From Chloroflexota bacterium (lineage in GTDB: Bacteria > Chloroflexota > Anaerolineae > JAAYEA01), in assembly GCA_019873665.1 (NCBI GenBank), contig JAIOAV010000003.1, positions 1,422 to 65,421 on the forward strand: 64,000 nucleotides of DNA, read 5' to 3'. The notes under the pieces are model-generated. The model had not been told where the DNA came from, did no database searches, and saw only the letters and a program-made list of their open reading frames with translations. Positions within the stretch are counted from its first letter, which is position 1. Each line of letters starts with the position of its first letter. Of this stretch, positions 1-64,000 are shown in pieces. A program made the position numbers and the translations under genes.

Positions 1-144
1 GACGAGTTGGTGATCGCTCAGATCGCTGCAGATACCGGCCCAATCCTGAAGCGGCGACGTTTTGGAGCGCGAGGCCGGTACAAGCCGATCCTGAAGCGGA
101 CGACGCATCTCTCCGTCGTGCTCTCTTCCGAAGAGGCGGCGTAG
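1..144 (+). CDS. rplV: Large ribosomal subunit protein L22 (3' end only)
   Basis: Frame 1 is open from the first base and gives 47 residues ending in a TAG stop. The tail contains GPILKRRRFGARGRYKPI followed by KRTTHLSVVL, the conserved C-terminal beta-hairpin region of L22 that lines the peptide exit tunnel. It sits directly upstream of rpsC, as in the S10 operon. The N-terminal half lies outside the window. Confidence 0.93.
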   Translation, partial: DELVIAQIAADTGPILKRRRFGARGRYKPILKRTTHLSVVLSSEEAA

Positions 145-221
145 GCAATCGCTGACGGATGCTTGGCGCACAGACCTATCACGGGTGATGCAAAAGCCGT
201 GAGTTCAAAGGAGGGACTTAC

Positions 222-899
222 TTGGGTAGGAAAGTACACCCTACGGTATTCCGGCTAGGTTATATCAAAGATTGGGATGCTCGGTGGTTTGGCGAGAAGG
301 AAGAGTTCGTCGAACTGCTGAAAGAGGATCTGATGATCCGTAGCCTGATCAATCGCCAGTTGGCACAGGCAGGGATCGCCCAGATCGAGATCGAACGTTT
401 TCCGAAACAGGTCTCGATCACCATTCATACTGCCAAGCCAGGCATCATTATCGGTCGCAAAGGCGCTAGTGTGAACGCCCTGCGCACCGAACTGGAAGAG
501 AAAACGGGCAAGAAGATCCGCATTGATGTGCAAGAAGTCCCGAACCCCGAGTTGAATGCCAAGCTGGTAGCCGATAGCATTGCCGAGCAGATCGAGCGTC
601 GCATCTCGCACAAGCGCGCGATGAAGCAAGCGATCACGCGGGCGATGCGCCAGGGGGCAGAGGGGATCCGCATCGCTGCCGCTGGCCGTCTGTCCGGGTC
701 CGAAATGGCGCGCCGCGACTGGGCACATGATGGCCGCGTGCCTCTGCAAACCATGCGCGCCGACATAGATTTCGCCAAGTCAGAAGCTCTGACCACTCTC
801 GGTCGAATCGGGATCAAGGTCTGGATCCATAAAGGTGAGGTCCTGCCTAGCCTGGCCGAAGAGACCGCGGAGAGCGAAGGGCAGGGAGGTGAGTTATAA
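222..899 (+). CDS. rpsC: Small ribosomal subunit protein S3
   Basis: The 225-residue product starts at a TTG codon preceded by a good GGAGG at 210-214. Residues 1-60 form the S3 N-terminal region, and a KH RNA-binding domain follows with its GRKG loop at residues 78-81. The C-terminal domain contains the RISHKRAMKQAITRAMRQGAEG stretch of bacterial S3 (shown here only as a landmark). S3 sits at the mRNA entry site of the 30S head. Its stop is followed without a gap by the rplP start, so the two genes are translationally coupled. Confidence 0.97.
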   Translation: MGRKVHPTVFRLGYIKDWDARWFGEKEEFVELLKEDLMIRSLINRQLAQAGIAQIEIERFPKQVSITIHTAKPGIIIGRKGASVNALRTELEEKTGKKIRIDVQEVPNPELNAKLVADSIAEQIERRISHKRAMKQAITRAMRQGAEGIRIAAAGRLSGSEMARRDWAHDGRVPLQTMRADIDFAKSEALTTLGRIGIKVWIHKGEVLPSLAEETAESEGQGGEL

Positions 900-1334
900 A
901 TGTTGATGCCAAAGCGTATTAAGCATCGCAAGATGCATCGCGGGCGCATGAAGGGACGCGCGACGCGGGGCGAGGAAATCAGCTTTGGCGATGTCGGCCT
1001 GCAGGCACTGGAGCCCTGCTGGATGACCAGCCAGCAGATTGAGGCTGCTCGTCGTGCGATCATGCACCATATCAAACGTACGGGTAAGCTCTGGATTCGC
1101 ATCTTCCCCGACAAGCCGGTTTCGGCCAGACCCGCCGAAACCCGCATGGGTGGCGGCAAGTCGGTGCTGGATCATTGGGTAGCGGTGATCAAGCCGGGCC
1201 GCGTGCTCTTTGAGCTGGGCGGCGTGCGAGAGGACATCGCGCGTGAAGCGATGCGCCTGGCCTCGCACAAGCTGCCCATCAAGACACAGATCATCACCAA
1301 GATCGAGACCCCGGCAGGGGGTGAGTCGGCATGA
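900..1334 (+). CDS. rplP: Large ribosomal subunit protein L16
   Basis: The 144-residue product opens with [19 protein letters not shown], the standard L16 N-terminus, and carries the [19 protein letters not shown] core. L16 binds 23S rRNA near the A-site tRNA elbow. The ATG follows the rpsC stop directly, and an in-frame ATG two codons later is an alternative start. The TGA stop overlaps the rpmC start (ATGA). Confidence 0.97.
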
Positions 1335-1609
1335 TGCACGAACGCGAATTGGCAAACGCCAGCTTGGAAGAGCTGGAGCGACGGGAAAATGAACTGAAAA
1401 ACGAGTTGCAGGAGTTGCCTGGCCAACTGGAACAGGCCAACCAGGAGCTCTTTAACCTGCGCTTTCGGCTGGCCACTAGGCAGTTGCCCGACACGAGTCA
1501 GGTGCGAAGGGCCAAGAAGCAAATCGCCCGCCTTCTGACCAAGGAGAGCGAGATAAAGCAGGAATGGGCATATATCCAAAACCTCCGTCGCGCACGAGAA
1601 AGTCAGTAG
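1331..1609 (+). CDS. rpmC: Large ribosomal subunit protein L29, extended
   Basis: At 92 residues this is longer than the usual 60-70. The L29 core, with [13 protein letters not shown] followed by [12 protein letters not shown], is intact. It is flanked by a longer charged helical N-terminus rich in Glu and Leu ([16 protein letters not shown]) and a C-terminal extension after residue 70. The start overlaps the rplP stop as ATGA. L29 lies at the exit-tunnel rim, so the extra helix would project near the nascent-chain docking site (inference). Confidence 0.92.
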
Positions 1610-1618
1610 GAGGAATAT

Positions 1619-1870
1619 ATGCAGAGCCAGCGCAGAAGACTCGTCGGTTACGTCGTCAGTGACAAAATGGACAAGACCGTGGTGGTGGTGGTGGAAACGC
1701 GTAAACGCCATCCTCTTTATGGCAAGGTCGTGCAGGCGACGAAACGCTATAAGGCCCACGATGAAGAGAATAGCTGTCACGTTGGAGACCGTGTGCAGAT
1801 TGTGGAATCTCGTCCTCTGAGCCGCGAGAAGCGGTGGGTAGTGGAGGAGATACTGGAGCGAGCCGCATGA
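1619..1870 (+). CDS. rpsQ: Small ribosomal subunit protein S17
   Basis: The 83-residue OB-fold protein has the S17 landmarks [26 protein letters not shown] and [19 protein letters not shown]17 is a primary 16S rRNA binder. An AGGAGG lies upstream at 1608-1613. The TGA stop overlaps the rplN ATG (ATGA), which implies translational coupling. Confidence 0.96.
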
Positions 1871-2235
1871 TTCGGGAATACACGCGCTTAAAAGTCGCCG
1901 ATAACACGGGGGCGCGAGAGATCATGTGCATCAAAGTCCTGGGTGGCACAAGGAGACGCTACGCGCGAATGGGTGATATTATTATCGCCACCGTCAAGCA
2001 GTCCACGCCCGGCAGCTCCGTGAAAAAGGGTGAAGTGGTCAAAGCCGTTGTCGTCCGCACCGCGAAAGAGCAGCGACGGGCCGATGGGTCATACATTCGC
2101 TTCGACGAGAATGCGGCCGTGATCCTGGATGAGGGCAAGAATCCCAAGGGAACTCGCATCTTTGGGCCGGTGGGCCGTGAGCTTCGCGAGCGAGGTTTCA
2201 TGAAGATCATCTCGCTATCGCCCGAAGTTCTCTAG
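1867..2235 (+). CDS. rplN: Large ribosomal subunit protein L14
   Basis: The 122-residue product matches the usual L14 length, and [18 protein letters not shown] is the family N-terminus. The [20 protein letters not shown] segment confirms it. L14 takes part in the inter-subunit bridge and is bound by the silencing factor RsfS. The ATG at 1867, overlapping the rpsQ stop, is preferred over an upstream in-frame start that would lie within rpsQ. Confidence 0.97.
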
Positions 2236-2306
2236 TCGCGAACCGAAATGTGGAAAATAGGCGGCAGCAATGTCCGGCGCTGCTTTGCCGTCTGAGGGAA
2301 GAAGAG

Positions 2307-2651
2307 ATGAAAATCCGAAAAGGCGACACCGTCGAGGTGATTCGAGGCGAAGACAAAGGGACACGGGGAACCGTGCGCGAGGTCGTCCACGGCAAGAGCC
2401 GAGATGGCGCCGTAGATCCGAACGGGGATCGTGTCTTTATCTCTGGGGTCAACATGGTCAAAAAGCACCAGCGCCGCACCGGAGACGTGCGCACTCAAGT
2501 GGGGATCATCGAGCGCGAAGCGTCACTACACGTGTCCAATGTGGCTCTAGTGTGCCCTCACTGTAACAAAGCGGCACGGGTTGGCTATCTCGTGCAGCCC
2601 GACGGCTCGAAGGTGAGAGTCTGCAAGAATTGCCACGAGACCATAGAGTAA
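2307..2651 (+). CDS. rplX: Large ribosomal subunit protein L24 with zinc ribbon
   Basis: The 114-residue product begins with [18 protein letters not shown], the KOW motif of L24, an assembly initiator on 23S rRNA domain I. A C-terminal ribbon has Cys83-x2-Cys86 and Cys106-x2-Cys109, a likely zinc site of the kind seen in several bacterial L24 proteins. The ATG at 2307 follows a GAGGGAAGAAG purine tract and gives the canonical N-terminus, so upstream starts were rejected. Confidence 0.96.
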
Positions 2652-2673
2652 ACTCGCCGTGAGGAGCCCAGAT

Positions 2674-3219
2674 ATGGTAGCAAGACTCAAGGAAAAGTAT
2701 GTAAACGAGGTTCGTCCTGCGTTGATGAAAGAGTTCAACTATCGCAGCGTGATGGAAGTGCCTCAGCTAACCAAGATCGTAGTGAATATCGGCTTGGGTG
2801 AAGCGTTGCAGAACGCCAAGGCGTTGGACAGCGCGAGCCAGGACCTGGCCAAGATCACCGGGCAGAAGCCCGTGATCACACGCGCGCGCAAGTCTATCGC
2901 CGCGTTCAAGCTGCGCGAGGGCAACCCGATCGGCGCGATGGTGACCTTGCACGGCGAGCGGATGTATCATTTCCTGGATCGTCTCCTGAACATTGCGTTA
3001 CCACGACAGCGCGACTTTCGCGGCGTGCCGCCCAACGCTTTTGATGGACGTGGCAACTATAGCCTCGGACTGCAAGAACAGCTCGTCTGGCCAGAGATTA
3101 ACTACGACACCATTGACAAAGTACGAGGCATGGGCATCACCATTGTAACGACTGCCAAGACGGATGCGGAAGCGTTCCGCTTGCTGCAGTTGATGGGTAT
3201 GCCTTTCGCAAAGCAGTAG
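2674..3219 (+). CDS. rplE: Large ribosomal subunit protein L5
   Basis: The 181-residue product is the standard length. Landmarks are [36 protein letters not shown] and the C-terminal [17 protein letters not shown]5 carries 5S rRNA into the central protuberance. A GAGGAG at 2661-2666 places the start at the ATG at 2674; the GTG at 2659 would bury that ribosome binding site inside the gene. Confidence 0.97.
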
Positions 3220-3236
3220 AGGACAGAGGAGGATCT

Positions 3237-3419
3237 GTGGCCAAAAAGTCAATGATTGCACGGGAAAGCAAAAGGAAATACCCCACTCGCGTCCGCAATC
3301 GGTGCATGCGCTGCGGGCGTCCGCGTGGCTATATACGCCGCTTTGGTCTGTGTCGCATCTGCTTCCGTGAGTTAGCTATTCAGGGCAAGATCCCGGGCAT
3401 CACGAAGGCCAGCTGGTGA
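3237..3419 (+). CDS. rpsZ: Small ribosomal subunit protein S14, zinc-binding type Z
   Basis: The 60-residue protein has Cys23-x2-Cys26 and Cys39-x2-Cys42, the zinc-ribbon of the short C+ S14 type. It ends in the typical PGITKASW. S14 binds the 16S 3' major domain late in assembly. The start is a GTG preceded by GAGGAGGA at 3226-3233. The symbol rpsN is used equally often for this gene. Confidence 0.96.
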
Positions 3420-3506
3420 GTCCGAGACGCGCGCCTGCTAATGCGCGCCACCGGATTCGCGATCCGCGGACTCTGGAGAATATGGAAGGCTGTAAGAGGA
3501 GAGTCA

Positions 3507-3905
3507 ATGAGCGCAAATGATCCAATAGCTGACATGCTAACGCGCATTCGCAACGGTTCGGCGGTGCGACATCGTTATGTCCTGGTCCCCTCCTCCAAGA
3601 TGGCGCTGGCGATTGCACGCATCCTGGCAAAGGAGGGTTTCATCGAAAACTATGATGTTACCCAAGATCAGCCACAAGCGATGCTTCGCATCTGGCTGCG
3701 ATACACTGACAAGCGAGAGCCGGTGGTTACTGGCCTGGAGCGGGTGAGCAAGCCCGGGCGACGCGTCTATGTGCAGAAGGGCGAGATTCCTTGGGTCAGG
3801 AGTGGTATCGGCCTGGCCGTTCTGTCCACCTCGCGAGGGGTCATGACAGACCGTGAGGCAAGGCGCTTGGGCGTGGGCGGCGAGGTCATTTGCCGGGTCT
3901 GGTAA
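3507..3905 (+). CDS. rpsH: Small ribosomal subunit protein S8
   Basis: The 132-residue product starts MSANDPIADMLTRIRNG and ends ARRLGVGGEVICRVW, both diagnostic for S8. The STSRGVMTDREAR signature is present. S8 is a central-domain 16S rRNA binder and, in other bacteria, the autogenous repressor of the spc operon. The ATG at 3507 follows AGAGGAGAG at 3495-3503; longer in-frame starts upstream are not supported by homology. Confidence 0.97.
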   Translation: MSANDPIADMLTRIRNGSAVRHRYVLVPSSKMALAIARILAKEGFIENYDVTQDQPQAMLRIWLRYTDKREPVVTGLERVSKPGRRVYVQKGEIPWVRSGIGLAVLSTSRGVMTDREARRLGVGGEVICRVW

Positions 3906-3983
3906 AGGGACGCGCGGAGTGCCGTCGGTATCACGCCGCAGGCGACCAGGTCTTATCAGGCTATTCTGTGTTTGGAGGTTATC

Positions 3984-4532
3984 GTGTCTCGTATAGGACG
4001 TATGCCCATTTCTGTGCCGGCAGGGGTGCAGGTAAACATAGATGAGAACCGAGTGACCGTGAAGGGCCCCAAAGGGGAACTCTCACGCATCTTCCACCCG
4101 GCTATCTCCATTGGCATGGAGGGTGGCGAAATCGTCGTGAGACGTCCGACGGACCACCGCTATCACCGTTCGCTGCACGGGCTAACCCGCGCTTTGCTGG
4201 CCAATATGGTGGAAGGCGTAACCAAAGGCTTTACCAAGAATCTGGTCATCGAGGGAACGGGATACCGAGCCAACGTTGATAACGAGGGGCTCGTATTGGA
4301 ATTGGGGTATTCACACCCGATCCGCATCGTCCCGCCGGCGGGTATCACCATCAATGTAGATCGTTCTGCAGTCAACATCTCGGTCGAGGGGATCGACAAA
4401 GAGCTGGTCGGCGAAGTTGCGGCCAAGATTCGCAGCATTCGTGTGCCGGATCCATACAAGGCTAAAGGTGTTCGTTACGCCGATGAGCAGATCCGCCGCA
4501 AGGCTGGCAAGGCTGGCAAGGCCGCCAAGTAA
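3984..4532 (+). CDS. rplF: Large ribosomal subunit protein L6
   Basis: The 182-residue product has the two tandem L6 folds. The first contains VTVKGPKGELSR and the second GYRANVDNEGLVLELGYSHP and RVPDPYKAKGVRYADEQIRRKAGK. L6 sits near the sarcin-ricin loop. The GTG at 3984 has a GGAGG at 3974-3978 and yields the canonical MSRIGRMPI start. The tail is a short lysine-rich GKAGKAAK repeat. Confidence 0.97.
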   Translation: MSRIGRMPISVPAGVQVNIDENRVTVKGPKGELSRIFHPAISIGMEGGEIVVRRPTDHRYHRSLHGLTRALLANMVEGVTKGFTKNLVIEGTGYRANVDNEGLVLELGYSHPIRIVPPAGITINVDRSAVNISVEGIDKELVGEVAAKIRSIRVPDPYKAKGVRYADEQIRRKAGKAGKAAK

Positions 4533-4565
4533 CTCGGTCACCATCATGAAGTGAGGTTAGCAACA

Positions 4566-4934
4566 ATGGGGAAAACGAATCCGACCCGGCTAGCACGCGA
4601 GCGGCGGCACATACGTGTTCGCAAGAGAGTGTCAGGGACCAGCGAACGTCCTCGGCTGAACGTGTACCGCAGTCTCAATCACATCTACGCGCAAGTGATT
4701 GACGATACCATTGGACACACCATCGTCTCGGCCTCCACCTTGGATAGCGAGGTGCAAAGCAAGCTGGCAGGGCTGAGCAAAGTGGCGCAGGCCCGTGTGG
4801 TGGGACAGGTGCTTGGCAAGCGAGCGCTCGAGCATGGCATCCAGCAGGTGGTCTTTGACCGTGGCGGGTACATCTACCATGGCCGTGTGAAGAGCCTAGC
4901 AGAGGGCGCCCGCGAAGCTGGCCTGTCGTTCTAG
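4566..4934 (+). CDS. rplR: Large ribosomal subunit protein L18
   Basis: The 122-residue product has the L18 hallmarks [25 protein letters not shown], split here by landmarks only, and the C-terminal [25 protein letters not shown]18 binds 5S rRNA together with L5. The ATG at 4566 follows a GAGG at 4552-4555. A start at 4551 would coincide with that site and was rejected. Confidence 0.97.
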
Positions 4935-4972
4935 TGATGTGATTGACAGACCAGAGGTGATGAGGAGGTTTG

Positions 4973-5506
4973 ATGGCAGAGAGAGAAGAACTCGAATACA
5001 CGCCAACCGAAGAGCTGGACGAGCGCGTTGTTGACATTGCCCGTGTGGCCAAGGTGATCAAGGGAGGCCGCCGGTTCGCCTTCCGTGCTATCGTCATCGT
5101 CGGTGACGGGCAAGGCAATGTCGGCATCGGGATCGGCAAGGCGCGTGAGGTGCCAGACGCCATCCGCAAAGGCTCCGAGAAGGCGCGCAGTCACATGAAG
5201 AAGGTTAGCCTGATGGGCACGTCTATTCCCCATGAGGTGATCGCCCAGCATGGGGCAGCGAAAGTGCTGTTGCGCCCCGCTTCGCCCGGCACAGGCGTCA
5301 TCGCGGGAGGCGGCGTCCGCGCCGTTTTGGAAGCAGCCGGCATCAAGGATATCCTGACCAAATCCCTGGGCAGCTCCAACATCCTGAACGTCGTCAAGGC
5401 AACCTATGACGGGCTGCTGCAACTCCAGGATCGGCAGGATGTCGCTCGTGTGCGCAACAAGTCTGTCGCCGACTTGCAGCCTCCCTGGAGGAGAGGGAAT
5501 GACTAA
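4973..5506 (+). CDS. rpsE: Small ribosomal subunit protein S5
   Basis: The 177-residue product has an acidic N-terminal extension of about 20 residues. The dsRNA-binding domain follows ([35 protein letters not shown]), then the ribosomal S5 C-terminal fold ([19 protein letters not shown]). S5 lines the mRNA entry channel and affects decoding fidelity. TGAGGAGG at 4961-4968 places the start at the ATG at 4973. The stop overlaps rpmD. Confidence 0.97.
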
Positions 5507-5687
5507 GTTGCGTATCACTTTGATCAAGAGCAGCATCGGTTACAGTGTTCGCCAGAAGAGGACCGTCCAGGCTTTGGGCCTCAAGCGTCTCGGGCAGACT
5601 GTAGAGCACGCAGACACACCTGCCATTCGCGGGATGGTGGACAAAGTCCGTCATATGGTGATGGTCGAAGAGACGAACCACGACTAG
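5499..5687 (+). CDS. rpmD: Large ribosomal subunit protein L30
   Basis: The 62-residue product, [19 protein letters not shown] followed by [20 protein letters not shown], is the bacterial L30 fold at its usual length. The ATG at 5499 lies inside the end of rpsE with GGAGGAGAGGG just upstream, so translation is coupled. L30 is a late-assembly 50S protein. Confidence 0.95.
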
Positions 5688-5725
5688 GCCCGACACATAT
5701 TCGGCCATATTGAGAGGTGCTTTCC

Positions 5726-6175
5726 ATGAAGTTGCATGAACTCAGCTCCCCGCAAGGATCTAGACCGGCAAAGCGGCGCGTTGGACGCGGCACGGCTGCG
5801 CGGCGCGGCAAGACAGCCGGGCGTGGCACAAAAGGGCAGAACGCTCGCACCGGCGGCGGTGTACGCCCCTACTTTGAGGGCGGCCAGTTGCCGTTGATCC
5901 GCCGTCTGCCGTTCATTGGCGGCTTTACACCGCTCAACCGAATCGAATACACGATCGTGAACATTGATAGCCTGGACCGCTTTGAGCCAGGGAGCGAAGT
6001 GACGCCCGAGTCCCTCGTACAGGTTGGCTTGGTTAAATCCTCGTCGGCCCGTATCAAGATCCTGGGACGCGGCGAGCTGGATCGCCCGCTGACTGTCAAG
6101 GCGCACAAGTTTTCCGCTGGCGCGCGCGAAAAGATCGCGGCGGCGGGCGGATCGGCCATTGATCTGACCGAGTGA
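5726..6175 (+). CDS. rplO: Large ribosomal subunit protein L15
   Basis: The 149-residue product has a basic, glycine-rich N-terminal extension ([22 protein letters not shown]), in line with L15 threading into 23S rRNA. The conserved core includes [22 protein letters not shown]. The ATG at 5726 follows GAGAGGTG at 5712-5719; the GTG at 5717 overlaps this site. The gene immediately precedes secY, as in most bacterial spc operons. Confidence 0.96.
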
Positions 6176-6212
6176 ACATAGCCCAGCTTTCGTCTGGCGG
6201 AGGACTCAGCCC

Positions 6213-7496
6213 ATGTTACAAGCTGTAGCTAACGCGTTCAAGTTGCCCGATCTGCGCCGCAAGTTGCTCTTTACGTTGGGCATCTTGGTAGTCTTTCGGT
6301 TCTTGGCGCATGTGCCGATCCCAGGCATCCAATATGAGGCTTTGCGGCAGCTCTTCCAGACGAACCAGTTGTTAGGACTGTTGGACATGTTCTCGGGCGG
6401 TGCCATGTCGGACTTTTCCATTATGGCCATGGGCGTCTATCCGTACATCACCGCTTCGATCATCTTCCAGCTTCTGGAACCGATCATCCCGCAGTTGGCC
6501 GAACTAAAGAAAGAGGGCGAAGCGGGTCAGAACAAGCTGAATCAATATCAGCATTGGCTGACGATCCCCCTCGCCTTCCTGCAAGGATATGGGCAGACGG
6601 TCGTGCTACAGCGCAGCGGCGTGATCAGCAACTTTGGGCTTGCGCCGAGTGTGCTTCTGCCGACGCTGTCGATCCTGATCACCCTGACGGCAGGCACCAT
6701 GCTCGCCATCTGGCTTGGCGAGTTGATTGACGAGCAGGGCGTTGGCAATGGTATCTCGCTGATCATCTTTGGTGGCATCGTGGCGGACATCCCAGGGCGG
6801 GTGGGACAGCTACTCGTCTCCAGCCCCTGGAGCCTGATCGTATTCCTTTTGCTGACCGTGATCACCGTTGTGGCCATTGTCTTTGTGCAAGAAGGGCAGC
6901 GGCGCATCCCGGTGCAGTACGCTAAGCGTGTGCGTGGCAACAAGATCTATGGTGGGCAGAGCACCCACATTCCGTTGCAGGTGAACTCGGCGGGTATGAT
7001 CCCGCTGATTTTCGCGGTGTCTATCATGATCTTCCCGGGCGTGATTTCCAGCTATTTTATCTACTCGCAGACCGAGTGGGTCGCCCGCATCGCGAACTTT
7101 ATCTACAGGCTTTTTGACTCGAGTTCAGTTACCTATTGGCTCATCTACTTTTTGCTGGTCATCGGCTTTACCTATTTCTATACTGACACGGTTTTCCGCC
7201 AGCAGAACCTGGCAGAGAATCTGCAGCGACAAGGCGGCTTTATTCCCGGCATTCGGCCAGGCCGCAATACGGATGAGTATCTGAACCGGGTGGTGCAGCG
7301 CATCACGTTTGTCGGCGCGCTGTTCTTGGGGGCGGTGGCCATCCTTCCCTTCATCGCGCAGAAAATCACCGGCACGCAGATTATGTTGATTACTAGCACG
7401 GGTTTGCTGATCGTGGTCGGCGTAGTCCTGGACTCGATGAAGCAACTAGAGGCGCAGCTGCTGATGCGGCACTATGAGGGATTCATCAAGCGCTAA
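6213..7496 (+). CDS. secY: Protein translocase channel subunit SecY
   Basis: The 427-residue integral membrane protein has about ten transmembrane segments. Landmarks are FRFLAHVPIPGI near the N-terminus, LDMFSGGAMSDFSIMAMGVYPYI, the cytosolic loop QEGQRRIPVQYAKRVRGNKIYGG, the segment GGFIPGIRPGRNTDEYL and a C-terminal MRHYEGFIKR. SecY forms the Sec translocation pore. A GGCGGAGGA at 6197-6205 supports the ATG start. It is cotranscribed with the ribosomal genes on both sides. Confidence 0.97.
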   Translation: MLQAVANAFKLPDLRRKLLFTLGILVVFRFLAHVPIPGIQYEALRQLFQTNQLLGLLDMFSGGAMSDFSIMAMGVYPYITASIIFQLLEPIIPQLAELKKEGEAGQNKLNQYQHWLTIPLAFLQGYGQTVVLQRSGVISNFGLAPSVLLPTLSILITLTAGTMLAIWLGELIDEQGVGNGISLIIFGGIVADIPGRVGQLLVSSPWSLIVFLLLTVITVVAIVFVQEGQRRIPVQYAKRVRGNKIYGGQSTHIPLQVNSAGMIPLIFAVSIMIFPGVISSYFIYSQTEWVARIANFIYRLFDSSSVTYWLIYFLLVIGFTYFYTDTVFRQQNLAENLQRQGGFIPGIRPGRNTDEYLNRVVQRITFVGALFLGAVAILPFIAQKITGTQIMLITSTGLLIVVGVVLDSMKQLEAQLLMRHYEGFIKR

Positions 7497-7516
7497 GGCC
7501 GCAGCAGCTGGTCAGA

Positions 7517-8221
7517 ATGGGCACTGCGTACAAGTTGGACGAACCGATTATCGCGCACCTGCGTCAAAAGAAGCTTTACATTGTCCTGCTGGGTGGCCCC
7601 GGCTCTGGCAAGGGGACACAGGGGCAAAAGCTCGCTGAAGAGCTTCAAATCGCCCACGTGGCGTCCGGGGATCTTCTCCGGGAGCATCTGGCTCAGGAAA
7701 CGCCCATAGGACGCGCGGCGCAGACCTATATCAGTTGTGGGGAGCTAGTCCCCGATGGCGTAGTCATCGCCATGATTCGCGAGCGGCTTGAGCGTGCGGA
7801 CACAGCCAAAGGCGTGATCTTGGACGGCTTTCCACGCACAGTGCCTCAGGCCAAAGCATTGGATGAGATTCTGGCAGCGCAGGCGCGAAAACTAACGCTG
7901 GTGGCTGATCTGAAGGTTTCGCCGGAGACGCTCCTCGCCCGTCTGGGAGGGCGCTGGACCTGTCGTGAGTGTGGCGCAGTCTATCACGTCCTGTACCAAC
8001 CGCCGCGGGAACGGGGCAAATGCGACATCTGTGGCGGAGAGCTGTACCAGCGGCCAGATGACCGGCCAGAGGTTCAAAAGAGAAGGATTGCGGTCTATTT
8101 CGCCCAGACCCTGCCCGTCATCGCCTACTACAAAGAGCGAGGGTTGCTGGTCGAGATCGATGGCGAACGGGACATCGCTGCTGTGCACACCCAGCTTCTG
8201 GCGGCGCTAGAAGCAGCGTAG
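7517..8221 (+). CDS. adk: Adenylate kinase, zinc-LID type
   Basis: The 234-residue enzyme interconverts ATP, AMP and ADP. The P-loop GGPGSGKGT is at residues 26-34 and DGFPRT at about 103-108. The LID carries Cys149, Cys152, Cys169 and Cys172, so it is the zinc-binding long form. The P-loop lies about 18 residues later than in most Adk proteins because of an N-terminal extension. No strong ribosome binding site precedes the ATG, so the true start could lie closer to LYIVLLGG. The location between secY and map is standard. Confidence 0.96.
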   Translation: MGTAYKLDEPIIAHLRQKKLYIVLLGGPGSGKGTQGQKLAEELQIAHVASGDLLREHLAQETPIGRAAQTYISCGELVPDGVVIAMIRERLERADTAKGVILDGFPRTVPQAKALDEILAAQARKLTLVADLKVSPETLLARLGGRWTCRECGAVYHVLYQPPRERGKCDICGGELYQRPDDRPEVQKRRIAVYFAQTLPVIAYYKERGLLVEIDGERDIAAVHTQLLAALEAA

Positions 8222-8244
8222 ATTCCAGAGAGAAGCGTGATTAC

Positions 8245-8991
8245 ATGGTTGTTCTGAAATCCTCTTGGGAAATCGCGCGGATGCGCCAGGCGGGCCGGAT
8301 CGTAGCACGGGTTTTGGAGGCGCTGCGCGAGCGCGCCCATGCGGGGATCACCACAGCGGAGCTTGATGCTCTTGCTGCCAAGATCATCAAACAGGAAAAC
8401 GCAATACCTTCCTTCAAGGGATATCGTGGTTATCCGGCAGCGATCTGCAGCTCTGTGAATGAAGAGATCGTGCACGGCATCCCTGGGCCGCGCAGGCTCC
8501 AGGAAGGGGATATTGTCAGCATCGACGTGGGAGCCATCTACAAAGGTTACCATGGAGATGCAGCGATAACGGTGGGGATTGGTCAGATCAGTGAGGAAGC
8601 GCAACGCCTGATCGAGGCCACCGCAGGCGCGTTGGCGGAAGGGATCGCCCAAGCGCGGCCGGGCAACCGGATCGGTGATATTTCACACGCGATACAGGAA
8701 TATGCGGAGTCTCGTGGCTTTGCTGTGGTTCGGGAGTACATGGGACACGGGATCGGTCGCCAGATGCACGAACCGTTGCAGGTGCCGAACTTTGGCGCAG
8801 CAGGGCACGGCCCTCCGCTCAAGCCGGGGCTGACCTTCGCCCTGGAGCCGATGCTGAATGTGGGGAGCTGGCGAACCCAGGTCCTGGCGGACGGCTGGAC
8901 GGTGGTCACCGAGGACAGAAAGCTGTCCGCGCACTTTGAGCATACAGTTGCCGTCACAGAGAATGGACCAGAAATCCTGACAGCATTGTGA
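8245..8991 (+). CDS. map: Methionine aminopeptidase, type I
   Basis: The 248-residue enzyme removes the initiator methionine from nascent proteins. The five metal ligands of the pita-bread fold are visible as Asp94, Asp105, His168, Glu201 and Glu232, with the substrate-contacting His77 in EIVHGIP. There is no N-terminal zinc-finger extension, so it is type Ia. The gene lies in the usual adk-map order. Only about 31 bases separate it from rpmJ, leaving no room for infA. Confidence 0.96.
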
Positions 8992-9022
8992 CGTGAGTCC
9001 AGTTGAGAAGGGAGTATCTAAC

Positions 9023-9136
9023 ATGAAAGTAAGACCATCTGTTAAGCGGCTATGTGCCAAGTGCAAGATCGTGCGTCGCAAGGGTGTGGTACGGGTTATC
9101 TGCACCAACCCCAAGCACAAGCAGCGGCAAGGTTAG
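9023..9136 (+). CDS. rpmJ: Large ribosomal subunit protein L36, zinc-binding
   Basis: This is a 37-residue gene, [20 protein letters not shown] followed by [17 protein letters not shown]. Zinc ligands Cys11, Cys14, Cys27 and His32 mark the C+ form. L36 is the smallest 50S protein and stabilises 23S rRNA domains II, V and VI. GAGAAGGGAG at 9005-9014 supplies the ribosome binding site. Confidence 0.96.
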
Positions 9137-9225
9137 CCTTTTTCGGACAGATATTGCGAGATTGTGTATGCAAGAGCGTAGCCGACCGGGGCGGTCGGTC
9201 AGCAAGGCCCTTAGGGAGGTTGGAA

Positions 9226-9609
9226 TTGGCTAGAATCGCAGGTGTAGACCTACCACAGAACAAGCGAGCCGAGATCGGGCTCACTTATATCTATGGCATC
9301 GGCCGGACTCGTAGCCGCGAGATCCTGTCGCGCAGCGGCGTCAGTCCCGACACAAGGATCAAGGACCTGACGGAGAGCGAGTTGAGCCGGCTGCGCGAGA
9401 TCATAGACGGCGAGTACAGGGTAGAGGGCGATCTGCGTCGTGAAGTTGCCATGAACATCAAACGGCTGATGGAGATCGGCTCATATCGCGGGCTACGACA
9501 CCGTCGCAACCTGCCCGTGCGCGGTCAGCGCACCAGAACCAATGCCCGCACCAAACGTGGGCCGAAAAAGACGGTTCCTGGGCGCAGACGGTCCCGGGCG
9601 AAGAAGTAA
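9226..9609 (+). CDS. rpsM: Small ribosomal subunit protein S13
   Basis: The 127-residue product begins [20 protein letters not shown] and contains [12 protein letters not shown] and the basic tail [21 protein letters not shown]13 contacts the P-site tRNA and the A-site finger. The start is a TTG at 9226, six bases after GGGAGG (9214-9219); a second TTG at 9220 abuts that site and is less likely. The 89 bases between rpmJ and rpsM hold no gene. Confidence 0.95.
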
Positions 9610-9692
9610 TCCACCTGTTTTCTGGCGCGTAGCCTGGGTGGTGGTTTGACCGTTGCCACCCAGGGGAGCTTTAATCTGTGAGGAGAGAGACG

Positions 9693-10094
9693 ATGGGTCA
9701 GAGAAGGCGAACAGCGGCACGACGCCCGGCTCGACGTGAACGAAAGAATATCCCTGTCGGACAGGCGCACGTTCAGGCCTCGTTCAACAATACGTTGGTT
9801 ACGGTTACCGACCTTGACGGAAATGCTATCGCTTGGGGAAGTGCAGGCTCTTCCGGCTTTAAGGGATCGCGCAAAAGCACACCTTATGCCGCGCAGGTCG
9901 CTGCGCAGAACGCTGCGAGGAAGGCGATGGACCAGGGCGTGCGTGAGGTGGACGTCTTTGTCAAGGGGCCCGGCCCTGGTCGCGAGGCGGCGATCCGTTC
10001 GCTACAGGCCACGGGTCTAAAGGTGCGTTCGATCACTGATGTGACACCGATCCCGCACAATGGGTGCCGTCCCCCCAAGAAGCGCCGCGTCTAG
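9693..10094 (+). CDS. rpsK: Small ribosomal subunit protein S11
   Basis: The 133-residue product has the S11 hallmarks [38 protein letters not shown] and the C-terminal [20 protein letters not shown]11 forms part of the 30S platform. The ATG at 9693 follows GAGGAGAGAGA. Upstream in-frame codons would start within the ribosome binding site. Confidence 0.97.
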
Positions 10095-10135
10095 CGCTCG
10101 CGCCGCAGATTATGGGCTATTACGTAGGAGGTTAG

Positions 10136-10771
10136 ATGGCAAGATATACAGAGTCAGTATGCAAACTGTGCCGCGCGCATGGCGAAAAGTTGTTCCTGAA
10201 AGGGGAGAGATGCATGACGCCCAAGTGCGCGCTTGAGCGGCGTTCATACATACCCGGCGAGCATGGACGGAAAGGGCGTTTTCGCCGCAAGATCTCCGAC
10301 TATGGCCTGCAGCTGCACGAGAAGCAGAAAGCACGGCACATCTATGGGGTCTTGGAAGCGCAGTTCCGACGCTACTATCGTCTGGCTGAGCGACAGCCTG
10401 GCATGACTGGCGCGAACCTTTTGTCTATCCTGGAGCGCCGCCTGGACAATATCGTCTATCGTCTGGGATTTGCCGACTCGCGGGCGCAAGCGCGGCAACT
10501 AGTTCAGCACGGTCACTTTTGCATCAACGGGCAAAGGGCGGATATCCCGTCCATGTTGGTGCAGGCCAATGACCGCATCAGCGTGTGCGAGACGAGCCGG
10601 CGCCTGCCATATTTCCAGGGAATGGCCGAGCGATTGCAGGGGGTCTCGCTGCCTGGCTGGTTGAGCCTCGATCCGCAAAACCTGGCCGGCACGGTGTTGT
10701 CGCTGCCGTCTCGGGAGCAGATTGACGTGCCCCTGACTGAGCAACTAATCGTCGAGTATTATTCGCGCTAG
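10136..10771 (+). CDS. rpsD: Small ribosomal subunit protein S4, zinc-binding type
   Basis: The 211-residue product has an N-terminal zinc knuckle with Cys9, Cys12, Cys26 and Cys31. The S4 RNA-binding domain follows at about residues 100-165 ([21 protein letters not shown], then [14 protein letters not shown]). S4 nucleates 30S assembly and represses the alpha operon in other bacteria. GGAGG at 10127-10131 supports the start. The order rpsM-rpsK-rpsD-rpoA-rplQ is the standard alpha operon. Confidence 0.97.
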
Positions 10772-10822
10772 TAGTTGACTGGCGGCGATCTCGCGAGGGC
10801 GGATTGCTAGCGCAGGAGGTAT

Positions 10823-11833
10823 ATGTTATTGAAGAGCATCACTCCCAAAATCGAAACTGAGGCGACAACCAAGTACTATGGTCGCTTTGTGATCGGTCCT
10901 CTGGAGAGCGGTTACGGCATCACGATCGGTAACGCCCTGCGGCGGGTGCTCCTCTCCTCGCTGCCAGGCGCTGCGGTAACTTCCATTTCCGTGAGTGGCG
11001 TGCCGCATGAATTCTCGGAGATCCCGAACGCCAAAGAGGACATGACGCGGCTGATCCTGAATGTTAAACAGCTTCGTCTGCGCTCCTACGCGGATGGCGC
11101 CGTGACGATGCGCGTCAACGCCGCAGGCAAAGCCGTGATCACCGCTGGAGACATCGAAGCGCCGGGCGATATCGAGATCATCAACCCCGAGCTGCCGTTA
11201 TTGACGTTGGATTCGCCCGATTCGGATCTGGAGATCGAATTCACCGTCGAAAAGGGAAAGGGCTATTCCCCCGCAGAGGAGCGCCCCAAACTCCCGATCG
11301 GGCAGATTCCGGTGGACGCGATCTTTAGCCCTGTACAAAAGGTGAGCTACGTTGTGGGGCGAGCCCGCATCGGTCAGATGACCAACTTTGACAAGCTGGT
11401 TCTCGAGATCACAACCGACGGCACCATTACACCTGCCGAGGCGCTGCGCCAAGCTGCGGATATCCTCGTCAAGCACTTTGCCACGGTGGCGGCATTCGGT
11501 GCAGAGGGCGTAATGCCGGAAGAGGTCGAGTCCGAGGTGGGGGAGATTCCCAGCCGCATCTATGAGATGCCTATCGAGGACCTCGGCCTCTCGATGCGTG
11601 CCTACAACTGTCTGAAGCGGGCAGGCATTGCCAAAGTAGGCGAGGTTCTGGAGCGACTCTCCAAGGGAGTTGACCAGATCCTGGCGATCCGCAACTTTGG
11701 GCGCAAGTCACTGGAAGAGCTCCTGGGGCAGCTGAAGAAGAAAGGGATCGAGATTCCAGAGGCCGTAGCAGCCGGGGAACGAAAAGCGAGCGATGAAGAG
11801 CAGACAGAGGGTGAAGAGGACGAGGAGGCATAA
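10823..11833 (+). CDS. rpoA: RNA polymerase alpha subunit
   Basis: The 336-residue product has the alpha N-terminal dimerisation domain (GPLESGYGITIGNALRRVLL) and the C-terminal DNA- and activator-binding domain (IEDLGLSMRAYNCLKRAGI, RNFGRKSLEEL). A long acidic linker and tail, EEQTEGEEDEEA, ends the protein. AGGAGG lies at 10815-10820. In the RNA polymerase core the alpha dimer scaffolds beta and beta-prime. Confidence 0.98.
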   Translation: MLLKSITPKIETEATTKYYGRFVIGPLESGYGITIGNALRRVLLSSLPGAAVTSISVSGVPHEFSEIPNAKEDMTRLILNVKQLRLRSYADGAVTMRVNAAGKAVITAGDIEAPGDIEIINPELPLLTLDSPDSDLEIEFTVEKGKGYSPAEERPKLPIGQIPVDAIFSPVQKVSYVVGRARIGQMTNFDKLVLEITTDGTITPAEALRQAADILVKHFATVAAFGAEGVMPEEVESEVGEIPSRIYEMPIEDLGLSMRAYNCLKRAGIAKVGEVLERLSKGVDQILAIRNFGRKSLEELLGQLKKKGIEIPEAVAAGERKASDEEQTEGEEDEEA

Positions 11834-11916
11834 CGGCTCCTCTCTATCGCGCCGCTGCAGCTGCATATCGCCATTTGATATCATTAAGCAGGTAACGTGG
11901 GAAAGGGGTTCCCGTT

Positions 11917-12297
11917 ATGAGACATCGAGTAGCTGGCCGGAACTTTGGCCGCACTATGAGCCACCGGAACGCGCTGTTTCGGAATCTGATCACTGCGCTG
12001 TTCCAGCATGGTCGCATTCAGACGACTGAAGCCAAAGCCAAGGCCATCCGTAGCGACGCTGAAAGGCTAATCACTGTTGCCAAGAGAGCAAACCGCGAGG
12101 ATGCCGCCAGCCTGGTGCACGCTCGCCGCGAGGTTGCCAAGATTGTGCGCGACGAGAACACAGCCACCAAGATCTTTAACGAACTAGCGCCCAAGTATCG
12201 GGAGCGAGAGGGAGGCTATACTCGCATTATGAAGCTGGGCGCCCGCCAAGGTGACGCGGCGCCGATGGTGCTGTTGGAGCTCGTGGATCTGGAGTAA
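11917..12297 (+). CDS. rplQ: Large ribosomal subunit protein L17
   Basis: The 126-residue product begins MRHRVAGRNFGRTMSHRNAL, which is diagnostic for L17, and contains TEAKAKAIRSDAERLITVAKR and GGYTRIMKLGARQGD. L17 lies beside the exit tunnel. A purine-rich GGGAAAGGGG precedes the ATG. The 83-base gap after rpoA shows no recognisable gene or terminator. Confidence 0.97.
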   Translation: MRHRVAGRNFGRTMSHRNALFRNLITALFQHGRIQTTEAKAKAIRSDAERLITVAKRANREDAASLVHARREVAKIVRDENTATKIFNELAPKYREREGGYTRIMKLGARQGDAAPMVLLELVDLE

Positions 12298-12339
12298 TCA
12301 CGGCGGATTGAGGGCGACAGAAGCTCATGCTGGCTCTGG

Positions 12340-13107
12340 GTGGCAGACATGCGCAAGGTGCGGGCTACCGTCGAGTATGATGGCACGGCCTACCAGGGAT
12401 TTCAAGTGCAGGTGAACCGGCCCACTATTCAGGGAGCGCTCGAGAAAGCCTTGCAGTCTGTAACCGCGGAGAGCATCCGCATCACCAGTGCAGGGAGAAC
12501 GGATGCCGGCGTGCATGCGCGAGGCCAAGTAGTCCACTTTACAACGGCGTGGCCGCACTCACTGGAGGTGCTCGAGCGGGCCTGGAACGCGCTGCTGCCC
12601 CACGATATTGCCGTGCGCGATCTGCAGCAGGTGTCGGAGGATTTTCACGCGCGTTTCAGCGCCTCCAGCCGAGAATATCGCTACACGATCTATGTGGGCG
12701 CGGTGAGATCGCCGTTGTTGGCGAGGATCTCACACTATCATGCCGAACCGTTGGATGTGGACGCCATGTCGGAGGCAGCTCTCGCCCTAGAAGGCGAGCA
12801 CGATTTTGCCGCCTTCGGACGAGCGCCTTGGGGCGACAACACGGTGCGTGTGGTGCACAGGGCGCAGTTTCAGCGACAGACCGAACCCCTCACGGGAGGG
12901 GAATTGCTCTTCTTTGATATTGAGGCAAACGCGTTCCTGCGGCGCATGGTGCGTCTCATCGTCGGTACGTTGCTTTTGGTAGGCAAAGGGACGCTCTCAC
13001 CGGCAGCGTTCCAAGAGATCTTGTTAGCGGGCAATCTGAACCATCCGATTGCTGCGGTTGTGCCCGCTGGTCTCTGTCTGATGCGTGTCAACTATAACCA
13101 GCGTTGA
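12340..13107 (+). CDS. truA: tRNA pseudouridine(38-40) synthase
   Basis: The 255-residue enzyme isomerises U38-U40 of the tRNA anticodon arm. The catalytic Asp55 lies in GRTDAGVHA, and the family start VRATVEYDGTAYQGFQ is present. The C-terminal half has FFDIEANAFLRRMVRLIVGTLL. The start may be the GTG at 12340 or the ATG three codons later; neither has a strong ribosome binding site. The gene sits between rplQ and rplM, as in many Gram-positive bacteria. Confidence 0.94.
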   Translation: MADMRKVRATVEYDGTAYQGFQVQVNRPTIQGALEKALQSVTAESIRITSAGRTDAGVHARGQVVHFTTAWPHSLEVLERAWNALLPHDIAVRDLQQVSEDFHARFSASSREYRYTIYVGAVRSPLLARISHYHAEPLDVDAMSEAALALEGEHDFAAFGRAPWGDNTVRVVHRAQFQRQTEPLTGGELLFFDIEANAFLRRMVRLIVGTLLLVGKGTLSPAAFQEILLAGNLNHPIAAVVPAGLCLMRVNYNQR

Positions 13108-13161
13108 GCCGCCAGCAGATATCGTGGAAACGGAGAGTAATCTCGAAGGAGTGATCGTGAA

Positions 13162-13590
13162 GTGAAAACTTATGTCGTGAAACCCGCAGACATTAGCCGT
13201 GAATGGTACGTCATTGACGCTAACGGCAAGACGTTGGGACGGTTGGCGACTGAAGTGGCCAAGCTCTTGCATGGCAAGCACAAGCCTATCTTTGCGCCCC
13301 ACATGGATACTGGCGATTATGTCATTGTCGTTAACGCCGATCTGATCCGCGTAACCGGCCGCAAGTACAGCGACAAGATGTACTATCGGCATTCGACCTA
13401 TCCAGGGGGGTTTCGGAGCCAGACTCTGGGCGACCTGATGGAAGACAACCCCACGCGAGCCATCTACTTTGCCGTGCGAGGGATGCTCCCCAAGAATCGC
13501 CTGGGGCGACAGATGATCAAGAAGCTCAAGATCTATGCCGGCAAGGATCATCCCCATCAAGCGCAGCAACCGAAACCGTTGGAAGTCTAA
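13162..13590 (+). CDS. rplM: Large ribosomal subunit protein L13
   Basis: The 142-residue product contains [39 protein letters not shown] and the C-terminal [18 protein letters not shown]13 is an early 50S assembly protein. The start is a GTG at 13162 with GAAGGAG about ten bases upstream. It pairs with rpsI in the conserved rplM-rpsI unit. Confidence 0.96.
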
Positions 13591-13606
13591 GGGAGGCAGG
13601 TAACTC

Positions 13607-14002
13607 ATGGCGGAAGCAAGATACTATTATGGCACGGGGCGTCGCAAGACCTCGGTAGCGCGCGTGCGGCTCTACCCTGGCACCGGCGACATCATCATTA
13701 ATGGCAAGCCGATGGCAGAGTATTTCACGCGTGACCGCGACCGTCTGACAGCATCCGAACCGTTGCAGACCACCGACATGGCCAGCAAGTTCAGCGTCAT
13801 GATCAAAGTGGAGGGCGGCGGGGTCTCTGGGCAAGCCGATGCTGTCCGACACGGTATCTCCCGCGCTTTGGCCGAAGCCGACCCCAATCTCCATAGCCTC
13901 CTGCGCCAGCACGGACTTCTCACGCGCGATGCGCGAGCCAAGGAGCGGAAGAAGCCAGGGCTCAAGAGGGCGCGGAAGGCACCTCAGTACACCAAGCGCT
14001 AG
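13607..14002 (+). CDS. rpsI: Small ribosomal subunit protein S9
   Basis: The 131-residue product has YYGTGRRKTSVARVRLYPG at the start and ends in KKPGLKRARKAPQYTKR, the S9 tail whose final arginine or lysine reaches the P-site tRNA. GQADAVRHGISRAL is also typical. GGGAGGC at 13591-13597 supports the start. It is the last gene of the superoperon before the hairpin at 14072-14108. Confidence 0.96.
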   Translation: MAEARYYYGTGRRKTSVARVRLYPGTGDIIINGKPMAEYFTRDRDRLTASEPLQTTDMASKFSVMIKVEGGGVSGQADAVRHGISRALAEADPNLHSLLRQHGLLTRDARAKERKKPGLKRARKAPQYTKR

Positions 14003-14071
14003 AAGCGGCCTCCAAACGGCAAAGCTACCCGCCGCGCCGATTGTTGTGTGGCGGCTATTGAGATCACATGT

Positions 14072-14108
14072 AGGAAGGGCAGTGCTGAAGGTTTGCACTG
14101 CCCTTCCT
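14072..14108. terminator. Strong hairpin between convergent rpsI and the UbiA-family gene
   Basis: A perfect 14-bp inverted repeat (AGGAAGGGCAGTGC and its complement) encloses a 9-base loop. It lies between the 3' ends of the rightward ribosomal operon and the leftward UbiA-family gene, so it probably ends both transcripts. The U-tract is short on both strands. Confidence 0.75.
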
Positions 14109-14137
14109 TGTCTCTGAAATCAGGCGCGCAGTCGGCT

Positions 14138-15019
14138 CTACGGCTGAAGGTAGAGCACAACAACCATGAGGATGCCGCACAGAAGGATATCCACCAGAAG
14201 CGGCATATCCTTGAGGAAAAGCTCCTCTGGCTCGCCACCTAGCTGTCGCACATGAACGAGGTACAGATAGCGGAACACGCCATAGATGACGAACGGAATC
14301 GTCAGCATCATGCTGTGATTGGCGGGGAGATTGGGCGCAGAAAAGGTGTAGAGCGAATAGGCCATAATAGCCCCAGACGTGACGATGCCGGTCATCTCGT
14401 CCAAGAAACGACCGTTGTACTCCTGAAGGATCGCACGGTGCTCGTTGGCCCCCTCCTCAAGCACGACAAGCTCGTTGCGTCGCTTGCAGAGGGCGATGAA
14501 GAGAGAGAGCAGAATCGTGAAGAGGTAGAGCCAGGGAGAGAAACGCTCCACGCCAACGACTATGGCCCCAGCAGCCACCCGCAGCACATAGCCGGCAGCG
14601 ATGGTCATCACGTCTATGATGACAATGTTCTTGAGCCAGAAGGTGTAAGCGATATTCTGCAACAGGTAAACGAAGAGGATCGCCGTAAGCAGCGGGCTGA
14701 TCAGGTAGGACAATGGCAGGCACACGAGCGGCAACAGGATCGCCACCGCTTTTGCCACGGTTGGCGAAAGTTGGCCCGACGGAAGCGGGCGAGACCGTTT
14801 CACGGGATGGAGCTTATCCCGCTCGATGTCGCCCAGATCATTGAGCAGATAGACCGCGCTGGAGACAAGCGAGAAGAGAATAACGGCAAAGATCGTTCTG
14901 AACAGAGGTTCAGTTCGAAACAGCTTTTGGTCGAAAACGAGAGGGACCAAGATAAAGGCATTCTTGGCCCACTGCTTGGGCCGCATGCTTTTCAGGAGCC
15001 CCATCAACAATTTGCACAT
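14138..15019 (-). CDS. UbiA-family prenyltransferase, decaprenyl-phosphate phosphoribosyltransferase-like
   Basis: The 293-residue membrane protein has about eight or nine hydrophobic segments. SMRPKQWAKNAFILVPLVF at the N-terminus is characteristic of the UbiA subgroup that transfers 5-phosphoribose to a polyprenyl phosphate (the DPPR synthase type). The first Asp-rich motif is Asn60-Asp61-x2-Asp64-x3-Asp68. Other UbiA subgroups, such as heme O or quinone synthesis, fit less well. The ATG at 15019 abuts a GGAGG, so translation may begin slightly downstream at TTG 15010 or ATG 15004. A consensus-like promoter lies just upstream. Its role may be to supply lipid-linked sugar donors for envelope glycans (inference). 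Confidence 0.85.
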   Translation of the reverse strand: MCKLLMGLLKSMRPKQWAKNAFILVPLVFDQKLFRTEPLFRTIFAVILFSLVSSAVYLLNDLGDIERDKLHPVKRSRPLPSGQLSPTVAKAVAILLPLVCLPLSYLISPLLTAILFVYLLQNIAYTFWLKNIVIIDVMTIAAGYVLRVAAGAIVVGVERFSPWLYLFTILLSLFIALCKRRNELVVLEEGANEHRAILQEYNGRFLDEMTGIVTSGAIMAYSLYTFSAPNLPANHSMMLTIPFVIYGVFRYLYLVHVRQLGGEPEELFLKDMPLLVDILLCGILMVVVLYLQP

Positions 15020-15045
15020 CCTCCACTAAGCCAATGGTGTTCGTT

Positions 15046-15074
15046 ATATTACAGAGAATACGAGTAATAGTCAA
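15046..15074 (-). promoter_or_regulatory. Promoter of the UbiA-family gene
   Basis: On the minus strand there is a TTGACT -35 (15069-15074), a 17-base spacer and a TAATAT -10 (15046-15051). The predicted start point near 15039 gives a leader of about 20 bases. It is back to back with the tlyA promoter. Confidence 0.75.
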
Positions 15075-15104
15075 TTCGGCTACCAGAACGGTCGCAGTCG
15101 GCGT

Positions 15105-15133
15105 TTGACTTCTGGGCGAGGGTGCGCTATGCT
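15105..15133 (+). promoter_or_regulatory. Promoter of tlyA, predicted leaderless
   Basis: A TTGACT -35 (15105-15110), a 17-base spacer and a TATGCT -10 (15128-15133) place transcription start about seven bases downstream, at 15140. That is the A of the tlyA ATG. The mRNA would then have no 5' leader. Confidence 0.7.
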
Positions 15134-15139
15134 TTGGAT

Positions 15140-15937
15140 ATGAGCAAACAGCGTCTTGACGTGCTTCTCACTCAGCGTGGTTTGGTTGAAAGCCGCGAAA
15201 AGGCGCAGCGGCTGATCTTGGCGGGAGAGGTTACCGTGGATGGCGAGACGATTGCCAAGCCGGGTGCCCAAGTCCCGGCAGAGGCCAAGATCGCCATTAC
15301 GGCCCCCCTTCGCTATGTGAGTCGTGGCGGTATCAAGCTGCAGAGCGCGTTGGATGCTTTCGGCGTTGACGTGCACGGCAAGGTGGTCGCTGATTTGGGC
15401 GCCTCTACCGGTGGCTTTACCGACTGCCTTCTGCAACGCGGCGCAGCTCGCGTCTATGCCATAGATGTAGGATATGGCCAACTAGCATGGACACTGCAGC
15501 AGGATCCGCGCGTCGTCGTCATGGATCGCACGAATGCGCGCTACCTGGAGAGCTTGCCAGAGCCGGTGGATCTGGTAACGATTGATGTGTCTTTCATCTC
15601 TTTGTTGCTGGTACTCCCTGCAGCGATCAGGATCCTTCAGGGCGAAGGAGAGATCATTGCGCTGATCAAGCCGCAATTCGAGGCGGGCCGCACGCAGGTG
15701 GGACGCGGCGGTGTAGTGCGCGCTCCGACGGTGCACCGTGAGGTATTGGAGCGGGTGACACAATGGAGCCAGCAACAGAGCTTGCTGGTCTGCGGCCTAA
15801 TCCCGTCTCCCATCAAGGGGCCGGCCGGCAATATCGAGTTCTTGATCCATCTCTGCCTCGGTGAGGGACAGCCTGTCGCGGACATAGAGGCTGCGATCGC
15901 GCGCTGTTTGCACCTGGCCGAGCAGACCGGTTATTGA
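15140..15937 (+). CDS. tlyA: TlyA family rRNA (cytidine-2'-O)-methyltransferase
   Basis: The 265-residue protein has an N-terminal S4-like RNA-binding domain ([20 protein letters not shown]). A Rossmann-like SAM methyltransferase domain follows, with [15 protein letters not shown] as the SAM-binding motif and [17 protein letters not shown] before it. Family members 2'-O-methylate 16S and/or 23S rRNA; some were once named hemolysin A. A GTG at 15122 would lengthen the protein by six residues but lies upstream of the predicted transcription start, so the ATG at 15140 is chosen. It is the first gene of a likely tlyA-perM-lepA unit. Confidence 0.93.
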
Positions 15938-15969
15938 TATTCTCGTGATTGGTCGTTTGGAGGATGGTG

Positions 15970-17361
15970 ATGGTTTCGCTTTCTCCTAGCCGCCGCGCAC
16001 GCGTCGTTCTGCTCAGCGTGGTGGGGGGCAGCATCTTGCTGATCCTCTTCCGGGCCAGATCGGCTCTGTATCCATTCATCGGCGGCATCTTTCTGGTCTA
16101 TCTTCTCTTGCCGTTAGTCAACCTGTTTCAGGAAGCAATGCCCAGGCAATTGCAGACGCGGCATCTAGCGCGGCCCCTGGCGATCTTGCTCACCTATCTC
16201 CTGGTCATACTGATCCTGGTGGGATTCTTCGCGGTCTTTGTCCCGCTCATTACAGATCAGGTCGGGCAGTTGATCGAGGCTTCTGGCCAATACACCTTGC
16301 AGCTTTTGCAGAATGCCAAAGGCTTTAACCAGGGAGTGATTGACGAGTGGCTGGAGCAGTACCGTGACGTGGTGCCGCAGTGGATTCAGGACGCGATCAG
16401 CGACAACGTCCAGGAGCTCACAGCCACCCTGACGAATACGATGCAGAACATCGTCTCCTGGCTGGCCAAAGGCTTGCAGCGGGCGGCGGGGAGCGCACTA
16501 GACGTTGTTACCTCAACGGTGAGCTTTGTGTTCGGCCTCATCATCATCCCATTCTGGATGTTCTACGTCCTGAATGATGAACACAAGATCATGGATGCCC
16601 TCTATTCGCTGGTCCCGCGACAATTGCGCGCCGACGTGCGCAATCTGCAAGACATCGTCAACCATGTGCTTTCATCGTATCTGCGTGGGCAGTTGCTCCT
16701 GTGCCTGTTCGTCGGCGCGATGGCCACCGGTGGCTTGCTTGTCTTGGGCGTGCACTTTTCCCTCGTTTTGGGCACGGTCGCAGGCATCCTGGAGATTGTG
16801 CCGAATATCGGCCCAGTCCTTGGCGCGATTCCGGCGGTGCTAGTGGCGCTGCTCAAATCGCCTTCGCTGGCGCTCAAGACAGCGTTGCTCTTCTTTGCCA
16901 TCCAACAGATCGAGAACCTGCTCCTGGTCCCCAAGGTGGCGGGCGCAACCGTCAAGCTGCATCCGACAATCACGATGCTGGTCATGGTTATCGGCGCCGA
17001 GGTGGCGGGGGTGTGGGGTGTTGTGCTGGCCGTGCCAGTAACGGCCATTGCACGCTATGTTGTGCACTATCTGTATCTCCGCTCCGGCGAAGAGCAGATC
17101 ACCCCGGAACAGGCGTTGGCAGCGGTTTTGCCGACCGCAGAGACTCGCCCTGCAGGGCGATCCGCGTGGCGCAAGAGGATGCGCCTGTGGTGGCAGCCGT
17201 ACCAAGAGCGGCTCGCGCCAGTAAAACGACGCGCCGCCGCTTGGGTAGCAGCGGCCACGCAACAACTCTTGCTGCGGGGCTACCTCGTCATGCAACGGCT
17301 ACGAGCCTGGCGAGATGGCCTGCAAAAGACCTCGGAGAGCGACCACGAGATCACGCGATAG
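15970..17361 (+). CDS. AI-2E family (PerM/YdiK) membrane transporter
   Basis: The 463-residue membrane protein has about seven or eight hydrophobic segments and the family pattern: paired N-terminal helices, a soluble insert around residues 90-190 and a C-terminal block with LGTVAGILEIVPNIGPVLGAIPA and HPTITMLVMVIGAEVAGVWG. AI-2E family members act as exporters or ion antiporters; the substrate cannot be read from sequence. A basic cytoplasmic tail follows the last helix. GGAGG at 15959-15963 favours the ATG at 15970. It lies 32 bases after tlyA. Confidence 0.88.
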   Translation: MVSLSPSRRARVVLLSVVGGSILLILFRARSALYPFIGGIFLVYLLLPLVNLFQEAMPRQLQTRHLARPLAILLTYLLVILILVGFFAVFVPLITDQVGQLIEASGQYTLQLLQNAKGFNQGVIDEWLEQYRDVVPQWIQDAISDNVQELTATLTNTMQNIVSWLAKGLQRAAGSALDVVTSTVSFVFGLIIIPFWMFYVLNDEHKIMDALYSLVPRQLRADVRNLQDIVNHVLSSYLRGQLLLCLFVGAMATGGLLVLGVHFSLVLGTVAGILEIVPNIGPVLGAIPAVLVALLKSPSLALKTALLFFAIQQIENLLLVPKVAGATVKLHPTITMLVMVIGAEVAGVWGVVLAVPVTAIARYVVHYLYLRSGEEQITPEQALAAVLPTAETRPAGRSAWRKRMRLWWQPYQERLAPVKRRAAAWVAAATQQLLLRGYLVMQRLRAWRDGLQKTSESDHEITR

Positions 17362-17427
17362 AGGCATTCCACACAGCCATCGCGACGAATACTGTTATCT
17401 GACGACCAGAAGGAAAGTTTTGGATTG

Positions 17428-19227
<1,800 letters not shown>

Positions 19228-19238
19228 CAGCAGTGGGC

Positions 19239-19275
19239 GAGGCAGCAGTGTTATACCACTGCTGCCTCTTTTTTT
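19239..19275 (+). terminator. Rho-independent terminator of lepA
   Basis: A perfect 12-bp stem (GAGGCAGCAGTG and its complement) with a 6-base loop is followed by seven T residues. It is the textbook intrinsic terminator for the tlyA-perM-lepA unit. Confidence 0.93.
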
Positions 19276-19295
19276 CACCCTCATGCAACATGTGC

Positions 19296-19324
19296 TTGCC
19301 AGAAAAGGGCCAGTCTGGTAAAAT
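19296..19324 (+). promoter_or_regulatory. Promoter of the envelope glycosyltransferase cluster
   Basis: A TTGCCA -35 (19296-19301), a 17-base spacer and a TAAAAT -10 (19319-19324) match the sigma-70 consensus at five of six positions each. The predicted start near 19331 gives a leader of about 38 bases before the TTG start at 19369. Confidence 0.75.
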
Positions 19325-19368
19325 GGGACACCGCAGCAACCTTAAATGGTGCGAAGGGGGGGGCCATA

Positions 19369-22300
19369 TTGACCGACGAAGGGACTGGAGACCTATTGCC
19401 GGCCACAAACCAGCAGAGCGCTTCCGACTCCCCGCCCGACGCAGTGCTGACGGGCGAAGCGGCTTATACACACAGCGTATTGGCGTTTTGGCAGCGCCAT
19501 GCTTTCACAGTTGTGCTACTGGCCGTACTGGCCCTGGCCCTTGGGCTCCGACTCTATCACGTCAACTGGGACGAGAATCAGCATGCCCACCCGGACGAGC
19601 GCTGGATCTCGATGGTCGCCACCGACCTACACTGGCCAGAGCATCTCTCCGATGTGCTGAATCCGCGCACCTCGCCGCTGAACCCGCTCTGGAACGCCGC
19701 AAGCAATCAGCCGCGCAGTTTTGCCTACGGCCATCTCCCTTTGTACGCGCTCACATTACTCGCCAACATCCTGGAGCGGGCCGCCATGCTGGCACCGCAT
19801 CTCCGCTTCTGGCCCGGCCTATCAGATGCAGTCGCCGGCCTGGCGAACGCCGGAGGCTATGACGAGATCGCGCTGCTGGGGCGCGTCGTCTCCGCCCTGG
19901 CGGATTTCGGCGTCATTGTGCTGATCTACGCCATAGGGCGCAGACTGCATGGTCGCGCTGTCGGATTGCTGGCGGTGGCTTTCGTGGCGCTGACGGTGAG
20001 CCATATCCAGGCATCCCACTTTTACACCTTCGATACGTTCGCCACCTTTTTCGTCGTGCTGGCTGTTTACGGCTCGTTGGGCATCTGGCAGACGGGACGT
20101 CAGCGTGATATTGCGCTCGCGGGCATCGCCGCGGGGATGGCGGTCGCCTCCAAGTTCAGCGCGCTGCCGGTGCTGGCCGCGCCCACCGTGGCTATCTTGG
20201 CGCATGCCCTGGCGCTGCAAGAACCAACCACAGAGCAGGTGCAGGACGAGCATATCCGGCGCGGCTGGCGGCTGCGCTGGCAGAGCGGCCGGCGAGTCGC
20301 GTTGCAGCAAGGGCTGCTCTGCCTGGGCATCGCGCTGGTCACCTTTGCCATCACTTCCCCATTCGCCATCCTGGATTACCGCCGCTTTATCCTTCAAATC
20401 GCTGAGCAGGGCGCGATGGTGCGCGGCATCGCCGATCTTCCCTACACGCGGCAGTACCGTAACACCCCCGCCTACTGGTACCAGATTGAGCAGCAATTGC
20501 GCTGGGGCATGGGATGGCCGCTCGGCCTGACCGCTTTTGTCGGGTTCGGGTGGTATGTGCTGCGCAACTTCCGCCGCCCGCGCTGGGGCGAGATGGTGCT
20601 CCTCGCCTGGGCTGTTCCCTACTTTGCCATCACCGGCAGCTTTATGGTCAAATTCATGCGCTACATGCTGCCGCTGCTCCCCTTTTTCTCGTTGATGGGT
20701 GCGGCGCTCCTCTGGGAGTGGCGGCAACGCGCACAGCACATCCAGCCGATCGGCAGATGGCGACTGCGTTCGGCATGGCTTGTCAATGTCTTGATCGCGG
20801 TCATCTTGCTGGTAACACTGGCCTACGCGCTCGCCTTTGTCAGCATCTACGTGCGCACCCACACCTGGATCGCCGCGTCCCGCTGGATTTATGAGAACGT
20901 GTCGCCGGGCGCGACCATCGCGGTTGAGCATTGGGATGACAGCCTGCCCAAGTCGCTGAGCCCGACGCTCAGCCAGGCCAACTATGGCTATCGCCACCTC
21001 GAGCTGCCGATGTACGAGCCGGACACGTACACCAAGTTCAGCCATGTCTATGAAGTCCTGCAACAGGCGGATTACATCATCCTGGCGACAAATCGGCTGT
21101 ACCGCTCTATCCCGCGCCTGCCCGAACGCTACCCCATCTCCAGCGAGTATTATCGTCTTTTGTTCGCAGAGCAACTCGGTTTCGCAAAGGTGGCGACGTT
21201 CACCTCTTACCCCCGCCTCGATGGCTGGGTGATCGTGGATGATGCCGCGGATGAGAGCTTCACCGTTTATGATCATCCCAAGCCCATTATCTTTCGCAAG
21301 GAGCGCGAGCTAAGCAGAGCCGAGTTCGACGCGCTCTTTGCCGAGGCATACCGTATCCAGCCGCAGGTGGAAAGCCGCGTCGCGGCTTCGCGGCCCGATC
21401 AGGTCAAGAAGGATTTGCTGCTGGACCAGCCGGTGGGCACGCTGCCGGTGGTGCGCGGCATCGGCTGGAATGCGCTCGCCAGTAACCATACCATCGTGGC
21501 AGTGGTTCTCTGGTGGCTAATCATCCAAGCGCTTGGAATACTCGCGCTGCCGATAACGTATGTTGTCTTCCACCGCCTGCAGGATCGTGGTTACCTGCTG
21601 GCCAAGACGCTTGGCTGGCTGCTGGTCGGCTTGGGTGTCTGGTGGCTGGCCAGCCTGCGCTGGTTGATGAATGCATGGCCCACCATCTTGCTCTGCGCGG
21701 CGCTATTGGGCGCTGTCTCTTGGGCGATCTGGCGGCAGCGGCGTCGCGAGATGGCAAGCTGGCTCCGGCAACAGTGGCAGTTCCTGCTCTGGAGCGAGGC
21801 GATCTTTGCGCTTGCCTACCTAGCCTTTGTCATCATCCGCATCCTGAATCCGGATCTCTGGCAGCCGTGGTATGGCGGAGAGAAGATGATGGAGATTGCA
21901 TTCCTGAATGCTATCCTGCGTAGCCCCTATTTCCCGCCCTACGACCCCTATTACGCCGGGGGATACATCAACTACTACTACTACGGGCAATATCTCGTCT
22001 CGCTGCTGATCAAGCTCAGCGGGGTGATCCCCTCTGTCGGCTTTAACCTGGTGATCCCTACGCTCTTTGCCCTGACGGTGGGCAATGCTTGGAGCGTGGG
22101 CTATAGCCTAGCCCATAGCGATCGCGTTCGCAAGGTGGCCGGCCTGGGCGCGGCCATCTTGATCGCACTGATCGGCAACCTGACGGCGATGACGCAGCTC
22201 GTCGGCGGCTTGTTGCAGGCGGGCGCCCGCCTGATACAGGGAAAGCCGCTGCCGCTGGTGAGCCCGCTTCAGCAGTTCGCCCTTGGCATCTGGGGTGTGC

Positions 22301-23922
22301 TCACTGGCCAAGCCACGCGGCCCGAGTTCGACTATTGGAATGCCTCGACACGCATCATTGACTATACCATCAACGAGTTCCCCTTCTTCAGCTTTCTCTT
22401 TGCGGACCTCCATCCGCATATGATCGACATCCCGTTCACGCTGCTGGCGCTGGGCTTGGCGCTGAACCTGGTGCTGAGCGGCAAGCCGCGCCCGACAGCG
22501 CCGCCAGAGGGGATTGGCGCGCGCGTCCTGCGCTTTGCGCTGCTGCCGGTAGTGCTGGGTGCATTGGGCGCGATCAACACATGGGACTTGCCTACGTACC
22601 TCGGCGTGGTCACCATCGCTTTCGTGCTGCAGGGCTATCAGAAGGATGGACGTATCCATCTGGCCTCTGCAGCGGCCCACGCCATCGTGGTTGGTGTGCT
22701 CAGCTTGCTCCTGTATTGGCCCTTCCATAGCCACTACCAGGCAATCGCGGTGGGTCTGGCGCTGGTAGAAGAACGCTCCGGCTTGCCACAAGTCCTGGCG
22801 ATATGGGGGCTGTTCTGCTTCCTCACTATCACCTATCTGCTGAGGGAACTGCGGGTAGATCGAAGCCGATCGGCGCTGGTCCGCTACTGGCGCGTCACGC
22901 TCAGGCATGCCGCCTATCTTCCGCATCTGCTGGACCTGCAGGGTGCGTTGGTGCAACAGCACACCCCGCTGTATGCATTGGGCCGGGTGACCCTGTGGGG
23001 GATGCTGCTTGTCACTGGCACGCTGATCATCCTGAAGCAGCCCACGTTGGCATTTTTCTTGCCGCTCCTGGTGCTGGCTGCGGTATTGCTGGGGCGCGAT
23101 CGCGCCACGCCGGAGGAGCAGATGACGCACCTGCTCATCTGGGCCGGCCTGCTCGTCCTCCTGGGGGTGGAGATCGTGTTCCTGAAGGATTTCCTGGCGG
23201 GCAGCCCCTGGAAACGGATGAACACGCTCTTCAAGTTCTACATCCAGGTGTGGATACTGCTCGGCTTGGCGCTGGGCGCAGCGTTGCCGCGTCTTTGGAC
23301 ATGGGTGCAGAACTGGCGCCGGTCTGGCTGGCGCGCGGCCTGGCAAGCTGCATTCATCTTTCTGCTCGGCAGCAGCCTCCTTTATCCTTTGCTCGCGATA
23401 CCGGCGCGGGTGCAACAGCGGTTTCCCAATGGCTCACCACCGATCGGCACGCTGGACGGGATGGCCTATATGATGGTGGGTGTCTACAACTGGCCGGATG
23501 AGGCGAATCGCATCGAGTTAGTGTATGACTATGAGGCGATCCGCTGGCTCTGGGATAATGTCGAGGGAACGCCAGTCATCGCCGAGGCGCGGCTGGACTA
23601 TTACCGTGAGGGCGGGATGCGCGTCTCCTCCTTTACCGGGTTGCCCACGCTCCTCGGCGCGCATCAGGGGGAACAGCGTTACGATTGGCAAGTAGGGCCA
23701 CGTGATGGCCTGGCGAGGGAGCTGTATGATTCGACTGACCTGGCGCGCAAGCGACAGATCATCGCCGAGCTGCAGGTCGCTTACATCTACGTAGGGCAGC
23801 TGGAGCGCATCCGCCACAATCCGCCTGGCCTGGCCGCTTTTGAGGCGATGATGCAGGAAGGGTGGCTGAGCATCGCCTACGAGAATGAAGGGGTTCGCAT
23901 CTACCGCACTTTCGTTGATTAG
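19369..23922 (+). CDS. Giant GT39-like glycosyltransferase fused to DUF2298 membrane domain
   Basis: The 1517-residue polytopic membrane protein is a fusion. Residues 40 to about 700 resemble a GT-C (GT39/ArnT-like) transferase: a helix, then the extracytoplasmic acidic motif NWDENQHAHPDERW around residues 66-79, a conserved GRVVSALADFGVIVLIYAIG helix pair, further helices and a soluble region (about 490-700). From about residue 714 (WWLIIQALGILALPI) to the end it is a complete DUF2298 protein with INEFPFFSFLFADLHPHM and WKRMNTLFKFYIQVW. The start is a TTG with a G-rich purine tract upstream. Lipid-linked sugar transfer outside the membrane is inferred; the substrate is unknown. Confidence 0.9.
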   Translation: MTDEGTGDLLPATNQQSASDSPPDAVLTGEAAYTHSVLAFWQRHAFTVVLLAVLALALGLRLYHVNWDENQHAHPDERWISMVATDLHWPEHLSDVLNPRTSPLNPLWNAASNQPRSFAYGHLPLYALTLLANILERAAMLAPHLRFWPGLSDAVAGLANAGGYDEIALLGRVVSALADFGVIVLIYAIGRRLHGRAVGLLAVAFVALTVSHIQASHFYTFDTFATFFVVLAVYGSLGIWQTGRQRDIALAGIAAGMAVASKFSALPVLAAPTVAILAHALALQEPTTEQVQDEHIRRGWRLRWQSGRRVALQQGLLCLGIALVTFAITSPFAILDYRRFILQIAEQGAMVRGIADLPYTRQYRNTPAYWYQIEQQLRWGMGWPLGLTAFVGFGWYVLRNFRRPRWGEMVLLAWAVPYFAITGSFMVKFMRYMLPLLPFFSLMGAALLWEWRQRAQHIQPIGRWRLRSAWLVNVLIAVILLVTLAYALAFVSIYVRTHTWIAASRWIYENVSPGATIAVEHWDDSLPKSLSPTLSQANYGYRHLELPMYEPDTYTKFSHVYEVLQQADYIILATNRLYRSIPRLPERYPISSEYYRLLFAEQLGFAKVATFTSYPRLDGWVIVDDAADESFTVYDHPKPIIFRKERELSRAEFDALFAEAYRIQPQVESRVAASRPDQVKKDLLLDQPVGTLPVVRGIGWNALASNHTIVAVVLWWLIIQALGILALPITYVVFHRLQDRGYLLAKTLGWLLVGLGVWWLASLRWLMNAWPTILLCAALLGAVSWAIWRQRRREMASWLRQQWQFLLWSEAIFALAYLAFVIIRILNPDLWQPWYGGEKMMEIAFLNAILRSPYFPPYDPYYAGGYINYYYYGQYLVSLLIKLSGVIPSVGFNLVIPTLFALTVGNAWSVGYSLAHSDRVRKVAGLGAAILIALIGNLTAMTQLVGGLLQAGARLIQGKPLPLVSPLQQFALGIWGVLTGQATRPEFDYWNASTRIIDYTINEFPFFSFLFADLHPHMIDIPFTLLALGLALNLVLSGKPRPTAPPEGIGARVLRFALLPVVLGALGAINTWDLPTYLGVVTIAFVLQGYQKDGRIHLASAAAHAIVVGVLSLLLYWPFHSHYQAIAVGLALVEERSGLPQVLAIWGLFCFLTITYLLRELRVDRSRSALVRYWRVTLRHAAYLPHLLDLQGALVQQHTPLYALGRVTLWGMLLVTGTLIILKQPTLAFFLPLLVLAAVLLGRDRATPEEQMTHLLIWAGLLVLLGVEIVFLKDFLAGSPWKRMNTLFKFYIQVWILLGLALGAALPRLWTWVQNWRRSGWRAAWQAAFIFLLGSSLLYPLLAIPARVQQRFPNGSPPIGTLDGMAYMMVGVYNWPDEANRIELVYDYEAIRWLWDNVEGTPVIAEARLDYYREGGMRVSSFTGLPTLLGAHQGEQRYDWQVGPRDGLARELYDSTDLARKRQIIAELQVAYIYVGQLERIRHNPPGLAAFEAMMQEGWLSIAYENEGVRIYRTFVD

Positions 23923-23993
23923 GATATGAAGCAAATCGCATTGTTGACCGTATATCTAGAGAACAGGGATTGTTCTTTCCTCCGGGAGGCACG

Positions 23994-26606
23994 ATGCAAA
24001 TCCTGGTCTGGTGGCTGATCATCGAAGCCCTGGGGTTGGTGGCGTTGCCGATCGCCTTGCGGTTGTTCCGCTTTCTGCCGGATCGCGGCTACGCCTTTGC
24101 CAAGCCCCTGGGGCTGCTGTTGACAAGTTACATTGTCTGGCTGCTCGTCTCGTTCGGCATCCTGCGCAACGAGGTGGTAACTATCCTGTTCGTTGCGGCG
24201 CTGATCGGCGCCTATTCCTGGTCGCTCTTCCGGCGCGATGCCGTAGACCTCCGATCGTTTCTCCGGCGCGAGAGAGGGGTCATTGTGACCACCGAGATCC
24301 TATTTACGGTGGCCTTTCTCCTGTGGACCTTCTTCCGCGCCTATAATCCGGCGCTGGATGCCACCGAGCGCCCCATGGACTTGGCATTCCTGAACGCCAT
24401 CGTGCGCAGCGAGACCTTTCCGCCGAATGACCCGTGGCTGTCTGGTTTCGCGCTGAGCTACTACTATTTCGGCTATCTGATGATGGCGACGATGACCAAG
24501 CTCTCCGGCCTGCCCGGCGCGGTGGCGTTCAACCTCTCCATCGCGCTCCTCTTTGCGCTGACAGCCACCGGCACTTTCAGCCTAGTCTATAACCTGGTGC
24601 GACGGGCGCAACAGGCCCAGCGCGACACAGCGGAAAGCGACGGAGGTGTTGCGCCCGTGCTCTCTGGCATGTTGGGCGCGCTTTTCACCGTTGTGATCGG
24701 CAACTTGCACGGCTTTTTCGATGCGCTGCGGGCACGGGGTCTCGGCTCGGCGGCGCTATGGGAATGGCTCGACCTGAAGAAGATCGCCAACGCGCCGGTA
24801 ACCGGGCGCTGGTTTCCCACCGATCCACCTGATCCATGGTGGTGGTGGCGCGCCTCGCGTGTCATTCACGACCGGGACCTCCTGGGGCGGGATAGCGAAG
24901 TCATTGACGAGTTCCCCTTCTTCAGCTTCTTGCTGGGCGACATGCACCCGCACGTGCTGGGGCTGCCCTTTGTGCTGCTGGCGATGGGACTGGCGCTTAA
25001 CGTTCTCTTTGGCTTTGCGGCTCGCACCGCTGCAGCGGATGATGAGGCTGTGCTGGACGGCACAGAGGAGGCGCAACCATCGCAGATCGAACGCCTTTTC
25101 GCGCGCGCGATCAACCTCTTTCGCGCCCACACCTTTGATCTACTGCTCTGGGCTCTGTGCCTGGGTGCGCTCTCGTTCCTGAACACGTGGGATTTCCCCA
25201 TCTATCTGGTCATCTTTGTGGCAGCGCTCTTCCTGCGCTACTATCTGCTACACGGGGAGCATGACTGGGCCGAGCCGGTGCTCCTGGCGGGATGGGTGGC
25301 AGTGCCGGGGGTCTTGCTCTATCTCCCCTTCTATATCGGCTTTCGCTCCCAGGCGGGAGGGATTTTGCCGGTCCTATATAATGTAACGCGCCTGCCGCAA
25401 TACCTGATCATGTTTGGCCTCTTCATCTTCTGTTTGCTGAGCTGGATCGTCGTGCAGTGGCGCGACCTGTTCGCTCTGCGTGATCGGGATGGTGAACGGT
25501 GGCTGTCGCCGCGCCAAGCGTTTGGTCAAGGGCTGAAGGTGGCGGCAGGTATCCTGGCGTTGCCGCTGGCTGCGTTGGCTCTGTCGGTTCTGCTGGTTGT
25601 CGGCACTTCGCGCGGGCGTGCCTTCTTGCAGGATCTGCTGGCGACGCCGGAAGCACAGGCGGCTGTCGGCGGACAGAGCATCGGCGCGCTCTTACAGCGC
25701 TTTGTCCTGATGCGGCTGACCAACCCGTGGCTCGTGCTGCTTCTGGTGAGCATGATCGCCACCCTGGTTGCCGCCATCTGGTATCGCGCGCGCGCCATAC
25801 GGGATGGGATCATCAGTGCAGATGAGAGCGCCATGGACTCCGGCCGCAGCCCAGGTCAGGCGCCGCACGGCGTGTCGGAGGGCGCGCTCTTTGCGGCGCT
25901 CATCGCCACGACTGGGCTGCTGCTCACGCTCGCCACCGAATTCGTCTATCTACGCGACTTTTTCGGGACGCGCATGAACACCATCTTCAAGTTCTGGTAC
26001 CAGGCATGGGTGCAGATGGCCGTGGCTTCCGCGTTTGGCGTCTGGTACATGCTGCGTGGCCGAAAACGGTGGGGCCTGTATCTATGGCTGGTCGCTTTAC
26101 TCCTCCTGTTAGGTGCCAGCATGATTTACCCGATCGCTGCCAGTTACTCGAAGGCGCAGCAGTTTCGGGTACAGCCAACGCTCGACGGCATCGCCTACCT
26201 GCGAGAGCGACGGCCAGGGGACTATGCGGCCATCCGTTGGCTACAGGAGAACGTCGTCGGTGCCCCGTATATCCTCGAAGCGCCGGGCGGCTCCTATACC
26301 GAGTACGCACGTGTCTCGGCAGCTACGGGTCTACCAACAGTGCTCGGGTGGGATTTCCACGAGCAGCAGTGGCGCGGCACCTACGAAGAGCCGGGGAAAC
26401 GTCTTCCTGACATCGAGCAGATCTACAAGAGCCTTGACACCAACCTGGTGTTGCAGCTCCTGGACAAGTATAAAATACAATACGTATATGTGGGCGATCT
26501 AGAGCGCTACAAATACAATCTACAGCCAGCGATGGTGGACAAGTTCGGGCGCATTATGACCCTCGTGTATGATCAGGGTGGCGTGCGCATCTACCAGCGT
26601 CGTTAG
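23994..26606 (+). CDS. DUF2298 domain membrane protein
   Basis: The 870-residue polytopic protein aligns by eye with the C-terminal half of its upstream neighbour. Both start LVWWLIIEALG-like, both carry an EFPFFSFL-x2-D-x-HPH motif and an RMNT-[IL]-FKF segment, and both end in a YVG-[DQ]-LER segment and GVRIY. DUF2298 proteins are uncharacterised predicted glycosyltransferase-like membrane proteins common in Chloroflexota and archaea. GGGAGG at 23984-23989 supports the ATG at 23994. The 71-base gap and lack of a terminator suggest cotranscription with the gene before it. Confidence 0.9.
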   Translation: MQILVWWLIIEALGLVALPIALRLFRFLPDRGYAFAKPLGLLLTSYIVWLLVSFGILRNEVVTILFVAALIGAYSWSLFRRDAVDLRSFLRRERGVIVTTEILFTVAFLLWTFFRAYNPALDATERPMDLAFLNAIVRSETFPPNDPWLSGFALSYYYFGYLMMATMTKLSGLPGAVAFNLSIALLFALTATGTFSLVYNLVRRAQQAQRDTAESDGGVAPVLSGMLGALFTVVIGNLHGFFDALRARGLGSAALWEWLDLKKIANAPVTGRWFPTDPPDPWWWWRASRVIHDRDLLGRDSEVIDEFPFFSFLLGDMHPHVLGLPFVLLAMGLALNVLFGFAARTAAADDEAVLDGTEEAQPSQIERLFARAINLFRAHTFDLLLWALCLGALSFLNTWDFPIYLVIFVAALFLRYYLLHGEHDWAEPVLLAGWVAVPGVLLYLPFYIGFRSQAGGILPVLYNVTRLPQYLIMFGLFIFCLLSWIVVQWRDLFALRDRDGERWLSPRQAFGQGLKVAAGILALPLAALALSVLLVVGTSRGRAFLQDLLATPEAQAAVGGQSIGALLQRFVLMRLTNPWLVLLLVSMIATLVAAIWYRARAIRDGIISADESAMDSGRSPGQAPHGVSEGALFAALIATTGLLLTLATEFVYLRDFFGTRMNTIFKFWYQAWVQMAVASAFGVWYMLRGRKRWGLYLWLVALLLLLGASMIYPIAASYSKAQQFRVQPTLDGIAYLRERRPGDYAAIRWLQENVVGAPYILEAPGGSYTEYARVSAATGLPTVLGWDFHEQQWRGTYEEPGKRLPDIEQIYKSLDTNLVLQLLDKYKIQYVYVGDLERYKYNLQPAMVDKFGRIMTLVYDQGGVRIYQRR

Positions 26607-26684
26607 GAATCAGGGACCCGGTAGGGACGGCTGCCATCAGCATAGCGCGGTCGCCCGACGGGGACAGAGGATGGGGCGAAGGAT

Positions 26685-28433
26685 ATGATTCAAGTCGAGA
26701 GATACCGCGAGCAAGAAGGCGAGATGGATCGGCTGTTGATCAGCGTCGAGGCCGGGCTCTACATAGTGGCTATCGTCGTGGCCTTGATGCTACGCTTTGC
26801 CAATCTAGGCTACTGGCCGCTCCTCTCTGCTGAAGTTACAGAGGCATGGCCCGCATGGAGCTTCTTGCATGGAGGCCGGCTGGAGAGCTTCAATTACAGT
26901 CCATTGCTCTTTGGCGTCAATCTCTTTAACTTTATGGCATTTGGGGCCAGCGATGCCATGGCGCGCCTCTTGCCAGCGCTGGCAGGGACGGTGATCGTCA
27001 TTCTGCCCTACCTGCTGCGAGACAGGCTGGGACGCTGCGGCGCGATTGCCGCTTCCCTCCTGCTGGCGCTATCTCCCTCCTTTGTTTATTTCTCTCGCAC
27101 CGTCAGCGGCACCGTATTGGTCGCGGCCAGCGTGCTGATATTCCTCGTGGCAGCGCACCGCTATGTCACGACGAGACAGAAGGGCCATATCTACCTCGGC
27201 GGGATCGCTTTGGCGCTGGGGCTGATGTCCGCTGCCACGATCTATACGGTGCTTGTCGCCGGGTTGATCTTTGGCGGCTACCTGTGGCTGAGAAACCGTC
27301 GTCATCTTGGTGACGTCGAGTTACAGCAACTTCAGGTTGCCTGGCAGGATTTGAAAGCGGGCAAAGAGTGGCGAGCCGCTCTGGGCCTGGGGGTGGCGCT
27401 GATCGTCCTGATCTCGACGGTGTTGTTATGGCATTGGAGCGGCTTGCAGGCCACGCTGAACCTACTCGGGCGCTGGCTGCACAACTTGACAACCCCGGAC
27501 GGAATCACGCGCTGGTCTTACTACCTGCGCGCCTTGCTCGTTTATGAGACGTTGCCGCTGTTCGTTGGCCTGGCCGGGATCGTGTTAGCGCTGCGGCGGG
27601 GCGCATTCCTGGGCATATTCGCCACGATCTGGTTTATTGTGGCGTTGGTGCTCGGTTCTGTCGCCGGCACCCGGCCCGCGGAGCTGATGCCGATCATCGT
27701 ATTACCGTTGATCCTCCTGGCCGCGCAGGCGGCTGATGCGTTGATCAGCACCACGCCGTGGGTCGAGATCGACAGCGCCAACGTGCTGTTCGTCATCATC
27801 TTCGTGGTGCTCTCCTCGTTCATCTATCTGCAGCTAACCGCCTTCACCGTACAGGGAGAAACCGCCTATCTGCGCCTCGCTGTGGTCTCCATCGGCATCC
27901 TGCTGCTGTCCTTTGCCATCTTCTGGTATTGGGCTGGCACAGCGCAGGCGTTGCCCATCGCTGCGGCAACGCTGCTCGCCATCCTCCTGGCGACTACAAT
28001 TCATTCCACAATGGAACTGAACGCGTACAACGCGCGGGATCCGCGAGAGCTGCTCGCGCAACAAGCGGTTTCTATTGATCTGCGCCATTTGCGTCCCTTT
28101 CTGATTGACCTTTCAGAGCGGACGTCAGAGCGTGAACGTATGCCGATCATGATCGAAAGGGCTCTCCATCCTCTCCTGTCCTGGTACACGCGCGATTTTG
28201 GCCCCGTGCGCCTGGTCAACGCCGTGCCACCTGCGCCGCAAGAGCGGGTGGTCATCACGCTGGCACAGGGCGCGGCTGAAGGGCCGGCCGGATTCGTGGG
28301 GCAACGCTTTCGCGTATGGACAACGGTCGAGACCGCTCACCTCGGCTGGGGAGATTGGCTCAAATGGTATCTACACCGATTCAAGATAGGGACGGAGACC
28401 AGTCAGCAGATCGAGGTGTGGTTCCGGCCATAG
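26685..28433 (+). CDS. GT39-like polytopic membrane protein
   Basis: The 582-residue protein has about ten or more hydrophobic helices and a C-terminal soluble region from about residue 460. The layout resembles GT-C transferases of the PMT/ArnT class (LLPALAGTVIVILPYLLRDRLG is the typical helix-loop-helix). The usual first-loop acidic pair, normally DE-A, reads SAEVTEAW here, so the catalytic Asp is replaced or shifted. GAAGG at 26676-26680 supports the ATG at 26685; an in-frame ATG 13 codons later is possible. It may be a divergent or inactive transferase. Confidence 0.75.
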   Translation: MIQVERYREQEGEMDRLLISVEAGLYIVAIVVALMLRFANLGYWPLLSAEVTEAWPAWSFLHGGRLESFNYSPLLFGVNLFNFMAFGASDAMARLLPALAGTVIVILPYLLRDRLGRCGAIAASLLLALSPSFVYFSRTVSGTVLVAASVLIFLVAAHRYVTTRQKGHIYLGGIALALGLMSAATIYTVLVAGLIFGGYLWLRNRRHLGDVELQQLQVAWQDLKAGKEWRAALGLGVALIVLISTVLLWHWSGLQATLNLLGRWLHNLTTPDGITRWSYYLRALLVYETLPLFVGLAGIVLALRRGAFLGIFATIWFIVALVLGSVAGTRPAELMPIIVLPLILLAAQAADALISTTPWVEIDSANVLFVIIFVVLSSFIYLQLTAFTVQGETAYLRLAVVSIGILLLSFAIFWYWAGTAQALPIAAATLLAILLATTIHSTMELNAYNARDPRELLAQQAVSIDLRHLRPFLIDLSERTSERERMPIMIERALHPLLSWYTRDFGPVRLVNAVPPAPQERVVITLAQGAAEGPAGFVGQRFRVWTTVETAHLGWGDWLKWYLHRFKIGTETSQQIEVWFRP

Positions 28434-28501
28434 CTGGCTCCAACTCAAACGTCCCGTATCTCCGGCAACCGCCATTTTTCACGATAGTGAGGTAACGACA
28501 C

Positions 28502-31500
28502 ATGCAAAAGACGCAGAAGGGCAATTTGTCCATCCTGGATCGCCCTATCTTGGGAGGAATTCGCCTGGACTGGTGGACCCTGCTCTACGTTGGGTTGATC
28601 GCGCTGGCGATCTTTACACGTCTCTGGAACCTGGAATGGCGCGCCTATTGCCATGATGAAAGCATCCATGCCTCCTGGTCATGGGATCTCTACACCGGCA
28701 AAGGCTATCGCCATAATCCCACATATCATGGGCCATTTGGCTATCACATCACCGCCTTCATGTTCTTCCTCTTTGGCGATAGCGACTATACGGGGCGTCT
28801 CGCTGCCGGCCTCTTTGGTGTGGGAACGGTTATCTTGATGCTGCTGATGCGCCGGTGGCTTGGCCGCTGGGGAACTTTGGCCGCTACCACCCTGATGATC
28901 ATCTCCCCTATCATGATGCATCGCACTCGTTATATCCGCATGGATCCCTGGACCATCCTGTTTGCGGGGATCATGTTTGTCGCAATCCTGCACTATCTGG
29001 AAAAGCGACGGGACATCCACCTGTACATCATCGCCGCCATGTTCGCCCTGTCGCTGGTGAGCAAGGAAACCGCGTTTATTTACGAAGCGATCTTTGGCAC
29101 CTTCCTCGTGATTCTGTTTGTGGTGCGTTGGTGGCGTGAGGGGCGCTTCCCCTGGAAGTCGGCGGAATTCGATCTGATCCTACTGATTGGCACGCTGAGC
29201 CTGCCGCTCATCTCGCCGCTACCCCTCTTCTTGGTATACAAGCTATTCCATCTGGGATACCGCATTACTGACTATAGCAATCAGGGGATCATCCGCTCAC
29301 TTGCGACCTTCATCCCATTTCTGGGCATCTCCATCGCCATCGGCTACTGGTGGGGGCGCAGGCGCTGGCTGATCGCGGCGGGCATCTTTTACCTGATCAT
29401 GATCTCCTTCTTCACGACCATGTTCACCAATGGCCAGGGTTTCGCCAGCGGCATGTTCGGCTCGCTCGGCTACTGGCTGGAGCAACAAGAGGTGAAACGG
29501 GGCGGCCAACCCTGGTACTACTACTTCCTGCTGGTGCCGATGTACGAGTTTCTGCCGCTCTTGTTTGGCCTTCTCGGAATCGGCTACTGGGCGCGTGGTG
29601 CGCTCCGCGCATTGCGCGAACACTCGCGCGCGCGCGCAACTGAGAAGAAGGGCGCCATCGCGGCCGTCCCAGAGAAAGCACCCTTTGTTTCCTTCGTGGT
29701 CTATTGGACGGCCATGAGCTTGGTCATTTATAGCTGGGCCGGGGAAAAGATGCCATGGCTGGCGCAGAACATCGTGTTGCCGCTGATCCCTCTGGCAGGC
29801 TGGTTTATCGGCCAGGTCATGGAGAAGATCGACCTGCGCGAGTTCACTGAGCGCCGTGGTTGGCTCATGGTCGTGTTGATCCCTCTGTTCATTCTCGTAC
29901 TTGTTACCGCTCTGCGGGCGCGACCATTCCAGGGCACATCCCTTGACCAATTGGGAGAGACGATGCGCTGGTTGCTGTCCGTCATGATGGCAGTCGGCCT
30001 GGCGGTTGCGTTCTATTCCATTGGTCGCCGATTGCGGGCCAGTGGCATCTGGCAGGCGCTCTTTTTCACCACGCTTATCGTCATGATGGCCTTGACCTTC
30101 CGTTTCGCGTGGATGGCGTCCTTTACCACCGGCGACCTGGCCAGCGAGATGATGGTGTACGCACAGGGTACCCCTGATGTGCCGCTGGTCATGCAAGAGA
30201 TCACCGAGATGTCGCTACGACTCACCGGTGGGCTCGACCTGAAGGTGGCGTACGACGACGAATCAAGCTGGCCCTTTGTGTGGTACTTGCGCAACTTTCG
30301 CAACGCGCAGTACTATGCCAAGCAGCCCAGCGCGCCCTTTGATGCGGCTGTCGTGATCGTGGGGCTGGCGAATGAGCCGGGCGTCAAGCCATACCTGGGC
30401 AACAAATATCTGCGCCGCGAGTACCGGCTGATCTGGTGGCCGTCGGAGACGTACAAAGACCTGACGTTCGCCAAGATCATCAAGGGCATTGGCAGCGCCG
30501 AATCGCGCCGCAACTTCTGGAACGTCTTCTTCTATCGCAAATACAGCTACCCGTTGAGCCAGTGGCCGCACGTCAACCGCTTTGCCATGTACGTCCGCCG
30601 CGACATCGCCACGCAGCTCTGGGACTATGGCCCAGAGGTGGTCACGGAGGAGATCGTCCTGCCAGGCGAAGAGTACGAGAAGAAGCTGCGTCAGGTCAGC
30701 CCATTGCAGGTCTGGGGAAGCGAGGGGGGTGGTGCAGGACAGTTCCGCTACCCGAAGGGAGTGGCCTTGGACGCGCAGGGCAACCTCTATGTCGTGGACA
30801 GCCAGAACCACCGCGTCGTCAAGCTCGGCCCGAACGGGGAGCATCTGCTGACCATAGGAGGCCAGGGGAATGCCCCTGGTCAGTTCAACGAGCCGTGGAG
30901 TGTCGCGGTGGACGCGGAGGGATACATCTTTGTGGCAGACACCTGGAACCATCGCATCCAGCGCTTTAGTCCAGATGGCCAGTTTGAGACGATGTGGGGC
31001 ATATTCGGCGATATCGGTGGCATCATGCCCGGCGACCCGAACCTCTTCTACGGGCCGCGCGATATCGCTATTGACGATAGCGGTTATCTCTATGTAACTG
31101 ATACTGGCAACAAGCGGGTGATCGCCTTCGATCGCGACGGCAAATACATCAATCAGTGGGGAGGGCCAGGCGCAGACAATGGCCGATTCCTGGAACCGGT
31201 GGGAATCGCGCGCGATGGCGAGGGGAACTTCTATGTTGCAGACACGTGGAACCGCCGCATCCAGAAATTTGACAAGGCATTCAACTATCTGGCGCAATGG
31301 CCCATCGCCGGCTGGGAGGGCGAGTCGGTCGTCAACAAGCCGTACCTGGCTGCCGACGCAGCGGGCAATGTCTATGCCACCGACCCGGAGATGTATCGCA
31401 TCATCAAATTCGATACCAAGGGCACAGTGCTCGCCGTCTGGGGGCAGTTCGGCGTAGATCGGAACTCGCTGAACCTGCCCACCGGCATCGCAGTTGACGG

Positions 31501-31567
31501 CCAAGGGAACATCTACGTCTCTGATTCCAGCAACCATCGCATCGTCAAATACGGTCCTATACAGTAA
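28502..31567 (+). CDS. Agl23-like (TIGR03663) membrane protein fused to a six-bladed NHL propeller
   Basis: The 1021-residue protein has an N-terminal GT-C-like membrane part (about residues 20-530) with RAYCHDESIHASWSWDLYTG in the first loop. This is the signature of the TIGR03663 'flippase activity-associated Agl23' family. A soluble linker follows, and from about residue 735 to the end there are six NHL blades (GVALDAQGNLYVVDSQNHRV, and similar). NHL propellers bind protein or glycan partners. The propeller would face outside the cell if the GT-C topology holds (inference). GTGAGG precedes the ATG. A hairpin follows the gene. Confidence 0.9.
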   Translation: MQKTQKGNLSILDRPILGGIRLDWWTLLYVGLIALAIFTRLWNLEWRAYCHDESIHASWSWDLYTGKGYRHNPTYHGPFGYHITAFMFFLFGDSDYTGRLAAGLFGVGTVILMLLMRRWLGRWGTLAATTLMIISPIMMHRTRYIRMDPWTILFAGIMFVAILHYLEKRRDIHLYIIAAMFALSLVSKETAFIYEAIFGTFLVILFVVRWWREGRFPWKSAEFDLILLIGTLSLPLISPLPLFLVYKLFHLGYRITDYSNQGIIRSLATFIPFLGISIAIGYWWGRRRWLIAAGIFYLIMISFFTTMFTNGQGFASGMFGSLGYWLEQQEVKRGGQPWYYYFLLVPMYEFLPLLFGLLGIGYWARGALRALREHSRARATEKKGAIAAVPEKAPFVSFVVYWTAMSLVIYSWAGEKMPWLAQNIVLPLIPLAGWFIGQVMEKIDLREFTERRGWLMVVLIPLFILVLVTALRARPFQGTSLDQLGETMRWLLSVMMAVGLAVAFYSIGRRLRASGIWQALFFTTLIVMMALTFRFAWMASFTTGDLASEMMVYAQGTPDVPLVMQEITEMSLRLTGGLDLKVAYDDESSWPFVWYLRNFRNAQYYAKQPSAPFDAAVVIVGLANEPGVKPYLGNKYLRREYRLIWWPSETYKDLTFAKIIKGIGSAESRRNFWNVFFYRKYSYPLSQWPHVNRFAMYVRRDIATQLWDYGPEVVTEEIVLPGEEYEKKLRQVSPLQVWGSEGGGAGQFRYPKGVALDAQGNLYVVDSQNHRVVKLGPNGEHLLTIGGQGNAPGQFNEPWSVAVDAEGYIFVADTWNHRIQRFSPDGQFETMWGIFGDIGGIMPGDPNLFYGPRDIAIDDSGYLYVTDTGNKRVIAFDRDGKYINQWGGPGADNGRFLEPVGIARDGEGNFYVADTWNRRIQKFDKAFNYLAQWPIAGWEGESVVNKPYLAADAAGNVYATDPEMYRIIKFDTKGTVLAVWGQFGVDRNSLNLPTGIAVDGQGNIYVSDSSNHRIVKYGPIQ

Positions 31568-31590
31568 CGGTTCAGGTTTGAGCACGCGCT

Positions 31591-31633
31591 ACTGCGGTGG
31601 GAGGGTGTCAAAGGCATATCCTCCCGCCGCAGT
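31591..31633 (+). terminator. Hairpin terminator after the Agl23-NHL gene
   Basis: A 14-bp stem (ACTGCGGTGGGAGG opposite CCTCCCGCCGCAGT, one G-T pair) encloses a 15-base loop and is followed by the T-rich CTTGATTTTG. It divides the cluster into two transcription units. Confidence 0.7.
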
Positions 31634-31640
31634 CTTGATT

Positions 31641-31668
31641 TTGCGGGCGAGCGCATTTCTGCTAGAAT
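31641..31668 (+). promoter_or_regulatory. Promoter of the two GT39-PA14-NHL genes
   Basis: A TTGCGG -35 (31641-31646), a 16-base spacer and a TAGAAT -10 (31663-31668) follow directly after the upstream terminator. The -10 forms half of the palindrome TAGAA-TCG-TTCTA (31663-31675), which also spans the predicted start point. Confidence 0.55.
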
Positions 31669-31701
31669 CGTTCTACTGAGACACATAACAGCCGAGGAAA
31701 T

Positions 31702-34700
31702 ATGAGAGCGAGACGCAGGATCACCCATTTCATCCTAGCGCTTTTGGCAGTGGCGATCGGCTTCTATGCGCAGAGCTGCATCCGCAAACCAGATCAGTTG
31801 ACCGAGGCGTTGCTTTTATACGGTGTGGCGGCGATCCTGTTCGTTGTGGCTTTGCGGCGCACTCCCTCAGAGAGCGAGGGCGAGTATCCCGATACGCCGC
31901 CACCACCGCTGCCCGTGTCGCGCCGTTGGGGAGTCGTGGCGTTTCTGGTTGCTTCGTTGCTGGCGCTACTGTGGTCGCTGGTCCTCTTCAACAACGAGCG
32001 CCCTCCCGCCATCGCCTGGTTCTTTTACCTCTCCAGCGTCGGCACGTTCCTGGCCGCCTTCTGGCTTGCCGAGTCGCCGTTACGCCTGCCCCGTTGGGCG
32101 GAGATCGCGCCGCGCGTGCGACACATCAGGCTTGAGCAGATCATCCTGATCTTGCTGCTCGCGGCGAGCTTCTTCATCCGGGTCTATCGTGTCGATGAGC
32201 TGCCTCTAGGCGTGTGGTACGACGAGGCGGACAATGGCCTATGGGCCCGGCAGATGAATAGAGATCCCAGGTTCCAACCGATCTATGTGGGATCCGCCAA
32301 TCTCCCCTGGCATTATCTGTCGCTCATCGCTCTCTCTTTCCGCCTCTTTGGTGATGGCATCGTGGCGGTGCGTCTCGTCTCGGCAGTTTTCGGCATGCTG
32401 ACCGTCTGGGCGACCTATCTTTTGGTGCGCGACCTCTTTGGCCCGCGCATGGGTCTCGTCGGCGCATTCACCATGGCCGTCTCGCACTGGAATGTGAACT
32501 TCAGCCGCGTCGGCATGTACGGCATCACCGCGCCGTTCTTCATCCTGTTGGTGCCCTATCTGCTCAACAAGGGAATCCGCTCGCAGCGCCGTGTCCACTT
32601 TGCCTTAGCCGGCATAGCCCTCGGCCTGGGGATGTGCTTCTACATCTCGTACCTGCTCTTTGTGCCCGTGATCGGTTTCCTGTTGCTCCACACCATACTC
32701 AGCCGGCGACACTTTCTCCGCCACTATATCTCGCATCTGGTCATCTTTGCCATCGCTGTCATCGTAGCGGTAGCGCCTATTGCGTTTTTCGCTGTGCGTT
32801 ATCCCAACATCTTTTTCAACCGCACGCGTACCACCTCGATCTTCAAGGACAAGACACGCGAACAGGCGATCAGCGCGCTAAAGGAAAGCGCAACCAAGCA
32901 TCTGCTGATGTTCAACTACCGCGGCGATGGTAACGGGCGGCATAATCTGCCCGGCGAGCCCCAACTTGATCTCGTCACGTCGGTGTTTTTTGTGTTGGGC
33001 ATCGTCTATAGCCTCTACCGCCTTCGCGATCCCCGCTATGCGGCATTGGTCGTCGGCCTGCTGGTCATGCTGAGCGGCGGCATCTTTTCGCTCGATTTCG
33101 AGGCCCCGCAATCGCTGCGGGCTATCGGCACGCTGCCCATCTCGCACCTACTCGCCTTTGTGGCCATGGCGCGGCTGTGGCGCGAGTTCGACATCACCTT
33201 TGGCCCGCGACGTGCCGGCTATGCGTGGGTAGCCGTCTTACCCATGCTCGCCTATATCGGCTACACAAACCTCAACATCTACTTTGTCAAGCAAGCGAAC
33301 GACTTTGCTGTCTGGAACGCCTACTCGACGGCAGAGACCTTTACCGCGCGGCGCATGAAAGAGATGGGCAGCGGCTACGACTATCACGTCATCTCGCTCT
33401 ACTTCCAGACGCCGACGCTGCGTTTCCTGGCCCCCGAGATCACCTCGTACAAGCGGCTGGAGACCACCGACTCGATGCCGATCTATGACACCACCGACAA
33501 GGATACGGTGCTCTTTATTGATCCGGAACGGCGGACGCTCTATGAGGACGTGCGGCGTTTCTACCCATCGGGCAAGTTCGAGGAGATCACCCCGCCCTTT
33601 GGTGGACCAGTGATCCTCTATATCGCGCAGCTCACACCGGCGCAGATTCGCGGCATCCAGGGTCTGGCCGCTACCTACTATGGCAACGAAATATGGGATG
33701 GGCAGCCCGCACTCCAGCGCAAGGATGATCAGGTGTCATTCGATTGGAGTCAGCAATTGCCGGTCTCGTTGCCCTTTAGCGTCGAGTGGCAGGGCACGCT
33801 GCGCGTGCCGCGCTATGGCAGTTATCGCCTCGGGCTGCGCGCGCCGGCGCTGGTAGAGCTCTATATCGACGAGACCCTCGTGCTGGACAAGGCGGGTGAG
33901 ATCAAGATGCCACTGGCAGAGGGAAACCATGCGTTGCGTCTCAGAGCGGTGGGTGCGGCGGGCACGATGGACTTTTATTGGCAACCGCCCGGCACGGCGC
34001 CACAGATCGTGCCGATGAGCGCGCTATACCTGAATCCACCGGTAACCAACAACGGCCTGCTCGGCCGCTATTTCCCGAACGCGAACTGGCAAGGCGAGCC
34101 CGCTCTGATGAAGATTGATCCCTCGCTGGGACTATACTTTCATATCACGCTTCTCTCCCGCCCATACACTGTCGAGTGGACCGGCAAGCTGAACGCGCCC
34201 ACCGCCGGCACATATGCCTTTGGTCTGGAATCCATTGATGACTCGTGGCTGTATATCAATGACAAGCTAGTGGTCGAGGCGCATGTCGGCAATCAGTACC
34301 AGCAAGGGCAGATCACTTTGCAGGCAGGTTTGCACGACATCCGTGTGCGCTATACGGACAAGAGCAACTGGTCACACATCAACCTCTTCTGGACGCCACC
34401 CGGCAAGCCGCGAGAGATCATCCCAGCGACCTATCTGCTGCCACCACAGGGAAGCTACCCCGAGATGGTGGAAGCGGCCAAGCCGACCCAGACAGCGCCT
34501 GTCGAGCATGGCGAGGTGGAACTGACCCTGCTTGCAACATGGGGAGGGCAGGGAAGCGGCGAGGGACAGTTCAAAGAGCCGCGGGACATCGCGGTGGACG
34601 ACCAGGGCCGTGTCTATATTGCCGACACCGGTAACAAGCGAGTGCAAGTGCTGGATGCCGAGGGCAGGTTCCTCGCCCAATGGACGAAGGGCGATCAACC

Positions 34701-35334
34701 TTTTGTGGAGCCTTTGGCGCTGGTGGTGAACTCGGCGGGAGAGATCCTCGTGCTCGACTCCGAACCGACGTGGGTCTATCGCTTTACGGCAGAGGGGGGA
34801 TACCTCGGCAAGTTCGCTGGGCCATCGGCACAGCTATACCATCCGCGCGGCATGGCCATTGACGCGCAGGATCAAGTGTATGTAGCAGATACCGGCGGCG
34901 GACGCTTTGTAGTGTTCGATGCCAGCGGCAATCGGGTCGCCACATATGGCACGATGGGAAGGGATGCCGGGCAATTCACGGAACCGACAGACCTCGTGGT
35001 GACCGAGAGCGGCGACATCTTTGCCGTTGACAATTCGAACTACCGTATCCAGCACCTGGATGTCTTTAGCCGCTACCTGGGGGAATGGGCAATCCCTGTC
35101 GCCAATGCGTACAATGGTCCACATATCGAGCTCGCGCCAGATGGCAGCCTGCTGGTCACCGCGCCAGAGGCGGGCCTGATCCAACGTTTTGCCGTTGACG
35201 GCACATTGCTGGGGCAGTGGGGCGAAGGGTTGATGCGGATTCCGGTGAATTTGGTGCGAAAGGGCGACAGGCTCTATGTAACTGATACCCTGAACCACCG
35301 CATTCAGGTGTTCCAGGTGCAAAGCAGCCGCTAG
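31702..35334 (+). CDS. GT39-like glycosyltransferase with two PA14 domains and an NHL propeller
   Basis: The 1210-residue protein has an N-terminal GT-C membrane part (about residues 1-500) with ELPLGVWYDEADNGLWARQM, where the Asp-Glu pair is the expected catalytic loop. A soluble segment follows, then PA14 domain 1 (about 653-775) and PA14 domain 2 (about 783-915, with TYAFGLESIDDSWLYINDKL), and six NHL blades from about 941 to the end. PA14 folds bind carbohydrates in adhesins and glycosidases. The transferase would thus carry its own extracellular glycan-binding modules (inference). The domain order matches the next gene exactly. Confidence 0.88.
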   Translation: MRARRRITHFILALLAVAIGFYAQSCIRKPDQLTEALLLYGVAAILFVVALRRTPSESEGEYPDTPPPPLPVSRRWGVVAFLVASLLALLWSLVLFNNERPPAIAWFFYLSSVGTFLAAFWLAESPLRLPRWAEIAPRVRHIRLEQIILILLLAASFFIRVYRVDELPLGVWYDEADNGLWARQMNRDPRFQPIYVGSANLPWHYLSLIALSFRLFGDGIVAVRLVSAVFGMLTVWATYLLVRDLFGPRMGLVGAFTMAVSHWNVNFSRVGMYGITAPFFILLVPYLLNKGIRSQRRVHFALAGIALGLGMCFYISYLLFVPVIGFLLLHTILSRRHFLRHYISHLVIFAIAVIVAVAPIAFFAVRYPNIFFNRTRTTSIFKDKTREQAISALKESATKHLLMFNYRGDGNGRHNLPGEPQLDLVTSVFFVLGIVYSLYRLRDPRYAALVVGLLVMLSGGIFSLDFEAPQSLRAIGTLPISHLLAFVAMARLWREFDITFGPRRAGYAWVAVLPMLAYIGYTNLNIYFVKQANDFAVWNAYSTAETFTARRMKEMGSGYDYHVISLYFQTPTLRFLAPEITSYKRLETTDSMPIYDTTDKDTVLFIDPERRTLYEDVRRFYPSGKFEEITPPFGGPVILYIAQLTPAQIRGIQGLAATYYGNEIWDGQPALQRKDDQVSFDWSQQLPVSLPFSVEWQGTLRVPRYGSYRLGLRAPALVELYIDETLVLDKAGEIKMPLAEGNHALRLRAVGAAGTMDFYWQPPGTAPQIVPMSALYLNPPVTNNGLLGRYFPNANWQGEPALMKIDPSLGLYFHITLLSRPYTVEWTGKLNAPTAGTYAFGLESIDDSWLYINDKLVVEAHVGNQYQQGQITLQAGLHDIRVRYTDKSNWSHINLFWTPPGKPREIIPATYLLPPQGSYPEMVEAAKPTQTAPVEHGEVELTLLATWGGQGSGEGQFKEPRDIAVDDQGRVYIADTGNKRVQVLDAEGRFLAQWTKGDQPFVEPLALVVNSAGEILVLDSEPTWVYRFTAEGGYLGKFAGPSAQLYHPRGMAIDAQDQVYVADTGGGRFVVFDASGNRVATYGTMGRDAGQFTEPTDLVVTESGDIFAVDNSNYRIQHLDVFSRYLGEWAIPVANAYNGPHIELAPDGSLLVTAPEAGLIQRFAVDGTLLGQWGEGLMRIPVNLVRKGDRLYVTDTLNHRIQVFQVQSSR

Positions 35335-35347
35335 TCGCGGAGGGCAC

Positions 35348-38300
35348 GTGTCCGAGATCGAACGGCCGCAGACAGAAGGGCCCAGAACGATGTCCGCGGG
35401 ACTTGGTCCGCAAGCTGTCATGGCCTCTCTGCTTCTGGGCTTTCTGGCGCAAGGCCTGCTTTTCCTGGCCCGGCAGTCAGAAGCTGCCAAGCGCTTTGGC
35501 TGGATCACTGCCCTTGGTCCCTGGTTGGCCCTCCTTCTCTATGCCGCTTCCTCTCTCCTGATAGCTATTGGCGCACGGCGGGAACATGTCGCAGAGGAGG
35601 AGAGCGCGGCAAGTGCGGATGTTCCGCTGCGCCCTCTGGATCTAGCTGCCCCGCTATCTGCTATCCTCGCCGCCGGCGCTGCCATCACACTGTTCCGTGG
35701 TGATACACCGCGCGCGCCAGTCTGGGGGCTGGCGGCGTTGAGCCTGGCGGCGATCGTATGGAGTTGCGCGCGGTTACACCGACAATCATCGCTATGCCAA
35801 GAACGCGCTCACGCCACAGTCGCCGCATGGGAAGTCATTGGCATGCTCCTCATCCTGCTGCTGGCCGCCGCCTGGCGCACCCACCTCCTGGATATCGTGC
35901 CGAGCGGCATCTTTTTCGACGAGGCCCGCAACGGACTGGATGCCATCGAGATCCTAGAGCGAAACACACACCCACTCTGGAGCGATAGCCTGAGCGGGCG
36001 GCCAACGCTGCATCTACACTTGCTCGCCGCCACCTTCCGCCTGTTGGGTGCGCGCGTCTTTAGCATGCGCCTGGTCTCGATCACCTTTGGCCTGCTAGCC
36101 ATCACCGCCCTCTACCTCCTGGCACGCTCCCTGTTCGGTGGCCGGGCGGCGCTGCTGGCTGCCTTCTTTCTGGCCGTCTCGCGCTATCATACGCACTATA
36201 GCCGCCTGGTCTTTGAGGCGGGGATGACCCCCTTCCTTCTGATCCTCGGCATCTATTGCATGTGGCGCGCTTTGCGCCAACGTCGCTGGCTGGATTACGT
36301 GTTGAGCGCAGCCCTGATCAGCGCCGGCCTCTACACCTATGTTTCCTTTCGGCTTTTGCCGCTCGTCGTCGGAGGGCTGGTCCTATACCGCCTTGTAGGC
36401 GAGCGCTGCTTTTTGCGTCGCCACCTGCCCGGCCTTCTGTTGTTCACAGCCGTTAGCGCCCTGCTGCTCATCCCGCTGGCGCGCTTTGCGCTGGACGAGC
36501 CGGCGCGTTTCTTTAGCCGCTACCATGAGGTGGCGCTCCTCAACGAGGTGCAACAAGCAGGGAGCATCCGGCCGGTCGTGAAGAACGCCGTCGGGTATCT
36601 GACGATGTTCAACTATCGCGGCGACGAGAACCGTGTGCTGAACCTGCCGGGCGAGCCGGGGCTGAGCTTTGTGGCGTCGGTTCTCTTTGTACTGGGCGTT
36701 GCGCTCAGCATCGCTCGCTGGCGGGATGCGCGCTATGCGCTGCCGCTGATCTGGCTCCTGGTCGCACTCCTGCCCGGTGCGCTCACCCACTCGATCGAGA
36801 CACCGCATAGCACGCGCGTCCTCGCCGCGCTACCTGCTGCCTGTCTGCTGGCGGGATTGGCATTGCACGAGATCTGGTGCACGCTGCGCGGCAGCGTCGC
36901 CAGCGCGCCGACGGCACGCTGGCGCACATGGGGCGCGGCTGCAGCCGTGGGACTGGCGTTGATCGTTACGGCAGTGGTGGACTATCGGGCGTACTTCGTG
37001 CGGCAGCGCGACAACCCGCATAACTACTATGGTTTCGAGCCGGGCGCCAACCGCGTCGGGCGACTCGTCGCGCAATGGCATGATGACTATGACATCATCG
37101 TCTCGCCTACCTATGCCTACGTCTATCCAGAGGATAGCATCGTCAGATTTGTCGCATGGAACGCCCGCGAAGACGGACGCGGCTATCAGGCCCTCGACTA
37201 TGTGCGCGACATCCCCTATCGCGAGGACACCGGGCGCGGTATCGCCTACATTCTGGAGCCGGGATGCCGCCTCCTGACCTCCTTACTGCATCAGTTCTAC
37301 CCACAAGGCGTTCTTGAGGAGCATCTAGACCCGTTTCGTGGCGTGCTCTTCCTGACCTTCCGGGTGAGCGCGGAGGATATACACGCAGCACGTGGCCTGC
37401 AGGGTAGCTTCTATCTCACCGATAGCGATACGACGCCGGCAGCTACCCGACGCGACTTCCAGGCCGAGCTTTCCTGGAATTCAGAGGCTGCGCCTCTCGC
37501 CCTGCCATATCGCGCCGAATGGCGTGGCTCGCTCTATATCCCCGCATATGCGCCCTACACCTTTGATGCCGAGACTTCCGGTGAAGTCGAGCTTTTGCTG
37601 GATGGGGAGGTGATTCCCTTTGGCCGAGAAACCTCCCTTCCCAAGGGGATGCATGATATCCAGATCATCTACCGGCCGGCGGCTGGCATGGATGCGCTGC
37701 AGATCTTTTGGCGAGCGCCGCATCTACCTCGCCAGGTAATCCCCGGCAACGCGCTTTGCCCTGTACCCGCGTCGCCGAGTGGCCTGGAAGGCATGTATTA
37801 CCGCAGCCTGGAGTGGGAGGGGCCGCCGGCATCGGTCCAGCTCGACCCACTGATTTTCCCCAATCACTTTATGCTTGAGGGCATCTTTAGCATCTCTTGG
37901 CGCGGCCAGCTTCACATCACCGAAGGCGGCACGTATCGCTTTGGCACCGAGTCAGACGATGGCTCGCTCTTGTTCATTGATGACACGCTCGTGGTGGACA
38001 ACAGCGGCATTCATGGCGCTCAGTATCGCGAGGGGGCCATCAACCTGGAGCCGGGATGGCACGATATCGTCATCAAGTATCAGCAAGACGGGGGTGGCAT
38101 GGCGCTTTCGGTCTTTTGGACGCCGCCCGGCGGGCAACGCGTGCGCCTGCCGGAATCAGCGCTACGCTATCCCATCGGCGACTGGGGCCAGGATGTGTCG
38201 TTAGCGCCGCTGCCAGCGCCCTCCGAGCAGGCAGCCGTGCCATTCACCCCCACGGGCACGCCATTGCAGAAGCCCGTCGCCCTTTCGCTGGGGGATCCCG

Positions 38301-39103
38301 TTGCCACATGGGGCAAAGAGGGGAGCGGCAAAGGAGAGTTCCGCGAACCGCGTGGCATCGCCGTGGGCGCAGACGGGCGGATCTATGTGGCGGATACGGG
38401 AAACAAGCGCGTGCAGGTGTTTGACAGCGATGGCCGCTACCTGGCCATGTGGCAGAAGGCCGACCAACCACTTGAGGTTCCCTGGGATATCGTCATCAAC
38501 TCGCGCGGAGAAATACTGGTGCTGGATATCGGCCCTTGCTGGATCTATCGTTTCGACGCCGCGGGCCGCTATCTCGGCAAATTCGCTGGCCCAGAAGCGC
38601 GCCTTTACGCTTCTCACGGGATGAGCATAGATCGTCAGGGGAATATCTATGTGGCAGACACCGGCGGCTTTCGCCTCGTTCGCTTCAGCGCCGACGGTGT
38701 GCTGGCAGCGGAATATGGCGGTAAGGGATCTGGGCCTGGCCAACTCCTGGAGCCTACCGATGTGGCTTTCGCGTCCAATGGCGACATGTTCGTCGTTGAC
38801 AACAGCAATCAGCGCATCCAGCGCTGGGGCGCCGACGGGACCTACATCGGGGAATGGCCCATCCCGGTCGCCAATGCCTATAATGGCCCGCACTTGGTGG
38901 CGGCGGGCGATGACACCCTGTTCGTTACCGTTCCCGAACGCCATCAGATCTGGCGATACACGGCGGGCGGGGAGGTGCTAGAAGAGTACGGCGGGCCGGA
39001 TCAGTTCCGCGTGCCGACGGACCTAGCACTATCCGGCGGCTTCCTCTATGTTGCCGACACACTGCGGCATCGCATTCACAAGCTGCCGATCCTCACACCA
39101 TAG
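35348..39103 (+). CDS. Paralogous GT39-like glycosyltransferase with two PA14 domains and an NHL propeller
   Basis: The 1251-residue paralogue of the preceding gene lies 13 bases downstream. The GT-C part has VPSGIFFDEARNGLDAIEIL with the Asp-Glu pair near residue 195. PA14 domain 1 spans about 682-800, PA14 domain 2 about 812-930 (TYRFGTESDDGSLLFIDDTL), and six NHL blades run from about 979 to the end. Shared exact words such as IPVANAYNGPH and VADTGNKRVQV show a tandem duplication. The start is a GTG with GCGGAGG at 35336-35342. The substrate and acceptor are unknown. Confidence 0.88.
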   Translation: MSEIERPQTEGPRTMSAGLGPQAVMASLLLGFLAQGLLFLARQSEAAKRFGWITALGPWLALLLYAASSLLIAIGARREHVAEEESAASADVPLRPLDLAAPLSAILAAGAAITLFRGDTPRAPVWGLAALSLAAIVWSCARLHRQSSLCQERAHATVAAWEVIGMLLILLLAAAWRTHLLDIVPSGIFFDEARNGLDAIEILERNTHPLWSDSLSGRPTLHLHLLAATFRLLGARVFSMRLVSITFGLLAITALYLLARSLFGGRAALLAAFFLAVSRYHTHYSRLVFEAGMTPFLLILGIYCMWRALRQRRWLDYVLSAALISAGLYTYVSFRLLPLVVGGLVLYRLVGERCFLRRHLPGLLLFTAVSALLLIPLARFALDEPARFFSRYHEVALLNEVQQAGSIRPVVKNAVGYLTMFNYRGDENRVLNLPGEPGLSFVASVLFVLGVALSIARWRDARYALPLIWLLVALLPGALTHSIETPHSTRVLAALPAACLLAGLALHEIWCTLRGSVASAPTARWRTWGAAAAVGLALIVTAVVDYRAYFVRQRDNPHNYYGFEPGANRVGRLVAQWHDDYDIIVSPTYAYVYPEDSIVRFVAWNAREDGRGYQALDYVRDIPYREDTGRGIAYILEPGCRLLTSLLHQFYPQGVLEEHLDPFRGVLFLTFRVSAEDIHAARGLQGSFYLTDSDTTPAATRRDFQAELSWNSEAAPLALPYRAEWRGSLYIPAYAPYTFDAETSGEVELLLDGEVIPFGRETSLPKGMHDIQIIYRPAAGMDALQIFWRAPHLPRQVIPGNALCPVPASPSGLEGMYYRSLEWEGPPASVQLDPLIFPNHFMLEGIFSISWRGQLHITEGGTYRFGTESDDGSLLFIDDTLVVDNSGIHGAQYREGAINLEPGWHDIVIKYQQDGGGMALSVFWTPPGGQRVRLPESALRYPIGDWGQDVSLAPLPAPSEQAAVPFTPTGTPLQKPVALSLGDPVATWGKEGSGKGEFREPRGIAVGADGRIYVADTGNKRVQVFDSDGRYLAMWQKADQPLEVPWDIVINSRGEILVLDIGPCWIYRFDAAGRYLGKFAGPEARLYASHGMSIDRQGNIYVADTGGFRLVRFSADGVLAAEYGGKGSGPGQLLEPTDVAFASNGDMFVVDNSNQRIQRWGADGTYIGEWPIPVANAYNGPHLVAAGDDTLFVTVPERHQIWRYTAGGEVLEEYGGPDQFRVPTDLALSGGFLYVADTLRHRIHKLPILTP

Positions 39104-39142
39104 CACACACGCCGATTACACTGTCCGGCCGCTCGCCACTGC

Positions 39143-39805
39143 CTAGAACAGCCATCCGTTGAGCAGGTAGAAGAGCAGTTTTTGATATTCGCCTGTAACG
39201 GCAAGAAAGGCGCGTTCCGTCCTCCACCAGCGCCGCGCGTCAAACCATGCCGTCGGGCACGGGCTGTAAAGAATCGCGATGCCACTGGCCTGATATACCA
39301 GATTGAAGGTCAGCGCGGCGCGGCGCATGTGATACGGATCGCTGACAACGATCGCCGAGCGCGCGCCCAGCGCCGCCAGCAACTTCCGGGACGCGACCGC
39401 CTCATCACGAGTGCTGGTCGTCTCCGGCAACATGCGGATGGCATCTGCCGGCACTCCCAGCCGCTCTAGCTGGGACGCCGAGATCTCGGCAAAGGTGCGT
39501 GTCTCACCGGGGACGCGCACCCGCTCACCGTTGGTGATAATGAGAGGCGCCATCCCCTCCCCGTAGAGCCTTGCCGCCCACACCTCCCGCTCGCCGCTGC
39601 CGCCCCCCAGCACGATAATAGCATCGGCGGCCCGGAGCGCATCGGACATGACGAGCCACCTGCCGAGGGCCGCCAGCCACGCGGCGCGCGTCAGGAAGGC
39701 CATAACGATCAAGACCACGAGCGCGAGCAGGGAAAGGAATGCTGCGCGCCGCGACAGACAGAACAGATAGCGTCTGTCAGCAGGCGCAGAAGATGTCATT
39801 GTCAT
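39143..39805 (-). CDS. YdcF/SanA-like DUF218 membrane-anchored protein
   Basis: The 220-residue protein has one hydrophobic N-terminal helix (about residues 17-40). A DUF218 domain follows, with ADAIIVLGGGSGEREVWAARLY and AIVVSDPYHMRRA as landmarks. DUF218 proteins (YdcF, SanA, ElyC) are linked to envelope integrity and lipid-carrier metabolism in other bacteria. The gene converges with the glycosyltransferase cluster, so an envelope role fits the context, although the exact function is unknown. Confidence 0.85.
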   Translation of the reverse strand: MTMTSSAPADRRYLFCLSRRAAFLSLLALVVLIVMAFLTRAAWLAALGRWLVMSDALRAADAIIVLGGGSGEREVWAARLYGEGMAPLIITNGERVRVPGETRTFAEISASQLERLGVPADAIRMLPETTSTRDEAVASRKLLAALGARSAIVVSDPYHMRRAALTFNLVYQASGIAILYSPCPTAWFDARRWWRTERAFLAVTGEYQKLLFYLLNGWLF

Positions 39806-39873
39806 GTCGTTCCCTCAAGATAGCACAAGCGAGGCTGGCGCCAGCCGCGCGCCCGTCACCCTTGTATGGTTCT

Positions 39874-41286
39874 CTATTCACTGCGCACCGGCATCAGGAC
39901 GTCGCGATGGATGGCGCGTGTGGCATTATCCGCATCCTGACGGCTGATCACCACCGATAGGTTGCAGTCAGACGATCCCTGGGCAACCGCGAGGATGTTG
40001 ATCCCTTCTGCGCCCAGTGCCGTAAAGATGCGCCCGGCCATGCCCGGCGTGTGACACATGCCCGACCCGATAACCGCCATAATGGCCACATCATCTACGC
40101 TGCTGATGCGCTCGACGTTGCGCCGCGCGATCTCCAGCTCGAGCTCCTGCCGCAACGAGGCAAGCACCGTCTGCGACCGCGCAGCGGGCACCACGAAGCA
40201 GATGTTCTGCTCCGATGAAGATTGGGAGATCATGAGCACGTTTACACCTCGACGGGCCACAGCGGCAAAGGTGCGCGCGGCAATGCCGGGCACGCCGAGC
40301 ATCCCACGTCCCTCCACCGTGATCAGGCTCAAGTCTTTGATCTGGGTCACCGCCTTGGCCGCACTATTGGCAGAGGACAATGTATGCACCAACAAGGTGC
40401 CCGGATGCTTGTGATTGAAGGTGTTCACGATACGCAGCGGAATGCCCAACTCTGCCGCAGGCATGACCGTCTTGGGATGCAGCACTTTGGCGCCAAAGTA
40501 GGAGAGCTCCGCCGCCTCGCGGAAGGTTACCTCCGGCAGCGTCTGCGCCTCTGGCACGATACGCGGATCCGCAGTCAAGATGCCATCAACGTCCGTCCAG
40601 ATCTGGATCTCGTCCGCCTTGAGCACCGCGCCCAGGATAGCCGCCGTGTAATCGCTGCCGCCGCGACCCAGTGTGGTGATCACGCCCTCCTTAGTTGCCC
40701 CCATAAAGCCGGTAACCACCGGAATGCACCCACGCCTAAGCATCGGCACCAGGGTCGCCTGCACTCGGGCCTGCGTTTCATCCATCAACGGCGTCGCCTC
40801 GCCAAAGTTGTCGTCTGTCACGACCAACGAGGTCGCCTCAACCGGCTGGGATTTGAGCCCGGCAGTGGAGAGCGCGCCCGCGAGCATAGCAACGGAGAGG
40901 CGCTCACCAAGCGAAGAGATGAGGTCTAGCCCGCGTGGCGTGAGCTCGCGCAGGATGGCTACGCTGCGACACCAGCGCTCCAGATCATACAGCCGATCCT
41001 CGATCAGGCTGCAGACATCCAGGCGGATCTTGGGATCCAGCTCCAACGCCGCGACGGTCTCCAGATGCCGGCTGAGCAGTTCCGCTTTGATACGCTGATA
41101 CGTCTCGTGTTCACCTCTGGCGGCGGCCTGAGCACAGGCGATCAGTTTGTTCGTAACCCCACTCATTGCGGACACCACGACGACGATCTCGCGATCCTTG
41201 GCGTAGGCCTCCTGGACGATCTGAACCACTTGTGCAAAGCATTTAGCATCACCGACTGACGACCCACCGAATTTCATCACCAACAT
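39874..41286 (-). CDS. lysC: Aspartate kinase
   Basis: The 470-residue enzyme phosphorylates L-aspartate, the first step to Lys, Thr and Met. MLVMKFGGSSVGDAKCF is the kinase-domain start and GRGGSDYTAAILGA the substrate loop. Two C-terminal ACT domains follow from about residue 310 (GMLGVPGIAARTFAAVARRG, GRIFTALGAEGINILAVAQG), so allosteric feedback control is expected. AAAGGA lies about ten bases upstream of the ATG. It ends the asd-thrC-lysC run, 24 bases after thrC. Confidence 0.96.
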   Translation of the reverse strand: MLVMKFGGSSVGDAKCFAQVVQIVQEAYAKDREIVVVVSAMSGVTNKLIACAQAAARGEHETYQRIKAELLSRHLETVAALELDPKIRLDVCSLIEDRLYDLERWCRSVAILRELTPRGLDLISSLGERLSVAMLAGALSTAGLKSQPVEATSLVVTDDNFGEATPLMDETQARVQATLVPMLRRGCIPVVTGFMGATKEGVITTLGRGGSDYTAAILGAVLKADEIQIWTDVDGILTADPRIVPEAQTLPEVTFREAAELSYFGAKVLHPKTVMPAAELGIPLRIVNTFNHKHPGTLLVHTLSSANSAAKAVTQIKDLSLITVEGRGMLGVPGIAARTFAAVARRGVNVLMISQSSSEQNICFVVPAARSQTVLASLRQELELEIARRNVERISSVDDVAIMAVIGSGMCHTPGMAGRIFTALGAEGINILAVAQGSSDCNLSVVISRQDADNATRAIHRDVLMPVRSE

Positions 41287-41310
41287 CTGTAAGCGTTCCT
41301 TTCTCTTGAT

Positions 41311-43751
<2,441 letters not shown>

Positions 43752-43817
43752 CGTACTAGGCCTCCCACATATGGAATCCACCAACGCAACACCGAGCCAC
43801 CTCAGATTGAGACGCAA

Positions 43818-43845
43818 AAGGGCCAGGACGTTTATCCTGGCCCTT
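43818..43845 (-). terminator. Rho-independent terminator after the sugar isomerase gene
   Basis: An 11-bp perfect stem (AAGGGCCAGGA and its complement) with a 6-base loop is followed on the minus strand by a TTTTG tail. It separates the upstream catabolic unit from asd. Confidence 0.8.
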
Positions 43846-43897
43846 CGCCGCGCCAAAGCAACGACGTAGAAACAACGTCTGTTATGCGGTTTGCAGC

Positions 43898-44890
43898 TTA
43901 TCCTTTGCTGAATGCCGCGTCGAAAGCCACTGCCGATGGCGGAAAGTCAACCTGCTTGACAAATGCGGCGGCCTCCATCGCGCCGTGCTCACGATCCATC
44001 CCCTGATCCTCCCATTCCACCGACAGTGGCCCCTGGTAGCCGATCCGGTTGAGCGCGCGCATGATGGCCTCAAAGTCCACATCTCCCCGCCCCAGAGAGC
44101 AGAAATCCCAGCCGCGCCGGACATCGCCAAACGGCAGATAGGAGCCCAAGATGCCACTCCTGCCATCAAGATTGACCTTGACATCTTTCATGTGAACATG
44201 GAAGATGCGGTCTGGGAACGCCATGATGAACTGCGCTGGATCCACACCCTGCCATTCCAAATGGCTTGGGTCAAAGTTAAAGCCGAACTCGGGCCGGCGG
44301 TTGAGCTTCTCCAAGGCGCGCTGTGCCGAGTAGAGATCGAATGCGATCTCCGTGGGGTGCACTTCCAGCGCGAACTTGACCCCCACCTTGCCAAACTCGT
44401 CCAGAATCGGGTTCCAGCGATCCGCAAATGTCTGGAAACCGGCCTCGATCATCTCTGGCGGGATAGGCGGGAAGCTGTAGATCAGATGCCAAAGGCCAGA
44501 GCCGGTAAAGCCGTTGACCACGCTCACTCCCAGCTTCTTGGCGGCATGCGCCGTCCGCTTCACCTCTTCCGCCGCCCAGGCGCACTTTTCTGCGGGCTTG
44601 CCGCGTAGCTTGTCGGGCACCCAGTTATCGGTGCGAGGGTCGGCACCATCCAGCACGCACTGGCCGACCAGATGGGTGCTAATTGCCCACACGTTCAGGC
44701 CATACTTGGCCAAAAGCTGACGCTTCTTGTCGCAATAGTCGGGTTCGGCCAGTGCCCGTTCCACCTCAAAGTGATCGCCCCAACAGGCCAGCTCCAGCCC
44801 GTCATAGCCCCAGGAGCTCGCCTTCTTGGCCACCTCTTCCAGGGGCAGATCAGCCCATTGTCCCGTGAACAACGTAACCGGTCGTCCCAT
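43898..44890 (-). CDS. Sugar phosphate isomerase/epimerase, xylose-isomerase-like TIM barrel
   Basis: The 330-residue protein belongs to the AP_endonuc_2/IolE-like barrel superfamily. Metal-binding acidic and His residues are visible in [35 protein letters not shown] and [14 protein letters not shown]. Such enzymes isomerise or epimerise sugars, inositols or keto-sugars. GGAGG at about 44899-44903 supports the ATG. It lies 35 bases after a Gfo/Idh/MocA dehydrogenase, a common pairing in inositol or sugar degradation, so a dehydrogenation-isomerisation pair is likely. The substrate cannot be read from sequence. Confidence 0.88.
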
Positions 44891-44925
44891 CGGTCATACC
44901 TCCTTGTGATGATCGTGTGGTCTCG

Positions 44926-46122
44926 CTATGGTTTTCGCCAGAGAGCCGGCGTCCACTTGCGGTCGCTGCGGGCGCTCTCAACCACCTTCTCGATGAAGAA
45001 GACGCCCTTAGCGCCATCATAGACCGTCGGAAAGTCGAGCTCGAGCGCAGTCGGCTCCCGTCCCAGCATCTTGGCGCGCATCGTGTCGGTGGCATTCATG
45101 TAGATATTGGCGAACGCCTCGATAAAGGCTTCTGGATGGCCAGATGGAATGCGAGAAGCGCGCTTCGTGGCCTCGCAGAGATAGCCGTTTCCACGTTTGA
45201 GCACTTGCTCTGGGCCGTCTGGCGGGCGGAAGTAGAGATAGTTTGGGTTCTCCTGGTGCCACTCCAGCGCCCCTTCCGTGCCATAGACGCGAATCCGCAG
45301 GTTGTTTTCCTCGCCAGGGCACACCTGAGAGGCCCAAAGGATGCCGCGTGCGCCGTTGCTGTAGCGCAACAGCACGCTCACATCGTCATCCAAAAGCCGC
45401 CCCGGCACAAAGGTTGTCAAGTCGGCGCATATCTCCTCTAGCTCTAGGCCAGTGATGTACGCTGCAAGGTTCTCGCAATGCGAGCCGATATCTCCGAGGC
45501 AACCGGCAATGCCCGCCCGCGATGGGTCAGTGCGCCATGCCGCCTGCTTCTGTCCGGTCTCCTCCAGGCGCGTCAGGAGCCATCCCTGGGGATACTCCAC
45601 CACAACCCGCTGGATCTTGCCCAGCTTGCCCTCTTGCACCATGTGGCGCGCCTGCTTCACCATCGGATAGCCGGTATAGTTGTGGGTGAGGCAGAACACC
45701 GCGCCCGTCTGCTCCACCAGCCTGATCAGTTCGTTCGCCTGTGCCGACGACACGACCATCGGCTTGTCTATCACGACATTGAAGCCCGCCTCTAGGAACG
45801 TTTTGGCCACTGGAAAGTGCATATGGTTCGGCGTAACGATGCTGACAAAGTCAATGCGCTCGCCCTCGGGCAGCTTGGCCTCAGCGTCCGCCATCTCCTG
45901 ATACGAGCCATAAATGCGCGCGTCGGCCACGTAGAGATCGCGCCCGGAAGCCTTTGACTTGGCCGGGTCGGCGGAGAATGCGCCAGCCACCAGCTCGACG
46001 CCACCGTCCATGATGGCCGGGCGTGGGTGTACAGCCCCGATAAAAGCGTCCCGTCCACCCCCCACCATCCCCATACGGAGTTTGCGATTCAGTAAAGCCT
46101 TTTCATCCTTGCCACTGACCAT
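44926..46122 (-). CDS. Gfo/Idh/MocA family NAD(P)-dependent oxidoreductase
   Basis: The 398-residue protein has an N-terminal Rossmann fold with [17 protein letters not shown] as the dinucleotide site and [21 protein letters not shown]. The Lys of VIDKPMVV corresponds to the conserved EKP motif, here DKP. The C-terminal alpha/beta domain begins near residue 150. The family oxidises sugars, inositols or their acids. AGGAGGGG directly upstream supports the ATG. The gene has its own consensus-like promoter with a palindromic operator candidate. Confidence 0.9.
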
Positions 46123-46190
46123 GTTCCCCTCCTGATCATTTCAGATCGTTCAGCCACTCTGCTGTGAGAAGGCATGTCACGCTATCTGGT

Positions 46191-46219
46191 ATACTAACAT
46201 AAGGTATCGCCTTTGTCAA
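46191..46219 (-). promoter_or_regulatory. Promoter of the Gfo/Idh-isomerase unit
   Basis: On the minus strand there is a perfect TTGACA -35 (46214-46219), a 17-base spacer and a TAGTAT -10 (46191-46196). The predicted transcription start near 46184 leaves a leader of about 60 bases before the ATG at 46122. Confidence 0.75.
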
Positions 46220-46224
46220 AGGCG
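46208..46224. promoter_or_regulatory. Candidate operator: 17-bp perfect palindrome over the -35 box
   Basis: CGCCTTTG-T-CAAAGGCG is a perfect inverted repeat with 8-bp arms and a single central base. It fully covers the TTGACA box of the minus-strand promoter. The one-base centre makes an RNA hairpin of this size unlikely, so a repressor binding site fits better. The cognate regulator is not in the window. Confidence 0.6.
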
Positions 46225-46237
46225 CATCGCCCACCCC

Positions 46238-47308
46238 TTACTTCAGCCCACGGACGCGCGCGGCGATGTCGTCACCGACTTCAACCGTCGTGGCCTGGCC
46301 GCCGATATCAGGTGTGCGCACCGCGCCCGCGGTCAAGTTCTCCACCACCGCTTTGTCAAGCAGGGCTGCTGCCTCTGATTCGCCGAGGAAATCCATCATC
46401 ATCGCCGCACTGCGGATGGCCGCGATGGGATTGGCGATTTCCTTGCCGGCGATATCAGGCGCCGAGCCGTGTACCGGCTCAAAGAGGGATGGGTATCGGC
46501 GTTCCGGATTGATATTCGCGCTCGGCGCCAAGCCAAGGCTGCCAGTGATGGCCCCACCCAGATCGGTCAGGATATCGCCAAAGAGGTTGGAGCCGACCAC
46601 CACGTCATAGTTCTCCGGGCAACGCACCAGGTTCATCGCCATGGCATCCACATGGAACTTGTCGGTTTTGACGTCGGGGAATTCGGGGGCGATCTCGGCC
46701 AGGATGTTATCCCACATCACCATGCCATACTTTTGCGCATTAGACTTGGTGGCCATCGTCAGGCGTTTGCGGCGCTTGCGTGCTAGGTGATACGAGTAGC
46801 GCAAGATTCGCTCGACACCCTTGCGCGTGTGAACGGCGGTCTGCACGGCGATCTCGTCCGGCTGGCCCACCTTGAAGTGGCCGCCCATGTTGACGTACTC
46901 CCCCTCCGAGTTCTCGCGCACCACCATCATGTCAATATCGCCGGCTTTTTTGTTGGCGAGGGGAGAAGACACGCCCGGCAGGAGCACCGCCGGACGCAGG
47001 CACACGTACTGATCAAACCGCTGCCGCATCTGGATCAATGGTACCAAAGTGATATGATCTGGAACGTTTTGTGGGTCGCCCAGGGCGCCCAGGTAGATAA
47101 CATCGAAATCCCGCAGGATATCAAGATAGTCATCCGGCGCTACGCGGCCGGTGCGTCGCCAGTAGCGGCTACCCCAATCGAACTCGACGAATTCAAGGCG
47201 AAAACCAGCGCATACGTCCTGTAGCGCCTTCAGTGCCTTGACGCCCTCTCGAATCACATCTACCCCGATACCGTCGCCAGGGTACAACGCCACACGATAA
47301 ACCCTCAT
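46238..47308 (-). CDS. Isocitrate/isopropylmalate-family dehydrogenase, tartrate dehydrogenase-like
   Basis: The protein of about 356 residues belongs to the beta-decarboxylating dehydrogenase family. Landmarks are VALYPGDGIGVDVIREG, VVRENSEGEYVNMGGHF, TKSNAQKYGM with the catalytic Lys, and SNLFGDILTDLGGAITGSLG. The NMGG after the ENSEGEY motif and the overall layout favour tartrate/D-malate dehydrogenase over LeuB. The ATG at 47308 gives the family N-terminus; an in-frame ATG six codons upstream (47326) leaves the purine tract better placed for neither. It lies about 30 bases after the barrel-like gene, so they are probably cotranscribed. Confidence 0.88.
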   Translation of the reverse strand: MRVYRVALYPGDGIGVDVIREGVKALKALQDVCAGFRLEFVEFDWGSRYWRRTGRVAPDDYLDILRDFDVIYLGALGDPQNVPDHITLVPLIQMRQRFDQYVCLRPAVLLPGVSSPLANKKAGDIDMMVVRENSEGEYVNMGGHFKVGQPDEIAVQTAVHTRKGVERILRYSYHLARKRRKRLTMATKSNAQKYGMVMWDNILAEIAPEFPDVKTDKFHVDAMAMNLVRCPENYDVVVGSNLFGDILTDLGGAITGSLGLAPSANINPERRYPSLFEPVHGSAPDIAGKEIANPIAAIRSAAMMMDFLGESEAAALLDKAVVENLTAGAVRTPDIGGQATTVEVGDDIAARVRGLK

Positions 47309-47338
47309 CCTTCTTTTCCCTCTCATGAGATGTAAATG

Positions 47339-48814
47339 CTACTCGCCCAGTGCTGCCTTGAAACCGGCCATCAGGCGCACAAACGCGCCGTGGCGCTCGG
47401 GCCCATGACGCCGCTGCAAGGCATCGAATTCGGCCAACGCCGCTGCGAGATGCGCGCCATGCGCCAGACGTTCGGCCAGCCGCGCCAGAACGGGATGCAA
47501 AAGGCGGCGGAATGGCCCCTGGTAATAGTCCCGAAAGCCGACACGGTCCGCCCATGCGGTCGTCGCGCGGTACAGCTCGCGCGCCGCCGCGAGAGGGTCC
47601 CCACTCCGGTCCAGCACTGCATTGGCAGCAAGCGCAGCGCTCACACAATCCAACTGCATGACAAGGCTATCCAGAAAACGAGCGGGGTCGTCCAGCAACA
47701 AGCCGCTCAGGTCGCCCACACGCACGATCGGCGCGTGCGCTGCCGTCATCCGGTTTCGCGCCTCTAGAACGCGGTCCTGGTCATCGCTGCTCAGCGCACA
47801 CCATGCCTCTGCCACATGCTTGCCCATGCCGATGATCAGGCGTTCTGCGAACTCCACGACACTGGCCTCATCTGGGCGCTGGCCCTGCGCAAACTGGGCG
47901 AAGAGATATGTGCCGGGAAGCTGCAGACAGTGCGACTGAGCGTTGGCCATAACGCCGCCGGGATAGTTCGCCGGGTCGCCGGCAGGGGGAGATTGCGGCG
48001 AAAAGGCGCGGGCAATACGCGGAATGTCGCAATTCGTCAAAGGGAAGGAAGGTTCGTCTTCGATCGTGCCATAGGGAAAGTAAAGGGTGCGGTCCTGCAG
48101 GTGAATCTCGCGGATGACCTGAAAATGCTCGCGGCAGCAGGCTAACAGCCCCCACGGCTCCGGGTTCAGTTCGGCCAGGCCACGCAGCGCCTCTCGCCAG
48201 GGAGCCAGGTACGCCTCGCCCACAGGTGGAGGTTTGTCGGGGTCACGCCATCCCTGCCACATCCAGTAGTTCAGCAGAATGCCGGGACGCAGCTCACCCA
48301 AAAGCTGCCGATGATCCGCCAGGAGCTGGACGAACTCGCTCACCGATGAACCTTCATAGCCGCCGGGATCGCTGTCTATGATGGAAAAGCCATCGGCTTC
48401 ACGCAAGGGTTGGAGAAAGACCCGCCGCGTCGCTAGCAGTTTCTGTCTCGCCGCCGCATCGGCAGGGTTGATTCGCCGCTCCGTGCTAAAGTAAGGACGC
48501 TCCTCGAAGGCATAGTCCGCTGCGGCAGCGTTGCCCATCGTGTTCGCGCAGAGCACGATCCACACCGCCATGTCAAACTCGCGATGCGCCAGCTCGATCA
48601 CATGCTGCAACTTGCGCAGATGTGCCTCATCGCTCGGCGTCAGAGGTAAGGGCATCGTATCGAGCATGGGCCAGATCTGCACCAGGTTGTAGCCCAGCTT
48701 CTTGATGCCGCTCAGATAGTAGCGCCAATCATCCATATGCCAAGTTCGGGCTGCGTACGGGTGGTTGTAGCCCCAATGCATGTGAATATACATGCCCTGC
48801 ATCTTGTCCGCCAT
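47339..48814 (-). CDS. Uncharacterised probable TIM-barrel protein, possible glycoside hydrolase
   Basis: I do not recognise a named family for this 491-residue protein. It has no signal peptide or membrane segment. The first 60 residues (MYIHMHWGYNHPYAARTWHM, YLSGIKKLGYNLVQIWPML) look like the first strands and helices of a glycoside-hydrolase TIM barrel. Acidic, Trp-rich motifs such as FSIIDSDPGGYEGSS and LLNYWMWQGW resemble barrel catalytic strands. The C-terminal 180 residues are alpha-helical. CAAGGAGGTGT upstream fixes the ATG at 48814. Cotranscription with a tartrate dehydrogenase-like gene suggests use of a sugar acid or its glycoside. Confidence 0.6.
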   Translation of the reverse strand: MADKMQGMYIHMHWGYNHPYAARTWHMDDWRYYLSGIKKLGYNLVQIWPMLDTMPLPLTPSDEAHLRKLQHVIELAHREFDMAVWIVLCANTMGNAAAADYAFEERPYFSTERRINPADAAARQKLLATRRVFLQPLREADGFSIIDSDPGGYEGSSVSEFVQLLADHRQLLGELRPGILLNYWMWQGWRDPDKPPPVGEAYLAPWREALRGLAELNPEPWGLLACCREHFQVIREIHLQDRTLYFPYGTIEDEPSFPLTNCDIPRIARAFSPQSPPAGDPANYPGGVMANAQSHCLQLPGTYLFAQFAQGQRPDEASVVEFAERLIIGMGKHVAEAWCALSSDDQDRVLEARNRMTAAHAPIVRVGDLSGLLLDDPARFLDSLVMQLDCVSAALAANAVLDRSGDPLAAARELYRATTAWADRVGFRDYYQGPFRRLLHPVLARLAERLAHGAHLAAALAEFDALQRRHGPERHGAFVRLMAGFKAALGE

Positions 48815-48850
48815 GGACACACCTCCTTGCAAGGATGATCTCTTGGCGGC

Positions 48851-48859
48851 ATTGTAGCA
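48851..48859 (-). promoter_or_regulatory. Extended -10 promoter of the barrel-protein unit
   Basis: The minus strand carries TGCTACAAT, a TG-n extended -10 with TACAAT at 48851-48856. No good -35 is seen at the usual distance, as is common for extended -10 promoters. The leader would be about 30 bases. Confidence 0.5.
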
Positions 48860-48940
48860 CAAAGGGGGAGATTCGGCTATCACGGTCATGTGCGATCATA
48901 TGCGGAGCACGACGATCCATAACAGAACTATCGCGCCGAG

Positions 48941-48975
48941 GGGCGCTGCGCCGAGACTAACCCGGCGCAGCGCCC
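48941..48975 (-). terminator. GC-rich hairpin downstream of the glycyl-tRNA synthetase gene
   Basis: A 13-bp perfect stem (GGGCGCTGCGCCG and its complement) with a 9-base loop lies 20 bases past the stop at 48996. No U-tract follows on the minus strand, so termination, if any, would be non-canonical. An mRNA-stabilising structure is an alternative. Confidence 0.45.
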
Positions 48976-48995
48976 TCTCGATAGGCTGCAAGTTT

Positions 48996-51989
48996 TCAGT
49001 ATCCCTGCACCTTGGTCAAATCCACGATCCTTTGTGGAAGCTGCGCGATCCGTTGCAGCAGCGCCAGGCGTGCCTCGCGAAGCTCCTTATCGTCCACCAT
49101 GACAAAGACATCGGCAAAAAAGCGATCTATGGGCCCGACCAGAGGCGCGAACACGGAGATCAGCCCATCCAGGTCGTGCACCGCCGCCATGCGCTTCTCT
49201 GCCTCTTTGTACGCCTCGTAAAGCTGGCGCGCCGCCGCTTCCGTCAGGTGCTCCGGGCGCAGTGGCAGCGTCTCTGGCAGGTCGCGCACTATGCGGGAAG
49301 GGCGACTATAAGCCGTGAGGACGCGCGCGAACTCGTCCCGCTCCACCCACGATGCTAATGAGGTCAGTGTCTGATAGGCGCGATGGGGGTTGTCCCCGCG
49401 CACGCTCAACGCCGCATCCACGAGATCGTAACGGAAACCACTATCCAGCAACCAGGCGCGCAACCGCTGGATGACAAAGTCCACCACCTCACGTTGTTGC
49501 GCGTCGCTGACGGTTACCGGCTGCAACGCTGCCGACGCCCGCACCGCCTCGGTGAGGCTCAAATCAAGCCGGCGACCGATAAGAATCTGCACTAGACCAA
49601 GCGCGCTGCGGCGGAGGCCGTAACGATCCGCCGACCCACTGGGTGCCAGCCCCACGGCAAAGAGCCCGACCAGGCTATCGAGCCGATCCGCCAGACCAAC
49701 CAGTATCCCTGGCATCGTGGCAGGCAGATCATCGCCGGCAAAGCGAGGGAGATAATGCTCATAGATCGCTTCCGCGACCGCCGGGTCCTCCCCCGACTTC
49801 AGCGCATAGTCACGACCCATGATTCCCTGCAGCGACGTATGCTCCACTACCATCTGCGTAACCAGGTCCGCCTTGGCCAAGTAGGCAGCACGTAGAGCCA
49901 CCTGCCGCTCCTGCTCCGACACATGGGTCATCTCCGCCAACACCGGCACCAGACGCACCAGACGTTCCGCCTTGTCCTTCATCGAGCCAAGCTTGGCCTG
50001 AAAGGTCAGCGTATCCAGCCGCGCCCAAAAGTCCGCCAGCGGCTTTCTGGTATCCGCCTCATAGAAGAAGGCAGCATCGGCATACCGCGCGCGCAGCACC
50101 TCCTCATTCCCGTGCCGGATCGCGGCAACGTCATCGCGATTGCCGTTAGCGACAGCGACAAAGTGCGGCAAAAGCTGTCCATGACGCACCACCGGGAAAT
50201 AACGCTGATGCTTTTCCATGACGGCGATCAGCACGTCCTTCGGCAACACCAGATAGGATGGATCAAAGTTGCCCAGGATTGCTGTCGGGTACTCGACCAG
50301 ATCGGCCACCTCGCTCAGGAGCGTGGGATTATGCTCTGCCTCGCCGCCAACGCTCTGCGCCAGCACCTCCACCTGACGGCGCACCATCTCGCGCCGCTCC
50401 GCCTGATTGACGATCACGTCATGCTCTTTCATCACAGCGAAATAGCGCTGTGCCGCCGGCACAGTCAGCGCCGGTGAACCGAGAGAGCGCAACCCGCGGC
50501 TCGTCCGTCCGGACGCGACGCCGGCCACGCTAAATGGCACAACGGCATCCCCCAGCAGCGCGACCAGCCAGCGAATGGGGCGAGAGAATACCGCCTGCAT
50601 GGCGTTCCAGCGCATCGCCAGCGGAAAACGCAGATTGCCGATCAGGGTCGGCAACATCTCGCTCAGCACCTCGCCAGCAGATCTCCCCTTTTCCCGACGC
50701 ACTGCCGTCAGATATTCACGTCCGTCGAAATCGCGCACCACCAGATCTGCCAAAGGCACCCCGGCACTGCGGGCAAAGCCCTCCGCGGCCTTGGTTGGCT
50801 TACCATCCGCATCAAAGGCGGCTTTGGCAGGCGGGCCTTTGATCACCTGTTCCTGATCCGGTTGCCGTGGAGCGAGTTCGTTGACAGACACGACAAGGCG
50901 GCGCGGCGCCGCATATACCTCCACGCCATCATAGCTTAGCCGGGCATCAGCGAGGAGCTTCGGCATCATCTGCCGCAACTGCGCCAGCGCCAATTCCTGA
51001 TCGCCAACCGGCAACTCCTCCACACCGATTTCCAGGAGAAACGGAGCTGGGAAATCAGGAAATGCCACTGGAGTCGCTTCCGCCGTCTCAGCGAGGGCGC
51101 GCGACCTGCCGCGCCTCAGCCAGGGGAAGCCCATCTCCTCGCGTTGCTTGAGATAAGCCACGGCGACCTGTTGTGACAGATTCTTCATCCGCGCAAAGTA
51201 GCGTGCCCGCTCTGTGACGCCGATAGCGCCGCGCGCATCCAGTATGTTAAAGGTGTGGGAGCACTTGAGCACATAGTTGTGCGCCGGGATGACCAGCCCA
51301 TGCTCCAATGCACTCCGCGCCTCCTGCTCATAAAGGGTGTACATTTGGGTGAGCCGCGCGATGTCGGCCGTTTCAAAGTTATATCGGCAGCTCTCAACCT
51401 CACTGCTCAGCAACACATCGCCATAGGTTACGTCATCAGTCCACTTGATCTGCACAAAGCTGTCCACCTCTTGCAGGTACATGACGATGCGTTCCAGGCC
51501 ATAGGTGATCTCTACAGCGACCGGGTCGAGGTCGAATCCGCCCGCCTGCTGGAAATAGGTGAATTGCGTGATCTCCTGACCATCTAGCCATACTTCCCAG
51601 CCAAGACCCCACGCGCCGAGCGCTGGTGACTCCCAGTTGTCCTCGACGAAACGAACATCGTGTTTATGTAGATCGATCCCCAGCGCCTCCAGGCTGGCCA
51701 AATACATCTCTTGCGGGTTGCCGGGATCCGGCTTGAGGATCACCTGATACTGGTAGTACTGCTGCCAGCGGTTTGGGTTCTCACCATAGCGCCCATCGGC
51801 AGGGCGGGTGCTCGGTTCCACATATGCCACATCCCAGGGCTCCGGCCCCAACACGCGTAGCGCCGTCGCGGGGTTCCATGTGCCAGCGCCCACCTGGATA
51901 TTGTATGGCTGCCAGATCAAGCACCCTTGCTCAGCCCAGAAGCGTTCCAGTCGCATCACCACTTCCTGGAAGGTTAGTGCTTTTGTCAT
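48996..51989 (-). CDS. glyQS: Glycyl-tRNA synthetase, alpha and beta subunits fused
   Basis: The 997-residue protein joins the bacterial alpha2-beta2 GlyRS subunits in one chain. Residues 1 to about 290 are the alpha (catalytic class II) subunit, with [40 protein letters not shown] and [20 protein letters not shown]. After a short linker, residues from about 317 ([20 protein letters not shown]) form the beta subunit, ending in a DALR-like anticodon-binding region. Separate glyQ and glyS genes are the norm; fusions are known in Chlamydia and plant organelles. A good promoter lies upstream. Confidence 0.96.
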
Positions 51990-52029
51990 AGAGGGTTCCT
52001 TTCCTCTTTAGTCTCGATTGCAGGTTGTG

Positions 52030-52058
52030 AATTTATCCGTTTTTGCCCCTGGCGTCAA
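52030..52058 (-). promoter_or_regulatory. Promoter of the glycyl-tRNA synthetase gene
   Basis: On the minus strand there is a TTGACG -35 (52053-52058), a 17-base spacer and a TAAATT -10 (52030-52035). The -35 overlaps the recO stop codon. The leader is only about 35 bases, too short for a T-box riboswitch. Confidence 0.75.
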
Positions 52059-52831
52059 GTGCTGTCGCGTCTCTGGTGACGCAACAAGTCTAGGAATGCG
52101 GTGGACTTGAGCTGGCGCTCCAGATGATAGACGATATGCCGGTACAACACCTTCTCGACCTCGCGGTGCACTGGCGCGCTGATCTGCACCTGGCGACAGG
52201 TGGCATAATCCCGCGTCTGGAAGTAACGCAACACCTTCAGCGCGTTCAACGAGATCGGCTCCGCCCCGCCCAGCTCAGCGCCGCAGCGCGGGCAAAGCAC
52301 CCCACCGCTAGCAGGCCGCATATAGTTGACCTCCGGCCGGATCTCTGTCTCGCACGCGGCACATCTGAAGAGTTGCGGACGAAAACCGGCCAGATCAAGC
52401 AGGCGCAACTCGTAGTAGCGAATCGTGCGATCAAGATCACTCTCCTCAGCAATCCAGCGTAAGACGTTCACCAACAATTCGTAGAGGGCACGGTTCTCTT
52501 CCCCCTCCTCCGTAAAGACATCCAGAAGCTCTGCCGCATAGCAGGCATAACTGACACGCCAGAGATCGCGCCGCAGTGGCAAGAAGGGCTCCACCATCTC
52601 GGCCTGGGTAACGATATCCAGATTGCGCCCTCGCGCTATCAAGAGCCGCGTTTGCACAAACTGCTCCACATGCCCGCTCTTCCGGCTGGTGGGCTTGCGC
52701 ACTCCTTTGGCAACGGCGCGAACCTTCCCATACTCGGCGGTATATAGCGTGAGCAAGCGATCCGCCTCGCCCAAGTCAGCGTGCTTGAGCACGACGGCTT
52801 CCGTCCGATAAACTCGCTCCCGTTCAGACAT
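52055..52831 (-). CDS. recO: DNA repair protein RecO
   Basis: The 258-residue protein loads RecA onto SSB-coated ssDNA together with RecR in the RecFOR pathway. It has an N-terminal OB fold (VYRTEAVVLKHADLGEADRL) and a helical C-terminal domain. A zinc finger is formed by Cys157, Cys160, Cys180 and Cys183, as in Deinococcus-type RecO. The upstream terminator at 52855-52878 separates it from the class II aldolase gene. Confidence 0.93.
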   Translation of the reverse strand: MSERERVYRTEAVVLKHADLGEADRLLTLYTAEYGKVRAVAKGVRKPTSRKSGHVEQFVQTRLLIARGRNLDIVTQAEMVEPFLPLRRDLWRVSYACYAAELLDVFTEEGEENRALYELLVNVLRWIAEESDLDRTIRYYELRLLDLAGFRPQLFRCAACETEIRPEVNYMRPASGGVLCPRCGAELGGAEPISLNALKVLRYFQTRDYATCRQVQISAPVHREVEKVLYRHIVYHLERQLKSTAFLDLLRHQRRDST

Positions 52832-52854
52832 CTCGTTGATGCCACCTCTATAAG

Positions 52855-52878
52855 AAAAAAGCCAGCATGGCGCTGGCT
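52855..52878 (-). terminator. Rho-independent terminator of the MazG-deoC-CHAT-aldolase operon
   Basis: A 7-bp stem (AGCCAGC and its complement) with a 5-base loop is followed on the minus strand by six T residues (plus-strand A at 52855-52860). It lies 30 bases past the class II aldolase stop. Confidence 0.8.
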
Positions 52879-52908
52879 ACACAGCCTCGATACGCGCATC
52901 GCCATCGT

Positions 52909-53760
52909 TCACACAGATCCCTTTTCGATCTGTCCCGCCATCAGGCGACCCATGAGCCGCGCCAGTGTCTCGGCTTCATCCGCGGAAAACCGCGTCGCTT
53001 CGGTCTGCACGCCATTCGCCATCGCCCGACGGAACGCCTCTTCATCGCCCTCTCGCAACCAACCGTGCTCCTTGCGGATAGCGATCAGCTTGGCCATCTG
53101 CTCCGGTGTCAGCGTGATCACCCGTCCCAGTTGGTGTGCGGTGATGACGATCTGCGCCGTATGCTCGATCTTTTCCAGTTTCAGATACGCCTCGAACAAC
53201 GTCTGCCCCAGCGTCAGCGTCCCGTGACGATCCAGCAGCAGCGCATCGCGCGTGCGAAGCCACTGGCGAGCCTTGTCAGGGCCTTCGGCGGTTGTTGGCG
53301 TGGCATATGGCACGGTCGGGATCGTGCCCAGTGTCATGACGACCTCCGGGATGACACACGTGTCCAGCGATAGGCCAGCCACCGTCAGCGCTGTGCATAA
53401 AGGCGGGTGGGCATGGACGACTGCGCGAATATCTGGGCGCTGCCGGTAGGCCTCCAGGTGTAGCCGCAGTTCTGCCGAAGGTCGCGCCGCCGCGCCAGCG
53501 GCTGCATCCAGGGGCTGTCCCTCCAGATCGGTGAGGATCATCTGCTCCGGCTGCATGAACCCTTTGCTCACACCGCTGGGTGTCACCAGAAGGCGGTCAT
53601 CGCCCAGACGCACTGTCATATTGCCATCAGTGGCAGCGACATATCCCTTCTGGTGGAGCAATTGCCCCACACGCACCATCTCCCGCCGCAACTGATGCGC
53701 TTCTTGCCTCGCCCGCTCGTCACTCAAAGTCCCTTGCGCCTCCTCATGCGTAGCTAGCAT
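52909..53760 (-). CDS. Class II aldolase/adducin family protein
   Basis: The protein of about 283 residues has the L-fuculose/L-rhamnulose-phosphate aldolase fold. Landmarks are GYVAATDGNMTVRLGDDRLL, VTPSGVSKGFM, RPSAELRLHLEAY and VVHAHPPLCTALT, where His116 and His118 should bind zinc. A second family segment is ALLLDRHGTLTLG. Family members cleave sugar-1-phosphates to DHAP plus an aldehyde. The start overlaps the CHAT gene end by about 17 bases, so translation is coupled. A GTG three codons upstream (53769) is an alternative. The substrate cannot be assigned; fuculose-, rhamnulose- and deoxyribulose-phosphates are all possible. Confidence 0.88.
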   Translation of the reverse strand: MLATHEEAQGTLSDERARQEAHQLRREMVRVGQLLHQKGYVAATDGNMTVRLGDDRLLVTPSGVSKGFMQPEQMILTDLEGQPLDAAAGAAARPSAELRLHLEAYRQRPDIRAVVHAHPPLCTALTVAGLSLDTCVIPEVVMTLGTIPTVPYATPTTAEGPDKARQWLRTRDALLLDRHGTLTLGQTLFEAYLKLEKIEHTAQIVITAHQLGRVITLTPEQMAKLIAIRKEHGWLREGDEEAFRRAMANGVQTEATRFSADEAETLARLMGRLMAGQIEKGSV

Positions 53761-55600
53761 ACATCTCACGGTCTATCACGCAACGAAAGCCGTAACTATC
53801 ACAGGCGAACCCCGGCGCGTCAAAGCTGCGCGCCGTGCAACGGGCATACTGCCCCGCATAGCGCCAGGAACCGCCGCGCAGCACCTTGAACTCTTGGCCA
53901 AAGCTATCACTCTGATAATTGCTTCCCTCGTAAGCGCGATACCAGTCAGCAGTCCACTCCCAGACATTGCCCGCCAGATCGGCGATCCCGTAGGGACTAT
54001 TGCCCTGAGGGACAAAGGCATCAACAGGGGTTGTACCGCCGCGATGCGCCTCGCGCGTGTTGCAGCGCCCCGGCACAAAGCGCATCCCCCAGGGCCAGAG
54101 GCGGCGATCGGTGCCCCGTGCGGCCTTTTCCCATTCCGCTTCCGTCGGCAGCCGCTTGCCAGCCCAGGCGGCGTACGCCCGCGCGTCATGCCAAGTGACA
54201 TTCACCACCGGGTGATCCGCCTGTGTTGGCGGGAACTCGCCCCCCTCCCAATGCAATGGCGGCCGGTGACCTGTGGCGGCGACAAAACGGGCATACTCGG
54301 CATTGGTTACCGGATAGGTGTCCATCCAGTACGCTGGCAAATCCACCGCGTGCTCCGGTCGCTCATCCTCCGGGCCATCGCTTGTGCCCATGGTGAACGA
54401 TCCCGCCGGCACCAGATGCATCTCCTTGCCATCGCGCCCCACCACCACCTGCGGCAGCTCCGCCTGCGTCGCCTGCTGCAGGCCCTGCGCCAGCGCGCGC
54501 GTCATCACCAGCCGCCAATCCACCTGCCATGGCGTCGCCGGCACATAGATCACCGGCGTGCCCCACTCCAGAGCGTCTTCGGCCTCACGCCCCAAATAGT
54601 AGCTGATCCGCACGCGCGCCCATGCCGTCGCCGCTTCCAGCGGGAAACGTTGCGCCAGCGCCTCGTAGAATCCCTCGGAAAAGGCGAGCGCCCCGCGATC
54701 CGAGATCGGGAACTGCATTCCCACCGCCATCGGCAGACCCACCTGCACAAGACGCGCCGCGACACTCAAGCGTGGACGCTCTCCGACGCCGGCCAAGTCG
54801 CAGGCATTGAGCACCACGAGGCGCAGCGACTTGATATTACACAACAGGTCGCGCAAGCTGGTGCCAGACAGAGCGCGGCTGCGCCCAGATGCGCCTTCCA
54901 GGAGGAAAGAATCCCATGTGCCGTGCCCAGCCATGTGCAAGACGTGTGGCGCAAACTCGAGCAATGTCTGTGGCAGCTCTTTTTCGATCTCGTCACCGAT
55001 CAACTGACGGACGACCACGTCGTGGCGAGAGATCGCCTTCTGCAACTCCTCGGTGATCAGGCGGCGCTCTCCTGCGACATCCAGCATCGCCTGATCTGCC
55101 GGGCTGGCGGCCACGATCAACAAGCGCAGCGGGCGGTCCGCATCGGTTGGCCATGGCGTGGCCACCACACCGCGCACGATGGGCGTCTGCAGGTCCAGCC
55201 CGATGAATTTGGTCCCGTCGTGCAGGTATTCCCATGGCAGCCTCGCCAGCTCGGGCTGAGAGAGCGTCAACACGAGGCGCAGGCGACCCTCCGCCTCTTC
55301 CAGCGATTGCCGGTAAAGGTCCTGCACCATCGGCGAGAATAGCGCCTCATAGAGCGTCTGGCCCCACCGCTGAAAGGGCGACACCCCTTTCGCATCACGC
55401 CCTTCAGAGACCCCGGCATAATCACCTGCTCGCCAGGATGCGAGCTGGGACATGATCTCTTCCCAGGCAAAGGGGAGGCGCAGATAGCCCGCGCCGACGT
55501 GCGCGCGGCATGGCCCCCGCACCAAATAGGGATAGCCATCCCCCAACGGTGGCCCTGTCCGGATCTCGAAATCGCGATAGATCGGCTTGCGCTGCAACAT
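53744..55600 (-). CDS. CHAT-domain protease fused to a formylglycine-generating-enzyme-like domain
   Basis: The 618-residue soluble protein has no signal peptide. Residues 1 to about 155 are an N-terminal region (RLPWEYLHDG is typical of what precedes CHAT). Residues 155-355 form a CHAT caspase-like peptidase domain with the His226 (HMAGHG) and Cys267 (LNACD) dyad intact. Residues from about 385 to 612 form an FGE/SUMF1-like C-type-lectin fold (VPAGSFTMGTSDGPEDERPE, KRLPTEAEWEKAARG, GIADLAGNVWEWTADWY, LRGGSW). The two copper-binding cysteines of true FGE are replaced (SWRYAGQYAR), so it is probably not an FGE enzyme. An in-frame TTG four codons upstream abuts AGGAAGG. The context suggests a signalling or conflict role (inference). 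Confidence 0.88.
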   Translation of the reverse strand: MLQRKPIYRDFEIRTGPPLGDGYPYLVRGPCRAHVGAGYLRLPFAWEEIMSQLASWRAGDYAGVSEGRDAKGVSPFQRWGQTLYEALFSPMVQDLYRQSLEEAEGRLRLVLTLSQPELARLPWEYLHDGTKFIGLDLQTPIVRGVVATPWPTDADRPLRLLIVAASPADQAMLDVAGERRLITEELQKAISRHDVVVRQLIGDEIEKELPQTLLEFAPHVLHMAGHGTWDSFLLEGASGRSRALSGTSLRDLLCNIKSLRLVVLNACDLAGVGERPRLSVAARLVQVGLPMAVGMQFPISDRGALAFSEGFYEALAQRFPLEAATAWARVRISYYLGREAEDALEWGTPVIYVPATPWQVDWRLVMTRALAQGLQQATQAELPQVVVGRDGKEMHLVPAGSFTMGTSDGPEDERPEHAVDLPAYWMDTYPVTNAEYARFVAATGHRPPLHWEGGEFPPTQADHPVVNVTWHDARAYAAWAGKRLPTEAEWEKAARGTDRRLWPWGMRFVPGRCNTREAHRGGTTPVDAFVPQGNSPYGIADLAGNVWEWTADWYRAYEGSNYQSDSFGQEFKVLRGGSWRYAGQYARCTARSFDAPGFACDSYGFRCVIDREMYASYA

Positions 55601-55633
55601 GCGAGGTGGCAACCTTCCTGCTGTTCCGACGGG

Positions 55634-56341
55634 TCAGGTGGACGGGAGCTCTGCCGCTCGCGCCTCCTCGATGATCTTGCCGCCGGAGCTTGTGCCGAGT
55701 CTCGTGGCGCCAGCGGCGATCATGGCCTGCGCCTGCGCGAGCGTGCGGATACCGCCCGCCGCCTTGACACCCATATCCGACCCCACCGTCCGACGCATCA
55801 GCGCCACATCTTCCACTGTCGCGCCACTCGGCCCAAAACCGGTGGATGTCTTGACGAAATCGGCGCCCGCCTCCTTCGCCAGCCGACACGCGCGCACCTT
55901 CTCCTCATCGGTCAGCAGCGCCGCCTCGATGATCACCTTACAGATCGCGCCGCTGCGGTGCGCCGCCTTGACAACGGCCATGATATCCTGGCGGACCAGC
56001 GAATCGTTGCCCGCCTTGAGCGCGCCGATGCTGATTACCATGTCAACCTCGGTGGCACCATCGAGGATCGCCTGTTCCGCCTCGTATGCTTTGACCTGCG
56101 GCAGCGTCGCGCCCAACGGAAAGCCCGCTACCGTGGCCACAGCGACCCCGCTGCCGCGCAGCAGCGTCGCTGCCTGTCGCACATTGCACGGGTTCACGCA
56201 CACCGCCGCAAAGCCGTAACGCACGGCCTCCGCGCAGAGTTGCGTGATCTGCTCCAGCGTTGCCTCCGGCCTGAGGATCGTGTGATCAATGTACTTGGCC
56301 AGTGCCGCCGCCGTCGGTTGGGCAAATGTCTGCTCCGTCAT
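55634..56341 (-). CDS. deoC: Deoxyribose-phosphate aldolase
   Basis: The 235-residue class I aldolase cleaves 2-deoxyribose 5-phosphate to acetaldehyde and glyceraldehyde 3-phosphate. The Schiff-base Lys164 lies in [10 protein letters not shown], with Asp100 in [14 protein letters not shown] and Lys193 in [10 protein letters not shown] completing the active site. [12 protein letters not shown] is the family N-terminus. AAGGAGGG upstream fixes the ATG at 56341. It lies 19 bases after the MazG-like gene and is followed closely by the CHAT gene. Confidence 0.96.
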
Positions 56342-56360
56342 GTCGTGCCCTCCTTGCATT

Positions 56361-56672
56361 TCAGCCGCCTCGCACCGTTCCATACTTGGTTGGGCGCTGC
56401 CAGTTCTTGGCCATCTTGGCCTCGAAAATCGCCTCGGCATCCAACCCTAACGTGGAAAGGAGGTGCAGGATGCGGATAATGGCATCTATCAGCTCTTCGC
56501 CGACCTCCTCCAAAGCCTCACCCTTCTTGTAGGCATCGGTGGCCTCCGAGACTTCGCTGTGAATGAGAGCCAGCATCTCCCAGATGCGCGCCGGGTCCGA
56601 CGAAAAGCCCTTGGCGTCTGTCAACTCGCGAACCTCTGCCATCTTGACATTCAACCCTTTGAGCTCCGGCAT
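56361..56672 (-). CDS. MazG-like nucleotide pyrophosphohydrolase
   Basis: The 103-residue all-alpha protein has the MazG/HisE-type metal motif Glu40-x2-Glu43 and Glu60-x2-Asp63. Such enzymes hydrolyse (d)NTPs or non-canonical nucleotides to monophosphate and pyrophosphate. The ATG at 56672 gives the family start and has CAGGAG directly adjacent and GGAGGAGG about 16 bases upstream, so initiation may be unusual. It is the first gene of a four-gene operon led by a TATAAT promoter. Confidence 0.85.
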
Positions 56673-56708
56673 CTCCTGTATTGCGCACCTCCTCCATCCA
56701 TCTTTTGC

Positions 56709-56737
56709 ATTATAGCATGCCCCTGGCGCGGGGACAA
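56709..56737 (-). promoter_or_regulatory. Promoter of the MazG-deoC-CHAT-aldolase operon
   Basis: On the minus strand there is a TTGTCC -35 (56732-56737), a 17-base spacer and a perfect TATAAT -10 (56709-56714) with an extended TGC upstream. The predicted start near 56702 leaves a leader of about 30 bases. Confidence 0.8.
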
Positions 56738-56770
56738 ATCTCCGCGCGATAGCCGCGCGCCGAAGCGCAC

Positions 56771-56804
56771 AAAAAAGACCGCGTCGTGAATGACGCGGTC
56801 TTTT
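56771..56804 (-). terminator. Rho-independent terminator of glmU-cdd
   Basis: A 12- to 13-bp perfect stem (AAAGACCGCGTC and its complement) with a 6-base loop is followed on the minus strand by a T-tract (plus-strand A at 56771-56776). It lies just past the cdd stop at 56815. Confidence 0.93.
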
Positions 56805-56814
56805 CTCGCCAAAG

Positions 56815-57219
56815 CTAGTGCGGCAGGTCATCCGGGACGAAAGCGTCCGGCAGCAATTCCGCCAGCGTATGCTCCCGGCAGTGGCCCGCCGCGTCAGCGA
56901 TGAACACACGCAGGTTAGCGCTGAACTCGCGCAGCGCCTGACGGCAGGCGCCGCATGGCGACACGCCGGCATCCGTCACCACGGCCAAGGCGACGAACTC
57001 GCGTTCGCCGGCGGCCACCGCCGAAAAGAGGGCTACCCGCTCCGCGCATATCGTAACGCTATAGGAGGCGTTTTCCACATTGGCGCCAGTGTATATCCGA
57101 CCTGACTTGGTCAGGAGCGCCGCGCCCACGAGGAAGTGCGAGTAGGGAGCGTAGGCTCGTTCTCGCGCCGTTGCCGCCTGCGCGACAAGCTCGTGCACAT
57201 TCAGTTCAATTTCCATCAT
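56815..57219 (-). CDS. cdd: Cytidine deaminase
   Basis: The 134-residue homotetrameric-type enzyme deaminates cytidine and deoxycytidine to uridine forms. Cys58-Ala-Glu60 supplies the zinc ligand and proton shuttle, and Cys89 and Cys92 in SPCGACRQAL complete the zinc site. YAPYSHFLVGAALLTKSG is the family start. A second in-frame ATG directly follows the first. It lies 24 bases after glmU and ends at a strong terminator. Confidence 0.95.
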   Translation of the reverse strand: MMEIELNVHELVAQAATARERAYAPYSHFLVGAALLTKSGRIYTGANVENASYSVTICAERVALFSAVAAGEREFVALAVVTDAGVSPCGACRQALREFSANLRVFIADAAGHCREHTLAELLPDAFVPDDLPH

Positions 57220-57243
57220 GCACAGTCCCGCGCCACCGAGCGC

Positions 57244-58581
57244 CTATTCCTTTACCCGCGCCGGCACGCCATAAGCCAGTGCCCCCGCCGGGATGTCGTG
57301 CGTTACCACCGAGCCAGCGCCGATCCGCGCTCCCGCGCCAATCCGCACCGGCGCGACCAGCATTGTGCCGCTGCCGACAAATGCTCCCGCCTCGATGATC
57401 GTGCGATGCTTCTGCTTGCCGTCAAAGTTGCACGTTACGATGCCCGCACCTAGGTTCACATTCTCGCCCACCGTGGCATCGCCCACGTAGGAAAAGTGAC
57501 TGATCACCGTGCCGGGCCCGATCTGCGAGTTCTTGACCTCGCCAAAGTTGCCCATGTACGTCCCCTGGCCCAGACGCGCCTGGCTGCGCACATGGCTATA
57601 AGGCCCGATGCGCACGCCATCTTCCAGAATCGCGTCTTCCACGACCGACGCGTTGATATGGCAGTTGCACCCCACCTCAGCATCGCGCACCAGCGCATTG
57701 GGCCCGATGATACAATCCTCCCCGATGATCGTGTTTCCCTGCAGGTGGCAATTGGGGTAGATCACGGTATCCTGGCCGATCCGGACGGTGGCGTCGACAT
57801 AGGTAGTTGCAGGATCCTTGAGAGTGACGCCGGAGCGCATCAGCGCCACGCGGATACGATCGCGGAGCACATTCTCGGCCCAGGCCAGCTGGGTGCGATC
57901 GTTGATGCCGATGACCTCGCGCACATCATCTAGGACGATTGCCTCCACGCGGTACCCCTCGCGCGTCGCCATCTCCACCATGTCAGTGAGATAGTACTCG
58001 CCCTTACGACTCAACGAGATCTGGGGAAGGCGCGGCCAGAGCCAATCGGCGCGAAAACAGTAGATGCCGCAATTGAGCTCCTTGATCTTCTTCTGCTCCG
58101 GCGTGCAATCCACCTCTTCCACAACGCGCTGCACCTGGCCGGACTCGTCGCGCAACACACGCCCGAATGCCATCGAATCGTCCGAAATCGCCGTCAGCAT
58201 CGTGATAGCGGCATCATTAGCCTGATGCGTCGCCACAAGCCGCTGCAATGTCTCGCGCGTGAGCAAGGGCATATCACCATAGAGGGAGAGGATCGCCTCT
58301 GCTCGTCCCTCCAGCGCCGCACGCGCCTGCAGCAAGGCATGTCCCGTGCCGAGCTGTTGCGCCTGCGTCACGTACTCGACTTCATCGCCCAGTGTCTGCC
58401 GGACAAGGTCAGCGCCATGCCCCACGACTAGCACGGGCTTGGTGTCGGTGACGGCGCGAGCGTTGTTTATAACATGGCGGATGATCGGCAGCCCCGCCAC
58501 AGGGTGTAGCACCTTGGGAAGCTTGGATTTCATGCGGGTGCCCTGGCCAGCGGCGAGGATGGCTACAGCCAGACGTTGCAT
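57244..58581 (-). CDS. glmU: Bifunctional UDP-GlcNAc pyrophosphorylase / glucosamine-1-phosphate acetyltransferase
   Basis: The 445-residue enzyme makes UDP-GlcNAc for peptidoglycan and envelope glycans. The N-terminal uridyltransferase has AILAAGQGTRMKSKLPKVLH and a GTGHALLQA segment. The C-terminal left-handed beta helix carries the acetyltransferase (NFDGKQKHRTIIEAGAFVGS, with the catalytic His). A GGAGG makes the second of two tandem ATGs (58581) the better start. It lies only 28 bases downstream of tRNA-Gln, so both are likely on one transcript. Confidence 0.95.
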   Translation of the reverse strand: MQRLAVAILAAGQGTRMKSKLPKVLHPVAGLPIIRHVINNARAVTDTKPVLVVGHGADLVRQTLGDEVEYVTQAQQLGTGHALLQARAALEGRAEAILSLYGDMPLLTRETLQRLVATHQANDAAITMLTAISDDSMAFGRVLRDESGQVQRVVEEVDCTPEQKKIKELNCGIYCFRADWLWPRLPQISLSRKGEYYLTDMVEMATREGYRVEAIVLDDVREVIGINDRTQLAWAENVLRDRIRVALMRSGVTLKDPATTYVDATVRIGQDTVIYPNCHLQGNTIIGEDCIIGPNALVRDAEVGCNCHINASVVEDAILEDGVRIGPYSHVRSQARLGQGTYMGNFGEVKNSQIGPGTVISHFSYVGDATVGENVNLGAGIVTCNFDGKQKHRTIIEAGAFVGSGTMLVAPVRIGAGARIGAGSVVTHDIPAGALAYGVPARVKE

Positions 58582-58609
58582 CATGCCTCCTGTGGCACAA
58601 GAGAAAGGC

Positions 58610-58680
58610 TGGGGCGGGAGGATTCGAACCTCCGAATGCGGGATCCAAATTCCCGAGCCTTACCGCTTGGCGACGCCCCA
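58610..58680 (-). tRNA. tRNA-Gln (anticodon TTG)
   Basis: The 71-base gene folds as a cloverleaf. The acceptor 5' strand TGGGGCG pairs with CGCCCCA, the D arm is GCCAAGCGGTAAGGC, and the anticodon stem CGGGA/TCCCG encloses the loop ATTTGGA, which gives TTG. The T arm has GGAGG-TTCGAATC-CTCC. CCA is not encoded. It lies between the 5S rRNA and glmU and has its own promoter. Confidence 0.95.
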
Positions 58681-58693
58681 ACGCCGTGTAGCC

Positions 58694-58722
58694 ATTTTAG
58701 CACAGAACGGGGGTGTAAGCAA
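58694..58722 (-). promoter_or_regulatory. Promoter of tRNA-Gln (and probably glmU-cdd)
   Basis: On the minus strand there is a TTGCTT -35 (58717-58722), a 17-base spacer and a TAAAAT -10 (58694-58699). The predicted start near 58687 is seven bases before the mature tRNA. Confidence 0.7.
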
Positions 58723-58750
58723 GCCAAGAGGCCCCTGCAACAGGCCTGGC
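58723..58750 (-). terminator. Possible rRNA operon terminator hairpin
   Basis: An imperfect stem (AGGCC opposite GGCCT, plus outer GCC/GGC with a 3-base bulge) lies about 30 bases past the 5S gene. It has no clear T-tract. It is the only candidate terminator before the tRNA-Gln promoter. Confidence 0.3.
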
Positions 58751-58784
58751 CGACCGCGGGCTTGCGAGGGATAACAAAAGGTTC

Positions 58785-58904
58785 TCTTGGCAACGACCTA
58801 CGTTCCCGCTCCGGTTCCAGAGAAGTATCATCGGCGCTGGAGGGCTTAACTGCCAGGTTCGGGATGGAGCTGGGTGTTTCCCCTCCGCTCAAGTCACCAA
58901 AAGA
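58785..58904 (-). rRNA. rrf: 5S ribosomal RNA
   Basis: The minus strand reads GGTGACTTGAGCGGAGGGGA, then the classic CCCGAACCTGGCAGTTAAGC and CAGCGCCGATGATACT, and ends in GTAGGTCGTTGCC. A terminal helix of about 10 bp, TTCTTTTGG pairing with CCAAGAGAA, sets the ends to within a few bases; complementarity continues outside as a processing stem. Confidence 0.93.
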
Positions 58905-58924
58905 ACCTTTATGTTCTTTTCATG

Positions 58925-58983
58925 GACTAGTACTCTAAGAACTGAACAGAACGCAGCACTCAACTTACGCTCGTATTACGTTA
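58925..58983 (-). other. 23S rRNA processing stem, 3' arm
   Basis: From GACTAGTACT at 58925 this stretch is the inverted complement of the region ending at 62058, with only a few mismatches in the first 30 bases and again in the CGTATTACG part. The pairing would bring the two ends of 23S rRNA together as an RNase III-type substrate. Confidence 0.75.
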
Positions 58984-62001
<3,018 letters not shown>

Positions 62002-62058
62002 CGTAATACGACGCAAATTGAAGTTTTCGCATTCTGTTCAGTTGTTAAAGTACTAGTC
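62002..62058 (-). other. 23S rRNA processing stem, 5' arm
   Basis: This is the partner of 58925-58983. Reading the minus strand from 62058 gives GACTAGTACT followed by TGAACAGAA and CGTATTACG, nearly the same as the opposite arm read on the plus strand. Confidence 0.75.
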
Positions 62059-62138
62059 CCTAGCGATTGGCCGCTAGCGGCTGTGCTCCCTCACGTGAAG
62101 CACACTCGCTAGAGGCGAATCCCCTCCGGGCACCAAAA

Positions 62139-62166
62139 ACGGCCTGCTCGTTATATCTCAGGCCGT
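62139..62166. other. Hairpin in the tRNA-Ala to 23S spacer
   Basis: An 8-bp perfect inverted repeat (ACGGCCTG and its complement) has a 12-base loop. It lies in the roughly 250-base spacer between the 23S processing stem and tRNA-Ala, where no gene is seen. A transcript-processing or antitermination role is possible. Confidence 0.4.
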
Positions 62167-62306
62167 CCAGAAGATCGCCCATGGATATAACCCAACCGAC
62201 GCTATTCCGTTGTGTATGCCCCCGTCAGATCCACCATCCAGAACCTTTCGCGCCCGGGAGACTCATTATATCTACACTCGGCCTTTGGTCAAGTGCCGCC
62301 CCCTGA

Positions 62307-62379
62307 TGGAGATGAGGGGACTCGAACCCCTGACCTCCTCCGTGCAAGGGAGGCGCTCCCCCAGCTGAGCTACATCCCC
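62307..62379 (-). tRNA. tRNA-Ala (anticodon TGC)
   Basis: The 73-base cloverleaf has the acceptor stem GGGGATG/CATCTCC with discriminator A, D arm GCTC-AGCTGGGG-GAGC, and anticodon stem CCTCC/GGAGG enclosing CTTGCAC, giving TGC. The T arm is AGGGG-TTCGAGT-CCCCT. It lies in the 16S-23S spacer, as is common. CCA is not encoded. Confidence 0.96.
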
Positions 62380-62387
62380 TTACCCAA

Positions 62388-62461
62388 TGGGCCTTTCTGG
62401 ACTTGAACCAGAGACCTTTCCCTTATCAGAGGAATGCTCTAGCCGACTGAGCTAAAGGCCC
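62388..62461 (-). tRNA. tRNA-Ile (anticodon GAT)
   Basis: The 74-base cloverleaf has the acceptor stem GGGCCTT/AAGGCCC with discriminator A and an anticodon loop CTGATAA, giving GAT. The T arm has TCTGG-TTCAAGT-CCAGA. It pairs with tRNA-Ala in the classic 16S-Ile-Ala-23S spacer. CCA is not encoded. Confidence 0.96.
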
Positions 62462-62603
62462 GTGCCCTGAAAGACCTTAACCGCCGAAAAGTGATAGGAA
62501 AAGCAGCGCCGGAGGATCGCTGATATCGCCTCAGCAAGCTGAGGCATCAGCGCCTTTACCTGAGGATCTGCCTGTGCTCTCATCGAGCCAGGACATCTCC
62601 CTA

Positions 62604-64000
<1,397 letters not shown>

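Follow-up and report, generated by a model that had tools for sequence, protein, structure and literature searches.

What would an uncultured member of the class Anaerolineae (Chloroflexota) do with six successive genes for glycosyltransferase-like membrane proteins, three of which also carry NHL modules and two of these PA14 modules as well? The question arises from a 64,000-nucleotide stretch of DNA (hereafter, the window) belonging to a MAG of 91.5% completeness and 6% contamination. Our answer, to which we assign a probability of roughly 0.55, is that the GT-C glycosyltransferases of the cluster make up a machine that assembles or transfers envelope glycans on the outer side of the cytoplasmic membrane. 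Six open reading frames, P1 to P6, follow one another on the same strand (Table 1), as a preliminary description of the window had reported, and are separated by gaps of 13–134 bp; the protein sizes that it gave were also right, but its word "giant" does not suit P3, which is of ordinary length. The upstream neighbour of the cluster is lepA, with a ribosomal-protein/rpoA region farther upstream. The genes downstream of P6 lie on the opposite strand and serve mainly amino-acid metabolism, so that we take P6 as the end of the cluster.

Table 1. Genes of the cluster and predicted transcription signals in the window.
Feature	Coordinates	Strand	Description
Intrinsic terminator after lepA	19239..19268	+	Perfect 12-bp stem, T7 tail; MFE z = -5.4
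Promoter-like site upstream of P1	19296..19324	+	Extended -10-like, TTGCCA-17-TG-TAAAAT; weak evidence
P1	19369..23922	+	Complete DUF2298/TIGR03662 module with a GT-C (PMT_2) module fused to it on the N-terminal side; 1517 aa
P2	23970..26606	+	DUF2298/TIGR03662; STT3/DPY19-like GT-C fold predicted; 878 aa
P3	26685..28433	+	TIGR03663 (Agl23); P4 paralogue without most GT-C catalytic-type residues; 582 aa
P4	28502..31567	+	TIGR03663 (Agl23) GT-C with C-terminal six-bladed NHL propeller, predicted extracytoplasmic; 1021 aa
Terminator-like hairpin between P4 and P5	31591..31633	+	18 pairs, short U-rich tail; MFE z = -5.1
P5 (accessory)	31702..35334	+	GT-C (PMT_2/STT3-like), two PA14, NHL; 1210 aa
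P6 (accessory)	35348..39103	+	GT-C, two PA14 (first divergent), NHL; 1251 aa

Domains were called by Pfam and NCBIfam scans. DUF2298/TIGR03662 was matched at 588 bits in P1, next to PMT_2, and at 552 bits in P2. P4 combined TIGR03663 with five NHL stretches, P5 combined PMT_2 with two PA14 and four NHL matches, and P6 combined PMT_2 with four NHL matches and a PA14 domain. Only the second PA14 of P6 exceeded the Pfam threshold, the first being recovered through comparison with P5. The scores were far above chance throughout, except for that of P3, which lies barely above its family cut-off. Thus, the earlier reading of three NHL-bearing proteins (P4–P6), two of them with paired PA14 domains, was borne out, and the GT-C nature of the cluster was supported.

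The literature search returned hardly anything on DUF2298, and no biochemistry was found in it for any DUF2298 protein. Sequence searches of the PDB revealed no solved relative of DUF2298 and no relatives of A1, A2 or the membrane part of P4, and profile–profile comparison gave no significant link between DUF2298 and the other GT-C modules of the cluster. When DUF2298 was compared with the N-termini of the fusion (P1-like) proteins, a profile match of 99.8% had to be rejected, as it reflected an overlap of the compared cut-outs, and a match of 42.5% in the C-terminal region is only suggestive. The fold was approached through an AlphaFold2 model of P2 built from 30 sequences (pLDDT 89, pTM 0.93). 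All nine Foldseek matches of this model in the PDB at E ≤ 1e-3 were GT-C proteins (AglB, DPY19, STT3A, and AftA), with AglB at 2.9e-6. Since the TM-scores of these matches were low (0.18–0.39), the fold call rests on the match list, the helix layout and the motifs, and not on a tight superposition. The model contains 16 helices, three of them extra N-terminal ones and 13 in the 1-8-4 layout described for STT3 and DPY19 (PMC6801728); their sidedness was assigned by hand from the model and from charge, so that this check of the layout depends in part on the GT-C hypothesis.

The outer-loop motifs of GT-C enzymes comprise an acidic motif in EL1 (DxD or DD, with E allowed), R and/or D/E in EL2, a basic residue or N/Q in EL3, where Asn/Gln is the STT3/DPY19 form, and a conserved R in EL6 (PMC6801728). 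Each of them, besides the GT-C fold of the model, has a counterpart in DUF2298: E133 with D or E at position 137 in EL1, where a strict DxD is absent, R297/D324/H326 in EL2, N405 in EL3, and R668 in EL6. The predicted extracytoplasmic polar site (E133, the DxHxH motif at 324–328, N405, and R668/K674) is kept in relatives from the Firmicute Pseudobutyrivibrio and the haloarchaeon Halarchaeum, and the motif residues are near-invariant among 110 DUF2298 proteins and 77 fusion halves. E133 was found in all 110 of the former, in 74/77 of the latter (the other three being gaps), and in both distant relatives. In P2 as a whole, conservation of at least 97% characterized 38/386 outside residues, as compared with 1/114 inside. 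In AglB, an acidic residue of EL1 and a D-x-H motif hold the metal, and D324-x-H326 of DUF2298 would presumably fit that type of binding. Taken together, these model-based observations lead us to predict that DUF2298 is an STT3/DPY19-like GT-C enzyme.

The nearest folds, AglB, STT3A, and DPY19, all belong to protein glycosyltransferases, the C-terminal domain of DUF2298 resembles the globular domain of AglB, and Agl23 has been described in archaeal N- and O-glycosylation. This would fit a narrower function, in which DUF2298 is an analogue of OST or of a C-/O-mannosyltransferase acting on S-layer or other exported proteins. We regard such a restriction to proteins as improbable, because AftA, a GT-C enzyme of polysaccharide synthesis, is also among the fold matches, and because DUF2298 on a Pseudobutyrivibrio plasmid is encoded within an exopolysaccharide cluster that includes an O-antigen-ligase-family gene. 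In Anaerolineales, LPG_synthase_TM and GT4 genes are located upstream of the locus. Both contexts agree with the envelope-glycan setting proposed in the preliminary description. The most likely task of the cluster is to build a surface sugar polymer or to attach one.

Both P3 and P4 pass the curated TIGR03663 cut-off of 126.25 bits (131.3 and 273.3 bits, respectively), and their profiles align across the entire membrane part (100%). The residues conserved in P4 are D52, E53, H56, R143, D148 (D or E), E189, E415, and K416. In P3, D52, H56, D148, E189, E415, and K416 are gone in most or all sequences, while E53, R99, R143, and R597 are retained; as to the DE and HGP-type residues, the equivalents of D52 and H76 are lost, and E53, P78, R99, and R143 are kept. 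This loss of catalytic-type residues suggests that P3 is probably a non-catalytic partner, so the earlier count of six transferases would be one too many. The AlphaFold2 model of P4 has 15 helices and places the C-terminus outside; the inner loops are positively charged, and the conserved polar residues are all in outer loops. These three features together argue for an extracytoplasmic location of the P4 propeller, which in the model matches six-bladed NHL structures (target TM 0.91) but is uncertain in its orientation relative to the membrane part (pTM 0.69).

The identity of P3 and P4 raises the main rival to a transferase machine, namely that the core serves mainly in translocation: P3 and P4 would flip polyprenyl-linked sugars to the outside, where these would be the donors for the DUF2298 proteins. 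Flippase activity, not transferase activity, has been reported for Haloarcula Agl23, which rescues a yeast rft1 deletion and, when purified, supports the passage of lipid-linked Man5GlcNAc2 across liposome membranes (PMC11182771). Both cluster proteins score above the cut-off of a family that NCBI names after Agl23, and P3 retains the family fold despite the loss of transferase-type residues. However, the outer loops of P4 keep GT-C-type residues (D52/E53, R143/D148, E189, and E415/K416), for which a pure flippase would have no need, and the evidence for flipping comes from a single distant archaeal member. Hence, we consider a mainly translocating core unlikely, albeit a serious competitor. 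Flipping by P3/P4 and transfer by DUF2298 would be compatible if Agl23 moved the donors that DUF2298 uses.

To follow the genes across relatives, we counted gene order at 120 loci, using evaluable loci as denominators. A fusion protein was encoded upstream of DUF2298 in 62/74 relatives and a P3-like Agl23 protein downstream of it in 81/93, with a P4-like protein farther downstream in 45/72, of which 41 had NHL. TIGR03662 was matched in every genome (41/41) of a first set from the same class. Among 121 Chloroflexota genomes, TIGR03662 occurred in 81 and TIGR03663 in 78, and each genome with TIGR03663 also had TIGR03662 (both in 78, DUF2298 only in three, Agl23 only in none, neither in 40; Fisher 7e-29, with the genomes treated as unrelated). 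NCBIfam curators are said to have already remarked on the sharing of genomes by the two families. Of 14 control genomes, just two, those of Haloferax volcanii and Methanosarcina acetivorans, had both families above cut-off; these two genomes and one Halarchaeum plasmid gene, which crosses the record origin, make up the archaeal evidence. The P1–P4 core is ancient and turns up across the phylum, its two key families being present in Archaea as well.

The composition of the core varies. In Anaerolineales, including the cultured carriers Flexilinea flocculi (L111) and Ornatilinea apprima (L151), the locus reads GT-C, fusion, DUF2298, P3, and in three checked genomes of one Anaerolineales family (L156, L170, and L172) Agl23-NHL is encoded elsewhere in the genome. 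In one relative (L065), the fusion and DUF2298 are joined into a single protein of 2430 aa, and in the simplest loci (L160, L161, and L163) DUF2298 adjoins an Agl23 protein devoid of NHL. These variants bear on whether the NHL and PA14 modules could bind external ligands as parts of a surface sensing complex with merely structural membrane parts, a role for which the extracellular domain of mycobacterial PknD, an NHL propeller found among the structure matches, might speak. We rejected this as very improbable: the cluster proteins have no signalling domain, the fusion–DUF2298–P3 core recurs with neither NHL nor PA14 at the locus, the simplest loci have Agl23 without NHL, and the conserved residues concentrate in catalytic-type outer loops.

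Transcription signals also divide the cluster. The terminator after lepA sets that gene apart from P1–P6. Promoter-like sites were not in excess (4 versus 6.6 in shuffled sequences), and thus the site upstream of P1 is a candidate by its position. The hairpin between P4 and P5, the tail of which is weaker than that of the lepA terminator, splits the six genes into P1–P4 and P5–P6. A single six-gene operon was rejected on account of this strong hairpin and because P5/P6-like genes are often encoded elsewhere. In the TIGR03663 comparison, P5 and P6 reached only 34.9 and 29.4 bits, below the cut-off, and by sequence they are generic PMT_2 GT-C proteins. P5-like proteins were found in 47/120 genomes of the class, many of them full length with PA14 and NHL; their genes are frequently in tandem pairs (G001, G174, and G203) and often on another contig than the core. 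The neighbourhood count gave PA14 genes near the core in 4/40 cases, but the loci had been trimmed to roughly 20 kb, which makes this an underestimate of linkage and leaves 47/120 as the better measure of occurrence.

The hairpin and the frequent location of P5-like genes on other contigs would also be expected if two separate GT-C groups merely lay side by side and the six genes were not one functional unit. This is quite improbable in our view, as P5/P6-like genes directly follow the core on its 3' side in loci from several families (including L035, L043, L054, L066, and L091), and NHL propellers are common to P4, P5, and P6. We conclude that four of the six genes make up a conserved core and that the other two are accessory. 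The expectation that the genes travel together thus holds for the core, and for the PA14/NHL pair only in part. As to the placement of all propellers on the cell surface, P4 follows it by the structural reasoning above, and the PA14/NHL modules of P5 and P6 would be outside by analogy.

In the envelope-glycan machine that we favour, DUF2298 would contribute two STT3/DPY19-like enzyme modules to the core, one being P2 and the other the C-terminal half of P1, while the N-terminal part of P1 would add a second GT-C module. The core would further include an Agl23 pair in which P4, with its active-site-type residue set, may be joined by the degenerate P3, by analogy to GT-C heterodimers. We infer catalysis by each active module: a polyprenyl-(pyro)phosphate carrier would donate the sugar or oligosaccharide, and an extracytoplasmic acceptor, be it a growing polysaccharide, a lipid or a surface protein, would receive it. 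From the outside, P4 with its NHL propeller and P5 and P6 with their PA14 and NHL modules would keep the acceptor or the nascent glycan close to the active sites. A broader and more tentative proposal is that DUF2298 represents an unrecognised STT3/DPY19-like GT-C class that forms, with Agl23, a two-component system for the translocation and transfer of lipid-linked sugars in Chloroflexota and Archaea, and that in Anaerolineae this system may have grown by fusion, by duplication into an active and a degenerate Agl23, and by the addition of external NHL/PA14 modules.

The cluster is real, conserved and poorly studied, and probably an envelope-glycan cluster. Its families already had names, and that of P3 and P4 is Agl23, a reported flippase to which the preliminary description does not refer; new here are the fold assignment of DUF2298, the degeneracy of P3, and the division into core and accessory parts. 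DUF2298 occurs in two thirds of the sampled Chloroflexota genomes and in Archaea, yet has hardly been studied. Both DUF2298 and Agl23 become testable through the predicted GT-C fold of the former, with its specific conserved site, and through their near-obligate partnership, Agl23 having one biochemical result; they bear on how Chloroflexota build their envelope and on glycosylation machinery common to bacteria and Archaea.

How does the cluster compare with known systems? Membership in TIGR03662 (Chlor_Arch_YYY)/PF10060 (DUF2298) is clear for P2 and for the C-terminal half of P1, although P1 has a second GT-C module fused to it. P3 and P4 belong by score to TIGR03663/Agl23, the archaeal "flippase activity-associated protein" of Haloarcula hispanica, a family that co-occurs with DUF2298; compared with it, P4 carries a C-terminal NHL propeller, and P3 is a degenerate paralogue. 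GT-C heterodimers of the POMT1/POMT2 type consist of two paralogous GT-C proteins. P3 and P4 are likewise GT-C paralogues, encoded side by side, but P3 is without catalytic-type residues, and their pairing is putative. STT3/AglB oligosaccharyltransferases and the DPY19 C-mannosyltransferase are the top fold matches of DUF2298; the last 13 of the 16 helices in its model follow their 1-8-4 layout, their four outer-loop motifs have counterparts in it, and its C-terminal domain is likewise predicted to be outside. Unlike them, it has three extra N-terminal helices and its own DxHxH and YYY motifs, and it shows no detectable sequence similarity to them and low TM-scores. Finally, the mycobacterial arabinosyltransferase EmbC is a GT-C enzyme with an extracytoplasmic, lectin-like C-terminal carbohydrate-binding module (PMC3044687). 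EmbC offers a precedent, by analogy, for the proposed role of PA14 and NHL as acceptor-holding modules, although in P4–P6 the corresponding module is made of different domains.

Among the loci examined, lepA lies a few genes 5' of the cluster in eight. Around the end of the cluster, at about window 38000-39200, the cumulative GC skew reaches a peak and the plus-strand genes meet the minus-strand genes; this peak may reflect an effect of gene orientation or a replichore boundary.

The second DUF2298 locus of the same genome (L033) encodes a GT-C–DUF2298 fusion of 1830 aa, and a 785-aa GT-C–PA14 protein is encoded on the opposite strand, approximately 4.7 kb from the gene of this fusion. In the comparison locus L065, GT-C and two DUF2298 modules are joined in a single protein of 2430 aa, and a giant fusion of 2498 aa is encoded at L175, in a genome that does not belong to the class of the window.

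Two long ORFs of the window overlap on opposite strands, and a Pfam scan of the one on the plus strand returned no matches. The 516-aa ORF, which is flanked by the glycyl-tRNA synthetase gene and a gene of the isocitrate/isopropylmalate dehydrogenase type, had no Pfam matches at E 0.01. Also on the minus strand, a CHAT peptidase domain and an FGE-sulfatase domain occur in one protein, which is an unusual domain combination.

Positions of the features described in the text
Feature	Location	Strand
lepA upstream of the cluster	window 17425-19227; L048, L088, L091, L107, L108, L120, L146	
Second DUF2298 locus (L033)	G000:C15:5001-25000	
Overlapping ORFs, 293 aa (-) and 271 aa (+)	window 14138-15067	-/+
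ORF, 516 aa	window 47339-48889	-
Single ORF for both subunits (alpha and beta) of glycyl-tRNA synthetase, 997 aa	window 48996-51989	-
CHAT/FGE-sulfatase protein, 622 aa	window 53744-55612	-
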